Shown here in pieces: positions 1 through 64,000 of a DNA stretch of 64,000 bases (the stretch's first letter is position 1; each line of letters begins with the position of its first letter). A program made the translations under genes and the position numbers. The DNA is from Styela clava (Eukaryota; Chordata; Ascidiacea; Stolidobranchia; Styelidae). The stretch is from the NCBI RefSeq assembly GCF_964204865.1, contig NC_135250.1:20141395-20205394 (forward strand). Direction: 5' to 3'. The notes beneath the pieces were generated by a model. It worked only from the letters and a program-made list of their open reading frames with translations, was not told the DNA's origin and ran no database searches.

Positions 1-497
1 CTGAATATTTTTCCAAGCTGTGTAGGAATTGATAGTCTTATCAATTTTTTTTTTATTCCTTTTTCTTGTTTTCCTTCTGTTTACTGAGTAACTTATACTA
101 AGTTCTCACATTTTTCAATTTTATTCCATCGCTTTGACGGTCTGTGTGTGTGATTCATATTTATATTTTTGGTGTATTAATGCATGTGCACCACTTCTTT
201 TGACAATGCCTTTTATTTTAAATTATGTATGGTTTTCAATCTTAAGGTTTTGTTTACTATCCTGATTCTGTAGTCAGTTTATATTTGTATAATTTTATCA
301 ATTATTTTATCGTCTAGTATGCATAACATTGTTATCATCTCCTAGTGATATACTTGGTGGCTGAAATATTTCAGAAATTAGGGTTACTTTGGATCTTGTC
401 AGTTATCTTGCCAGACAAGACTCAACCTTAACATTTCGATAAAAACCCAAAAAATGTTACTCAATGCAATAAGAAGATTTCTAATTTATTCTTGCAG
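1..497. other. intron sequence upstream of malic enzyme exon
   Basis: No open coding segment is visible here. The stretch is AT-rich and ends in a pyrimidine-rich acceptor (TTCTTGCAG, ending at 497) directly before the malic enzyme exon, so it reads as the 3' part of an intron of that gene, whose earlier exons lie outside the window. Confidence 0.6.
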
Positions 498-1380
498 ACA
501 TTAGCGAATGAAATGACACCTGAAGAGGTATCGCAAGGTCGAGTTTACCCCAATCTGAAGAGAATTCAAGATGTCTCCATCAATATTGCAGTTAAGGTAG
601 GTTTACTGAATGAAACTTAAAATAATATAAGAATAAAGTGCCATCCAGCCCCGTGTATCTTGTACTGCAGATTAAGGTTTGAGTCTTATGTTTTCAACCT
701 TAAATGAGACATAGAAACGTGGGACTTGTCTGTGACCAAGAATTATTTAGGGTTCTTGATTAGGAATCAATTTCACCTGCTGACAGTTGAAATGTGAAAG
801 CTAGAGCTTCGCATAACTACATGATTTACATAAGCATAAATAAAGTTGAGAGTAAAATTCTAGAAAAGACTGAAAACAAATTGACAATAAATGTGTGCTT
901 TGTTGCATTGAATCCAGAACAATCAATATTAGAATCTACATCCATACTTCGGCATTTTTATTTTATTTTAAAGACTTTTTACTTAGTGAGCCATTAAATA
1001 GGTATTCATAAAAGTGGAAATATTCTTGAAATTTGGGGGAGAAATTTCAATCTTGAATGAAATATGCATATTGGTGAATGGAAAAATTAATGTTGAGACT
1101 AAAAGCCCCAGATCTCGGGGAATCTGAAAGCAGCGAAATTGTTTAATAAACGATTCTAAGTTTCAACTCAATTAACGTGATATTTTGGCAGATTGCCGAG
1201 TATGTATATGCCCACGGTATGGCAGGTCATCAACCAGAACCAGTGGATAAATATGATTTCATCAGATCACAAATGTACAGTACAGATTATGAATCTCTTC
1301 TACCTTCGAGATATGATTGGCCCGAAGATGTTATGAAACCACAAGGAAAAGGTTGCAAAGGAGGATTAAAGAAAGAATAA
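498..1380 (+). CDS. malic enzyme, C-terminal two exons (partial gene)
   Basis: Malic enzyme decarboxylates malate oxidatively to pyruvate with reduction of NAD(P)+. Two exons are visible. Exon 498-596 (99 nt, phase 0 at both ends) reads TLANEMTPEEVSQGRVYPNL and onward. Exon 1192-1380 begins IAEYVYAHGMAG and ends with TAA. Both have clean borders: TTGCAG/ACA, AAG/GTAGGT and TTGGCAG/ATT. Family hallmarks are the 'EE..GR.YP.L..I..VS..IAVK' segment, the 'P.D....R..MYS.DY' segment and the terminal 'Y.WPEDVMKPQ', which matches the usual C-terminus of animal malic enzymes. A Lys/Gly-rich tail (GKGCKGGLKKE) follows. The catalytic domain lies to the left, outside the window. AATAAAA overlaps the stop codon (1376-1382), and a further AAAATAAAA lies near 2102. 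Cytosolic or mitochondrial location and paralogue cannot be told from this end. Confidence 0.87.
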
Positions 1381-3901
1381 AATATTTCTGTGAAAAATTC
1401 AACATTTTTGTACAAACATTTTTTTCTTGTCTTCAGTGAAACGCTACATTTCACACTTTCATTCACAAATACTTTTGAGATACACTATTCAAGACTTAAG
1501 ATGAATTTTCTCATAAAATACCTATTGACTGACTTGTTAACGCTTTTTTAAGAATTCAATTTTGTTAAGTATGATTTGAGTCAATTCCAACTTTAAGTTG
1601 ATGAAGTCAAATCACCAGGTCAAAGGTCACGTAAATGCCATTATATGGAGTCATTGCAAAGAGATCTGCCCTATTATAACACAATTTGGTAACAAAAAAA
1701 AGTTTATTGTCTGATATGCGTATTAATATATTTAGCCTCGATTCATACTTAATGATAATTGTATTAGAGCTCATGTTTGCAAGACAAATAGTGATTTCTT
1801 ATATATGAGCTGTGGATTGTTTCGACAAACAGATTCCCATTGAAGCAACATTTTTGTTGCAAATAACCAGTATGCTAACGGTGTTTTAAGAGTTTATTAA
1901 TGTCATTCACGCTTTATACCTTGTAAATTGCCTTTCATAGTCATTTTCACCTTTTTCGTTCTGTAGTCTTTCCATGCAATCATTTTCTTACAAATTGCAG
2001 TTTCTTCATTTTTGCTTTTTTTGAACACTGTTTTCATGTGTTAAAGTTCCCTTTATTGAGTATATGACTTTATGAAGTCAACAATATATAGTCAAACTAT
2101 AAAAATAAAACTGTGATATATCAACAGACATAATTATATTACTATATTGTATTGCATACATGTGTCGTAATAAGATAAAGGTGTTGGGAATGGGAACAGG
2201 GCCGGGATTTTCGGAGAGAAAAAATTAAAGGGATGACTCCCGACGACTTCTTACATCTTTAGATACAGAAAATATGAAGTCGTTTGGTCCGGTAATATAT
2301 GGAAAAAGCGAAAACCAACAACAATTTGGCAAACTCTCGAGGATATGATATCCTATCCTAACTCTCTACTCAATAAACAGTTCTGGCTTTTCTGCTCTCC
2401 GGGAAATGTGATTTATTAGTTTATTTAACACTCTTTATTTATAACGTGAATTTTTATTTTGGTGATGAATTATCTACCGATTACGGTACATTTCCTGTCG
2501 GATTAACTATGTGCCATTAAGCGAACTCTAGTATTCGCTTATGCCCAATTCTCGCTCGTTTCGAACTTTGTTTGGGATTGCCGTATGGTGTGTAATTTTC
2601 GAACGCATCATCCATCAGATGTAGATAGTTCGAGGAAAAATTCGAACGCCGCTTGATCGATGTCATGAATTCCTATTCTTTTCGGTAAATTGTTCTAGTT
2701 TTGACATGACATAGAATGGGGCAGATGTTTGGTTACAATTCGGACTTTTATTTGTGTGCCGTCTTTTTTCCACGACTTTCTGGCAACTATATTTGCTGTG
2801 GCTTTTTGCACTATTCAACTACCGGGGTTAGGATTTTCATATATAGCTGCTCTCACGAGTATCATTTCTGTGAATTGTTTCACAAGGGCAGACTTTGAAT
2901 GGAATTTCGCGTTTATCCTGAAAGAGATAGCGATATGTAATCTTAGTCAGCATCGGTTTTCATTGTGCTTGCCTGGTCCGATGCACATTCAGTTAGCAAT
3001 CCATTTCAATGCGTGAGTTGAGCAGCTGGACCTCTGTCTTTACAGTACATACTCTGTTCTTCCACTTCATCCGTCTCATCCTTTTATTCCACTTTTGCTT
3101 GTAATTACTTTGTCGTATATATATATATACCACTTGTCTTAAGGGTATATGTTTCAAAAGTATTGCTACGGCTCACTCTTTGTTTTCGGAATTTTGATGA
3201 TTCAGGCAAGGGGTCGTTGAAATTATTGAAATAAAAATGATCGACATTAAACATCGCACTTGATTAGGTGATATATCCAGTGAAAATATTCAAAATTCTA
3301 TAAACCGTTCGAACTCATTAGCAACCGGTTCCCTCATTCCAGATTATGTTTTTTTGTCACTACATGATATACATACATTAGCTGCGATTAGCATAACACG
3401 TTTTACATAAATATAATACAAAACTTTCGAAATGCCAAATATAATGCTAGTTGTCAGTCAGCCGTGGTGCATGTTACTCATTTTTGAGGTCGACTGATGC
3501 CGAGAACAAGAACGGTTTCGCTGATTATATCAACATGCAATGAATCGGTTCGCGCAATCCTCACTCGGGTATGAAAATACGGGGTTGGGAGCTGCAACTC
3601 ACGAACTCTTAGCGTTAAGCATAAGCACAACTTTTCAATGTCGTCGTCAAATAATCAAGATGCGCCCTTTTTTATGAATTCTATCAGATAATGATACGAT
3701 CACCCCCACAGCACATGAGTATTGAACCTCGCAAGCAAACGTTTCTTTCCTATGCAATAAGAGTCATATGTACATTATATATATATATTAAAAGATAGTT
3801 ACATAAACAAATATATGTTCGGGCATAGTTCAAAACGATCAATGTCGCATAAAATTTTATATATCTGCCTACCAGCAAATAGTCTGATGTTTCAATAAGT
3901 A
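1381..3901. other. intergenic region, no convincing gene
   Basis: This is AT-rich sequence with short, unsupported open frames. It contains a TA microsatellite near 3117-3129. One stretch (about 2780-2910, + strand) translates to a hydrophobic segment vaguely like a monocarboxylate-transporter helix pair, but without supporting exons. No RNA gene was recognised. Confidence 0.5.
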
Positions 3902-4401
3902 CAGTGGCGTAGCATCCACCCCCGCAGTCGCGGGAGGGCCCTCGGCGCAAATGGGCCGAAGCGGTTAGAATTTAGAAATTTAAGCCGCAAACCAAAAGCT
4001 GCAGTGCAAAACAAGTAATGCACATCTTATAACGCTGATGTTAGTTCTGCGCAAATCGTTTTGTTACGTAACAATGCCAAGAAGTCGTCGATTTTCGGCG
4101 TCTTGTGGTTTGATCGCACCGGCAAAATTACGAAGGCTGTCAGAATGATGTCGAAAGTAAAACCTCTCAGTGGCGCACAGAAACGCAGAAAAAAGGCAGA
4201 AAAAGAAGAAAGTATGAAAAAAATTAAAGTAACTAAAATAAACGGCAAATTTTAGGTTACCATTGCCCTTTTATAGCGATATGTTATGCTTTTTGACGAA
4301 ATAAAAAAAAAGCATTGTTTTAGCTTATGTCCGAGAGTTTTTAGGGTCATTTCCACGAAATATTTTTGCGGGGGGCCCACGAGAGTCTTGCTACGCCACT
4401 G
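3902..4401. mobile_element. hAT-type non-autonomous element with transposase N-terminal remnant
   Basis: This 500-bp element is bounded by perfect 13-bp terminal inverted repeats (CAGTGGCGTAGCA / TGCTACGCCACTG). It is flanked by a perfect 8-bp target duplication AATAAGTA (3894-3901 and 4402-4409). An 8-bp duplication and CAGTGG-type ends are diagnostic of the hAT superfamily. Inside, a + strand open frame at 4061-4255 contains PLSGAQKRRKKAEKEE. This resembles the basic N-terminal start seen in many ZMYM1/TTF-type hAT transposases ('LSGAQKRK.K'). The catalytic domain is missing, so this is an internally deleted copy. Identical target duplications suggest fairly recent insertion. Confidence 0.85.
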
Positions 4402-4667
4402 AATAAGTACCATAGCTTTAGTGACGTATCTCCCGTGGTAAAGTTTAAAAATGCGCCACTGGCAATAACAGTTGTTGAATTAAGAAACTTGTAAGTTATC
4501 ATTTCAGTAAAAATACGAGTTGCTATTATTTCAATTTGAAATTATTTATTGGAACATTTCAGTATTAAAACTCATCTTCGTTTTTGTACCCCAATCCTAA
4601 CGATGCCCATGGCACGAGTCATGTCTGCCATACCCTAGATAAGCCTACGCCTCTGCATAGCTTATAT

Positions 4668-5353
4668 CAGGGGCTCCAACACGCGTCCCGCGGGCCGCAT
4701 GCGGCTCGCCAGGCATTTTTTTGCGGCCCGCGTCATGGTTGGGATTTTTCCACAAAAAACTAAAATAGTATGATGTCAACTATTAGTAAGTTTTATCGTG
4801 TCATTTAACATCAAGAGTCCGGTCCGACAAATTGTAAAAAGGGAGACAAAAATTCTCCCCTGTTATTCCACTTAACCACGTTCATGTTTTATTCTATTGT
4901 TATAATTCGAATATAAATACAATAATTTCATTTCGCATGTTCATTGTGACGAAATAAACGAGTTTCGGTCAGTCCATTGTGCCTGGAGAAAAGTTTACGA
5001 AGCTAATTGCACATTCATGTTGCATACCTGCGATGGCAGTTCTTATATTTGCGAGCAGTTTTTTCAACTATTAAAGTTAGCAAGTCAGCCCTCCGCACAC
5101 GACTAACGGATGAGCATTTGCATGCTGTCTTAAGACTAGCGAACCGACGCAAAATAAGGCCAAACATCGAAACCAAATATCCAGCACGAGTAAATGAATA
5201 TGTTTTATGTCTCGTTTGCTGTAAGATCCAAGTGGAATTTCAACACAATACATTCAGATACCCATTTTTGTACCTAATTTCTCGGTTTGCGGCCCGCGTG
5301 TTCAATTAATTTCAAAAAGTGGCCCGCGACATGTTTTGAGTTAGAGACCCCTG
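4668..5353. mobile_element. hAT-type element with transposase C-terminal (hATC) remnant
   Basis: This 686-bp element starts CAGGGGCTCCAAC and ends GAGACCCCTG, with a GCGGGCC-rich subterminal motif at both ends (near 4690 and near 5290-5330). The flanking 8-mers GCTTATAT (4660-4667) and GCTAATAT (5354-5361) are a target duplication with one mismatch. A + strand frame around 5050-5180 encodes CEQFFSTIKVSKSALRTRLT followed by DEHLHAVLRLA. This is the classic dimerisation motif at the C-terminus of hAT transposases ('CE..FS..K..KS..R.RLTDEHL...LRLA'). The rest of the transposase is gone. Its ends differ from those of the neighbour at 3902-4401, so it is a separate family. Confidence 0.85.
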
Positions 5354-5529
5354 GCTAATATTATGCAATTCACTAGTCCTATATTTCTGTCAGACAGGCA
5401 GTTTACACCTATTTATATTGTTGTTAAATTCGATTTCCTAAAACGGAGACGCAATTATTGTTGGGTGAGTCTTGAAATATTTTACTGACAAAATGCTTCT
5501 GATGTCAGTTTCTGCTTTTTGTCAATTTG

Positions 5530-7911
5530 TTATGAAAACCTCTGCAAAGTATCAGCAAGAGATTTTTCCGACAGCTCGACATCGTCAGTTTTTTCCTTCT
5601 CTGTGTCGTAATCGAGCGCCATTTTCTTCGCGTCAATTGCTTTCAGGTAGTGAGTCTGAGCTTCCACGAACTTTCCCATGTTATTATTGCCGATCCCAAT
5701 GTTATGTAGAAGCATGCCATACACTCTGTATTTGGTAGCATTGGATCCAAAATGACGCTCAAACTCTTCAGCGCCCCCTTTTCGCACACGGACGCTTTTT
5801 CCATTGTCTTTCGCAAGTCCGTAGTTAAATCCGATTTTATTGACACAAAAAGCAATAAGCAACGCTTTTTTCTCGGAATATACGTTTTGCAGCGAACGTA
5901 AAGATTCTAGCATTTCATTCATATACTCGATTCCATAGTCTATAGCTATGGCTAAAAGGCGATCTCCCGCCGCAATCATCCCGCCAACGATATTGTGAGT
6001 TTTATTGATGCACTTGTTAACCCCATCCAGCGCGTCATTACCTGACTGTGAGTTTGTAATGAACATTGTTCCTGCTATGCGCAAGAGTACTAGCGCCCGA
6101 ATAAAGCAGGATATTTCCGTTAATTCGTCAGCTAAACATAAGACATCACTAACATCAGGACATGGTGGAGTTAATAAAATATTTCTGACGTCTTCTATGG
6201 CTTTATTCGCCTTGTTTTCTCTTCCTAGTTGCAGGTAACATTCCACAAATAATAAGCTGGTATCAAGGCCTGCTGTTATCTTCATTGAGACAATCTCTTC
6301 CAATGGTTTTGCGGCTTCAGCAAATTTGAATTGACTGAGGAGCGTGTAAGCTTGTGCTGTTCAATTCGAAGAAGAATGTTTTAGATTTTTCCTAAAATGA
6401 ATAGGAATCCCAATGCACAGTCAGACGTTTTGTGTGATGCTGGAAGTGATTTTATTTGACAAAAATCATAGAAATTACCTCGTAAGAGAGCCAATCTTTT
6501 AACTTTAATATCATTTGTGTCATTCAGATTTAATTGACTCGACACATTGCACGCACTTCCGTCTTTAGAATTTACAGGCGCTAAAAGGTGACAATGGAAA
6601 TAGTTTACATTAATTTTTATTTATACATGGTGCTTATCTATATTAACCGCCTTCACAGCAAAATATGTATTCAACAAAAATCATGGCCAAAATATAAATT
6701 CTCTGAAAAATATTTGACTCTTCCGGAGGATAATGAACCAGAAGATCATATTTAGCGCTACATCAAATAGTTTATTTTCAGGAAAAAATGCGCTTAAAAT
6801 TAAGCATTTGGGATAAAAATATTGTATTGCTATAGTAGAATCACGGTTTGCATTATTCAAGTATTAGATATATATATTGTCTTTTATGTTTGTGACTTTT
6901 GCATTCTACCTACACCGCAATGATAAATATTGATAATATACGCTATAGTTCGATATATATACTATAAATTGGAACTCGATGTATGTTTTACATTCCTTAT
7001 GATTTCTTATTATTGCTAGCATCGAAACACCCTATCTATTTATAGTAAATAAGTCTTGGACGCCCAGTCGCTAATAAACACTAAAAATAAGTATTCAACT
7101 TGCTCGCCCAACAGTGGCATGAAGCCCAACTCAATTCTTATACTCACCGGGTGTCCCAGGGTTCAATGATTTATTTCTGAAATAGGCAATATATTCAGTG
7201 AATCTACATTAAACCTAATCAGTCAGGCCAATTGATTATCATCGCCTTTTTCATAACGACATATGAAAAAACAGTAGATTATATCCTTTTCACAACTAAC
7301 CAATAATGTAATGTACACGGGTAATTCCGTTAAGTATTTTCCATTTTAACAGTTACTGAAATATAACTAATTTGGGACTGATGTTATCCATGCGTCGCAA
7401 TGCAAATAGCTGGTAAAATAATGTCTACGAATTACAAAGCAGCCCAATAACCATGCCTCTTCCGAAAATGCCATTCAAATGGAGATTGGGAATAAATATC
7501 GGCCTTCCCAAGCTAAATAGCGAGCGAAAAAAACACTGAAACTTACTGGAAATTCATTCCAAACAGCTGATCGTTGATTTTTGCAATTTGATGCTGTTTT
7601 TCTTTGCCTGCCATGGTTATATTATCCGATAAGATGGTAACTGTCGACAAAACAGTCTTATCCAACTGCCGTACCTGTTCTACCGTGTGGATTGTTCACC
7701 AAGTTAAACCTAATTCTCCAAAGTCACCGAGGCGCAACGCAGCGGTGTATAAATATTGCTCAATGTTTTGTGACATTGGAAACATGAAACGTTCCAGTCG
7801 GTACATAACTTCTGACCTGTAGGAACACGCTGTCGCAAAACTGTATTTCAGATGGGTACCGGTATCTATACTTGCAATAAAGGATGTTACATTTGTTGAC
7901 AATATTCCCAT
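5530..7911 (-). CDS. TPR-like repeat protein, multi-exon (model incomplete)
   Basis: Minus-strand exons: 7911-7710 (starts MGILSTNVTSF), 7607-7547 (KEKQHQIAKINDQLFGMNF), 6580-6479 (NVSSQLNLNDTNDIKVKRLA) and 6356-5530 (AQAYTLLSQFKFAEAAKPLE to LQRFS, TAA). All borders are GT/AG and the joins 7710/7607 and 6479/6356 are phase-consistent. Exon 7607-7547 leaves two bases while exon 6580 needs one, so at least one exon in 6581-7546 is missing from this model. The long last exon is helical throughout. Near its end, GIGNNNMGKFVEAQTHYLKA fits a tetratricopeptide repeat, and the start (YTLLSQFKFAEAAKPLEEI) fits another. TPR arrays bind protein partners; the specific role is unknown. The 5' exons were copied, in broken form, into the tandem units further right. 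An alternative start is the ATG of MAGKEKQ at 7614. Confidence 0.6.
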
Positions 7912-8057
7912 ATTACGGTTATTGCAAAACATATTGTTTGTTGTTACTTACGGATAATCGACAAATGCTCAACTAGAAATACAAAAAATTGTTTGAAATC
8001 AGAATATATCTCGAGTCTTCTATTAGATTCCATCTACTTTTTTGATACAGTTTACTT

Positions 8058-8244
8058 TTATTTCGTAGTCTCGGAGGTTGGCGCATCGTGATAGGCGTTA
8101 CGAACTTCTCGCACCTGACTACCATGCGTGGGTTCTCCGGTTTTAGTTAATTGTGTGCGAGAGGATTGCTGGACTCCTTCCCCACCGTCGTAAGGTTGGT
8201 TTACGTAACCGCTGACGGCTTCCTTCGCCACTAAGTACATGTAT
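8058..8244 (-). CDS. terminal exon of an unidentified minus-strand gene
   Basis: On the minus strand an acceptor (TTGTTTCAG, ending at 8245) precedes an open segment starting YMYLVAKEAVSGYV and ending TSETTK followed by TAA; AATAAA overlaps the stop. I do not recognise the product. Support for coding comes from the related copies at 23786-23615, 33366-33195 and 42143-41972. These keep the same frame and acceptor and end at a stop at the equivalent place despite many substitutions. It needs two bases from a preceding exon, which I could not identify in 8250-9000. It may equally be a relic carried along with the amplified segment. Confidence 0.35.
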
Positions 8245-8679
8245 CTGAAACAAGTAACTGGTTAACTATTCCAATACCCGACATGAATTGAAAATCGGAC
8301 GGGAGGTCGTAGTAATCCATATGATTGAGGCGCCTCGCCGACTTTCTCATCCGACGTGATAAACATGAAAATCCTTTTATTAAAATCTAATATCATACAG
8401 CGCATGCCGCATTAAACCACTTTGTCTATCTATAGTAATATAGAATCCTCGATAGCATCGTGGGTCACGACCGCTATCTGATGACTTAGTTCAAAATTCG
8501 AGTACAAATAAACGAACCGACCAACATGCATGCATGGCGAAGCAACACAATTCTCAAGCTTGAAACAAAATGTGAGGTCTGGTAAAAATTATTTTGAAAA
8601 TTAAGCAACCGGCAAACAATTTTTTTTGATTGAATCCGATTTTAAATTTTATTTATTTTCCTAATCGTTCCATTTTAAT

Positions 8680-9274
8680 TATTTAAAATCTCGGGTTATT
8701 CAGTTTATCTGAATGTCACGATTTCGTTTGATTGACAGAATTCGTTGACTGTATATTATGCACTTGCACAGTTTGTTCAGCAACATTCCACTGGCAAAGT
8801 TACATAGATATTGTTATCAAGTGTTAGAATAGGGGCATCTGAACCGTAAAATCAGTATTTTAGAACATCAATAAACAACTGAAAGAGAAGAGTAAACATT
8901 ACAAGCCGGAATATCAACTTCGCGAGATCGCCACGCGTCAATTTGAAGTGCGCTATGTGAGACAGACGGCGCTTACTCGATTCTAAAATCATATTTGAAG
9001 TAAGTTTGGCACACCACTTTGTTTACTCAGTGAGATGGGTTAGATCGAGTACTTGAACTTGATCACTTTTCCTATTCACATTAGACACTTATTATACTTA
9101 AAATTGCATGTGATGATCCACTTGAAAATATTTACATCACTTGACAGTCAATACGTGGTTTTTTGAAATTCTATATAGCAAGTTTGCGTGAGCTTGAGAT
9201 CCCATACAGCTTTCATTGACGATATAAATCTATTTTCTCTCCAGCAGGATCGAAGCTAAAATTGTAACGTCAAC
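8680..9274 (+). promoter_or_regulatory. conserved promoter region of Pro-Cys gene copy 1
   Basis: Roughly 600 bp upstream of the start codon are strongly conserved in all five units, including GGTTATTCAGTTTATCTGAA (palindromic core TTCAGTTTATCTGAA near 8698), a TGCACTTGCACAGTTTGTTC element and a TATA box TATATA at 9172-9177, 98 bp before the ATG. Transcription probably starts near 9200-9210, giving a short leader. Confidence 0.6.
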
Positions 9275-10953
9275 ATGCGTTGTTTGATCCTCCTTGCTAT
9301 TTTGAGTACGGCCACGGCCTTGCCACTGAATTTTGGAACTTTCTGTAAGTTTGCTTTATAATTATTGTAATATAGATTATTGTTTAACGCCAAAATACTT
9401 ATTTCTTTCAATCTAGTGGGATGTGGCGACACAGGTACCTCGATATCCGCATCAGCTGTCGCAAAAACTTCGTTTGGTCCATGCGCTGATTTGCAGAAGC
9501 CTGATATTGTCATTGACGATCCATGTGTTGAAGTGAAGAAACCGTACGTGGGGGTTCAATCTCCATGTACCTTTAGACGACCTTGTTTCAGACGAAGCTC
9601 TCCGTGCCGATGTGTTTCCTCGCCGTGCATTACCAGAACAATCACACGTACACCGTGCGTAAGAAGAACCACACCGCCGTGCGTGAGAAGAACCATAACA
9701 CCACCGTGCGTGAGAAGAACCATATCGCCATGCAGGACGATCATGCCACAACCGTGTAGAACTATTACAAGAACGCCATGTGGTTAGTAAACGTTTTCAA
9801 TATATATTTTAGTATTCATACTCATTCCTAATTTACTAAACAAATCTCTTTTTATTATATTTTCAGTGAGACGCTCCTTCAGGTAAGCCAATAAAGTAAC
9901 AACAAAACAATTTTAGTTTCATTCTAGCTATGTTTATATTTTTGATTTCTTACAATATTAATTGCGGAATGAATGTTCAGAACAGGCGAAGTAAAAAAAA
10001 AATAATAAAATTTATACTCAGTTATCCCTGCATCCAAAGAAGACCATGTGTCACGAGAAGAGTCATTAACCCATGCGTCACCATCAAGCAACCGTGCGTA
10101 CCAAAGATAGTTGAAGATCCATGCATCACCGTCGAGCAACCATGCGTACCAACAAAAATTGAAGCGCCATGCTTACCAGTTAGAACCATCGATCCGTGCG
10201 GTATAGTATATTTTTATTTGATTAAAAGATAAGGTTAAATTTGTTATGAATGCATGGTTTGACGTTGATTTATGATGTCTTCAACAATATGGTGTAACTT
10301 TGCACAGTTCATGTATACATTATTTCAACTTGGGCAGGAATTATCTAATCTATCTTTTATTGGACACGTAGTGGACATAACGATCGTTTCAATATTATGT
10401 TGTTGTTGTTGTTCTTTGACACGTTTTTAAAAAGTCGCTTTTCTCTTCGAATACTGGACCAATTGCTTTGAAATTTTCAGTGGTTGAAGATTAATTTTTT
10501 CGCTAGAAGGCTATTACTTCTATTTATTTCAAAATTTTGCGTGAATTCTATGAAATTTGATATTTCGTCTAAAATTTTGCTGTATTATTTTTTATTCATG
10601 GGAACACGGATTTTAGTCAGTGCCATGACTGGCTGTACGTTTTGATTCTGCAAAATTCTTGCTACTGGAAATTCAGAACTTTTTTGAGGGTACCGGTAGC
10701 GTCAAAGGTACCGGTAAGGACTGATTCGCTCTGGTCTGACGTGTCCATATATTTGTGCGTAGCTCTCTTGTTATTTCTATCTTTTTATTTGTGATAAAAT
10801 AAAATAATTACACAAAAATATTTTTGTTCAATAGTTGGTTTCAGTGCGACCGCTTGTGCAAGTGCTTCGGCCTCAACATCAAGCACCTTTGAAACTGACT
10901 GCATCGGAGGAGTAAGCGCTTCTGCAAGCGCTTCTACTTCAAATGATGTATAG
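9275..10953 (+). CDS. Pro-Cys repeat secreted protein, copy 1 (short form)
   Basis: Exons: 9275-9344, 9417-9782, 9867-9882, 10022-10200 and 10835-10953 (TAG). The total is 750 nt, 249 aa. All splice sites are GT/AG and all phases agree. Exon 1 encodes a signal peptide (MRCLILLAILSTATALPL), so the protein is predicted to be secreted. Exon 2 encodes CGDTGTSISASAVAKTSFGP and then Arg-rich Pro-Cys motifs (TPCVRRT, PPCVRRTI). Exon 3 is a 16-nt microexon. Exon 4 encodes PCVPKIVEDPCITVEQ once, where the other copies have 8-9 repeats. Exon 5 is Ala/Ser-rich (TACASASASTSSTF). Nearly every Cys follows a Pro, with a spacing of about 8 residues. I do not recognise a family. The composition suggests a disulfide-crosslinked extracellular structural protein; that is inference. 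Intron 4 holds an interspersed repeat (10361-10772) absent from the other copies. Confidence 0.75.
10361..10772. repeat. interspersed repeat (AATTGCTTTGAAATTTTCAG family) in intron 4 of copy 1
   Basis: This is a member of the commonest short repeat in the window. It starts TTGGACACGTAGTGGACATAA, has the core TGGACCAATTGCTTTGAAAT, and ends ATTTGTGCGTAGCTCTCTTG. The same intron in copies 2-5 lacks it, so the edges can be read by comparison. The ends do not form an obvious terminal inverted repeat. Confidence 0.7.
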
Positions 10954-11467
10954 TTTGAGGTAGAATAAATTTTTTTAGAAAAAACTTGAATATCAAATTG
11001 TCATACAACAACCGCACCTAACTGTTACCGCCCCAACTGTTACACTTAAACTATAAAAAGATTTCACATTATCACATTAATGATGTAATCATACGAGATC
11101 CGATAAAATAAAAAGACAATGAAGGTTACAAAACTCCATTTCTCGATTCCAATAATGTTTATCAATAATTTACCAAAGCAAACTTTACAAAAAAAATCAT
11201 CATTCCTATAGGCTTGAATTCCACAACTTGGTTCGCAGGGTATTTTATTGTCACGAATAAAACAAAACAGTATGCCAAGCACCACTATGTCTGTACTAAC
11301 CACAATGTATATATGTTTATATAACACTCAATATAAACAAATTTTATGAATTCCAGTAATGGTAAAATCAGACCATTAAAAATACCAAACGACAAATTTG
11401 TTTTATTATTTCACGATTTTTTTCAATTTTAGATAGAATTCAATCATAACGATTTATTGTCTTTCAG

Positions 11468-11835
11468 GGTTCAATGAAACGCTGTGTCAACCTCGGGATA
11501 GATAGATGGTGTAAGTAACTAAATCTCAGTGTTTTTGATGCAAGACCCAGGTAGAATTCGAGTTTTAAATTTCACCCCATGAGTGGAAAAAAAAAACTTT
11601 TCTGACAATAGATGAGTATAGAAATAGTTGGCCAGATAAAATTTCTTGAAACGTTCAAATATGATGGTGGTCATGATTCTGGAGACGCCAAATATACAAC
11701 ATCATATTGGTCTTAAGAAAGTTGCCGTTTTATGCACTCGTTAATTAAAAATCTTTTGTTAATTTTTGATTTTTTCTGTTTCTAGGTGGTTCTAGGATAG
11801 ATTCTGTTGAATCCCAGGGAGACAGCTGGAGTTAA
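11468..11835 (+). other. downstream exons 6 and 7 of copy 1 (3' UTR or alternative C-terminus)
   Basis: Exon 6 (11468-11510; TTTCAG before, GTAAGT after) and exon 7 (from 11786, after TTTCTAG) join into one frame, GSMKRCVNLGIDRWC then GSRIDSVESQGDSWS and a stop at 11833-11835. The main frame has already stopped in exon 5 (10951), just before its donor GAG/GTAGAA at 10959/10960. These exons are therefore 3' UTR unless exon 5 is read in another frame. All five units keep both exons and their splice sites. Confidence 0.55.
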
Positions 11836-13309
11836 ACACTCCCTTAATGTTGGAGAAAAGTAGTCAGAAAGGAGAGCGACTTTATTGTTCCTTTTTTCCT
11901 TTGAATGTTCTCTTCTCTTTGTGTGCATGCTTGCACACCAATTTGTCTGATTAGTTCTCTTGCGTCTTCGTTTCTCTGCCTGTATTAAAACCTAAATATT
12001 TGAAAACCAACTTTTTCAATGTATTTAGGTTTGTGCGTATCTTTTTGTGTTTTGTCTCGTTGAATAAATATCAAAATTGCCTCCAGTTTTGTTGCCAATT
12101 TATTGTACACGTTTTTACAAATGATCTAGCCAGAGACCTGTAACGGGTAGACAATCTAACTTGAAAATTATAGACATCGATTTTTCGCGACAAAATGGTA
12201 TTTTTCTGCTTTAGAAAGAAAAACGCAGTGAAGGAGATAATAAGAACTACGAAGCATGTCACCGTTATATAACATGACCCGGTGAGATGTCGAGTTGATT
12301 TTGCTGTTGGTGTTCCTTTCTGTCATTAGCCCATTTTGATTTAAACATTATACGTAGCTGATAGTAACATAAAAACCACATTGCAACCAAACAACAAATT
12401 TCACGAGAAGGCCATTTTGTATTTATATATCAAATAAATCAAGTTCGATGTCAGCCACCTAAATACTCCTAATTACCTTTATTGTCCTTGGAACGAACAC
12501 ATTGGTCCAAGCTTGTTAGGCTGTGTACCTATTCTAGACAACAATATTTGTGGAAATGAAGATGGAAGTTTGTTTTAGTGAGCTTACAAAGACCAGTTCC
12601 ACGGTTTCGTTACTAAACTTCAAAAACTCGAAACAAAAAAATTCCTTTGCAGAAATTTACAGTTGGATTCCACAATCAGTATGTCGCATACACATTGGAT
12701 AGTAAAAGTAAAAATCATCTTTCTAAACTCTAATCCAAGAATCGAGATTCATGTCCTATTCTTCAAGCTCCTTTATTTCCCGCGTGTTATGTGACTTCTA
12801 CAACGAAAGTTTAAATTAATGTCGCTGGTGACACACAGAGATCCACTTATAGATTACTAGTGTGGAACAGATGTGAGCAGACGACTAACGCATTGAGAAC
12901 AAATATCATTTCAGAGAAAACAAGAGAGCCATGTTCAAATATATGCATACCTTAAATAAAACGAAATATAATATCATCACTTCACCGAAAGTAATAAGGT
13001 ACCGGTACAGGTATCCTGCACGAAGCTGAACAAGGAAACTGCGTTAACTACATGGCTTTGGTACCGGTAACTGACTTACTAGTACCGATACCCAGTACGA
13101 CACAGTTCATCTATTTTAAAAAAGTCCCCATATTAAAAGACATCAACTATAACTGTGACTGCAAGCCTCGCATTTGAGAGACTATTTGGGCTTCCATATC
13201 GACAAAGAGCCGAAAGCCGCACTGTTACAGGTACACGGATTCTCCAGTTTCTTTCGCGATTCTGTTTCAACTTTAATTGAAATACCAACTAATTCGACTT
13301 ACACTTTTT
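11836..13309. other. 3' flank and spacer of unit 1
   Basis: No coding segment. AATAAA at 12063-12068, followed by a GT-rich stretch, is the likely polyadenylation signal of gene copy 1. GGTACCGG-type short motifs occur near 13000-13080. The segment 12815-12915 reappears, diverged, at 61180-61290 at the right edge of the array. Confidence 0.5.
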
Positions 13310-14226
13310 GAACACTTACGTGTTCAAAAATACCAAAACGATCGTTATGTCCAATAAAGTGTCCAAAAACTTTACCACAGAAACATCATAGATAAGTGAA
13401 ATTTCGTTGTGACAGTTTTTATTGTCATGCTTGCAGTCAATGAATTCATTTGGAGCTAAGTCATATATGGCAAAGACCATTGTGCAGTTTTTTAGCATTT
13501 TACTGAAGTATTTTATACTAAACTATACTATCTTGGTATTCTACCTACACCGCCAATGATAAATATCAATAAGCTACAGTTGGATATACCCCAAATTGGA
13601 ATTGGATGTATGTTTTGCTTTTCTTATGATGTTTTTGGACAAGTCAGTGTTCATAACGATCGTTATAATATTATGTTGTTGTTCTTGTTGGTATCATTCT
13701 TCTTCGTCACCATAAAATCGGGATTCTCTTCGAATACTGGACCAATTGCTTTGAAATTATCAGGAGTTAAAGATTGATTTTTTCGCCAGAAGGCTATTAC
13801 TTTTACTTATTTCAAAAATTTCTGTGGACTTCAAGAGATTCGTTTTTTAGGTGTCAGAATAAAAAATAGCGACAACTTGTGACGTATATATATACTTGAG
13901 CAGCTCTGTTGTATTATTGATAGCATCTAAACGCCCTATCTATTTATTGGAATAGTCAGTGTACATAACGATCGTTTAAATATTATGTTGTTGTTCTTGT
14001 TGGTATTACTCTTCTTCGTCATCATAAAATCGGGGTTCTCTTCGAATACTGGACCAATTGCTTTAAAATTTTCAGGGGATAAAGATTGATTTTCCCACCA
14101 AAAGGCTATTACTTTTACTTAATTCAAAAATTTCTGTGAACTTCCAGAGGTTCGTTTTTTGTGTGTCAGGATAAAAAAAGAGCGACACCTTGTGACGTGC
14201 CCATATATTTGAGCGTAGCTCTCTTG
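13310..14226. repeat. cluster of interspersed repeats at the unit 1/unit 2 border
   Basis: It contains a fragment (13310-13365, CAAAACGATCGTTATGTCCA) and two direct full copies (about 13640-13915 and 13951-14226) of the AATTGCTTTGAAATTTTCAG repeat family. They flank a short host piece (TTGATAGCATCTAAACGCCC) that matches unit 1 near 7014-7040. Units 3-5 have one fused copy here and lack that host piece, as expected from recombination between the two repeats. Confidence 0.7.
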
Positions 14227-15745
14227 TCGTAAATAAGTCTTGGACGTCCAGTCGCTGATAAGTAATAAAAATATCTATTTAACTCGCTTGCCCAACAGTG
14301 GCATGTAACTCAATTCTTTTACTTACCGGGTGTCTCAGGATTCAATGATTTATTTCTGAACTAGGCAAAATATTCAGTGAATCTACATTAAATTTAATCA
14401 GATAGGCCAATTGATAATCATTGCCTTTTCATAGCGACATAAGAAAAGGCAGTAGGTTGTATTGCATTGATTAAACCCAGGCAAATGTCGCCATAAATGC
14501 TCCTTTTCCACAACTAAACAATCATGTAATAAATACGGGTGATTCCCTTTAAGTATTTTCCAATTTGATAGTTCAACTAACCAGTGGTTTTCATCCTTTT
14601 TCAGTTCGCGGACCGGTAAAATTCCAAAACAAATTTTGCGGACCGGCGGACCTTCAAAATTAACCAAACATGTCATGAACACAAAACATAATCAAGAGAA
14701 TGCAATTGCTACAAAAGTAGATGGTGCAAAATAGTCAATCCAATTTAATGAGAAATCAGCTGCAGTGTTTTCGATATTATACGTATTAAACTCAGTTCTA
14801 ATGGAGTTTCTGCAAGACGTAGTAGAGCTGTTTGAACTGGATAATACTTTGCTGTTTGTTTGTTTTCATTTTACTATCAAACCTCGCTAAACTATAGTTC
14901 CACTGTCAAATTACGGAATGTGCGAACTTCTCACTCAGGTACCGTCTGGGGTTGTCATGTGAGAAAAAGCCAGAAAAAGTCAACAATTTTAACAAGTACA
15001 AAAACCTCATGATTTGACAGATTTGAAACTCTTAGCACAATAGTGGATTTGCACAGTTTGCAATCATGCTGATTTAGAGCCATCAGTTGATTTAGTGAGT
15101 CACACCAAATGCTAAATCCAACCAAACGTTGTAGTTTTTGTTGCTATCATGGCAATTTCAACTTCCGCATGATCAAGAGTTTACGACTGAGAAGGATTAT
15201 TACGTGTTTCAAAAAGCCAAATTCGTGAATTTTGGCGTTAAATCACAAAATTAATGGACATGCCGCCAATACTTTGTATTTTGCAATTTGCTTATAGTAT
15301 ATTTATATTGGAATATATTTAGCGGACCGGCAGCAAGGTTGGCGCGAACCGGCGGTTGAGAACCAGTGGTTTAAAGCAAATTCGCCCAATTTTACATTGA
15401 TGTTATATCAGTGCTATGATGACAAGGTATTCATTGTCAATGCAAATAGCAGGAAAAATCATGTAGCAAATTACAGCAGTCCAATAGGCATCCACTTTCC
15501 AAAAATGCTATTCGAAGGAAAACTAAGAATAAATATCAGCCTCTATTTCTCAAGAAAAAAGTGGAAACTTACTGGGAATTCATTCTAGACAGCTAATCAT
15601 TGATTTTCCAAAGTTTTCGCAGCTTTCTTTTATTCCGTAGGCTCGGCGGTTGGCGCATTGCACTGGGCGTACCTGATTACCAAGCGTGAGTTTTTCGGTT
15701 TTGGTTAATTGTGTGCGAGAGGATTGCTGGACTCCCTTTCCACTG
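14227..15745. other. TPR-region-derived block of unit 2 (truncated)
   Basis: It matches the region around 7045-8240 of unit 1 (for example AAATAAGTCTTGGACGTCCA at the left edge), with a transposon inserted (14582-15368). A deletion has removed the exon equivalent to 7911-7710 and part of the terminal-exon copy: sequence jumps from the 7547-type donor (near 15570) to the TTATTCCGTAGGCTCGGCGG segment (near 15630). No intact gene remains. Confidence 0.65.
14582..15368. mobile_element. hAT-like element, CAGTGGTT ends (unit 2 copy)
   Basis: It begins CAGTGGTTTTCATCC followed by CGCGGACCGG and ends CCGGCGGTTGAGAACCAGTG, i.e. terminal inverted repeats of the CAGTGGTTCTCAACC type with GGACCGG subterminal motifs, typical of hAT elements. 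Unit 1 lacks the insertion at the corresponding place (near 7350-7380). No clean 8-bp duplication is visible and no transposase frame survives. Confidence 0.65.
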
Positions 15746-15977
15746 TCCATATGAAATATTACGGAGTGTTACGACTTGGAAACGCTGTAAACGTGGGGAA
15801 AATAAACGCTTTTGGTCGATTATGAGACAACACCTATGCATCGTGCAATCGCCTCGTGTTATCTTAATTATTATTATCTTTTTAAATCAATCAAGCTGCT
15901 TTTTATCAAATTGCTTCGAATCAATTCGAATTGATATTGATTCGCTTCGATTCAAAATTCTTAAACTTACATCCCTA
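15746..15977. mobile_element. right-end remnant of the TAGGGATGTAAG element (unit 2)
   Basis: It ends AAACTTACATCCCTA at 15977, followed by TCCATATG. This matches the right part of the complete elements in units 3-5. The left half has been lost by deletion together with its flank. Confidence 0.65.
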
Positions 15978-16683
15978 TCCATATGATTAGAGCGCCTCGC
16001 CGACTTTCCTATCAAACTGGATAAACATGAAAACACTTTTGCTAAAATCTCGTAACTTACAGCGCATGCCACATTAAAACACTTTGTCTATACTCTATCT
16101 ATAGTAATACAGAATCCTCGATAGCATCATCGGTCAAGGCCGATATCTGATTGATTTGTATTTATTTTCGTAATCGTTCGATTTTGATCATTTAAAATCT
16201 AGGGGTTATTCAGTTTATCTGAATGTCACGGTTTCGTTTGATTGACAGAATTCGTTGACTATATATTATGCACTTGCACAGTTTGTTCAGCAACAGTCCA
16301 CTGGCAAAGTTACATATACATATTGTGATCAAGTGTTAGAATAGGGGCATTTGAACCGGAAAATCAGTATTTTAGAACATCAATAAGCAACTGAAAGAGA
16401 AGAGTAAACAATACAAGCAAAAATATCAACTTCGCGAGATCGCCACGCGTCAATGTGAAGTACGCTATGTAAGACAGACGGCGCTGATTGACTTTCACTC
16501 GATTCTAAAATCATATTTGAAGTAAGTTGGCACACGATTTTGTTTACTCAGTGAGATGCGTTAGATCGAGTACTTGAACTTTCCTGTTCACATTAAACAC
16601 TTATTACACCTGAAATTGCATGTGATGATACACTCAAAAATATTTACATCTCTTGACAGTCAATACGTGGTTTTCCGAAATTC

Positions 16684-16690
16684 TATATAA
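16684..16690 (+). promoter_or_regulatory. TATA box of copy 2
   Basis: TATATAA lies about 100 bp upstream of the copy 2 ATG, in an upstream block conserved in all five units. Confidence 0.6.
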
Positions 16691-16786
16691 CAAGTTTGCG
16701 TGAGCTTGAGATCCCATACAGCTTTCATTGACGATATCAATCTATTTTCTCTCCAACAGGATCGAAGCTAATATTGTAACGTCAAC

Positions 16787-18492
16787 ATGCGTTGTTTGAT
16801 CCTCCTTGCTATTTTGAGTACAGCTACGGCATTGCCACTGAATTTTGGAACTTTCTGTAAGTTTGCTTTATAAATATTGTATAACAGATAATTGTTAAAC
16901 GCCACAATACTTATTTCTTTCAATATAGTGGGATGTGGCGACACAGGTACCTCAGTATCCGCATCAGCTGTCGCAAAAACATCGTTTGGTCCATGCGCTG
17001 AATTGCAGAAGCCTGACATTGTCATCGATCCGTGTGTTGAAGTGAAGAAACCGTCTGTAGAGGTAAAATCTCCATGCACCTTTACAAGACCTTGTTTCAG
17101 ACGAAGCTTTATGCGCCGACGTGTTTCCTCGCCGTGCTTTACTAGAACAATCACACGCACACCGTGCGTAAGAAGAACCGTAACACCACCGTGCGTTAGA
17201 AGAACCATAACATCACCTTGTGTGAGAAGAACCATAACACCTTGCGTGAGAAGAACCATATCGCCTTGCAGGACGATCATTCCACAACCGTGTAGAACTA
17301 TTACAAGAACGCCATGTGGTTAGTAAACGTTTTCAATATATATTTTAGTATTTATACTCATTCCTAATTTACTAAACAAATCTATTTTTATTATATTTTC
17401 AGTGAGACGCTCCTTCAGGTAAGCCAATAAAGTAATAATAAAACAAATTTTTGTTTCATTCTAGCTATGTTTATATTTTTGATTTATTTCAATACTAATT
17501 ACAGAATGAATGTTAAGAACAGGCGAAGTAAAAAAAAATTATTGATATTTATACTCAGTTATCCCTGCATCCAAAGAAGACCATGTGTCACGAGAAGAGT
17601 CATTAACCCATGCGTCACCATCAAGCAACCGTGCGTACCAAAGATAGTTGAAGATCCATGCATCACCACCTTCGAGCAACCATGCGTACCAAAGACAGTT
17701 GAAGATCCATGCATCACCACCTTCGAGCAACCATGCGTACCAAAGATAGTTGAAGATCCATGCATCACCACCTTCGAGCAACCATGCGTACCAAAGATAG
17801 TTGAAGATCCATGCGTACCAAAGATAGTTGAAGATCCATGCATCACCACCTTCAAGCAACCATGCAAACAAAAGATAATTGAAGATCCATGCATCACCAC
17901 CTTCGAGCAACCATGCGAACCAAAGATAGTTGAAGATCCATGCATAACCACCTTCGAGCAACCATGCCAACCAAAGATAGTTCAAGATCCATGCATCACC
18001 GTCGAGCAACCATGCGTACCAACAAAAATTGAAGCGCCATGCTTACCAGTTAGAACCATCGATCCGTGCGGTAATGTATATTTTTATTTGATTGAAAGAT
18101 AAGGTTTAATTTATTATGGATACATGGTTTGACGTTGATTTAGGATGTTTTCCATAATACGGTGTAACTTCGCACAGTTCATGTATACATTATTTTAACT
18201 TGGGCGAGAATTATCACATTCTATCTTCTATTATTTATATCCTTTTATTTGTGATAAAATAAAACAATTTCACATGTTCACATAATATTTATGTCCAATA
18301 GTTGGTGTCCGTGCGACCGCTTGTGCAAGTGCTTCGGCTTCAACATCAAGCACTTTTGGAACTGGCTGCAACGGAGGAGTGAAAGCTTCTGCAGGCGCTT
18401 CTGCTTCAACATCAAGCACTTTTGGAACTGGCTGCATCGGAGGAGCAAGAGCTTCTGCAGGCGCTTCTGCTTTCCATCATACTCTATTTTAA
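16787..18492 (+). CDS. Pro-Cys repeat secreted protein, copy 2
   Basis: Exons: 16787-16856, 16929-17318, 17403-17418, 17559-18070 and 18302-18492 (TAA). The total is 1179 nt, 392 aa, with all phases consistent. The signal peptide is as in copy 1. Exon 2 has one more PCVRRT motif than copy 1 and lacks one Asp codon (VIDPC instead of VIDDPC). Exon 4 carries seven full 17-residue repeats of type PCVPKIVEDPCITTFEQ plus a truncated PCVPKIVED unit, then PCVPTKIEAPCLPV. The mRNA repeat is 51 nt. The exon 5 tail contains the block ASASTSSTFGTGC twice. The block order is Arg-rich, then mixed acidic/basic, then Ala/Ser/Gly. No enzymatic motif is visible. A secreted structural, disulfide-linked protein is my inference. 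Confidence 0.77.
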
Positions 18493-19000
18493 GGTAAAAT
18501 AAAAAAATTTAGAAGTGTGAATACCAAATTGCCAGACAACAACCGCACTTACCACACCAAGCGATTTACAGTAACCTATTATACTAACACTAGAAAAAAA
18601 TGGTGTGGTCCAATAAAATAAAAAATACAATGAAAGCAACAAAACTTCATTTCTGGATTCCGATAATGTTTATCAATAATTTACCGAGGCAAACTAAAAC
18701 ATCTTTCTTCTACACTTAAACTCCACAACTTGGTTTGCAAACAGCATGCCAGGTACCACTATGCTTTACTGGCCTCAATGTATATATTTATATAACACTC
18801 ATAAAACTACAAAGTTCAGAAGAATTATTTATGTAATATAGTCATACCATCACGTTATATTCCGGGGCCAAATCTTACAGATTCCATTAAGGGTGACATA
18901 AAAATAAAATAAAAATATCGAAAACAGATTAGTTTATTTTTCCCTGATTTTTTTTCAAATTGGAGATATAATTCATTCATAACTGTTTATTGCCTTTCAG

Positions 19001-19402
19001 GGTTCAATGAAACGCTGTGTCAACCTTGGGATAGATAGATGGTGTAAGTAACTAAATCTCATTGAAGTTTGTTTTTAATACATGGATGCGAGACCTGAGT
19101 GAAATTGGGATTTTATATATCACTCCATGAGTAGGAAAAACCAATGAGACGACTATGCCCTTTTCACTGGTAAATATGAATAAAGGAATAGTTGGTCAGA
19201 TAAAAGTTCTTGAAACGTAGAAATGATGGTGGTCATGACTTCGGCCAATATACAACATTCTATTGGTTTCAAGAAAGTCGCCATTGATGCAATCATTAAC
19301 TAAAAATCATTTGTTAATTTTTGATTTTGTCTCATTCCAGGTGGTTTTAAAATAGATTCTCTTGAATCCCAGGGAGACAGCTGGAGTCTCACGCTCCTTT
19401 AA
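19001..19402 (+). other. downstream exons 6 and 7 of copy 2
   Basis: Exon 6 is 19001-19043 and exon 7 starts at 19341. Together they read GSMKRCVNLGIDRWC then GFKIDSLESQGDSWSLTLL and TAA (19400-19402). The main reading frame stops one base before the exon 5 donor (TAAG/GTAAAA), so these are probably 3' UTR exons. The stop lies under 50 nt from the last junction and need not trigger decay. Confidence 0.5.
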
Positions 19403-20174
19403 TGTTGGAGAAAAGTAGTCAAAAAGGAGAGCGACTTTATTGTTCCTTTTTTCTTTGAATGTTCTCTTCCCTTTGTGTTCATGCTTGCACGCTATTTTGT
19501 CTGATTAATTCTCCTGTGTCTTCGTTTGTCTATCTGTATTAGAACCTAAATATTTGAAAATTAACTATTTAATATATTCAGGTTTTTTCGTGTCTTTTTG
19601 TGTTTTGTATTGTCTTGAATATATATCAAAATCGCCTCCAGTTGTGTTGCCAATTTATTGTACATGTTTTCATCAATGAGCTATTGGCCTGTAGCGGGTG
19701 GACAGTCTAATTTGCAAATTTCAGTCATCGCTTTTACGTTACAAAACGATCTTCTTTAGTGCTATAGAAAGAAAAAGTGAGGGGTATAATAGGAACTACA
19801 AAGCATGTCATCGTTGTATATGATAACCTGCTGTAATGTCGAATTTAGTTTTCTGCTATAATCGCTCCTTTCTAACATTAGCCCATTTTTATAGATTTAT
19901 GCAACATAAGTAGCCAATTATAACATAAAAACGTTCAAACCACAATGCAATTAGAGAACATAAGCAAAAAATAATTTTTATTTTTATAGCAAAACACTCA
20001 AGTTCGACCCTTTTTTGTCCTTACAACATACTATTCCCAGGTTGTTAGGTTGTGCACCTATTCTAGCAATATTTAGAGAGTATTAAGATATCAATTTTGT
20101 TTCGATGATCTTACGAAGACCAGTACCACGGAATCGTTCTTAAATTTTAAAAACTTAAAACATAAGAGCCATCT
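19403..20174. other. 3' flank of gene copy 2
   Basis: Noncoding. The position matching the AATAAA of copy 1 reads GAATATATATC here, so the likely poly(A) signal is the variant AATATA, near 19618, followed by a GT-rich stretch. This spacer is nearly identical after copies 3, 4 and 5. Confidence 0.45.
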
Positions 20175-21405
20175 CTCGACCACTTACTGGCGCAACAACA
20201 ACAATAGTGAACAAGAGACCTATGCTCTATATATGGACACGTAGCGCCACCCAGTGGGAATAATTTTGATGACGTCATAGCGAAAAAAAGTAATAGCCCT
20301 CTGGAGAAAAATTTTATCTTCAACCACTGAAAATTTCAAAGCAATTGGTCCAGTATTCGAAGAGAAAATCTATTTCTTTAAAACGTGTCAAAGAACAAGG
20401 ACACTAAGAACAACAATAAGAACAACAACAACATAATATTGAAACGATCGCTATGTCCACTACTTGCCCAATCCAGGTCATGATAAATTATTCCTCAATT
20501 TCGCAAAAGTAAAGCTGCCTAATTTCTAGCGTGTTATGTAATTTCTATAAAACATATTCCGGAGTCGATATATATAGCTATAAATATTTCTTATCAGACA
20601 CGTTTAGTGGACATAACGATTGTTTTGTTGTTATGTTGTTCTTGTTGTTCTTAGACACTTTTTGGACACCTAGTGAAAAATCTAAAAAATCGCTTTTTTC
20701 TTTGATTACTGGACCAATTGCTTCGAAATTTTTAGTGGTGAAAGATGAAATTTTCCTCAAGAAGGCTATTATTTTTATTTTTTTCAAATATTTCTGTTAG
20801 CTCTGTGAGATTTGTTTTAGTTTGCTATGAAGTCACTGAACGTTCTGCGGGCATCGGACGCCATTTTGTGTCCGACCACCTACGTTCCGCTTGGTGGAAA
20901 TATATTTGTAGACTGTGATCTGACGGTACGGTAAACCGAAATTTTTGATGAATTATTATTAAATCTCGTATGATTCCCAGAAATTTAAAAAAAAAATATA
21001 AGTAATAGCCATCTGGGAAAAAAAAATTCCAAAGCAATTGGTCCAGTAATCGAAGAGAAAAGCCACTTTTTAATAACGTGTCAAAGAACAAGCATAGGAA
21101 CAACAACAACAACAACAACAATAAGAGAGCTAGGCTCAAATATATGGACACTTAGCGCCACATAATTTCAAAGACGTCATAGCAAATAATAGAAGTAATA
21201 ATAGCCTCCTAAAAAAAAAATTCCATTTTTAACCACTGAAAATTTCAAAGCAATTGGTCCAGTAGACAAAGAGAAAAGCGATTTCCTCACAACATTACAA
21301 AAAACAAAAACAACATAACAACGAAAGGATCGTTATGTCCACTTACGTGTTCAAAAATACCAAAACGATCGTTATGTCCAATAAAGTGTCCGAAAAGGTA
21401 GGTGA
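20175..21405. repeat. interspersed-repeat cluster between units 2 and 3
   Basis: Several members of the AATTGCTTTGAAATTTTCAG family lie in alternating orientation: inverted at about 20200-20465, direct at 20597-20830, inverted at 20990-21150 and inverted at 21155-21330, plus a fragment to 21400. The 20830-20940 stretch (with TTCTGCGGGCATCGGACGCC) is a further shared module that recurs at 60700-60800. Short open frames here are repeat-derived and not genes. Confidence 0.7.
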
Positions 21406-21637
21406 AATTTCGTTGTGACAGTTTTTATTGTCATGCTTGCAGTCAATGAATTCATTTGGAGCCAAATCTTATGGCAAAGACCATTGTCGCAGTTTTTTGG
21501 CATATTACTAAAGTATTTTATACTAAACTATACTATCTTGGTATTCTACCTACACCGCCAATGATAAATACCAATAAGCTACAGTTGGATATACCCCAAA
21601 TTGGAACTGGATGTATGTTCTGCTTTATGATGTTTTT

Positions 21638-21905
21638 GGACAAGTCAGTGTACATAACAATCGTTATAATATTATGTTGTTGTTCTTGTTGGTATCATTC
21701 TTCTTCGTCACCATAAAATCGGGTTTCTCTTCGAATACTGGACCAATTGCTTTGAAATTTCCAGGGGTTAAAGATTGATTTTTTCGCCAGAAGGCTATTA
21801 CTTTTACTTATTTCAAAAATTTCTGTGAACTTCCAGAGGTTCGTTTTTTGTGTGTCAGGATAAAAAAAGAGCAACACCTTGTGACGTGCCCATATATTTG
21901 AGCGT
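21638..21905. repeat. interspersed repeat, unit 3 (fused copy)
   Basis: A single AATTGCTTTGAAATTTTCAG-family repeat lies where unit 2 has two. It ends GAGCGTAGCTCTCTAATCG and runs straight into the TPR-derived block. Confidence 0.65.
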
Positions 21906-22271
21906 AGCTCTCTAATCGTAAATAAGTCTTGGATGTCCAGTTGCTGATAAGTAATAAAAATATCTATTTAACTCGCTTTCCCAACAGTGACATGTAACTC
22001 AATTCTTTTACTTACCGGGTGTCCCAGGATTCAATGATTTATTTCTGAACTAGGCAAAATATTCAGTCAATCTACATTAAATTTAATCAGATAAGCCAAT
22101 TGATTATCATTGCCTTTTCATAACGACACAAGAAAAAGCAGTAGGTTGTATTGCATTGACTAAACCCGGGCAAATGTCGCCATAAATGCTCCTTTTCCAC
22201 AACTAAACAAACATGTAATAAACACGGGTGATTCCCTTTAAAGTATTTTCCAATTTGATAGTTTAACTAAC

Positions 22272-23033
22272 CAGTGGTTTTCATCATTTTTCAGTTCGCG
22301 GACCGGTAAAATTCCAAAACAAATTTTGTGGACCGGTTGACCTTCAAAATTAACCAAACATGTCATGAACACAAAACATAATCAAAAGAATGCAATTGCT
22401 ACAAAATTAGATGGTGCAAAATAAGCCAATCCAATTTAATGAGAAATCTGATGCAGTGTTTTTGATATTAGACGTGTTAAACGCAGTTCTAATGGAGTTT
22501 CTGCAAGACGTAGTAAAGCTGTTTGAACTGGATAATACTTTGCTGTTTGTTTGCCTCCATTTTACTATCAAACCTCGTTGAATAGGTCCACTGTCAAATT
22601 ACGGAATGTGCGAACTTCAGGTGAAAAAAAAAACAGAAAAAGTCAACAATTTTAACAAGTACAAAAACCTCATGATTTGACAGATTTGAAACTCTTAGCA
22701 CAATAGTGGATTTGCACAGTTTGCAATCATGCTGATTTAGAGCCATCAGTTGATTTAGTGAGTCACACCAAATGCTAAATCCAATCAAAAGTTGTAGTTT
22801 TTGTTGCTATCATGACAATTTCAACTTCCGCATGATCAAGAGTTTACGACTGAGAAGGATTATTACGTGTTTCAAAAAGCCAAAATCGTGAAATTTGGCG
22901 TTAAATCACAAAATTAATGGACATGCCGTCAATACTTTGTATTTTGCAATTTGCTTATAATATATTTATATTGGAATATATATATAGCGGACCGGCAGCA
23001 AGATTGGCTCGGACCGGCGGTTGAGAACCACTG
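22272..23033. mobile_element. hAT-like element, CAGTGGTT ends (unit 3 copy)
   Basis: It has the same insertion and position as in unit 2. Ends are CAGTGGTTTTCATCA and GGTTGAGAACCACTG, with GGACCGG motifs at both sides. Non-coding. Confidence 0.65.
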
Positions 23034-23244
23034 GTTTAAAGCAAATTCGCCCAATTTTACATTGATGTTATATCAGTGCAATGATGACAAGGTATTCTTT
23101 GTCAATGCAAATAGCAGGAAAGATCATGTAGCAAATTACAGCAGTCCAATAGGCATCCACTTTCCAAAAATGTTATTCGAAGGAAAACTAAGAATAAATA
23201 TCAGCCTCTATTTCTCAAGCAAAAAGTGGAAACTTACTGGGAAT

Positions 23245-23463
23245 TCATTCTAAACAGCTGATCATTGATTTTCCAAAGTCACCGAGGCGCAACGCTGCGG
23301 TATATAAAGAATGTTCAATATTTTGTGATATTGGAAACATGAAACGTTCCCATCGGTACATCATTTTGAACCTGTAGCCCATTGTCGTAAAACTGCATTT
23401 CAGATGGTTACCGGTATCTAAATTTACATTTAAGGATGTTACATTTGGCGACGATATTCCCAT
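23245..23463 (-). pseudogene. truncated copy of TPR-gene 5' exons (unit 3)
   Basis: The minus strand starts MGISSPNVTSLNVNLDTG and runs to LYTAALRLGDFG, matching the exon at 7911-7710. One 3-nt indel relative to it keeps the frame. A deletion then fuses this exon directly to the next exon's AATCA-GATCAGCTG stretch out of frame, giving a quick stop (SMISCLE). The downstream exons of the TPR gene are absent from the unit, so this is a broken passenger copy. Confidence 0.6.
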
Positions 23464-23614
23464 ACTACGATTATTGTAACAGAAATTGTTTGTTGTTACT
23501 TACGGATAATCGACAAACGCTTATCTAAAAATATACACAAAACTTTTTTCAGAATCAGAATATATTTCGCGTCCTGTATTTATTTCCATCCACTTATTTG
23601 ACGCATTCTTTTTT

Positions 23615-23786
23615 TTATTCCCTAGGCTCGGCGGTTGGCACTGGGCGCACCTGATTACCAAGCCTGAGTTCTCCGGTTTTGGTTAATTGTGTGCGAGAGG
23701 ATTGCTGGACTCCCTTCCCACTGTCGCAAGGGGGTTCACGTAACCAGTGTTCGGCAACGGCTACCTCCACCACCAAGTACATGTAT
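23615..23786 (-). pseudogene. copy of the antisense terminal exon (unit 3)
   Basis: It is preceded by a TTTCAG acceptor. It reads YMYLVVEVAVAEHWLREPPC and on to TAEPRE with a stop at 23617-23615, the same frame as the exon at 8244-8058. It is open but isolated; upstream exons are not visible and the flank is interrupted by a transposon at 23866. It could be a live terminal exon or a passenger. Confidence 0.35.
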
Positions 23787-23865
23787 CTGAAACAAGTAAC
23801 TGGTTAACTATTCGCATACCCAGAATGAATTGAAAACCGGACGGGAGGTCGTAGTAATCCATATG

Positions 23866-25478
23866 TAGGGATGTAAGTTTCGAATATTTTATTTCCGAAT
23901 CTGATTCTATTTAGTATAACCTCACATTATCGTTAATTTTATTTAAATTTGGAAGAACTATAGCGCAAATTGTGATAAAATGACAATAACGAACTTGAAG
24001 AAAGAGTTAATTAAGTTAGTTGAAGAGCACATTGAATTGATACTTCAACTACATAATGTAGTAGAGAATATATATTTTGTTACATAGAGTTACACTCAGG
24101 TAAAATTACTTATTACATGAATTTATGTTCGCAAACAATACCGGATCGTTTCTTCTAAAATTCACCTTCAAAATTCATCCAAATGATAAACGCCATTGGA
24201 ATATGCGATGGAACCGATTGGCCGTGAAAGAAAGCAAATGATAACTAGAGCTACGTGCAGCTTTAACAGGCTTCCCGCGTAAAAAAAACTGAAGACGCGT
24301 TTTGCTCACTGGAGCTTGAAAGCGTGGTCAGTCATGCATAAAATTTGCAATTTATGATGGGGGACTTATTATCTGCATGTGATGTAAATTTCATGTCTCT
24401 AAGTAGTGTCGTTCTTGAGAAGAAGATGAAAATGTAAAATCCTATATTGCTCACTGGAGCGTATCGCCAAGGTCACTCATGCGTATCCTTGACATATCGT
24501 ATCCGGAACATGTCCATTAATCATTGTTATGAATTCCAACCCAATAGCATGTATCAATTTTGAGAAATCGCAAAAAAACTGAAAACGCATTTTGCTCACT
24601 GGAGCGTGAAAGCGTGGTCAGTCATGCATAAAATTTGCAAATTATGATGGGGAAATTATTGTCTGCATGTGATGTAAATTTCAAGTCTCTAAGTAGTGTC
24701 GTTCTCGAGAAAAAGATGAAAATGTAAAATCCTATATTGCTCACTGGAGCGTATCGCCGAGGTCACTCTTGCGTATCCTTGACATATTGTATCCGGAACA
24801 TGTCCATTAATCATTGTTATAAATTTCAACCCAATACCATGTATCAATTTTGAGAAATCGCAAAAAAACTGAATACGCGTTTTGCTCACTGGAGCGTGAA
24901 AACTTTTATTGCTAGCTGAGAACTTCTGCACATTTGAGGTGAATTTCAAGTTTGTAGGACCAATTTGAAACAAAAATAATAAAAATAAATAATAATAAAT
25001 AATAAATATTAATAAATAATAATAATAAAACACAGGAATACAATAGGTTCCCTGCTGACAAGCAGCGGGAAGCCTAACAAGGGAAGCATCGCAGACCTAT
25101 GTTTTTAGTGAGAAATAATGTTGTTATTATAATGACATTACATATGTAATTTAAAAAAAGTTTATAAAATTATATATTGGTAAAACTTCTTAAATTTTTG
25201 AATAGTAAAAAAAATAAACGAAATATTGGTTCCTATGAAGCTGTGATCCATAGGAAATATTACGGAGTGTTACGAATTGCAAACGCTGTAAACGTGGGGA
25301 AAATAAACGCTTTTGGTCGATTATGAGACAACACCTATGCATCGTGCAATCGCCTCGTGTTATCTTAATTATTATTATCTTTTTAAATCAATCAAGCTGC
25401 TTTTTATCAAATTGCTTCGAATGAATTCGAATTGATATTGATTCGCTTCGATTCAAAATTCTTAAACTTACATCCCTA
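23866..25478. mobile_element. hAT-type MITE with TAGGGATGTAAGTTT ends (unit 3), interrupted
   Basis: Perfect 15-bp terminal inverted repeats (TAGGGATGTAAGTTT / AAACTTACATCCCTA) are flanked by an 8-bp duplication TCCATATG (23858-23865 and 25479-25486). Unit 1 has a single TCCATATG at the matching site (near 8317-8324), i.e. the empty target. The element would be about 780 bp without the rolling-circle element inserted at 24243-25075. No transposase coding is seen. Confidence 0.85.
24243..25075. mobile_element. non-autonomous Helentron-like element (unit 3)
   Basis: It starts AACTAGAGCTACGTGCAG with AGGCTTCCCGC nearby, and ends with a hairpin (TTCCCTGCT-GACA-AGCAGCGGGAA) and GCGGGAAGCCT. The AGGCTTCCCGC / GCGGGAAGCCT pair is an 11-bp inverted repeat of the two ends. 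Inside are about two tandem copies of a 290-bp repeat (TTTGCTCACT at 24301, 24591 and 24881) and an AAT microsatellite (24975-25028). Unit 4 has the near-empty site GCAAATGATGACAAGGGAAG, so insertion occurred without target duplication. Its sequence matches the flanks of the coding element in unit 5, its likely source of transposition proteins. Confidence 0.75.
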
Positions 25479-26197
25479 TCCATATGATTAGAGCGCCGCG
25501 CCGACTTTCCTATCAAACTGGATAAACATGAAAACACTTTTATTAAAATCTCGTAACTTACAGCGCATGCCACATTAAACCAATTTGTCTATACTCTATC
25601 TATAGTAATACAGAATCCTCGATAGCATCATCGGTCGAGGCCGATATCTGATTACTTTGTTTGAAAATTTTATTTATTTCTGTAATCGTTCGATTTTGAT
25701 CATTCAAAATCTAGGGGTTATTCAGTTTATCTGAATGTCACGATTTCGTTTGATTGACAGAATTCGCTGACTATATATTATGCACTTGCACAGTTTGTTC
25801 AGCAACAGTCCACTGGCAAAGTTACATATACATATTGTGATCAAGTGTTAGAATAGGGGCATTTGAACCGTAAAATCAGTATTTTAGAACAGCAACTGAA
25901 AGAGAAGAGTAAACAATACAAGCATAAATATCAACTTCGCGAGATAGCCACGCGTCAATGTGAAGTGCGCTATGTAAGACAGACGGCGCTGATTGACTTT
26001 CACTCGATTTTAAAATCATATTTGAAGTAAGTTGGCACACGAATTTGTTTACTCAGTGAGATGCGTTAGATCGAGTACTTGAACTTGATCACCTTTCCTG
26101 TTCACATTAAACACTCATTACACCTGAAATTGCATGTGATGATACACTTAAAAATATTTACATCTCTTGACAGTCAATACGTGGTTTTACGAAATTC

Positions 26198-26204
26198 TAT
26201 ATAA
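26198..26204 (+). promoter_or_regulatory. TATA box of copy 3
   Basis: TATATAA lies about 100 bp upstream of the copy 3 start codon, within the upstream block conserved in all units. Confidence 0.6.
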
Positions 26205-26300
26205 CAAGTTTGCGTGAGCTTGAGATCCCATACAGCTTTCATTGACGATATAAAACCATTTTCTCTCCAGCAGGATCGAAACTAAAATTATAACGTCAAC

Positions 26301-28080
26301 ATGCGTTGTTTGATCCTTCTTGCTATTTTGAGTACGGCTACCGCCTTGCCACTAAATTTTGGAACTTTTTGTGAGTTTGCTTTATAATTATTGTATTATA
26401 GATTATTGTTTAACGCCACAATACTTATTTCTTTCCATATAGTGGGATGTGGCAACACAGGTACCTCGGTATCCGCATCAGCCGTCGCAAAAACTTCGTT
26501 TGGTCCATGCGCTGAATTGCAGAAGCCTAACATTGTCATCGACGATCCGTGTGTTGAAGTGAAGAAACCGTCCGTAGAGGTAAAATCTCCATGCACCTTT
26601 ACACGACCTTGTTTCAGACGAAGCTTTATGCGCCGACGTGTTTCCTCGCCGTGCTTTACTAGAACAATCACACGCACACCGTGCGTAAGAAGAACCGCAA
26701 CACCACCGTGCATTAGAAGAACCATAACATCACCTTGTGTGAGAAGAACCATAACACCGTGCGTGAGAAGAACCATATCGCCTTGCAGGACGATCATTCC
26801 ACAACCGTGTAGAACTATTACAAGAACGCCATGTGGTTAGTAAACGTTTTCAATATATATTTTAGTATTTTTACTCATTCCTAATTTACTAAACAAATCT
26901 ATTTTTATTATATTTTCAGTGAGGCGCTCCTTCAGGTAAGCCAATAAAGTAATAATAAACAAATTTTTGTTTCATTCTAGCTATGTTTAAATTTTTGATT
27001 TATTTCAATACTAATTACAGAATGAATGTTAAGAACAGGCGAAGTAAATTTTTTTTTTTAATATTTATACTCAGTTATCCCTGCATCCAAAGAAGACCAT
27101 GTGTCACGAGAAGAGTCATTAACCCATGCGTCACCATCAAGCAACCGTGCGTACCAAAGATAGTTGAAGATCCATGCATCACCACTTTCGAGCAACCATG
27201 CGAACCAAAAATAGTTGAAGATCCATGCATCACCACCTTCAAGCAACCATGCGAACCAAAGATAGTTGAAGATCCATGCATCACCACCTTCGAGCAACCA
27301 TGCGTACCAAAGACAGTTGAAGATCCATGCATCACCACCATCCAGCAACCGTGCGTACCAAAGATAGTTGAAGATCCATGCATCACCACCTTCGATCAAC
27401 CATGCGAACCAAAGATAGTTGAAGATCCATGCATCACCACCTTCGAGCAACCATGCGTACCAAAGATAGTTGAAGATCCATGCATCAACACCTTCGAGAA
27501 ACCATGCGAACAAAAGATAGTTGAAGATCCATGCATCACCGTCGAGCAACCATGCGAACCAAAGATAGTTCAAGATCCATGCATCACCGTCGAGCAACCA
27601 TGCATACCAACAAAAATTGAAGCGCCATGCTTACCAGTTAGAACCATCGATACGTGTGGTAATGTATATTTTTATTTGATTGAAAGATAAGGTTTAATTT
27701 GTTATGGATACATGGGTTCACGTTGATTTAAGATGTTTTCCATAATATGGTGTAACTTTGCACAGTTCATGTCTACATTATTTTAACTTGGGTGAGAATT
27801 ATCACATTCTATCTTCGATTATTTATATCCTTTTATTTGTGATAAAATAAAACAATTTCACATGTTCACATAATATTTATGTCCAATAGTTGGTGTCCGT
27901 GCGACCGCTTGTGCAAGTGCTTCGGCTTCAACATCAAGCACTTTTGGAACTGGCTGCAACGGAGGAGTCAAAGCTTCTGCAGGCGCTTCTGCTTCAACAT
28001 CAAGCACTTTTGGAACTGGCTGCATCGGAGGAGCAAGAGCTTCTGTAGGCGCTCATGCTTTCCATCATACTCTATTTTAA
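26301..28080 (+). CDS. Pro-Cys repeat secreted protein, copy 3
   Basis: Exons: 26301-26370 (donor GTGAGT), 26443-26835, 26930-26945, 27075-27658 and 27890-28080. The total is 1254 nt, 417 aa, phases consistent. It has a signal peptide, an Arg-rich Pro-Cys block, then seven 17-residue and two 16-residue Pro-Cys repeats with small variations (PCEPK, PCVPK, PCEQK), and an Ala/Ser/Gly tail. Peculiar to this copy are CGNTG in place of CGDTG at the start of exon 2, CINTFEK in the seventh repeat, and IDTC rather than IDPC at the end of exon 4. The exon 1 and 5' intron variants (ACCGCCTTGCCACTA) are shared with copy 5. Confidence 0.77.
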
Positions 28081-28575
28081 GGTAAAATAAAAAAATTTAG
28101 AAGTGTGAATATCAAATTGCCAGACAACAACCGCACTTACCACACCAAGCGATTTACAGTCACCTGTTATACTAACACTAGAAAAAAATGGTGTGATCCA
28201 ATAAAATAAAAAATACAATGAAAGCAACAAAACTTCATTTCTGGATTCCGATAATGTTTATCAATAATTTACCGAGGCAAACTAAAACATCTACACTAAA
28301 ACTCCACAACTTGGGTTGCAAACAGCATGCCAGTTATGCTTTACTGGCCTCAATGTATATATTTTTATAACACTCATAAAACTACAAAGTTCAGAAGAAA
28401 TATTTATGTAATATAGTCATACCATTACGTTATATTCCGGGGCCAAATCTTACAGATTCCGTTTGTGGTGAAATAAAATCAATAAAAATATCGAAAACAG
28501 TTTAGTTTTTATTTTTCCCTGATTTTTTTTCAAATTTGAGATATAATTCATTCATAACTGTTTATTGCCTTTCAG

Positions 28576-28978
28576 GGTTCAATGAAACGCTTTGACAACC
28601 TTGGGATAGATAGATGGTGTAAGTAACTAAATCTCATTAAAGTTTGTTTTTAATACAGGGATGCGAGACCTGAGTGAAATTGGGCTTTTATATATCACTT
28701 CATGAGTAGGAAAAACCAATGAGACGACTATGCCCTTTTCACTGGTAATATATGAATAAAGGAATAGTTGGTCAGATAAAAGTTCTTGAAACGTAGAAAT
28801 GATGGTGGTCAAGACTTCGGCCAATATACAACATTCTATTGGTTTCAAGAAAGTCGCCATTGATGCAATCATTAACTAAAAATCATTTGTTAATTTTTGA
28901 TTTTGTCTCATTCCAGGTGGTTTTAAAATAGATTCTCTTGAATCCCAGGGAGACAGCTGGAGTCTCACGCTCCTTTAA
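28576..28978 (+). other. downstream exons 6 and 7 of copy 3
   Basis: Exon 6 is 28576-28618 and exon 7 starts at 28917 with a stop at 28976-28978. The Cys of exon 6 (KRCVN in copies 1-2) is Phe in copies 3-5 and this copy also has V to D. This argues that the exons are not under strong coding constraint and may be untranslated. Confidence 0.5.
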
Positions 28979-29754
28979 TGTTGGAGAAAAGTAGTCAAAA
29001 AGAAGAGCGACTTTATTGTTCCTTTTTTCTTTGAATGTTCTCTTCCCTTTGTGTTCATGCTTGCACGCTATTTTGTCTGATTAATTCTCCTGTGTCTTCG
29101 TTTGTCTATCTGTATTAGAACCTAAATATTTGAAAATTAACTATTTAATATATTCAGGTTTTTTCGTGTCTTTTTGTGTTTTGTATTGTCTTGAATATAT
29201 ATCAAAATCGCCTCCAGTTGTGTTGCCAATTTATTGTACATGTTTTCATCAATGAGCTATTGGCCTGTAGCGGGTGGACAGTCTAATTTGCAAATTTCAG
29301 TCATCGATTTTACGTGACAAAACGATCTTCTTTAGTGCTATAGAAAGAAAAAGTGAGGGGTATAATAGGAACTACAAAGCATGTTATCGTTGTATATGAT
29401 AACCTGCTGTAATGTCGAATTTAGTTTTCTGCTATAATCGCTCCTTTCTAACATTAGCCCATTTTTATAGATTTATGCAACATAAGTAGCCAATTATAAC
29501 ATAAAAACGTTCAAACCACAATGCAATTAGAGAACATTAGCAAAAAATAATTTTTATTTTTATAGCAAAACACTCAAGTTCGACCCTTTTTTGTCCTTAC
29601 AACATACTATTCCCAGGTTGTTAGGTTGTGCACCTATTCTAGCAATATTTAGAGAGTATTAAGATATCAATTTTGTTTCGATGATCTTACGAAGACCAGT
29701 ACCACGGAATCGTTCTTAAATTTTAAAAACCTAAAACATAAGAGCCATCTCTCG
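28979..29754. other. 3' flank of gene copy 3
   Basis: Noncoding and nearly identical to 19403-20174. The putative poly(A) signal is the variant AATATA. Confidence 0.45.
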
Positions 29755-30990
29755 ACCACTTACTGGCGCAACAACAACAATAGTGAACAAGAGACCTATG
29801 CTCTATATATGGACACGTAGCGCCACCCAGTGGGAATAATTTTGATGACGTCATAGCGAAAAAAAGTAATAGCCCTCTGGAGAAAAATTTTATCTTCAAC
29901 CACTGAAAATTTCAAAGCAATTGGTCCAGTATTCGAAGAGAAAATCTATTTCTTTAAAATGTGTCAAAGAACAAGGACACTAAGAACAACAATAAGAACA
30001 GGAACAACATAATATTGAAACGATCGCTATGTCCACTACTTGCCCAATCCAGGTCATGATAAATTATTCCTCAATTTCGCAAAAGTAAAGCTGCCTAATT
30101 TCTAGCGTGTTATGTAATTTCTATAAAACATATTCCGGAGTCGATATATATAGCTATAAAAATTTCTTATCAGACACGTTTAGTGGACATAACGATTGTT
30201 TTGTTGTTGTGTTGTTCTTGTTGTTCTTAGACACTTTTTGGACACCTAGTGAAAAATCTAAAAAATCGCTTTTTTCTTTGATTACTGGACCAATTGCTTC
30301 GAAATTTTTAGTGGTGAAAGATGAAATTTTCCTCAAGAAGGCTATTATTTTTATTTTTTTCAAATATTTCTGTTAGCTCTGTGAGATTTGTTTTAGTTTG
30401 CTGTGAAGTCACTGAACGTTCTGCGGGCATCGGACGCCATTTTGTGTCCGACCACCTACGTTCCGCTTGGTGGAAATATATTTGTAGACTGTGATCTGAC
30501 GGTACGGTAAACCGAAATTTTTGATGAAATATTATTAAATCTCGTATGATTCCCAGAAAATTCAAAAAAAAAATATAAGTAATAGCCATCTGGGAAAAAA
30601 AAATTCCAAAGCAATTGGTCCAGTAATCGAAGAGAAAAGCCACTTTTTAATAACGTGTCAAAGAACAAGCATAGGAACAACAACAACAACAACAACAATA
30701 AGAGAGCTAGGCTCAAATATATGGACACTTAGCGCCACATAATTTCAAAGACGTCATAGCAAATAATAGAAGTAATGATAGCGTCCTAAAAAAAAAATTC
30801 CATTTTTAACCACTGAAAATTTCAAAGCAATTGGTCCAGTGAACAAAGAGAAAAGCGATTTCCTCACAACATTACAAAAAACAAAAACAACATAACAACA
30901 AAAGGATCGTTATGTCCACTTACGTGTTCAAAACTACCAAAACGATCGTTATGTCCAATAAAGTGTCCGAAAAGGTAGGTGAAATTTCGT
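29755..30990. repeat. interspersed-repeat cluster between units 3 and 4
   Basis: It has the same arrangement of oppositely oriented AATTGCTTTGAAATTTTCAG-family repeats as 20175-21405, with few base differences, so the cluster was duplicated with the unit rather than inserted anew. Confidence 0.7.
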
Positions 30991-31216
30991 TGTGACAGTT
31001 TTTATTGTCATGCTTGCAGTCAATGAATTCATTTGGAGCCAAATCTTATGGCAAAGACCATTGTCGCAGTTTTTTGGCATATTACTAAAGTATTTTATAC
31101 TAAACTATACTATCTTGGTATTCTACCTACACCGCCAATGATAAATACCAATAAGCTACAGTTGGATATACCCCAAATTGGAACTGGATGTATGTTCTGC
31201 TTTTCTTATGATGTTT

Positions 31217-31493
31217 TTGGACAAGTCAGTGTACATAACAATCGTTATAATATTATGTTGTTGTTCTTGTTGGTATCATTCTTCTTCGTCACCATAAAAT
31301 AGGGTTTCTCTTCGAATACTGGACCAATTGCTTTGAAATTTCCAGGGGTTAAAGATTGATTTTTTCGCCAGAAGGCTATTACTTTTACTTATTTCAAAAA
31401 TTTCTGTGAACTTCCAGAAGTTCGTTTTTTGTGTGTCAGGATAAAAAAAGAGCAACACCTTGTGACGTGCCCATATATTTGAGCGTAGCTCTC
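31217..31493. repeat. interspersed repeat, unit 4 (fused copy)
   Basis: This is the counterpart of 21638-21905, with the same left edge (GGACAAGTCAGTGTACATAA) and right edge. Confidence 0.65.
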
Positions 31494-31852
31494 TAATCGT
31501 AAATAAGTCTTGGATGTCCAGTTGCTGATAAGTAATAAAAATATCTATTTAACTCGCTTTCCCAACAGTGACATGTAACTCAATTCTTTTACTTACCGGG
31601 TGTCCCAGGATTCAATGATTTATTTCTGAACTAGGCAAAATATTCAGTCAATCTACATTAAATTTAATCAGATAAGCCAATTGATTATCATTGCCTTTTC
31701 ATAACGACACAAGAAAAAGCAGTAGGTTGTATTGCATTGACTAAACCCGGGCAAATGTCGCCATAAATGCTCCTTTTTCCCAACTAAACAAACATGTAAT
31801 AAACACGGGTGATGCCCTTTAAAGTATTTTCCAATTTGATAGTTTAACTAAC

Positions 31853-32613
31853 CAGTGGTTTTCATCATTTTTCAGTTCGCGGACCGGTAAAATTCCAAAA
31901 CAAATTTTGCGGACCGGTTGACCTTCAAAATTAACCAAACATGTCATGAACACAAAACATAATCAAAAGAATGCAATTGCTACAAAATTAGATGGTGCAA
32001 AATAAGCCAATCCAATTTAATGAGAAATCTGATGCAGTGTTTTTGATATTAGACGTGTTAAACGCAGTTCTAATGGAGTTTCTGCAAGACGTAGTAAAGC
32101 TGTTTGAACTGGATAATACTTTGCTGTTTGTTTGCCTCCATTTTACTATCAAACCTCGTTAAATAGGTCCACTGTCAAATTACGGAATGTGCGAACTTCA
32201 GGTGAAAAAAACCCAGAAAAAGTCAACAATTTTAACAAGTACAAAAACCTCATGATTTGACAGATTTGAAACTCTTAGCACAATAGTGGATTCGCACAGT
32301 TTGCAATCATGCTGATTTAGAGCCATCAGTTGATTTAGTGAGTCACACCAAATGCTAAATCCAATCAAAAGTTGTAGTTTTTGTTGCTATCATAACAATT
32401 TTAACTTCCGCATGATCAAGAGTTTACGACTGAGAAGGATTATTACGTGTTTCAAAAAGCCAAAATCTTGAAATTTGGCGTTAAATCACAAAATTAATGG
32501 ACATGCCGTCAATACTTTGTATTTTGCAATTTGCTTATAATATATTTATATTGGAATATATATATAGCGGACCGGCAGCAAGATTGGCTCGGACCGGCGG
32601 TTGAGAACCACTG
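31853..32613. mobile_element. hAT-like element, CAGTGGTT ends (unit 4 copy)
   Basis: It sits at the same position and has the same ends as in units 2, 3 and 5, so the insertion preceded these unit duplications. Confidence 0.65.
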
Positions 32614-32824
32614 GTTTAAAGCAAATTCGCCCAATTTAACATTGATGTTATATCAGTGCAATGATGACAAGGTATTCTTTGTCAATGCAAATAGCAGGAA
32701 AAATCATGTAGCAAATTACAGCAGTCCAATAGGCATCTACTTTCCAAAAATGTTATTCGAAGGAAAACTAAGAATAAATATCAGCCTCTATTTCTCAAGC
32801 AAAAAGTGGAAACTTACTGGGAAT

Positions 32825-33043
32825 TCATTCTAAACAGCTGATCGTTGATTTTCCAAAGTCACCGAGGCGCAACGCTGCGGTATATAAAGAATGTTCAATA
32901 TTTTGTGATATTGGAAACATGAAACGTTCCAATCGGTACATCATTTTGAACCTGTAGCCCATTGTCGTAAAACTGCATTTCAGATGGTTACCGGTATCTA
33001 AATTTATATTTAAAGATGTTACATTTGGCGACGATATTCCCAT
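32825..33043 (-). pseudogene. truncated copy of TPR-gene 5' exons (unit 4)
   Basis: It has the same open exon and the same out-of-frame fusion as in unit 3 (MGISSPNVTSLNINLDTG to LGDFGKSTISCLE and stop). The shared breakpoint shows the damage predates duplication of units 3-5. Confidence 0.6.
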
Positions 33044-33194
33044 ACTACGATTATTGTAACAGAAATTGTTTGTTGTTACTTACGGATAATCGACAAACGC
33101 TTATCTAAAAATATACACAAACCTTTTTTCAGAATCAGAATATATTTCGCGTCCTGTATTTATTTCCATCCACTTATTTGACCCATTCTTTTTT

Positions 33195-33366
33195 TTATTC
33201 CCTAGGCTCGGCGGTTGGCACTGGGCGCACCTGATTACCAAGCCTGAGTTCTCCGGTTTTGGTTAATTGTGTGCGAGAGGATTGCTGGACTCCCTTGCCA
33301 CTGTCGCAAGGGGGTTCACGTAACCAGTGTTCGGCAACGGCTTCCTCCACCACCAAGTACATGTAT
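33195..33366 (-). pseudogene. copy of the antisense terminal exon (unit 4)
   Basis: It matches 8244-8058 with the acceptor and stop position kept. Status is as for the unit 3 copy. Confidence 0.35.
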
Positions 33367-33445
33367 CTGAAACAAGTAACTGGTTAACTATTCCCATACC
33401 CAGAATGAATTGAAAACCGGACGGGAGGTCGTAGTAATCCATATG

Positions 33446-34224
33446 TAGGGATGTAAGTTTCGAATATTTTATTTCCGAATCTGATTCTATTTAGTATAAC
33501 CTCACATTATCGTTAATTTTATTTAAATTTGGAAGAACTATAGCGCAAATTGTGATAAAATAACAATAACGAACTTGAAGAAAGAGTTAATTAAGTTAGT
33601 TGAAGAGCACATTGAATTGATACTTCAACTACATAATGTAGTAGAGAATATGTATTTTGTTACATAGAGATACACTCAGGTAAAATTACTTATTACATGA
33701 ATTTATGTTCGCAAACAATACCGGATCGTTTCTTCTAATATTCATCTTCAAAATTCATCCAAATGATAAACGCCATTGGAATATGCGATAGAACCGATTG
33801 GCCGTGAAAGAAAGCAAATGATGACAAGGGAAGCATCGCAGACCTATGTTTTTAGTGAGAAATAATGTTGTTATTATAATGACATTACATATGTAATTTA
33901 AAAAAAGTTTATAAAATTATATATTGGTAAAACTTCTTAACTTTTTGAATAGTAAAAAAAATAAACGAAATATTGGTTCCTATGAAGCTGTGATCCATAG
34001 GAAATATTACGAAGTGTTACGACTTGGAAACGCTGTAAACGTGGGGAAAATAAACGCTTTTGGTCGATTATGAGACAACACCTATGCATCGTGCAATCGC
34101 CTCGTGTTATCTTAATTATTATTATTTTTTAAATCAATCAAGCTGCTTTTTATCAAATTGCTTCGAATGAATTCGAATTGATATTGATTCGCTTCGATTC
34201 AAAGTTCTTAAACTTACATCCCTA
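33446..34224. mobile_element. hAT-type MITE with TAGGGATGTAAGTTT ends (unit 4), uninterrupted
   Basis: This is the 779-bp complete version, with 15-bp terminal inverted repeats and TCCATATG on both sides (33438-33445 and 34225-34232). It lacks the rolling-circle insert; the junction near 33821-33832 (GCAAATGATGACAAGGG) represents the empty site. Confidence 0.85.
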
Positions 34225-34951
34225 TCCATATGATTAGAGCGCCGCGCCGACTTTCCTATCAAACTGGATAAACATGAAAACACTTTTGTTAAAATCTCGT
34301 AACTTCAGCGCATGCCACATTAAACCACTTTGTCTATACTCTATCTATAGTAATACAGAATCCTCGATAGCATCATCGGTCAAGGCCGATATCTGATTAC
34401 TTTGTTTAAAATTTTATTTATTTTTGTAATCGTTCGATTTTGATCATTTAAAATCTAGGGGTTATTCAGTTTATCTGAATGTCACGATTTCGTTTGATTG
34501 ACAGAATTCGTTGACTATATATTATGCACTTGCACAGTTTGTTCAGCAACAGCCCACTGGCAAAGTTACATATACATATTGTGATGAAGTGTTAGAATAG
34601 GGGCATTTGAACCGTAAAATCTGTATTTTAGAACATCAATAAGCAACTGAAAGAGAAGAGTAAACACTACAAGCAAAAATATCAACTTCGCGAGATCGCC
34701 ACGCGTCAATGTGAAGTACGCTATGTAAGACAGACGGCGCTGATTGACTTTCACTCGATTCTAAAATCATATCTGAAGTAAGTTGGCACACGACTTAGTT
34801 TACTCAGTGAGATGCGTTAGATCGAGTACTTGAACTTGATCACCTTTCCTGTTCACATTAGACACTTATTACACCTGAAATTGCATGTGATGATGATACA
34901 CTTAAAAATATTTACATCTCTTGACAGTCAATACGTGGTTTTCCGAAGGTC

Positions 34952-34958
34952 TATAAAA
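34952..34958 (+). promoter_or_regulatory. TATA box of copy 4
   Basis: TATAAAA, the closest to consensus of the five copies, lies about 100 bp before the ATG. Confidence 0.6.
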
Positions 34959-35054
34959 CAAGTTTGCGTGAGCTTGAGATCCCATACAGCTTCCATTGAC
35001 GATATAAATCTATTTTCTCTCCAGCAGGATCGAAGCTAATATTGTAACGTCAAC

Positions 35055-36827
35055 ATGCGTTGTTTGATCCTCCTTGCTATTTTGAGTACGGCTACGGCAT
35101 TGCCACTGAATTTTGGAACTTTCTGTAAGTTTGCTTTATAAATATTGTATACCAGATAATTGTTAAACGCCACAATACTTATTTCTTTCAATATAGTCGG
35201 ATGTGGCGACACAGGTACCTCAGTATCCGCATCATCTGTCGCAAAAACATCGTTTGGTCCATGTGCTGAATTGCAGAAGCCTGGCATTGTCATCGACGAT
35301 CCGTGTGTTGAAGTGAAGAAACCGTCTGTAGAGGTAAAATCTCCATGCACCTTTACAAGACCTTGTTTCAGACGAAGCTTTATGCGCCGACGTGTTTCCT
35401 CGCCGTGCTTCACTAGAACAATCACACGCACACCGTGCGTAAGAAGAACCGCAACACCACCGTGCATTAGAAGAACCATTATATCACCTTGTGTGAGAAG
35501 AACCATAACACCGTGCGTGAGAAGAACCATATCGCCTTGCAGGACGATCATTCCACAACCGTGTAGAACTATTACAAGAACGCCATGTGGTTAGTAAACG
35601 TTTTCAATATATATTTTAGTATTTATACTCATTCCTAATTTACTAAACAAATCTATTTTTATTATATTTTCAGTGAGGCGCTCCTTCAGGTAAGCCAATA
35701 AAGTAATAATAAACAAATTTTTGTTTCATTCTAGCTATGTTTAAATTTTTGATTTATTTCAATACTAATTACAGAATGAATGTTAAGAACAGGCGAAGTA
35801 AATTTTTTTTTTTAATATTTATACTCAGTTATCCCTGCATCCAAAGAAGACCATGTGTCACGAGAAGAGTCATTAACCCATGCGTCACCATCAAGCAACC
35901 GTGCGTACCAAAGATAGTTGAAGATCCATGCATCACCACTTTCGAGCAACCATGCGAACCAAAAATAGTTGAAGATCCATGCATCACCACCTTCAAGCAA
36001 CCATGCGAACCAAAGATAGTTGAAGATTCATGCATCACCACCTTCGAGCAACCATGCGTACCAAAGACAGTTGAAGATCCATGCATCACCACCATCAAGC
36101 AACCGTGCGTACCAAAGATAGTTGAAGATCCATGCATCACCACCTTCGATCAACCATGCGAACCAAAGATAGTTGAAGATCCATGCATCACCACCTTCGA
36201 GCAACCATGCGTACCAAAGATAGTTGAAGATCCATGCATCACCACCTTCGAGCAGCCATGCGAACAAAAGATAGTTGAAGATCCATGCATCACCGTCGAG
36301 CAACCATGCGAACCAAAGATAGTTCAAGATCCATGCATCACCGTCGAGCAACCATGCATACCAACAAAAATTGAAGCACCATGCTTACCAGTTAGAACCA
36401 TCGATCCGTGCGGTAATGTATATTTTTATTTGATTAAAAGATAAGGTTTAATTTGTTATGGATACATGGGTTCACGTGGATTTAAGATGTTTTCCATAAT
36501 ATGGTGTAAATTTGCACAGTTCATGTCTACATTATTTTAACTTGGGTGAGAATTATCACATTCTATCTTCGATTATTTATATCCTTTTATTTGTGATAAA
36601 ATAAAACAATTTCACAATAATATTTATGTCCAATAGTTGGTGTCCGTGCGACCGCTTGTGCAAGTGCTTCGGCTTCAACATCAAGCACTTTTGGAACTGG
36701 CTGCAACGGAGGAGTCAAAGCTTCTGCAGGCGCTTCTGCTTCGACATCAAGCACTTTTGGAACTGGCTGCATCGGAGGAGCAAGAGCTTCTGCAGGCGCT
36801 CATGCTTTCCATCATACTCTATTTTAA
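35055..36827 (+). CDS. Pro-Cys repeat secreted protein, copy 4
   Basis: Exons: 35055-35124, 35197-35589, 35674-35689, 35829-36412 and 36637-36827. The total is 1254 nt, 417 aa. The architecture is as in copies 3 and 5: a signal peptide, an Arg-rich Pro-Cys block, seven 17-residue plus two 16-residue repeats, and an Ala/Ser/Gly tail. The codon across the exon 1/2 join is TTC (Phe) where the others have TTG (Leu). One repeat has EDSC instead of EDPC, breaking the Pro-Cys pairing. The 5' part (exon 1, intron 1, first half of exon 2) carries the variants of copy 2, while the end of exon 2 and exon 4 carry those of copies 3 and 5, so the gene is a mosaic. Confidence 0.77.
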
Positions 36828-37328
36828 GGTAAAATAAAAAAATTTAGAAGTGTGAATATCAAATTGCCAGACAACAACCGCACTTACCACACCAAGCGAT
36901 TTACAGTCACCTGTTATACTAACACTAGAAAAAAATGGTGTGATCCAATAAAATAAAAAATACAATGAAAGCAACAAAACTTCATTTCTGGATTCCGATA
37001 ATGTTTATCAATAATTTACCGAGGCAAACTAAAACATCTACACTTAAACTCCACAACTTGGGTTGCAAACAGCATGCCAGTTACCACTATGCTTTACTGG
37101 CCTCAATGTATATATTTTTATAACACTCATAAAACTACAAAGTTCAGAAGAAATATTTATGTAATATAGTCATACCATTACGTTATATTCCGGGGCCAAA
37201 TCTTACAGATTCCGTTTGTGGTGAAATAAAATCAATAAAAATATCGAAAACAGATTAGTTTTTATTTTTCCCTGAATTTTTTTCAAATTTGAGATATAAT
37301 TCATTCATAACTGTTTATTGCCTTTCAG

Positions 37329-37732
37329 GGTTCAATGAAACGCTTTGTCAACCTTGGGATAGATAGATGGTGTAAGTAACTAAATCTCATTAAAGTTTGT
37401 TTTTAATACAGGGATGCGAGACCTGAGTGAAATTGGGGCTTTTATATATCACTCCATGAGTAGGAAAAACCAATGAGACGACTATGCCCTTTTCACTGGT
37501 AATATATGAATAAAGAAATAGTTGGTCAGATAAAAGTTCTTGAAACGTAGAAATGATGGTGGTCATGACTTCGGCCAATATACAACATTCTATTGGTTTC
37601 AAGAAAGTCGCCATTGATGCAATCATTAACTTAAAATCATTTGTTAATTTTTGATTTTGTCTCATTCCAGGTGGTTTTAAAATAGATTCTCTTGAATCCC
37701 AGGGAGACAGCTGGAGTCTCACGCTCCTTTAA
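37329..37732 (+). other. downstream exons 6 and 7 of copy 4
   Basis: Exon 6 is 37329-37371 and exon 7 starts at 37671 with a stop at 37730-37732. They are probably 3' UTR. In this copy and in copies 3 and 5 a second, leucine-rich frame of exon 5 is open and would enter exon 6 in frame. Confidence 0.5.
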
Positions 37733-38504
37733 TGTTGGAGAAAAGTAGGCAAAAAGGAGAGCGACTTTATTGTTCCTTTTTTCTTTGAATGTTCTCTTCC
37801 CTTTGTGTTCATGCTTGCACGCTATTTTGTCTGATTAATTCTCCTGTGTCTTCGTTTGTCTATCTGTATTAGAACCTAAATATTTGAAAATTAACTATTT
37901 AATATATTCAGGTTTTTTCGTGTCTTTTTGTGTTTTGTATTGTCTTGAATATATATCAAAATCGCCTCCAGTTGTGTTGCCAATTTATTGTACATGTTTT
38001 CATCAATGAGCTATTGGCCTGTAGCGGGTGGACAGTCTAATTTGCAAATTTCAGTCATCGCTTTTACGTTACAAAACGATCTTCTTTAGTGCTATAGAAA
38101 GAAAAAGTGAGGGGTATAATAGGAACTACAAAGCATGTTATCGTTGTATATGATAACCTGCTGTAATGTCGAATTTAGTTTTCTGCTATAATCGCTCCTT
38201 TCTAACATTAGCCCATTTTTATAGATTTATGCAACATAAGTAGCCAATTATAACATAAAAACGTTCAAACCACAATGCAATTAGAGAACATAAGCAAAAA
38301 ATAATTTTTATTTTTATAGCAAAACACTCAAGTTCGACCCTTTTTGTCCTTACAACATACTATTCCCAGGTTGTTAGGTTGTGCACCTATTCTAGCAATA
38401 TTTAGAGAGTATTAAGATATCAATTTTGTTTTGATGATCTTACGAAGACCAGTACCACGGAATCGTTCTTAAATTTTAAAAACTTAAAACATAAGAGCCA
38501 TCTC
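37733..38504. other. 3' flank of gene copy 4
   Basis: Noncoding and nearly identical to the flanks of copies 2 and 3. No gene seen. Confidence 0.45.
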
Positions 38505-39755
38505 TCGACCACTTACTGGCGCAACAACAACAATAGTGAACAAGAGACCTATGCTCTATATATATGGACACGTAGCGCCACCCAGTGGGAATAATTTTGA
38601 TGACGTCATAGCGAAAAAAAGTAATAGCCCTCCGGAGAAAAATTTTATCTTCAACCACTGAAAATTTCAAAGCAATTGGTCCAGTATTCGAAGAGAAAAT
38701 CTATTTCTTTAAAACGTGTAAAAGAACAAGGACACTAAGAACAACAATAAGAACAACAACAACATAATATTGAAACGATCGCTATGTCCACTACTTGCCC
38801 AATCCAGGTCATGATAAATTATTCCTCAATTTCGCAAAAGTAAAGCTGCCTAATTTCTAGCGTGTTATGTAATTTCTATAAAACATATTCCGGAGTCGAT
38901 ATATATAGCTATAAATATTTCTTATCAGACACGTTTAGTGGACATAACGATTGTTTTGTTGTTATGTTGTTCTTGTTGTTCTTAGACACTTTTTGGACAC
39001 CTAGTGAAAAATCTAAAAAATCGCTTTTTTCTTTGATTACTGGACCAATTGCTTCGAAATTTTTAGTGGTGAAAGATGAAATTTTCCTCAAGAAGGCTAT
39101 TATTTTTATTTTTTTCAAATATTTCCGTTAGCTCTGTGATATTTGTTTTAGTTTGCTATGAAGTCACTGAACGTTCTGCGGGCATCGGACGCCATTTTGT
39201 GTCCGACCACCAACGTTCCGCTTGGTGGAAATATATTTGTAGACTGTGATCTGACGGAACGGTAAACCGAAATTTTTGATGAAATATTATTAAATCTCAT
39301 ATGATTCCCAGAAAATTAAAAAAAAAATATAAGTAATAGCCATCTGGGAGAAAAAAAATTCCAAAGCAATTGGTCCAGTAATCGAAGAGAAAAGCCACTT
39401 TCTAATAACGTGTCAAAGAACAAGCATAGGAACAACAACAACAACAACAACAACAATAAGAGAGCTAGGCTCAAATATATGGACACTTAGCGCCACATAA
39501 TTTCAAAGACGTCATAGCAAATAATAGAAGTAATAATAGCCTCCTGAAAAAAAATTCCATTTTTAACCACTGAAAATTTCAAAGCAATTGGTCCAGTAAA
39601 CAAAGAGAAAAGCGATTTCCTCACAACATTACAAAAAACAAAAACAACATAACAACAAAAGGATCGTTATGTCCACTTACGTGTTCAAAAATACCAAAAC
39701 GATCGTTATGTCCAATAAAATGTCCGAAAACTTTACCACAGAAACATCATAGGAA
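38505..39755. repeat. interspersed-repeat cluster between units 4 and 5
   Basis: It has the same oppositely oriented repeat members as 20175-21405. Near 39720-39755 it keeps CTTTACCACAGAAACATCAT, which is deleted in the unit 2/3 and 3/4 clusters but present at 13366 and 61305. Confidence 0.7.
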
Positions 39756-39984
39756 GGTGAAATTCCGTTGTGACAGTTTTTATTGTCATGCTTGCAGTCA
39801 ATGAATTCATTTGGAGCCAAATCTTATGGCAAAGACCATTTTCGCAGTTTTTTGGCATATTACTAAAGTATTTTATACTAAACTATACTATCTTGGTATT
39901 CTACCTACACCGCCAATGATAAATACCAATAAGCTACAGTTGGATATACCCCAAATTGGAACTGGATGTATGTTATGCTTTTCT

Positions 39985-40273
39985 TATGATGTTTTTGGAC
40001 AAGTCAGTGTACATAACAATCGTTATAATATTATGTTGTTGTTCTTGTTGGTATCATTCTTCTTCGTCACCATAAAATCGGGTTTCTCTTCGAATACTGG
40101 ACCAATTGCTTTGAAATTTCCAGGGGTTAAAAATTGATTTTTTCGCCAGAAGGCTATTACTTTTACTTATTTCAAAAGATTTTGTGAACTTCCAGAGGTT
40201 CGTTTTTTGTGTGTCAGGATAAAAAAAGAGCAACACCTTGTGACGTGCCCATATATTTGAGCGTAGCTCTCTA
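39985..40273. repeat. interspersed repeat, unit 5 (fused copy)
   Basis: Counterpart of 21638-21905 and 31217-31493. Confidence 0.65.
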
Positions 40274-40630
40274 ATCGTAAATAAGTCTTGGATGTCCAGT
40301 TGCTGATAAGTAAAAAAAATATCTATTTAACTCGCTTTCCCAACAGTGACATGTAACTCAATTCTTTTACTTACCGGGTGTCCTAGGATTCAATTATTTA
40401 TTTCTGAACTAGGCAAAATATTCAGTCAATCTACATTAAATTTAATCAGATAAGTCAATTGATTATCATTGCCTTTTCATAATGACACAAGAAAAAGCAG
40501 TAGGTTGTATTGCATTGACTAAACCCAGGCAAATGTCGCCATAAATGCTCCTTTTCCACAACTAAACAAACATGTAATAAACACGGGTGATTCCCTTTAA
40601 AGTATTTTCCAATTTGATAGTTTAACTAAC

Positions 40631-41391
40631 CAGTGGTTGTCATCATTTCTCAGTTCGCGGACCGGTAAAATTCCAAAACAAATTTTGCGGACCGGTTGAC
40701 CTTCAAAATTAACCAAACATGTCATGAACACAAAACATAATCAAAAGAATGCAATTGCTACAAAAGTAGATGGTGCAAAATAAGCCAATCCAATTTAATG
40801 AGAAATCTGATGCAGTGTTTTTGATATTAGACGTGTTAAACGCAGTTCTAATGGAGTTTCTGCAAGACGTAGTAAAGCTGTTTGAACTGGATATTACTTT
40901 GCTGTTTGTTTGCCTCCATTTTACTATCAAATTTCGTTAAATAGGTCCACTGTCAAAATACGGAATGTGCGAACTTCAGGTGAAAAAAACCCAGAAAAAG
41001 TCAACAATTTTAACAAGTACAAAAACCTCATGATTTGACAGATTTGAAACTCTTAGCACAATAGTGGATTTGCACAGTTTGCAATCATGCTGATTTAGAG
41101 CCATCAGTTGATTTAGTGAGTCACACCAAATGCTAAATCCAATTAAAAGTTGTTTTTTTTGTTGCTATCATGACAATTTCAATTTCCGCATGATCAAGAG
41201 TTTACGACTGAGAAGGATTATTACGTGTTTCAAAAAGCCAAAATCGTGAAATTTGGCTTTAAATCACAAAATTAATGGACATGCCGTCAATACTTTGTAT
41301 TTTGCAATTTGCTTATAATATATTTATATTGGAATATATATATAGCGGACCGGCAGCAAGATTGGCTCGGACCGGCGGTTGAGAACCACTG
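40631..41391. mobile_element. hAT-like element, CAGTGGTT ends (unit 5 copy)
   Basis: It has the same insertion point and termini as in units 2-4. Non-coding. Confidence 0.65.
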
Positions 41392-41601
41392 GTGTAAAGC
41401 AAATTCGCCCAATTTTACATTGATGTTATACAGTGCAATGATGACAAGGTATTCTTTGTCAATGCAAATAGCAGGAAAAATCATGTAGCAAATTACAGCA
41501 GTCCAATAGGCATCCACTTTCCAAAAATGTTATTCGAAGGAAAACTAAGAATAAATATCAGCCTCTATTTCTCAAGCAAAAAGTGGAAACTTACTGGGAA
41601 T

Positions 41602-41820
41602 TCATTCTAAACAGCTGATCATTGATTTTCCAAAGTCACCGAGGCGCAACGCTGCGGTATATAAAGAATGATCAATATTTTGTGATATTGGAAACATGAA
41701 ACGTTCCAATCGGTACATCATTTTGAACCTGTAGCCCACTGTCGTAAAACTGCATTTCAGATGGTTACCAGTATCTAAATTTACATTTAAGGATGTTACA
41801 TTTGGCGACGATATTCCCAT
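41602..41820 (-). pseudogene. truncated copy of TPR-gene 5' exons (unit 5)
   Basis: It has the same exon and the same fused, out-of-frame end as units 3 and 4. Confidence 0.6.
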
Positions 41821-41971
41821 ACTACGATTATTGTAACAGAAATTGTTTGTTGTTACTTACGGATAATCGACAAACGCTTATCTAAAAATATACACAAAAC
41901 TTTTTTCCGAATCAGAATATATTTCGCGTCCTGTATTTATTTCCATCCACTTATTTGACGCATTCTTTTTT

Positions 41972-42143
41972 TTATTCCCTAGGCTCGGCGGTTGGCACTG
42001 GGCGCACCTGATTACCAAGCCTGAGTTCTCCGGTTTTGGTTAATTGTGTGCGAGAAGATTGCTGGACTCCCTTCCCACTGTCGCAAGGGGGTTCACGTAA
42101 CCAGTGTTCGGCAACGGCTTCCTCCACCACCAAGTACATGTAT
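41972..42143 (-). pseudogene. copy of the antisense terminal exon (unit 5)
   Basis: It keeps the acceptor, open frame and stop equivalent to 8244-8058. Confidence 0.35.
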
Positions 42144-42598
42144 CTGAAACAAGTAACTGGTTAACTATTCCCATACCCAGAATGAATTGAAAACCGGACG
42201 GGAGGTCGTAGTAATCCATATGTAGGATGTAAGTTTCGAATATTTTATTTCCGAATCTGATTCTATTTAGTATAACCTCACATTATCGTTAATTTTATTT
42301 AAATTTGGAAGAACTATAGCGCAAATTGTGATAAAATAACAATAACGAACTTGAAGAAAGAGATAATTAAGTTAGTTGACGAGCACATTGAATTGATACT
42401 TCAACTACATAATGTAGTAGAGAATATGTATTTTGTTACATAGAGTTACTCTCAGGTAAAATTACTTATTACATGAATTTATGTTCGCAAACAATACCGG
42501 ATCGTTTCTTCTAAAATTCACCTTCAAAATTCATCCAAATGATAAACGCCATTGGAATATGCGATAGAACCGATTGGCCGTGAAAGAAAGCAAATGAT

Positions 42599-43885
42599 AA
42601 CTAGAGCTGCGTGCAGCTTTAACAGGCTTCCCGCGTAAAAAAAACTGAAGACGCGTTTTGCTCACTGGAGCGTGAAAGCGTGGTCAGTCATGCATAAAAT
42701 TTGCAATTTATGATGGGGGACTTATTATCTGCATGTGATGTAAATTTCATGTCTCTAAGTAGTGTCGTTCTCGAGAAGAAGATTAAAAAATGTAAAATCC
42801 TATATTGCTCACTGGAGCGTATCGCCGAGGTCACTCATGCGTATCCTTGACATATCGTATCCGGAACATGTCCATTAATCATTGTTATGAATTCCAACCC
42901 AATGGACCTTTCCCCGGGCATCGACTTCCTTGTTTATTCCGTGACATTGGCCAATCAGCAAGATGCAAAAAGTGACGTAACAATGCCCCCTTTTCGCATC
43001 CGCTCAGACACTTTTCTCACTCAGACAGATTTTCAAGCGTGGTTGTAAACATTACCTCGTTTTCGCATTTTTGAACTCTATTCGTTAGTTTTCATTTGTG
43101 TTTCGGAAACTTGAATAAAAATCAGATTATTCAATGATCACTCTTTCCTCTTAGGAGTTTTAATTTAATTGCAGTAATAAAAATTAGTGTAGAAATAGCT
43201 GTGATAGATTAGTCTGAAATTCTTTACCGGTACTTTTAAAAAACAGATTGTTGTGTGCGATGAATCCTAATGATGGTTTGAAACACATACCCCATTTTAC
43301 AGGCGCCAACTCGCAAAAGCACTCCTAAAATAGCCCTGAAAATTCTGCAATGGTAAAGTATAGGGAGAATTTTCCGGGGGTCAAAGGTCGGGGAAAGGTC
43401 CATAGCATGTATCAATTTTGAGAAATCGCAAAAAAACTGAAAACGCGTTTTGCTCACTGGAGCGTGAAAGCGTGGTCAGTCATGCATAAAATTTGCAAAT
43501 TATGATGGGGGAATTATTGTCTGCATGTGATGTAAATTTCAAGTCTCTAAGTAGTGTCGTTCTCGAGAAGAAGATGAAAATGTAAAATCCTATATTGCTC
43601 ACTGGAGCGTATCGCCAAGGTCACTCATGCGTATCCTTGACATATTGTATCCGGAACATGTCCATTAATCATTGTTATGAATTTCAACCCAATACCATGT
43701 ATCAATTTTGAGAAATCACAAAAAAACTGAATACGCGTTTTGCTCACTGGAGCGTGAAAGCGTGGTCAGTCATGCATAAAATTTGCATTTTATTGCTAGC
43801 TGAGAACTTCTGCACATTTGAGGTGAATTTCAAGTTTGTAGGACCAATTAAAAAAAAAATAATAATAATAAATAATAATAAATAA
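42599..43885. mobile_element. non-autonomous Helentron-like element A (3' hairpin missing)
   Basis: It starts AACTAGAGCTGCGTGCAG with AGGCTTCCCGC, continues with 290-bp tandem repeats and ends in an AAT microsatellite (43855-43885). There it is joined directly to the 5' end of the next element, so its own terminal hairpin is absent. A 498-bp TIR element is nested at 42904-43401. Confidence 0.7.
42904..43401. mobile_element. TIR element nested in the rolling-circle element (GGACCTTTCCCCG ends)
   Basis: Perfect 13-bp terminal inverted repeats, GGACCTTTCCCCG / CGGGGAAAGGTCC, interrupt the host repeat phrase CAACCCAATAGCATG. Comparison with intact repeats shows that only AT is duplicated (42902-42903 and 43402-43403). 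A 2-bp AT duplication is described for ISL2EU-type elements; other superfamilies are possible. No transposase frame is present, so it is non-autonomous. It is the youngest nested layer here. Confidence 0.75.
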
Positions 43886-43886
43886 T

Positions 43887-44655
43887 AACTAGAGCTGCGT
43901 GCAGCTTTAACAGGCTTCCCGCGTAAAAAAAACTGAAGACGCGTTTTGCTCACTGGAGCGTGAACGCGTGGTCAGTCATGCATAAAATTTGCAATTTATG
44001 ATGGGGGACTTATTATCTGCATGTGTTGTAAATTTCAAGTCTCTAAGTAGTGTCGTTGTCGAGAAGAAGATGAAAATGTATAATCCTATATTGCTCACTG
44101 GAGCGTATCGCGGAGATCACTCATGCGTATCCTTGACATATCGTATCCGGAACATGTCCATTAATCATTGTTATGAATTTCAACCCAATAGCATGTATCA
44201 ATATTGAGAAATCTCAAATAAACTGAAGACGCGTTTTGCTCACTGGAGCGTGAAAGCGTAGTCAGTCATGCATAAAATTTGCAATTTATGATGGGGGACT
44301 TATTATCTGCATGTGATGTAAATTTCAAGTCTCTAAGTAGTGTCGTTCTCGAGAAGAAGATGAAAATGTAAAATCCTATATTGCTCACTGGAGCGTATCG
44401 CCGAGGTCACTCATGCGTATCCTTGACATATCGTATCCGGAACATGTCCATTAATCATTGTTATGAATTTCAACCCAATAGCATGTATCAATTTTGAGAA
44501 ATCGCAAAAAAACTGAAAACGCGTTTTGCTCACTGGAGCGTGAAAGCGTGGTCAGTCATGCATAAAATTTGCATTTTTTTGCTAGCTGAGAACTTCTGCA
44601 CATTTGAGGTGAATTACAAGTTTGTAGGACCAATTTGAAAAAAAAATAATAAAAA

Positions 44656-44686
<31 letters not shown>

Positions 44687-44742
44687 TAATAATAAAACAC
44701 AGGAATACAATAGGTTCCCTGCTGACAAGCAGCGGGAAGCCT
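43887..44742. mobile_element. non-autonomous Helentron-like element B
   Basis: This is a complete copy. It has the 5' end AACTAGAGCTGCGTGCAG, about two 290-bp repeats, an AAT tract (44645-44695), the 3' hairpin GGTTCCCTGCTGACAAGCAG and GCGGGAAGCCT. It is preceded by T and followed by A, as at the unit 3 insertion. Confidence 0.75.
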
Positions 44743-44903
44743 AATAAATAAATAATAATAAATAAATAATAATAATAATAAATAAATAATAATAATAATA
44801 AAACACAGGAATACAATAGGTTCCCTGCTGACAAGCAGCGGGAAGCCTAATTATAAAACACAGGAATACAATAGGTTCCCTGCTGACAAGCAGCGGGAAG
44901 CCT
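44743..44903. repeat. two extra tandem copies of the rolling-circle 3' terminus
   Basis: After element B the AAT tract plus hairpin terminus (GGTTCCCTGCTGACAAGCAG to GCGGGAAGCCT) is repeated, ending at 44848 and again at 44903. Such serial termini fit repeated end-to-end insertion or missed termination during rolling-circle replication. Confidence 0.75.
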
Positions 44904-45092
44904 AATTAAGCTAACGACGCAGTAAGCGAGAGAAGCAAACACGCGAGGAAAAAACGCATCGCGATAAGCGCTCTCTTTGATAAGACGATCGACGAAAGGA
45001 TAATAATTCATTCCTTTGCAGAAATCGTTGTTGACAGCACTTTCTGGAATTGGTTGCTAACTAATACGGTATAACTATTATTGTGCGTAGAA

Positions 45093-48000
45093 ATGCCACG
45101 AAAAAGATACTGGAAAATGGCGCTTAAACGCCTTGCTCTTAAGGTGGTTACTGGTGAATTCAGCCAGTCTGATGCTAGATTTAACTTCTCCAGCCGTGGA
45201 CGACAATGCATTGCAAACTGCCTGATTGCGCTTATCAAGCACGCCAATACTCGTGCAACTTTATGGCGTTCAAATGATTTGGATGAAATTCTCGTAGAAG
45301 GCGACAAACTATATCGTGGGGTCCAAGACTTTTTGGGTTATATTGACAACTATCTCATGGTCACAGAGTTGCCCTCAACTTATGAGTTGAACGACGTACT
45401 GTACGAAATAAAGTACCAGAGCCCATTAACTGGTGCCGTTGGTTCGTCAGAAGCACCGTCCGAACATATGGTTGGCATAATGTCGCTTGCAGATGCTCTT
45501 GCAGAGACGTTTAGTAGCAGCGTATGTGCTCTCTTTACGCTGAACAGCAACACATTGGGAATAATCAAGGACGAATCGACGTACTTTGTTTTTGATCCTC
45601 ATTCTCGTAATAGAGATGGTATGGTGTGCTATAATGGCACGTCAATTACGCTTGAATTTGGGTGTTTAGATGACATTCATTGTCACCTTCAAATACTACA
45701 CCGAAATATCTCGCCCTCGGAGGATTTTGCTTGTCAGTTTGAAATGGTCGCCGTCGAAATCACCCAGGTTGTTGCTGGAAATGACACAGATGTGGTACAA
45801 GAAGTTAAAAGTACTCAACACGAGATGCTTTTTTCTAGACTAAACTATGCCACAAGATTTGACATTTGTAAAAAACTGGGATTGAAAATCGAATTGTTAA
45901 TAGATGAAAATCCAATCAACGAACGACTGAACAAACCTGCAAAAGTTGTTTCAGTCAAGGCAGACGGAAATTGCTTTTTCAATGCGTTATCTCATGAGCT
46001 GTCCGGAACTGAACACAATAACGCACAACTTAGGCAAGCAATTGCGCAAAATATCGAAGAAAATCCATGCGTCTTTTCAAATATTTTGCGCGATGAATAC
46101 GCGGAAGATGGGGTTGAGAATTATATCAAACAGTCCAAGATGTTTGATGACGGCACGTGGGCAACAGAAGTGGAAATATTTTCTGCTTGTGACTTACTGG
46201 CATTAGACATATACACGTATTTTGAAAACACGTGGCTGAAGTATTCCAGAGCGTTACTGAATCGCAATTACGTTACGCATTCAAGGGGATCGATATATTT
46301 AAATAACAAAGGTGGAAATCATTATGAAATTGTTACGGACGTCAAGAGTTGGCAGAATGGCGATGATGAGGGGGATCCGGCCATGGTTACTCAGCACGAA
46401 GTTACGAGAAATACCGAATGGTATGAGGTGGGACACATAGAAAAGCAAACAACATCAAGTATGAGTGAAGCCGATATGCGCTATGAATTATGTGAAGAAT
46501 ATCGAGAGAATGTGAAAAAAAGTAGCAGGCGAAGGTATAAAACCGATCAAAACTACAACGAAAAATCAAATTTGAGAAGCTCAGCAAAATATAAATATAA
46601 TGAAAGCCACAGAGAAGCATTAAAGACAAGAAGCGTAAAGAAATACGAAACTGACGTACAACACAGAGAAAAGGTAATAGCTAGCAATATTCAGAAGTAC
46701 CATCTCGATGACAAATACAGGAAGCAAGTAAAAACCAGAAGTGCTGAGCAGTACAAACTTGACGAAAAACACAGGGAACAAATGAAAGCCAGAAGTGTCA
46801 AGAAATACAAACATGACGAAAAACACAGGGAGAGAATGAAAACTAGAAGCGTGAAGCAGTACAAACTTGACGAAAAACACAGGGAGCAAATGAAAGCCAG
46901 AAGTGTCAAGAAATACAAACATGACGAAAAACACAGGGAGAGAATGAAAACTAGAAGCGTGAAGCAGTACAAACTTGACGAAAAACACAGGGAGCAAATG
47001 AAAGCCAGAAGTGTCAAGAAATACAAACATGATGAAAAACACAGGGAGAGAATGAAAACTAGAAGCGTGAAGCAGTACAAACCTGACGAAAAACACAGGG
47101 AGCAAATGAAAGCCAGAAGTGTCAAGAAATACAAACATGACGAAAAAAACAGGGAAAGAATGAAAACTAGAAACGTGAAGCAGTACAAACTTGACGAAAA
47201 ACACAGGAAGCAAGTAAAAACCAGAAGTGCTGAGCAGTACAAACTTGACGAAAAACACAGGAAGCAAGTAAAAACCAGAAGTGCTGAGCAATACAAACTT
47301 GACGAAAAACACAGGAAGCAAATGAAAGCCAGAAGTGTCAAGAAATACAAACATGACGAAAAACACAGGGAGAGAATGAAAACTAGAAGCGTGAAGCAGT
47401 ACAAACATGACGAAAAACACAGGGAGCAAATGAAAGCCAGAAGTGTCAAGAAATACAAACATGACGAAAAACACAGGGAGAGAATGAAAACTAGAAGCGT
47501 GAAGCAGTACAAACTTGACGAAAAACACAGGAAGCAAGTAAAAACCAGAAGTGCTGAGCAGTACAAACTTGACGGAAAACACAGGAAGCAAGTAAAAACC
47601 AGAAGTGCTGAGCAATACAAACTTGACGAAAAACACAGGGAGCAAATGAAAGCCAGAAGTGTCAAGAAGTACAAACATGACGAAAAACACAGGGAGCAAA
47701 TGAAAGCCAGAAGTGTCAAGAAGTACAAACATGACGAAAAACACAGAGAGAGAATGAAAACTAGAAGCGTGAAGAAATACGATCTTGACGAACTACACAG
47801 GCAGGAAGTTAAAACCAGGAGTGCCAATATGTACAGATTTGATGCAAAACATAACCAACGTGTCAGAAACGTAGCTCAAAAGAAATACTGGTGCAGTAAA
47901 CGCGATATGTCAGCTAAAAATTCTATTGAAAAATTCAGAAAGTCGATAAAATGTGGACCAGATTGCGTATGCTGCATATGCATTCGATCGTTTTTCCGTA

Positions 48001-50135
48001 AAAGCGTTATCGTATACAAAAGAAAAAAGTATAAATGCGGGAACATCAGTACAAAATATAAGCACAAATGTAACACTTTTTGCACGAAGCCCTGTGGATT
48101 TGTTAACGCAAGAAATATTTGGATATGTCATACTTGTAGCAGCAAACTCAAGAGTGGTAAAGTTCCTGTCAAAGCGTGGGACAACAACATGCTTGTAGAG
48201 GAAGTTCCGCCCGAGTTAGCGAGACTAAACTCAATTGAGCGCCATCTAATCTCGCTACATATTCCTTTCATGAAAATAAGTCAGTTGCCCAAAACTCGCC
48301 AATACGGAATTCATGGTCCAGTGATATGTGTACCTTCCAATGTCCAAAAAACGGTTACCGTCCTACCACGGGTGAGAGTGGATGACCAAATGTTGACAAT
48401 TAAACTAAAAAGAAAACTTTCATACAAGGGTTACTATGATTACCAAGTTGCAGATAAAGGTAACCTAAGGGACGCCATCATGTGGTTAAAAGAGAATAAT
48501 GATTTTTACACTGATGTAACGTTTAACGAAATCTGGAATCCTGACATAAACCTACGTGAAGAGGAGGAAGATGAAGAACTGTTGGAGGCACCTTCCGAAG
48601 ATGTTATTATATCAGATGCCACTCTTGACACTTGCTTGCAACCTGTAGATATTGCTCAAGAAGTTTTAGACCAAATTTCCGAAGACGTTCTGTGCATTGC
48701 TCCCGCTGAAGGGAACCGCCCAATTTCAATATTGATGGATGACAAAAATGAAGCCAAAGCTTTTCCAACACTCTTTCCCTCAGGCCGTGGGACCTTTGGC
48801 GCATTTCGGGACGAACAAATTACTTTATCGAGATATATTAATTGTCGTTTGATGAGTGCTGATGATCGATTTTCGAAAAACGTAGATTACATATTCTTCT
48901 CACAGTATAGGAGTGAACTCAATCAAATTTTATCAAACATTTCAATTGCATTGCGCAAAGGAACTGATTCTTCAATTCGAAAAATGACTATTAAGGATAT
49001 AACAGATGGAAAATATATTCGGTCACTATTAACATCAGATGGGGCATACAAATTTTTAAGACCTGTCAGAGGGACACCAGCATTCTGGCAGGCCGCGCAG
49101 AAAGACCTATTGGCAATGGTCCGCCAGCTTGGATTGCCGACTTGGTTTTGCTCTTTTTCGTCCGCGGAAATGAGATGGCCGGAAGTTTTTGACTGTTTGC
49201 TTCGTCAAAGGGGTGATAAGCGTTTGTCATCAGAAATCGATTGGTTGGAAAAATGTCAAATTCTACGCGAAAACTGTGTGATGACTGCCAGACTTTTTCA
49301 AAATCGGTTTCAGAGTTTCTTGAGAAATATTATACTTTCTTCATGTAAACCTCTTGGAGAAGTGGAAGATTATTTCTTTAGGGTAGAGTTCCAACAACGC
49401 GGATCCCCTCACATTCACTGCCTCTTGTGGGTGAAAGATTCCCCGAAATACGGGGTCAACAGCAACGCGGAGGTTGAAGCATATATAGATAGGCACGTAA
49501 CTTGTCAGATTCCACAAGAGCATGAAGACAAAGAACTCTTTGACATAGTTAATAGTGTACAACAGCATAGTAAATCCCACACCAAATCGTGCCGGAAGAA
49601 AGGCACTGTGTGTAGATATGGTTTTCCCAGGCCACCTTCTTCCAGGACGTTTATAGCTCAGTGTGACCAAGGTATTGCTGCAGATGATTTGGCCATTGTC
49701 AAGGCCAAGGATATATTAAAAAAAATAATGTCACACATCTTCAATGAAAAATGGCAATGTGCTGAGGATGCAAATTTAGCGAAACTGCTTAAAGAGTTGA
49801 ACATAACTCAGGACGATATCGAAATGTCGTGCAGGATGATCACAAAGAAGGTTTCGGTGATATTACAAAGAGAATGTAGTAGCATATGGACTAATCCACA
49901 TAACCCTACATTGCTGCGGGCCTGGAACGCTAATTTGGATGTGCAATTTGTAACGGATGCATATGCATGTGTAGTTTATATTCTATCCTATATTTCTAAG
50001 GGAGAGAGAGAAATGAGCTTTCTAATGGAAGGATGCGTTAACGAATGCTTGAACCAAGGCCATCATTCTGCAAGGGACGTTATGAAAAAGATTGGGATGT
50101 TGTATTTGAGAAACAGGGAAGTGAGTGCACAGTAG
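45093..50135 (+). CDS. Helentron protein, first part: protease-like, OTU, basic repeats, HUH Rep
   Basis: 1680 aa from the ATG at 45093. Residues about 25-215 (RGRQCIANCLIALIKHA, LDEILVEGDKLY) resemble the tegument-protease-like (C76-type) domain found in other Helitron proteins. Residues about 283-420 form an OTU cysteine protease: ADGNCFF with Cys near 294 and GNHYE near the end. About 24 copies of an 18-residue Lys/Arg/Tyr-rich repeat (KYKHDEKHREQMKARSVK) follow, alternating as 36-residue dimers. A Cys-rich segment (CVCCICIRSFF, CHTCSSKL) precedes the Helitron N-terminal/Rep region, with HIH at 1440-1442 (RGSPHIHCLLWV) and two tyrosines at 1629 and 1633 (YILSYISKG), the nuclease active site. 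The frame ends at TAG; seven codons later in the same frame comes the ATG of the helicase part. Confidence 0.88.
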   Translation: MPRKRYWKMALKRLALKVVTGEFSQSDARFNFSSRGRQCIANCLIALIKHANTRATLWRSNDLDEILVEGDKLYRGVQDFLGYIDNYLMVTELPSTYELNDVLYEIKYQSPLTGAVGSSEAPSEHMVGIMSLADALAETFSSSVCALFTLNSNTLGIIKDESTYFVFDPHSRNRDGMVCYNGTSITLEFGCLDDIHCHLQILHRNISPSEDFACQFEMVAVEITQVVAGNDTDVVQEVKSTQHEMLFSRLNYATRFDICKKLGLKIELLIDENPINERLNKPAKVVSVKADGNCFFNALSHELSGTEHNNAQLRQAIAQNIEENPCVFSNILRDEYAEDGVENYIKQSKMFDDGTWATEVEIFSACDLLALDIYTYFENTWLKYSRALLNRNYVTHSRGSIYLNNKGGNHYEIVTDVKSWQNGDDEGDPAMVTQHEVTRNTEWYEVGHIEKQTTSSMSEADMRYELCEEYRENVKKSSRRRYKTDQNYNEKSNLRSSAKYKYNESHREALKTRSVKKYETDVQHREKVIASNIQKYHLDDKYRKQVKTRSAEQYKLDEKHREQMKARSVKKYKHDEKHRERMKTRSVKQYKLDEKHREQMKARSVKKYKHDEKHRERMKTRSVKQYKLDEKHREQMKARSVKKYKHDEKHRERMKTRSVKQYKPDEKHREQMKARSVKKYKHDEKNRERMKTRNVKQYKLDEKHRKQVKTRSAEQYKLDEKHRKQVKTRSAEQYKLDEKHRKQMKARSVKKYKHDEKHRERMKTRSVKQYKHDEKHREQMKARSVKKYKHDEKHRERMKTRSVKQYKLDEKHRKQVKTRSAEQYKLDGKHRKQVKTRSAEQYKLDEKHREQMKARSVKKYKHDEKHREQMKARSVKKYKHDEKHRERMKTRSVKKYDLDELHRQEVKTRSANMYRFDAKHNQRVRNVAQKKYWCSKRDMSAKNSIEKFRKSIKCGPDCVCCICIRSFFRKSVIVYKRKKYKCGNISTKYKHKCNTFCTKPCGFVNARNIWICHTCSSKLKSGKVPVKAWDNNMLVEEVPPELARLNSIERHLISLHIPFMKISQLPKTRQYGIHGPVICVPSNVQKTVTVLPRVRVDDQMLTIKLKRKLSYKGYYDYQVADKGNLRDAIMWLKENNDFYTDVTFNEIWNPDINLREEEEDEELLEAPSEDVIISDATLDTCLQPVDIAQEVLDQISEDVLCIAPAEGNRPISILMDDKNEAKAFPTLFPSGRGTFGAFRDEQITLSRYINCRLMSADDRFSKNVDYIFFSQYRSELNQILSNISIALRKGTDSSIRKMTIKDITDGKYIRSLLTSDGAYKFLRPVRGTPAFWQAAQKDLLAMVRQLGLPTWFCSFSSAEMRWPEVFDCLLRQRGDKRLSSEIDWLEKCQILRENCVMTARLFQNRFQSFLRNIILSSCKPLGEVEDYFFRVEFQQRGSPHIHCLLWVKDSPKYGVNSNAEVEAYIDRHVTCQIPQEHEDKELFDIVNSVQQHSKSHTKSCRKKGTVCRYGFPRPPSSRTFIAQCDQGIAADDLAIVKAKDILKKIMSHIFNEKWQCAEDANLAKLLKELNITQDDIEMSCRMITKKVSVILQRECSSIWTNPHNPTLLRAWNANLDVQFVTDAYACVVYILSYISKGEREMSFLMEGCVNECLNQGHHSARDVMKKIGMLYLRNREVSAQ
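46600..47860 (+). repeat. 54-bp coding minisatellite in the Helentron protein
   Basis: About 24 tandem units of 54 bp encode an 18-residue basic repeat. Two unit types (REQMKARSVKKYKHDEKH and RERMKTRSVKQYKLDEKH) largely alternate, giving a 108-bp higher-order period; a third type (RKQVKTRSAEQYKLDEKH) occurs in pairs. Outer units are more diverged than inner ones, consistent with expansion from the middle. Confidence 0.85.
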
Positions 50136-50156
50136 TCGGCATTCAGAGCTTGCAAT

Positions 50157-53030
50157 ATGCCTTTAAAAGGATGTTCACGAAACGTAGTGTTTTTACCAAC
50201 TGGGGGTAATTCTGTAAAAATAAGCTTGCCATTGTCAGTGCTAAAAAATAAGTTGAAAGCAAGTGGCGGCGAGCTCAACCCGTCTGATATGTGGATGACA
50301 AGTATGATAGAAAAATATAGGGCAAGGCCAAGACAACAGGAAATAGACGAAGTATGCTATGGTGAGTTTTTTTCAAGATATCGCGTATTGTCACAAACAC
50401 AGGCGAAAGGAAATAAAAAAGCTCTGGAACTGGAAAAAGAATTAGGTCATGTACAAAAGAGAGAAACAACTCAACCCGCAATAGTTCGATACCCCCGTTT
50501 TCGTAAAGAAAAAAATAGTGAAAAATATTATCGAAGTATATTGGAACTTTTTTTCCCACACCGAACCGACGAAGATCTGAAGCCGCTTTATTACAAAAAT
50601 TATACAGAATTTTACAAATTTGGCAAGTGCTCGGTTCATGGTCGAAGCATGAATGTAAAAGAGCTCGTGACAGAAAATATGCGGAAGTTTGAAAATATAC
50701 GCGAAGAACTTTCGGAAGCCGGAAATATGTTAGCTGATGAACAGCTTTCACAAGATGAGTGGGCTGATCTAATAACAGAGCTCCAACAGCGTACTCGTGA
50801 CGAGGGTAGAGACAGCAACGTAATACACACTGTTGAAGACGAGCAGGAATGTGATGATATACCTGATCTCCATCAGACGACAAGCGAGATCACATTCGTA
50901 AAAAATGTTTTTATTAGTAAAGAGGAAGCCTTGCCAATCCTAAGATTTCTCAACGAAATGCAAACTGAGGTTTTTTACGCGATTCGACAATGGTGTGTAA
51001 AAAAAGCAAATGGAAAAAATCCAGATCCATTTCATCTTTTTATATCTGGCGGAGCTGGAACCGGGAAATCACATTTAGTGAAAGCAATTTATTACGAGAC
51101 ATCCAAGGTGCTCGCCAACAGAGCAGAAGACATTTCTCAAATCCGAGTATTACTGACCGCTTCCACTGGCGTTGCAGCATACAATATCAAAGCCACAACA
51201 ATACACAGTACATTTAGCATCCCAGTACAAGCGACAATTCCATACAGACCACTTGCAGAAGAAAAACTCAACACCTTGAAATGCAGGTATGAAAATTTGG
51301 AATTATTGATCATTGATGAGATATCAATGGTCGATTACAAATTATTATCATATATTCACGGAAGATTACGCCAAATAAAAAGCGCAAGCGATGAGTTTCC
51401 ATTTGGCAAAGTAAGCATAATTGCAGTAGGGGATTTCTATCAACTTCCTCCGGTTAAAGCATCCCCGTTGTTCAAGCCAAATCCGTTGGGCGATCTATGG
51501 AATGGTTATTTTAAGCTAGTAGAGCTTAACGAAATTATGAGGCAAAAGGGCGATAAAAAATTTGCAGAAATGCTTAATCGTATACGCACAAAGAAAAAAG
51601 GCGAGATAATGAACGCATGTGATATTTCGATGCTCTCTCAGCGTGAAACTGGTGAAACAAAATCAGATATCATCCACATTTACCCAACAAACGCTCAAGT
51701 GAATGAATTCAACTTGAAACGTCTTCTTTCTCTTGATAAGGAAATAGTAGAAATAGCTGCTGATGTTTTAACTCCCACGTCAGAAAATCGCTCATCCAGT
51801 TGTCGGACATATATACCAATGGGTCAATTGCAAAAGACTTTGAAATTTTCTGTTGAGGCTAGGGTAATGTTGCTACGCAAAATTGATGCAACCGATGGAC
51901 TTGTTAACGGTGTAATTGGTACCATTGTGAGCATTCACCGCGCAGAAGGTACAATTGAAGTAGATGTCATCCATGTCCGATTTGACGACCATCGTGTTGG
52001 CGCCGCATTGAGAATAAGATCAAAATGCAGATATGAGGACGGCGTTCCTATCACAAAAGTCGAAGATTCATTTTCAGGCCGCGGCAGTTACAAACAGTTT
52101 CCCCTTAAACTGTCGTGGGGATGCACTATTCATAAAATGCAAGGTGTTACAGTGGACGCAGCTCTCGTTGACTTCAAAAAAGCCTTTAGAGCTGGTCAAA
52201 TGTATGTCGCGCTCAGTAGGGTGAGATGTGTTCAGAATCTCATCATAGAAAATTTCAGGGAAAGCGCTATATATTGCGACGAAGGAATTGAAAGTGCCAT
52301 GTCAAAAATGTCTCGATTTTTACCTGAAAAATGCAAAATATTTGATAATATCGATATTATATTAAAAATATGTTTGATAAATATTCAAGGATTACGTGCA
52401 CATTGGGAAGACTTGATGAGTGATTCCCGGTTTACAGAATGCAACGTTATTTGCTTGACTGAAACGCACGGAATCTGCTCACTTCAATCTTCTGTTTTTA
52501 ATATCGTAATTCGAAACAGAAGTGAATGCTATGATAAAAACGATGATTTTTTCGGACAATTTAAAACAAAAAAGCAAGGGGGAGTTGGATTTTTGCTTCG
52601 AAGCGAATTGAAAGTGAGGGTGATGGACATTGAAGTTCTAAACCTGGAATTTTTATGCCTTCTGCTCGTCGAAAAAGATACCGTATTAGTGAGTATTTAC
52701 AGGCCGCCATCTTATCCTTTGTCAAAATTTAGCAATGCGTTAAAGATTTTGTTAAAAGAACTTGCAAATCTGGATATGGACTGTCTCATAATGGGCGATT
52801 TCAATGAAGATCTGTTGGCTGACAATAAATGTATCGAGCAGATGTTCAGCATTGCTGGCTTTACTCAGGTTGTTCACTCTTACACCACAGACGGGTGTAC
52901 TCTTTTGGATCACGTGTACATAAAAATAAAAACATGTAAAGTAACTGTAGAATCATTGCCGACGTATTATAGCTACCATAATGGTATTCGAATAGCTTTG
53001 AGTTTCGTCCCAGTCCCCGTTTCACCCTAA
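50157..53030 (+). CDS. Helentron protein, second part: PIF1-like helicase and endonuclease-like domain
   Basis: 957 aa from the ATG at 50157, in the same frame as the first part. The helicase has Walker A GGAGTGKS at residues 298-305, Walker B IIDEIS (Asp387, Glu388), VGDFYQLPPV, and near 655-685 GCTIHKMQGVTVDAALVDF with YVALSRVR, the superfamily 1 PIF1/RecD signature. From about residue 736 an endonuclease/exonuclease/phosphatase-like domain follows: ICLINIQGLRAHW, TETHG, SIYRPP, MGDFNED (near 880) and LLDHVY. The last catalytic SDH motif of this family reads SYH (939-941), so the nuclease may be impaired. The start chosen may be artificial: codons between the TAG at 50133 and this ATG are open and fit the family. 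Confidence 0.88.
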   Translation: MPLKGCSRNVVFLPTGGNSVKISLPLSVLKNKLKASGGELNPSDMWMTSMIEKYRARPRQQEIDEVCYGEFFSRYRVLSQTQAKGNKKALELEKELGHVQKRETTQPAIVRYPRFRKEKNSEKYYRSILELFFPHRTDEDLKPLYYKNYTEFYKFGKCSVHGRSMNVKELVTENMRKFENIREELSEAGNMLADEQLSQDEWADLITELQQRTRDEGRDSNVIHTVEDEQECDDIPDLHQTTSEITFVKNVFISKEEALPILRFLNEMQTEVFYAIRQWCVKKANGKNPDPFHLFISGGAGTGKSHLVKAIYYETSKVLANRAEDISQIRVLLTASTGVAAYNIKATTIHSTFSIPVQATIPYRPLAEEKLNTLKCRYENLELLIIDEISMVDYKLLSYIHGRLRQIKSASDEFPFGKVSIIAVGDFYQLPPVKASPLFKPNPLGDLWNGYFKLVELNEIMRQKGDKKFAEMLNRIRTKKKGEIMNACDISMLSQRETGETKSDIIHIYPTNAQVNEFNLKRLLSLDKEIVEIAADVLTPTSENRSSSCRTYIPMGQLQKTLKFSVEARVMLLRKIDATDGLVNGVIGTIVSIHRAEGTIEVDVIHVRFDDHRVGAALRIRSKCRYEDGVPITKVEDSFSGRGSYKQFPLKLSWGCTIHKMQGVTVDAALVDFKKAFRAGQMYVALSRVRCVQNLIIENFRESAIYCDEGIESAMSKMSRFLPEKCKIFDNIDIILKICLINIQGLRAHWEDLMSDSRFTECNVICLTETHGICSLQSSVFNIVIRNRSECYDKNDDFFGQFKTKKQGGVGFLLRSELKVRVMDIEVLNLEFLCLLLVEKDTVLVSIYRPPSYPLSKFSNALKILLKELANLDMDCLIMGDFNEDLLADNKCIEQMFSIAGFTQVVHSYTTDGCTLLDHVYIKIKTCKVTVESLPTYYSYHNGIRIALSFVPVPVSP

Positions 53031-53389
53031 ATACATTCAAAATACGCAAGTTGTGATTAATCTATTTTTGTGAAGAGAAACGTACAAAATACACACGTAG
53101 TGAATAGTTGATATTCTTTGGAAGAAATCGTGGTCTCATGCATAAAATTTGCATTTTGTTGTTAGTTGTGGACCTCTACACATTTGAGGTGAATTTCAAG
53201 TTTGTAGGACCAATTTGGAAAAAAAAAATATTAATAAATAACGTAAAATATGAAAAAATCACTCATGCATGACTTAGTCATGTGACCGGGAGTGCTACCC
53301 CAAAAGGCTAACATAAGTTGTGGTGTATCAACCGACCTCAAATACCAAGTTTGAGTTCTTAATATTCAATAGTAATTGGGAAATGCGAA

Positions 53390-54010
53390 AAAAACTGAAA
53401 ATTATGCTATGTGCACTGGAGCGTGAAGCCGTGATCAGTCATGCATTAAGTCTGCAATTTATGATGGGGGACTTATTATCGGCATGTGATGTAAATTTCA
53501 AGTCTCTAAGTAAGGTCGTTCTCGAGAAGAAGATGAAAATGTAAAATCCTATATTGCTCACTGGAGCGTATCGCCGCGGTCACTCATGCGTATCCTTGAC
53601 ATATCGTATCCGGAACATGTCCATTAATCATTGTTATGAATTTCAACCCAATAGCATGTATCAATTTTGAGAAATCGCAAAAAAACTGAAAACGCGTTCT
53701 GCTCACTGGAGCGTGAAAGCGTGGTCAGTCATGCATAAAATTTGCAATTTATGATGGAGGACTTAATATCTGCATGTGATGTAAATTTCAAGTCTCTAAG
53801 TAGTGTCGTTCTCGAGAAGAAGATGAAAATGTAAAATCCTATATTGCTCACTGGAGCGTATCGCCGAGATCACTCATGCGTATCCTTGACATATTGTATC
53901 CGGAACATGTCCATTAATCATTGTTATGAATTTCAACCCAATAGCATGTATCAATTTTGAGAAATCGCAAAAAAACTGAAGACGCGTTTTGCTCACTGGA
54001 GCGTGAAAGC
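53390..54010. repeat. 290-bp tandem repeats at the 3' side of the Helentron
   Basis: The copies share TTTGCTCACTGGAGCGTGAA, GGTCAGTCATGCATAAAATT and CATATCGTATCCGGAACATG at about 290-bp spacing; the first copy (from 53390) is diverged. The same repeat fills the non-autonomous elements at 24243, 42599 and 43887. Confidence 0.75.
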
Positions 54011-54120
54011 GTGGTCAGTCATGCATAAAATTTGCATTTTATTGCTAGCTGAGAACTTCTGCACATTTGAGGTGAATTTCAAGTTTGTAGGACCAATTTG
54101 AAAAAAAAATAATAAAAATA

Positions 54121-54153
<33 letters not shown>

Positions 54154-54233
54154 ATAATAATAATAAATAAATAATAATAATAATAAAACACAGGAATACA
54201 ATAGGTTCCCTGCTGACAAGCAGCGGGAAGCCT

Positions 54234-54288
54234 AATAATAAAACACAGGAATACAATAGGTTCCCTGATGACAAGCAGCGGGAAGCCT
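54234..54288. repeat. extra copy of the rolling-circle 3' terminus
   Basis: A 55-bp terminus unit (AATAAAACACAGGAATACAA, hairpin with one change CTGATGACAAG, GCGGGAAGCCT) directly follows the terminus at 54233. It joins the flank AACAAGGAAAGCATC, the same right flank as in units 3 and 4. Confidence 0.75.
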
Positions 54289-55409
54289 AACAAGGAAAGC
54301 ATCGCAGACTTATGTTTTTAGTGAGAAATAAAGTTGTTATTATAATGACATTACATAGGTAATTTAAAAAAAGTTTATAAAATTATATATTGGTAAAACT
54401 TCTTAACTTTTTGAATAGTAAAAAAAATAAACGAAATATTGGTTCCTATGAAGCTGTGATCCATAGGAAATATTACGGAGTGTTACGAATTGGAAACGCT
54501 GTAAACGTGGGGAAAATAAACGCTTTTGGTCGATTATGAGACAACACCTATGCATCGTGCAATCGCCTCGTGTTATCTTAATTATTATTATTTTTTAAAT
54601 CAATCAAGCTGCTTTTTATCAAATTGCTTCGAATGAATTCGAATTGATATTGATTCGCTTCGATTCAAAATTCTTAAACTTACATCCCTATCCATATGAT
54701 TAGAGCGCCGCGCCGACTTTCCTATCAAACTGGATAAACATGAAAACACTTTTATTAAAACCTCGTAACTTACAGCGCATGCCACATTAAACCAATTTGT
54801 CTATACTCTATCTATAGTAATACAGAATCCTCGATAGCATCATCGGTCAAGGCCGATATCTGATTACTTTGTTTGAAAATTTTATTTATTTTTGTAATCG
54901 TTCGATTTTGATCATTCAAAATCTAGGGGTTATTCAGTTTATCTGAATGTCACGATTTCGTTTGATTGACAGAATTCGCTGACTATATATTATGCACTTG
55001 CACAGTTTGTTCAGCAACAGTCCACTGGCAAAGTTACATATACATATTGTGATCAAGTGTTAGAATAGGGGCATTTGAACCGTGAAATCAGTATTTTAGA
55101 ACAGCAACTGAAAGAGAAGAGTAAACAATACAAGCAAAAATATCAAATTCGCGAGATCGCCACGCGTCAATGTGAAGTGCGCTATGTAAGACAGACGGCG
55201 CTGATTGACTTTCACTCGATTTTAAAATCATATTTGAAGTAAGTTGGCACACGAATTTGTTTACTCAGTGAGATGCGTTAGATCGAGTACTTGAACTTGA
55301 TCACCTTTCCTGTTCACATTAAACACTCATTACACCTGAAATTGCATGTGATGATACACTTAAAAATATTTACATCTCTTGACAGTCAATACGTGGTTTT
55401 ACGAAATTC

Positions 55410-55416
55410 TATATAA
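55410..55416 (+). promoter_or_regulatory. TATA box of copy 5
   Basis: TATATAA lies about 100 bp upstream of the copy 5 ATG, in a flank nearly identical to that of copy 3. Confidence 0.6.
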
Positions 55417-55512
55417 CAAGTTTGCGTGAGCTTGAGATCCCATACAGCTTTCATTGACGATATAAAACCATTTTCTCTCCAGCAGGATCGAAACTAAAAT
55501 TATAACGTCAAC

Positions 55513-57285
55513 ATGCGTTGTTTGATCCTTCTTGCTATTTTGAGTACGGCTACCGCCTTGCCACTAAATTTTGGAACTTTTTGTAAGTTTGTTTTATAAT
55601 TATTGTATTATAGATTATTGTTTAACGCCACAATACTTATTTCTTTCCATATAGTGGGATGTGGCGACACAGGTACCTCGGTATCCGCATCAGCCGTCGC
55701 AAAAACTTCGTTTGGTCCATGCGCTGAATTGCAGAAGCCTAACATTGTCATCGACGATCCGTGTGTTGAAGTGAAGAAACCGTCCGTAGAGGTAAAATCT
55801 CCATGCACCTTTACACGACCTTGTTTCAGACGAAGCTTTATGCGCCGACGTGTTTCCTTGCCGTGCTTTACTAGAACAATCACACGCACACCGTGCGTAA
55901 GAAGAACCGCAACACCACCGTGCATTAGAAGAACCATAACATCACCTTGTGTGAGAAGAACCATAACACCGTGCGTGAGAAGAACCATATCGCCTTGCAG
56001 GACGATCATTCCACAACCGTGTAGAACTATTACAAGAACGCCATGTGGTTAGTAAACGTTTTCAATATATATTTTAGTATTTATACTCATTCCTAATTTA
56101 CTAAACAAATCTATTTTTATTACATTTTCAGTGAGGCGCTCCTTCAGGTAAGCCAATAAAGTAATAATAAACAAATTTTTGTTTCATTCTAGCTATGTTT
56201 AAATTTTTGATTTATTTCAATACTAATTACAGAATGAATGTTAAGAACAGGCGAAGTAAATTTTTTTTTTTAATATTTATACTCAGTTATCCCTGCATCC
56301 AAAGAAGACCATGTGTCACGAGAAGAGTCATTAACCCATGCGTCACCATCAAGCAACCGTGCGTACCAAAGATAGTTGAAGATCCATGCATCACCACTTT
56401 CGAGCAACCATGTGAACCAAAAATAGTTGAAGATCCATGCATCACCACCTTCAAGCAACCATGCGAACCAAAGATAGTTGAAGATCCATGCATCACCACC
56501 TTCGAGCAACCATGCGTACCAAAGACAGTTGAAGATCCATGCATCACCACCATCAAGCAACCGTGCGTACCAAAGATAGTTGAAGATCCATGCATCACCA
56601 CCTTCGATCAACCATGCGAACCAAAGATAGTTGAAGATCCATGCATCACCACCTTCGAGCAACCATGCGTACCAAAGATAGTTGAAGATCCATGCATCAC
56701 CACCTTCGAGCAACCATGCGAACAAAAGATAGTTCAAGATCCATGCATCACCGTCGAGCAACCATGCGAACCAAAGATAGTTCAAGATCCATGCATCACC
56801 GTCGAGCAACCATGCATACCAACAAAAATTGAAGCGCCATGCTTACCAGTTAGAACCATCGATCCGTGCGGTAATGTATATTTTTATTTGATTGAAAGAT
56901 AAGGTTTAATTTGTTATGGATACATGGGTTCACGTTGATTTAAGATGTTTTCCATAATATGGTGTAACTTTGCACAGTTCATGTCTACATTATTTTAACT
57001 TGGGTGAGAATTATCACATTCTATCTTCGATTATTTATATCCTTTTATTTGTGATAAAATAAAACAATTTCACAATAATATTTATGTCCAATAGTTGGTG
57101 TCCGTGCGACCGCTTGTGCAAGTGCTTCGGCTTCAACATCAAGCACTTTTGGAACTGGCTGCAACGGAGGAGTCAAAGCTTCTGCAGGCGCTTCTGCTTC
57201 AACATTAAGCACTTTTGGAACTGGCTGCATCGGAGGAGCAAGAGCTTCTGCAGGCGCTCATGCTTTCCATCATACTCTATTTTAA
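55513..57285 (+). CDS. Pro-Cys repeat secreted protein, copy 5
   Basis: Exons: 55513-55582, 55655-56047, 56132-56147, 56287-56870 and 57095-57285. The total is 1254 nt, 417 aa. It has the signal peptide, Arg-rich Pro-Cys block, seven 17-residue plus two 16-residue repeats and Ala/Ser/Gly tail of copies 3 and 4. It is closest to copy 3 in exon 1 and the upstream flank. The eighth repeat reads KIVQDPC rather than KIVEDPC, and exon 2 has VSLPC where others have VSSPC. All splice sites are intact, so the copy looks functional despite the large transposon complex about 1.2 kb upstream of its start. Confidence 0.77.
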
Positions 57286-57778
57286 GGTAAAATAAAAAAA
57301 TTTAGAAGTGTGAATATCAAATTGCCAGACAACAACCACACCAAGCGATTTACAGTTACCTGTTATACTAACACTAGAAAAAAATGGTGTGATCCAATAA
57401 AATAAAAAATACAATGAAAGCAACAAAACTTCATTTCTGGATTCCGATAATGTTTATCAATAATTTACCGAGGCAAACTAACATATCTACACTTAAACTC
57501 CACAACTTGGGTTGCAAACAGCATGCCAGTTACCACTATGCTTTACTGGCCTCAATGTATATATTTTTATAACACTCATAAAACTACAAAGTTCAGAAGA
57601 AATATTTATGTAATATAGTCATACCATTACGTTATATTCCGGGTCCAAATCTTACAGATTCCGTTTGTGGTGAAATAAAATCAATAAAAAATATCGAAAA
57701 CAGATTAGTTTTTATTTTTCCCTGATTTTTTTTCAAATTTGAGATATAATTCATTCATAACTGTTTATTGCCTTTCAG

Positions 57779-58181
57779 GGTTCAATGAAACGCTTTGTCA
57801 ACCTTGGGATAGATAGATGGTGTAAGTAACTAAATCTCATTAAAGTTTGTTTTTAATACAGGGATGCGAGACCTGAGTGAAATTGGGCTTTTATATATCA
57901 CTCCATGAGTAGGAAAAACCAATGAGACGACTATGCCCTTTTCACTGGTAATATATGAATAAAGAAATTGTTGGTCAGATAAAAGTTCTTGAAACGTAGA
58001 AATGATGGTGGTCATGACTTCGGCCAATATACAACATTCTATTGGTTTCAAGAAAGTCGCCATTGATGCAATCATTAACTAAAAATCATTTGTTAATTTT
58101 TGATTTTGTCTCTTTCCAGGTGGTTTTAAAATAGATTCTCTTGAATCCCAGGGAGACAGCTGGAGTCTCACGCTCCTTTAA
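57779..58181 (+). other. downstream exons 6 and 7 of copy 5
   Basis: Exon 6 is 57779-57821 and exon 7 starts at 58120 with a stop at 58179-58181. Same structure and doubts as in the other copies. Confidence 0.5.
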
Positions 58182-58974
58182 TGTTGGAGAAAAGTAGTCA
58201 AAAAGGAGAGCGACTTTATTGTTCCTTTTTTCTTTGAATGTTCTCTTCCCTTTGTGTTCATGCTTGCACGCTATTTTGTCTGATTAATTCTCCTGTGTCT
58301 TCGTTTGTCTATCTGTATTAGAACCTAAATATTTGAAAATTAACTATTTAATATATTCAGGTTTTTTCGTGTCTTTTTGTGTTTTGTATTGTCTTGAATA
58401 TATATCAAAATCGCCTCCAGTTGTGTTGCCAATTTATTGTACATGTTTTCATCAATGAGCTATTGGCCTGTAGCGGGTGGACAGTCTAATTTGCAAATTT
58501 CAGTCATCGCTTTTACGTTACAAAACGATCTTCTTTAGTGCTATAGAAAGAAAAAGTGAGGGGTATAATAGGAACTACAAAGCATGTTATCGTTATATAA
58601 TATGACCTGGTGTAATGTCGAATTTAGTTTTCTGCTATAATCGCTCCTTTCTGACATTAGCCCATTTTTATAGCTTTATGCAACAATAGTAGCCAATTAT
58701 AACATAAAAATGTTCAAACCACAATGCAATTAGAGACCATAAGCGAAATATATTTTTCATTTATATAGCAAAACACTCAAGTTCGACCCTTTTTTGTCCT
58801 TACAACATACTATTCACAGGTTGTTACGTTGTGCACCTATTCTAGCAATATTTAGAAGAATTAAGATATCAATTTTGTTTCGATGACCTTACGAAGACCA
58901 GTACCACGAAATCGTTCTTAAATTTCAAAAACTCGAAACATAAGAGCCATACCTCGACCACTGACTGGCGCAAC
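58182..58974. other. 3' flank of gene copy 5
   Basis: Noncoding. It matches the flanks of copies 2-4 at first and then diverges more from about 58590 (TATAATATGACCTGG resembles unit 1 at 12266). The last spacer therefore keeps some older sequence. Confidence 0.45.
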
Positions 58975-59653
58975 AACAACAATAGTAAATTAATAATACT
59001 ATGCAATCCAGGTCCATTTCGTTTAGAATAATGTCATGATAAATCATTCCTCAATTTCGCAAAAGTAAAGCTGCCTAATTTCTAGCGTGTTATGTAATTT
59101 CTATAAAACATATTCCGGAGTCGATATATATAGCTAATTATTATTTCTCATTGGACACGTTTAGTGGACATAACGATCGTTTTGTTGTTATTGGACACGT
59201 AGTGGACATAACGATCGTTTCAATATTATGTTGTTGTTGTTGTTGTTCTTGTTCTTGTTCTTTGACACGTTTTTAAAAAGTCGCTTTTCTCTTCGAATAC
59301 TGGACCAATTGCTTTGAAATTTTCAGTGGTTAAAGATTAATTTTTTCGCTAGAAGGCTATTACTTTTGTTTATTCTTAAATTTTATATGAATCCTATGAG
59401 ATATGATATTTCATACAAAATTTCGCGGTATTTATTTTTACTCATGGGAACACTGTTTTACACTTATTTCAAGCGGTTTCGCGATCGATTGTCTTCTCAG
59501 TACTACAGCTACTGTAGGTCGGTACTGGTAAGTTGCCATACCGGTACTGTAACGCAGTGAAATTGACTTATTCCTTCCGCGGTATTACTAATGCTGCAAT
59601 GCAAGTTTTATAGCCTATCGTATGCGGAACGGAATATCAGACCTACAGGTTCG
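58975..59653. repeat. interspersed repeats and GGTACC-rich sequence right of copy 5
   Basis: It includes a doubled start of the repeat family (GGACACG and GTGGACATAACGATCGTTT twice near 59153-59215) and one member to about 59380. GGTACCGG/TACTGGTA motifs then begin to accumulate. No gene seen. Confidence 0.6.
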
Positions 59654-60300
59654 GTACCGGTACTGGTAGCTCAGTACGTAAGTACGATACTGGTACTGGT
59701 GCCGGTACCGGTGTCTTACCACAATGAAATTACCGTAACTTATTCTTTCACGGTCCTACCAGTGCAGTAATGCAAGCGTTGTAGCACTTGTAGCCTACTA
59801 TATTTGTTTATTTTGATGAGAGTCTACTGGAAACAACATAAAATTTGAAAGGGAAGAATTGTTCTGTGATCAATTATCTGTCCTAAAGTGTGAACAACAT
59901 AAAATTTGCAAGGGAACAACTGTTCTGTGATCAATTACCGTATATGGCCTACAGTGTACAGGTAAGATGCTGGCTGACTGCTAACCGGTACTGGTAGCTC
60001 AGTACGTAAGTACGATACTGGTGCCGGTACCGGTGTTTTACCACAATGAAATTACCGTAACTTATTCTTTCACGGTCCTACCAGTGCAGTAATGCAAGCG
60101 TTGTAGCACTTGTAGCCTACTATATTTGTTTATTTTGATGAGAGTCTACTGAAAACAACATAAAATTTGAAAGGGAAGAATTGTTCTGTGATCAATTATC
60201 TGTCCGAAAGTGTAAACAACATAAAATTTGCAATGGAACAACTGTTCTGTGATCAATTACCGTATATGGCCTACAGTGTACAGGTAAGATGCTGCCTGAC
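59654..60300. repeat. two-copy tandem duplication, period about 328 bp
   Basis: TACTGGTAGCTCAGTACGTA occurs at 59661 and 59989, and the two copies are almost identical over their length (both contain TTCACGGTCCTACCAGTGCA and GTTCTGTGATCAATTACCGT). The second copy lacks one 6-bp ACTGGT unit in its GGTACC-rich start. Within each copy, an ACAACATAAAATTTG...GTTCTGTGATCAATTA module is itself present twice. Confidence 0.8.
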
Positions 60301-60304
60301 TGCT

Positions 60305-60860
60305 AACTCAGTACCGCTTGACACGTTTTTAAAAAGTCGCTTTTCTCTTCGAATACTGGACCAATTGCTTTGAAATTTTTAGTGGTTAAAGATAAAAATT
60401 TTCTCCAGAAGGCAATTACTTTTTTTTTCGCTATGACGTCATCAAAATTATGTGACTCTACGTGTCCATATATTTGAGCATAGCTCTCTTGTGTTGTTCT
60501 TGTTGTTATGTTGTTCTTTGACACTTTTTGGACACCTAGTGGAAAATCTAAAAAATCGCTTTTCTCTTTGATTACTGGACCAATTGCTTCGAAATTTTTA
60601 GTGGTTAAAGATGAAATTTTCCTCCAGAAGGCTATTACTTCAGTTTATTTCAAATATTTCTGTTAGCTCTGTGAGATTCTTTTTGGTTTTCTATGACGTC
60701 ACTGAACGTTCTGCGGACATCGGACGCCTTTTTGTGTCCGACTGTACTGCTTCGCTTGGTGGGAATATATTTGTAGACTGTGATCTGACGGTACGGTGAA
60801 CCGTACTGTACTGCGAACACAGACGTGTCCATATAATCGGGCGTAGCTCTCTTGTTTTAC
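60305..60860. repeat. interspersed repeats at the right side of the array
   Basis: Two head-to-tail members of the AATTGCTTTGAAATTTTCAG family (about 60308-60492 and 60493-60860). The second includes the TTCTGCGGACATCGGACGCC module also seen at 20850. It ends GGGCGTAGCTCTCTTGT. Confidence 0.7.
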
Positions 60861-61799
60861 ATCATATGATAACATGGTGGATTACGAATAAACTACACGC
60901 TTAAAACTGGGTATGTTGGTTGCCTAAAAGAAAATCATATTATTTTTATCTTTTAATTTACCGTCCAACTTTACTAGGAATTATTCACTTTTTTGAAGCT
61001 TTATACTCTGTATTGTCTTATTTATGGTCTTATGGTAACTTCATAGTATGGGGTTCATTTTTATTGATGTTACCTGCCTGTTCTATTTAGTGAGAAACTA
61101 AATTGAGACAAATTCTGATTTATATCGGATTTAACAACAAAAGTTTGCTCGAATTAAGGTCGCTGGTCTTCAACTAAGAGCAGTGCGATCAATGCTATAG
61201 AAAAGTTGAAGAAATTCTGACACGCAAAGATCCACGTATAGATTTACTCGTGTGGAACAGATGTCAGCGGACGCACGGAGGACATATATTATTTCCAAGA
61301 AAAAAACTTTACCACAGAAAAACCATTAGTAAGCGAAATTTCGTTGTGACAGTTTTTATTGTCATGCCTGCAGTAAATTAATTCAGTTGGAGCCAAGTCA
61401 TATCTGGCAAAGACCATTGGTCGTAGTTTTTGGATTTTTAGTAAACTATTCACAATATGATAGCATTCCTCGCGTTATGACTTGGAAATCTTTTTGTATT
61501 TTGGTTTTGAGTCGCGTAGTTCAAACTGAGCAAATTGTCACCTGACAAGCCTATATTTCTTATTTATATATCCGTAATGAATATGGAAAGGGAGATTTTA
61601 CACGCTTATCAGCGTTTGCACACAAAAAGCAATGTGTTTTGAGCAATAACATCCACTACCTAAATCGTTTTTAGATGGCTTTGTTTACAAATTAAAATGG
61701 CAAGATTGGGAATGAGGTTGAATTTACATCATATTGTCAACCTTAGAGACGGAGGTAAGCGTAGGCTGATTGCCAATTATTAGTTAATTAATTGAGGAA
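60861..61799. other. right border of the amplification
   Basis: From about 61180 to 61455 the sequence is a diverged copy of the unit end (12815-13500), including GTGACAGTTTTTATTGTCAT. It has no following unit start, so it marks the outer edge of the array. The rest is unique AT-rich sequence without visible genes. Confidence 0.6.
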
Positions 61800-61951
61800 T
61801 ATCGGTATTTGATTGGTCGATCGCGTCGACGCTTTTAGGCGGGAAAGTAAGGAAGCGTCGTGACGTATTCGTACAGTCACAGAACTACGAGAGGCCAGGG
61901 GGGTTGTTTTGTTCTACCAGCTACGTATCTGTCTCGCCGTGTAATATAAAC
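61800..61951 (+). promoter_or_regulatory. possible promoter and first noncoding exon
   Basis: This GC-richer patch contains an inverted CCAAT (GATTGGTCG near 61814), GCGTCGACGC and a CRE-like GTGACGTA near 61860. It is followed by an exon-like stretch ending AAACAG/GTAAGCG near 61951. The setting fits a 5' end of a gene transcribed rightwards, perhaps the one that owns the exon at 63838. Weak evidence. Confidence 0.3.
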
Positions 61952-62028
61952 AGGTAAGCGAGTATAATGTAATAGTATATTGAAACGAGTTAAAATTGTA
62001 CTACTTCTATAAACTTTCGCCATTTCAG

Positions 62029-62122
62029 TGACCTAATCTTCAAACACTTTATAAATGTATGAAGCAATCTGTTGTTAAAGTGTTCATCAAACGCGCTTCG
62101 TGTATGGAATTTCAAGTATAAT
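62029..62122 (+). other. possible untranslated exon
   Basis: It is bounded by CATTTCAG (to 62028) and GTAAGT (from 62123). Frames starting at its ATGs stop within the segment, so if real it is noncoding leader sequence with short upstream frames. Confidence 0.25.
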
Positions 62123-63837
62123 GTAAGTATGACTGCCTAATTTTCTATCATTTTCTGTGTAATTTACGCTCAAATCACGAATAGTTCAGCTTAGTTAATA
62201 TAAATAAACTATCTGAAAACTTCCCCAATCACTTATTGACAGAAGTCTTTCTGTTGTATCGTAAGTTATTTTTTTTTAGCTTGTAGCTTCTGTGCGATAG
62301 CTAAGGTTGAAATAGTCGTTGCCGAATCAATGTTGAGCTGTTATTGTGCTCGGGACCGCGTATTTCAAGGTTCGTATTAATTTATTTTACGAACTTTCCG
62401 ATTTTAGACATGTCCTATTCATCTTTGCCCGTTATGGAAATTTGATATAGACATCAAAAGATTTATTTTGAGATTAATGCAAAACTATCAAAGACCCTTC
62501 CCTCTCTTGTCCGAAAGAATTTCTAAGCTACGGGTCGCAACAGTTACAAATTACTGTCGAAAATTGGTAATTGGCTTAACATCCCGTTAAATTTAATATT
62601 TTATTGAACACGAAGTGGCAATATAGATCGTTTTGATATTGTAATGTTGTTTTTATTAGTTGTCTTGTTATGGTTGTGAGAAAATAGTTTTTTTCCTCAA
62701 CTACCATACTGAACAAATTGCTCCAAAATATGCAGTGTTTGGAGATTGGTTGAAGGGAATATGTTGGTGTTAGAATTTTTTTTGATTTCGTTGTTGTTTT
62801 AAATGGCCTTTCTTTCTGATTACTAGACAAAATGCTTTGATAGTTTTAGTTGTTGCTAAAATGCTATTACTTTTATATTTATTTCAAAAATTTCTGTGTG
62901 CTCTGTGGGAATTGCTTCTCACTAGGTAATGGCGTCATCAAAATTATAAATCGCGCATCTTGTGGTGGTTCCGCGTTTGTTTTCGTTGCGATGTCGTGCT
63001 CACAAGAAGTCGAGGAGACCACAATTTCGCACCGGTACTGTGAAAGATTAGATACCCGTAGGCCTACTATTTTGTTTTGGCTTTCGTGTCCATGTATTTG
63101 AGCATTGCTTCTTTGTTTTATAAATTGTCGTCCTGGTATAAAATTCTGTACTTCAAGTAGGTCGAAATGAGTATATAAAAGTATGAAAATCGATTTTCAA
63201 TTGGAACGTAATATATATGTGCGGAATTTCGACTAACAAAAACCCTAACAAAAATTTTTCTAATCGTCAATACTATGGTAACACTTTAAAAAAGGTGTAA
63301 GCAGCCGGGTATAAACTTATTTTGGAATGATATGTATTGGTACTACGGTTGCATTTAATTGAAGGTTGACAATTAATAAATTTTAGTATGTACTCTGTGT
63401 TCTCCGATTCGAATTCATGATCTTAATCTGTGTTTTGTTCATCATTTTGCTACAGACTTTCATTTCCATTTCAATATTATTTCGATAATAAAGAAAATAT
63501 CCGAGGCAATGCCAATAAATAACATGACACGAACGAAGGTAAAACATAACAGTTGTATCACCCCTCTCAGCATAATGCTGGTTATCACATGAAACAGGTT
63601 TGTTTCCAATGGAGACAAGCAATATATCTGATTTTATAAATTGCTCATCCGCCATTCCAATTTTACATAATAAAATTGAGGATAAGAATATATAATATAT
63701 ATCTTATATAATATATAAGATTTTTTTCTGTAGGTCTGAATAATATATATATATAGCTGTGTGTTATAACTCCCCAATTAATCGTAATTGGAAACAATAC
63801 AATTAATCGTAATTGTATTAATTAATTTAATTTTTAG
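62123..63837. other. AT-rich intergenic or intronic sequence with a decayed repeat
   Basis: Bases about 62590-63125 are an old, diverged pair of AATTGCTTTGAAATTTTCAG-family repeats (AACACGAAGTGGCAATATAG at the left, CATGTATTTGAGCATTGCTT at the right). TA-rich simple sequence and a small palindrome (AATTAATCGTAATTG repeated) lie at 63690-63810. No coding segment recognised. Confidence 0.5.
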
Positions 63838-63931
63838 AAATTGGAAGACTATGCAGTGTCGTGCCACAAGGAAAAATATCATGGGAAGATATGTAGGGTT
63901 GAATTGATGGGAGCATGCGCTCGACTAACAG
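63838..63931 (+). CDS. possible internal exon of an unidentified gene
   Basis: Between TTTTTAG (to 63837) and GTATGA (from 63932) lies a 94-nt stretch open in one frame. It reads KLEDYAVSCHKEKYHGKICR then VELMGACARLT plus one base. The two other frames contain stops. It has three Cys and is well formed as an exon, but I recognise no family, and neighbouring exons would lie beyond the window or in the intron to the left. Confidence 0.3.
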
Positions 63932-64000
63932 GTATGAAGATGAAACCCGTATTTTATCCGCAATTTTGCAATGAATGCTATTATTCATTGTTTGTTGGAC

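Follow-up and report, generated by a model that had tools for sequence, protein, structure and literature searches.

The tandem gene array

The window, the whole stretch of 64,000 nucleotides that was analysed, carries five tandem copies of one gene (g1 to g5), the models of which were rebuilt from the DNA alone. The genes and associated features are as follows.

9172..9177, + strand: TATA-like box of g1 (putative function; upstream DNA read by eye)
9275..10953, + strand: g1, exons 9275-9344, 9417-9782, 9867-9882, 10022-10200 and 10835-10953; 249 aa; open frame, GT-AG joins
16787..18492, + strand: g2, exons 16787-16856, 16929-17318, 17403-17418, 17559-18070 and 18302-18492; 392 aa; open frame, GT-AG joins
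26301..28080, + strand: g3, exons 26301-26370, 26443-26835, 26920-26935, 27075-27658 and 27890-28080; 417 aa; open frame, GT-AG joins
35055..36827, + strand: g4, exons 35055-35124, 35197-35589, 35674-35689, 35829-36412 and 36637-36827; 417 aa; open frame, GT-AG joins
55513..57285, + strand: g5, exons 55513-55582, 55655-56047, 56132-56147, 56287-56870 and 57095-57285; 417 aa; open frame, GT-AG joins
~16684, 26198, 34952 and 55410: TATA-like boxes of g2 to g5, homologous to the g1 box (read by eye)
27132..27610, + strand: 51-bp (17-residue) tandem repeat in g3 exon 4, unit PCxPKIVED-PCITTFEQ (tandem repeat finder)
17616-18022 (g2), 35886-36364 (g4) and 56344-56822 (g5): arrays like the g3 exon-4 repeat (tandem repeat finder)
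25077..42598, + strand: two direct copies (25077-33822 and 33824-42598) of a duplication unit of ~8.75 kb, with g3 and g4 inside (self-comparison)
45075..53030, + strand: Helitron with Helitron_like_N, PIF1 and endonuclease domains, outside the gene family

The first-pass annotation had described five intact five-exon genes with matching phases, and this was reproduced in all five rebuilt models, where exon lengths modulo 3 are identical (1,0,1,2,2) and no internal stop occurs in the encoded proteins. The joins it gave for g1 (9344/9417, 9782/9867, 9882/10022 and 10200/10835) are exact and all GT-AG, and those of g2 to g5 fall at homologous sites. An ungapped repeat search found the upstream/exon-1 block and the exon blocks five times each. 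The proposed TATA boxes and signal peptides also have counterparts in every copy. By eye, a TATA-like box lies ~103 nt upstream of the ATG in all five genes, with a further TATAAA-like site ~50 nt upstream in four (it is absent in g2), and g1 has an AATAAA at 10964. Each protein begins with MRCLILLAILSTATALPL, a typical signal peptide as judged by inspection, and the hydrophobic N-terminus MRCLILLAILSTATA is present in all five; computed on g1, the best 10-residue Kyte-Doolittle mean is 2.70.

Self-comparison of 25077-33822 with 33824-42598 gave 97.5% identity over 8791 columns. The step from g4 to g5 is 20.5 kb and contains the Helitron, which in large part accounts for the wide gap. The shortest and most diverged copy is g1 (88-90% aa identity), and among the matches listed g1 to g5 are the sole close copies in the genome. 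Nine of the ten pairs of copies have dN/dS between 0.16 and 0.53. The remaining pair, g3-g5, has a value of 1.42, from 2 synonymous and 9 other changes, so constraint is not visible in this newest pair.

Repeat design and neighbouring genes

The claim that nearly every Cys follows a Pro at about 8-residue spacing holds for the whole set: Pro-Cys pairs account for 20 of 25 Cys in g1, 33 of 38 in g2, 35 of 41 in both g3 and g4, and 36 of 41 in g5, and within the repeat body successive Cys are mostly spaced by 7-9 residues. When g5 was shuffled 10,000 times, the pairs averaged 5.0 and never exceeded 13, as against 36 in the real sequence. An example peptide of the encoded chains is IVEDPCITTFEQPCEPK.

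In g2 to g5 the repeats are arranged in two blocks of opposite charge. The N-terminal block is strongly basic, with PCVRRTIT-type repeats and charged residues of +29/-5; the acidic C-terminal block consists of the 17-residue PCxPKIVED-PCITTFEQ repeats, with +14/-30 or -31 in g3 to g5, and is followed by a short Ala/Ser/Gly tail, which in g5 has one Lys and no Gln. This design fails in g1, where a short second block carries almost no net charge (+4/-5). Assuming a signal of 16 residues, 40 Cys are left in g3 to g5 and an odd number, 37, in g2. The predicted structure of the repeat has low model confidence. Both elements of the general kind 'secreted Cys-rich structural matrix protein', the signal (by inspection) and a repetitive Cys-rich body, are present.

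The five-gene tandem array of the first-pass annotation stood as to its copies, which are intact and mostly constrained, but not as to its extent, since g6 and g7, likely relatives that have diverged, follow after 57285, past the window end and on the same strand. With them the cluster reaches ~97 kb. In both, a hydrophobic N-terminus is combined with Pro-Cys repeats and runs of Ser/Ala, a layout similar to that of g1 to g5, and a tail domain is common to the two (SW 62; the best of 1000 shuffles reached 40). We compared g1 and g5 with g6 and g7, four pairs in all, against 200 Pro-Cys-keeping shuffles each. Three pairs beat all shuffles, two of them narrowly (138 against a shuffle maximum of 132, 156 against 150, and 153 against 133), whereas g1-g7 scored 121 against 123 from the shuffles. 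Kinship of g1 to g5 with g6 and g7 is therefore weakly suggested by these alignments.

Host and resemblance to Cornifin

Tunicates are animals with an external cellulose-protein coat, and a cellulose synthase fused or adjacent to GH6 is a tunicate hallmark. The ORFs of L063, a 10 kb piece, match Cellulose_synt at 2338-3162 (28.3 bits, cut-off 24.7) and, on the same strand, Glyco_hydro_6 at 4995-5279 (42.4 bits, cut-off 27); a Glyco_hydro_6 (GH6) match of 35.4 bits on C9 was the sole GH6 match. Because cellulose synthase and GH6 occur in one locus, we take the host to be a tunicate. The earlier suggestion of an external coat material finds a suitable setting, in a host that builds such a coat. 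Contig C1 starts with a TTAGGG-type repeat (CCCTAACCCTAA counted 77 times in 6 kb), and the Hox-type homeodomains of the genome, typed by eye, have a deuterostome look. A search for COX1 gave no match. An arthropod silk was considered and was dropped on the C1 start, these homeodomains and the CesA/GH6 locus.

The first-pass annotation knew of no named family with this layout, a statement that needs correcting because the Pfam Cornifin (SPRR) model PF02389, with a gathering cut-off of 34.8 bits, scores g5 (52.7 bits) and g2 (49.0 bits) above that cut-off. Five of the seven genes were scanned (g1, g2, g5, g6 and g7); g1 (11.1) and g6 (21.0) missed the cut-off and g7 had no Cornifin match. The score of g5 does not come from Pro-Cys spacing alone, since one of two Pro-Cys-keeping shuffles of g5 gave no match and the other 11.1 bits, and reversed g5 gave no Cornifin match. 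These scores, and the failure of shuffled or reversed g5 to reproduce them, would suit a true Cornifin/SPRR member, a transglutaminase-linked barrier protein with relatives reaching back to tunicates. Pro-Cys repeats of 8-9 residues are indeed common to both. However, SPRRs are cytosolic, have no signal peptide and a single coding exon, and are cross-linked by transglutaminase via Gln/Lys end domains. All five copies have a hydrophobic, signal-like N-terminus (by inspection) and, in the models, five coding exons with conserved phases; g2 to g5 add the basic and acidic blocks and an Ala-Ser tail, the host is a tunicate, and g1, g6 and g7 fall short of the Cornifin model. We regard membership as very unlikely, and secretion, five exons and the tunicate host favour convergence with SPRR.

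The Paramecium surface antigen domain PF01508 gave weak matches to g1 (E 0.017, 16.0 bits), g2 (E 0.049, 14.5 bits) and g5 (E 0.66, 10.9 bits). All three miss its cut-off of 21.2 bits and were taken as chance.

A putative disulfide-set material

We think it somewhat probable that g1 to g5 encode secreted, disulfide-linked structural proteins of a tunicate, with the tunic, an egg coat or an adhesive as the putative site and function; the copies were probably amplified for dose. The basic and acidic blocks of the secreted chains would associate by opposite charge, and the regularly spaced Cys would then form disulfides that fix the associated chains. The outcome would be an insoluble, tough layer or glue in the tunic, egg coat or adhesive, and several gene copies would allow more output. 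The structural reading draws on the five intact copies with their conserved splice phases, signal sequence and TATA-like boxes, on dN/dS in nine of ten pairs, on the charge blocks and 40 Cys of g3 to g5 and the high share of Cys after Pro in g5, on same-strand neighbours of similar layout, and on a tunicate host with an external coat and repeats resembling the SPRR barrier proteins. Against it stand g1, which lacks the charge-block design, the odd Cys count in g2, the dN/dS of g3-g5, the weak kinship of g6 and g7 and the low-confidence repeat model.

Other readings place the same features differently. Immune genes are often amplified in tandem, and with the strongly basic N block of g2 to g5 this would fit a precursor from which Arg-rich defence peptides with Cys are released, the PCVRRTIT units being excised to kill microbes. 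This seems distinctly unlikely, as no linker-type cutting pattern is seen by eye and RR lies inside the repeats; moreover, of the two blocks in g2 to g5 the acidic one is longer and holds the cleanest repeat, and dN/dS is below 0.6 in nine of ten pairs. It is unlikely, too, that the chains build a rigid beta-solenoid or cross-beta fibre braced by disulfides, with the 17-residue unit forming two short strands and Cys stacked along the fibre. The copies sit among repeats and a Helitron, as might a decaying or silent tandem repeat merely resembling a gene family, but all five are open with intact joins and dN is below dS in nine of ten pairs, which makes this highly improbable.

A wider form of the structural reading, which we offer tentatively and hold possible rather than probable, is a tunicate family of secreted Pro-Cys polyampholytes, with at least seven genes over ~97 kb provided that g6 and g7 truly belong to it, in which charge self-assembly and a disulfide lock would give a covering or glue, convergent with SPRR. 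If so, a chordate invention would have independently reached the Pro-Cys octapeptide solution of the vertebrate SPRR skin proteins, a striking convergence with skin-barrier repeats, and the array would offer a simple sequence design for materials set by disulfides. The proteins that give cohesion to the coat, egg envelope and adhesives of tunicates seem still poorly known, as far as PMC3390340 indicates, and a compact cluster with a clear repeat code would provide named candidates for such materials.

Among the open-licence literature matches listed for silk, Cornifin in insects, ascidian tunic and adhesive, and Pro-Cys matrix proteins, we found no description of the family. Two of the nearest known systems are secreted tunicate proteins. 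In the text of PMC3390340 available to us, oikosins are the house proteins of the appendicularian Oikopleura, secreted proteins of an external coat; of 80, about half are without domains or similarity to known proteins, and gene duplication gave almost a third. They resemble the array proteins in duplication and in a secreted-type external-coat role in a tunicate, which is putative for the array. They differ, by description, in named modules such as EGF, CCP and lectin (PMC3390340), and in the main text of that paper no word starting with 'proline' was found. Rusticalin of the ascidian Styela rustica, in the part of PMC6339383 at hand, is a secreted Cys-rich repeat protein and in being secreted, Cys-rich, repetitive and ascidian is like the array proteins; by its description, it is set apart by a Cx6Cx6-7Cx8Cx7CC motif and a peptidase-like C-terminal domain.

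Gene models and protein design

The first-pass annotation had read five tandem Pro-Cys repeat genes as intact, with five exons and matching phases, and models rebuilt from the DNA bore this out: each has five exons, GT-AG joins and no internal stops, and exon length modulo 3 is 1, 0, 1, 2, 2 in every gene. The rebuilt models are as follows.

9275-10953: g1, 249-residue protein
16787-18492: g2, 392-residue protein
26301-28080: g3, 417-residue protein
35055-36827: g4, 417-residue protein
55513-57285: g5, 417-residue protein

The claimed signal peptides and TATA boxes were recovered as a signal-like start, MRCLILLAILSTATALPL, common to all five proteins, and a TATA-like box in the upstream DNA ~103 nt before each ATG. 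A second TATAAA-like site lies ~50 nt upstream of the ATG in four of the five genes, and AATAAA occurs ≤700 nt past every stop codon. Cys does largely follow Pro, as had been noted (20/25, 33/38, 35/41, 35/41 and 36/41 pairs per total Cys in g1 to g5); the 36 pairs of g5 compare with a mean of 5.0 and a maximum of 13 in 10,000 shuffles of that protein.

After the signal, PCVRRTIT-type repeats form a basic block in g3 to g5, with 29 positive and 5 negative residues. An acidic block follows, made of 17-residue PCxPKIVED-PCITTFEQ repeats (14 positive, 30-31 negative), and then a tail with Ala/Ser and Gly-Cys. Protein g2 resembles g3 to g5, with blocks of 29/5 and 13/24 positive/negative residues. 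The charge-block design fails in g1 because its short second block has nearly balanced charges (4 positive, 5 negative). Since g1 to g5 contain little Tyr or His and no Trp, DOPA chemistry of the mussel-glue kind is unlikely.

Duplication and further members

The duplication unit is ~8.75 kb (25077-33822 versus 33824-42598, 97.5% match over 8791 columns). The most diverged copy is g1 (dS 0.13-0.16, amino acid identity 88-90%). Nine of the ten pairs give dN/dS of 0.16-0.53; the g3-g5 value of 1.42 comes from 2 silent and 9 other changes. In intron 1, g2 is nearest g4 (98.6%) and g3 nearest g5 (97.2%), whereas the intron 3 sequences of g3, g4 and g5 do not differ. As the nearest copy thus varies by intron, we infer gene conversion or unequal crossing over. 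Repeat number in exon 4 changed too, with 1, 8, 9, 9 and 9 PCxPKIVED-like units in g1 to g5. Other elements also lie in the window.

45075-53030: Helitron, inside the wider gap ahead of g5
24282-24901, 43926-44577, 53414-54042: spacers with about two 290-bp tandem repeat units each; two flank the Helitron
5530-6360 (-): 276-aa open frame, TPR-like by eye, no Pfam match at E 0.001

Within the Helitron, a stop divides one frame into two open stretches. Helitron_like_N and DUF6570 match the first stretch, which also has a Herpes_teg_N-like region close to where it begins and a coding repeat of 54 bp present in ~20 copies; the PIF1 helicase and endonuclease domains are in the second.

The flanks (40 kb left, 80 kb right) were scanned for open stretches with ≥3 Pro-Cys pairs. 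No further such gene was found in the left 40 kb; two were found on the right.

C1:20239892-20241649 (L036:4498-6255), same strand as g1 to g5: g6, six exons, 306 aa, PCETKVVV repeats, Ser/Ala tail
C1:20246526-20247851 (L039:1132-2457), same strand as g1 to g5: g7, four exons, 249 aa, PCVRR/PCVTR repeats, Ser/Ala stretches

In each of the two models the joins are GT-AG, the N-terminus is hydrophobic and a TATA-like box lies upstream. The proteins share a tail domain, scoring 62 by Smith-Waterman where 1000 shuffles reached at most 40, and a DF[KQ]LP[ED]V...SASA motif. Compared over their full length they score 119, and the best of 200 Pro-Cys-keeping shuffles reached 101. The short tail domain (LxVxGxxWxC ... 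RACxK) could be a handle for family searches. In the four cross-comparisons made, with g1 and g5 only, g5-g6 (153/133, score/shuffle maximum), g1-g6 (156/150) and g5-g7 (138/132) exceeded all 200 Pro-Cys-keeping shuffles, and g1-g7 (121/123) fell below the best of 200. The tie of g1 to g5 to this pair is therefore weaker than that between g6 and g7, and kinship is argued mainly from layout and neighbourhood. A genome-wide search with g5 returned the five copies (21 exon hits) and four weak repeat hits on contig C280 among 100 of 3326 candidates scored; g6 and g7 were not among these rows, so that five copies is a lower bound.

Relation to Cornifin and the structural reading

The Pfam scan covered g1, g2, g5, g6 and g7. 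The earlier remark that no named family was known with this layout needs amending: g5 and g2 match Cornifin (PF02389, the small proline-rich or SPRR family) at 52.7 and 49.0 bits, above the cut-off of 34.8. Against the same model g1 (11.1) and g6 (21.0) fall below the cut-off, and g7 has no hit. Of two Pro-Cys-keeping shuffles one gave no hit and the other 11.1 bits to the Cornifin model, and the reversed protein gave no Cornifin hit; the match therefore needs the actual letters, not the spacing only. SPRRs are cytosolic proteins with one coding exon, encoded in the amniote skin complex, whereas g1 to g5, in a tunicate host, are modelled as secreted-type proteins encoded by five exons. For these reasons we do not file them as SPRR members; their function is perhaps SPRR-like. 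PDB and NCBIfam searches gave no useful match, and no relative was found in viral contigs.

The genes probably belong to a known general kind, secreted Cys-rich structural repeat proteins. The earlier reading as coat, tunic, cuticle or glue material is partly supported: signal-like starts, repeat chemistry, amplification and constraint in most pairs are observed. We lean towards a mechanism in which secreted chains would pair through opposite charge blocks, evenly spaced Cys would then form disulfides, and the material would harden to an insoluble layer or a glue, with more gene copies raising the dose. Tunic, egg coat and adhesive are candidate sites on equal footing. According to the Oikopleura house proteome report, about half of the coat proteins are without known relatives and almost a third come from duplication (PMC3390340), figures that fit the structural reading without proving it. 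An ascidian tunic shotgun study describes structural proteins as making up most of the tunic (PMC7401272).

Host genome

The genome comprises 376.6 Mb in 379 contigs, with the window at C1:20141395-20205394 and TTAGGG-type repeats at the start of that contig. Of 105 homeobox hits, 20 were retrieved and 18 had a homeodomain readable with the pattern used; typed by eye, these include posterior Hox-like and many Not-like forms. Many Not-like homeodomains (..QQRYLVG.., ..NNQQYMVG..), on L043-L050 (C16:13.97-14.52 Mb), L052, L053, L060 and L061, closely resemble one another, as if a single homeobox type had expanded in this lineage. Cellulose synthase with GH6 is a tunicate hallmark. A GH6 hit on contig C9 fell within a 10 kb piece (L063) whose ORFs match Cellulose_synt at 28.3 bits (cut-off 24.7) and GH6 at 42.4 bits (cut-off 27). 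Downstream of both matches, an open frame at L063:6970-7512 includes a run rich in glycine and ends in a segment with Cys (SDSCKCIDD).
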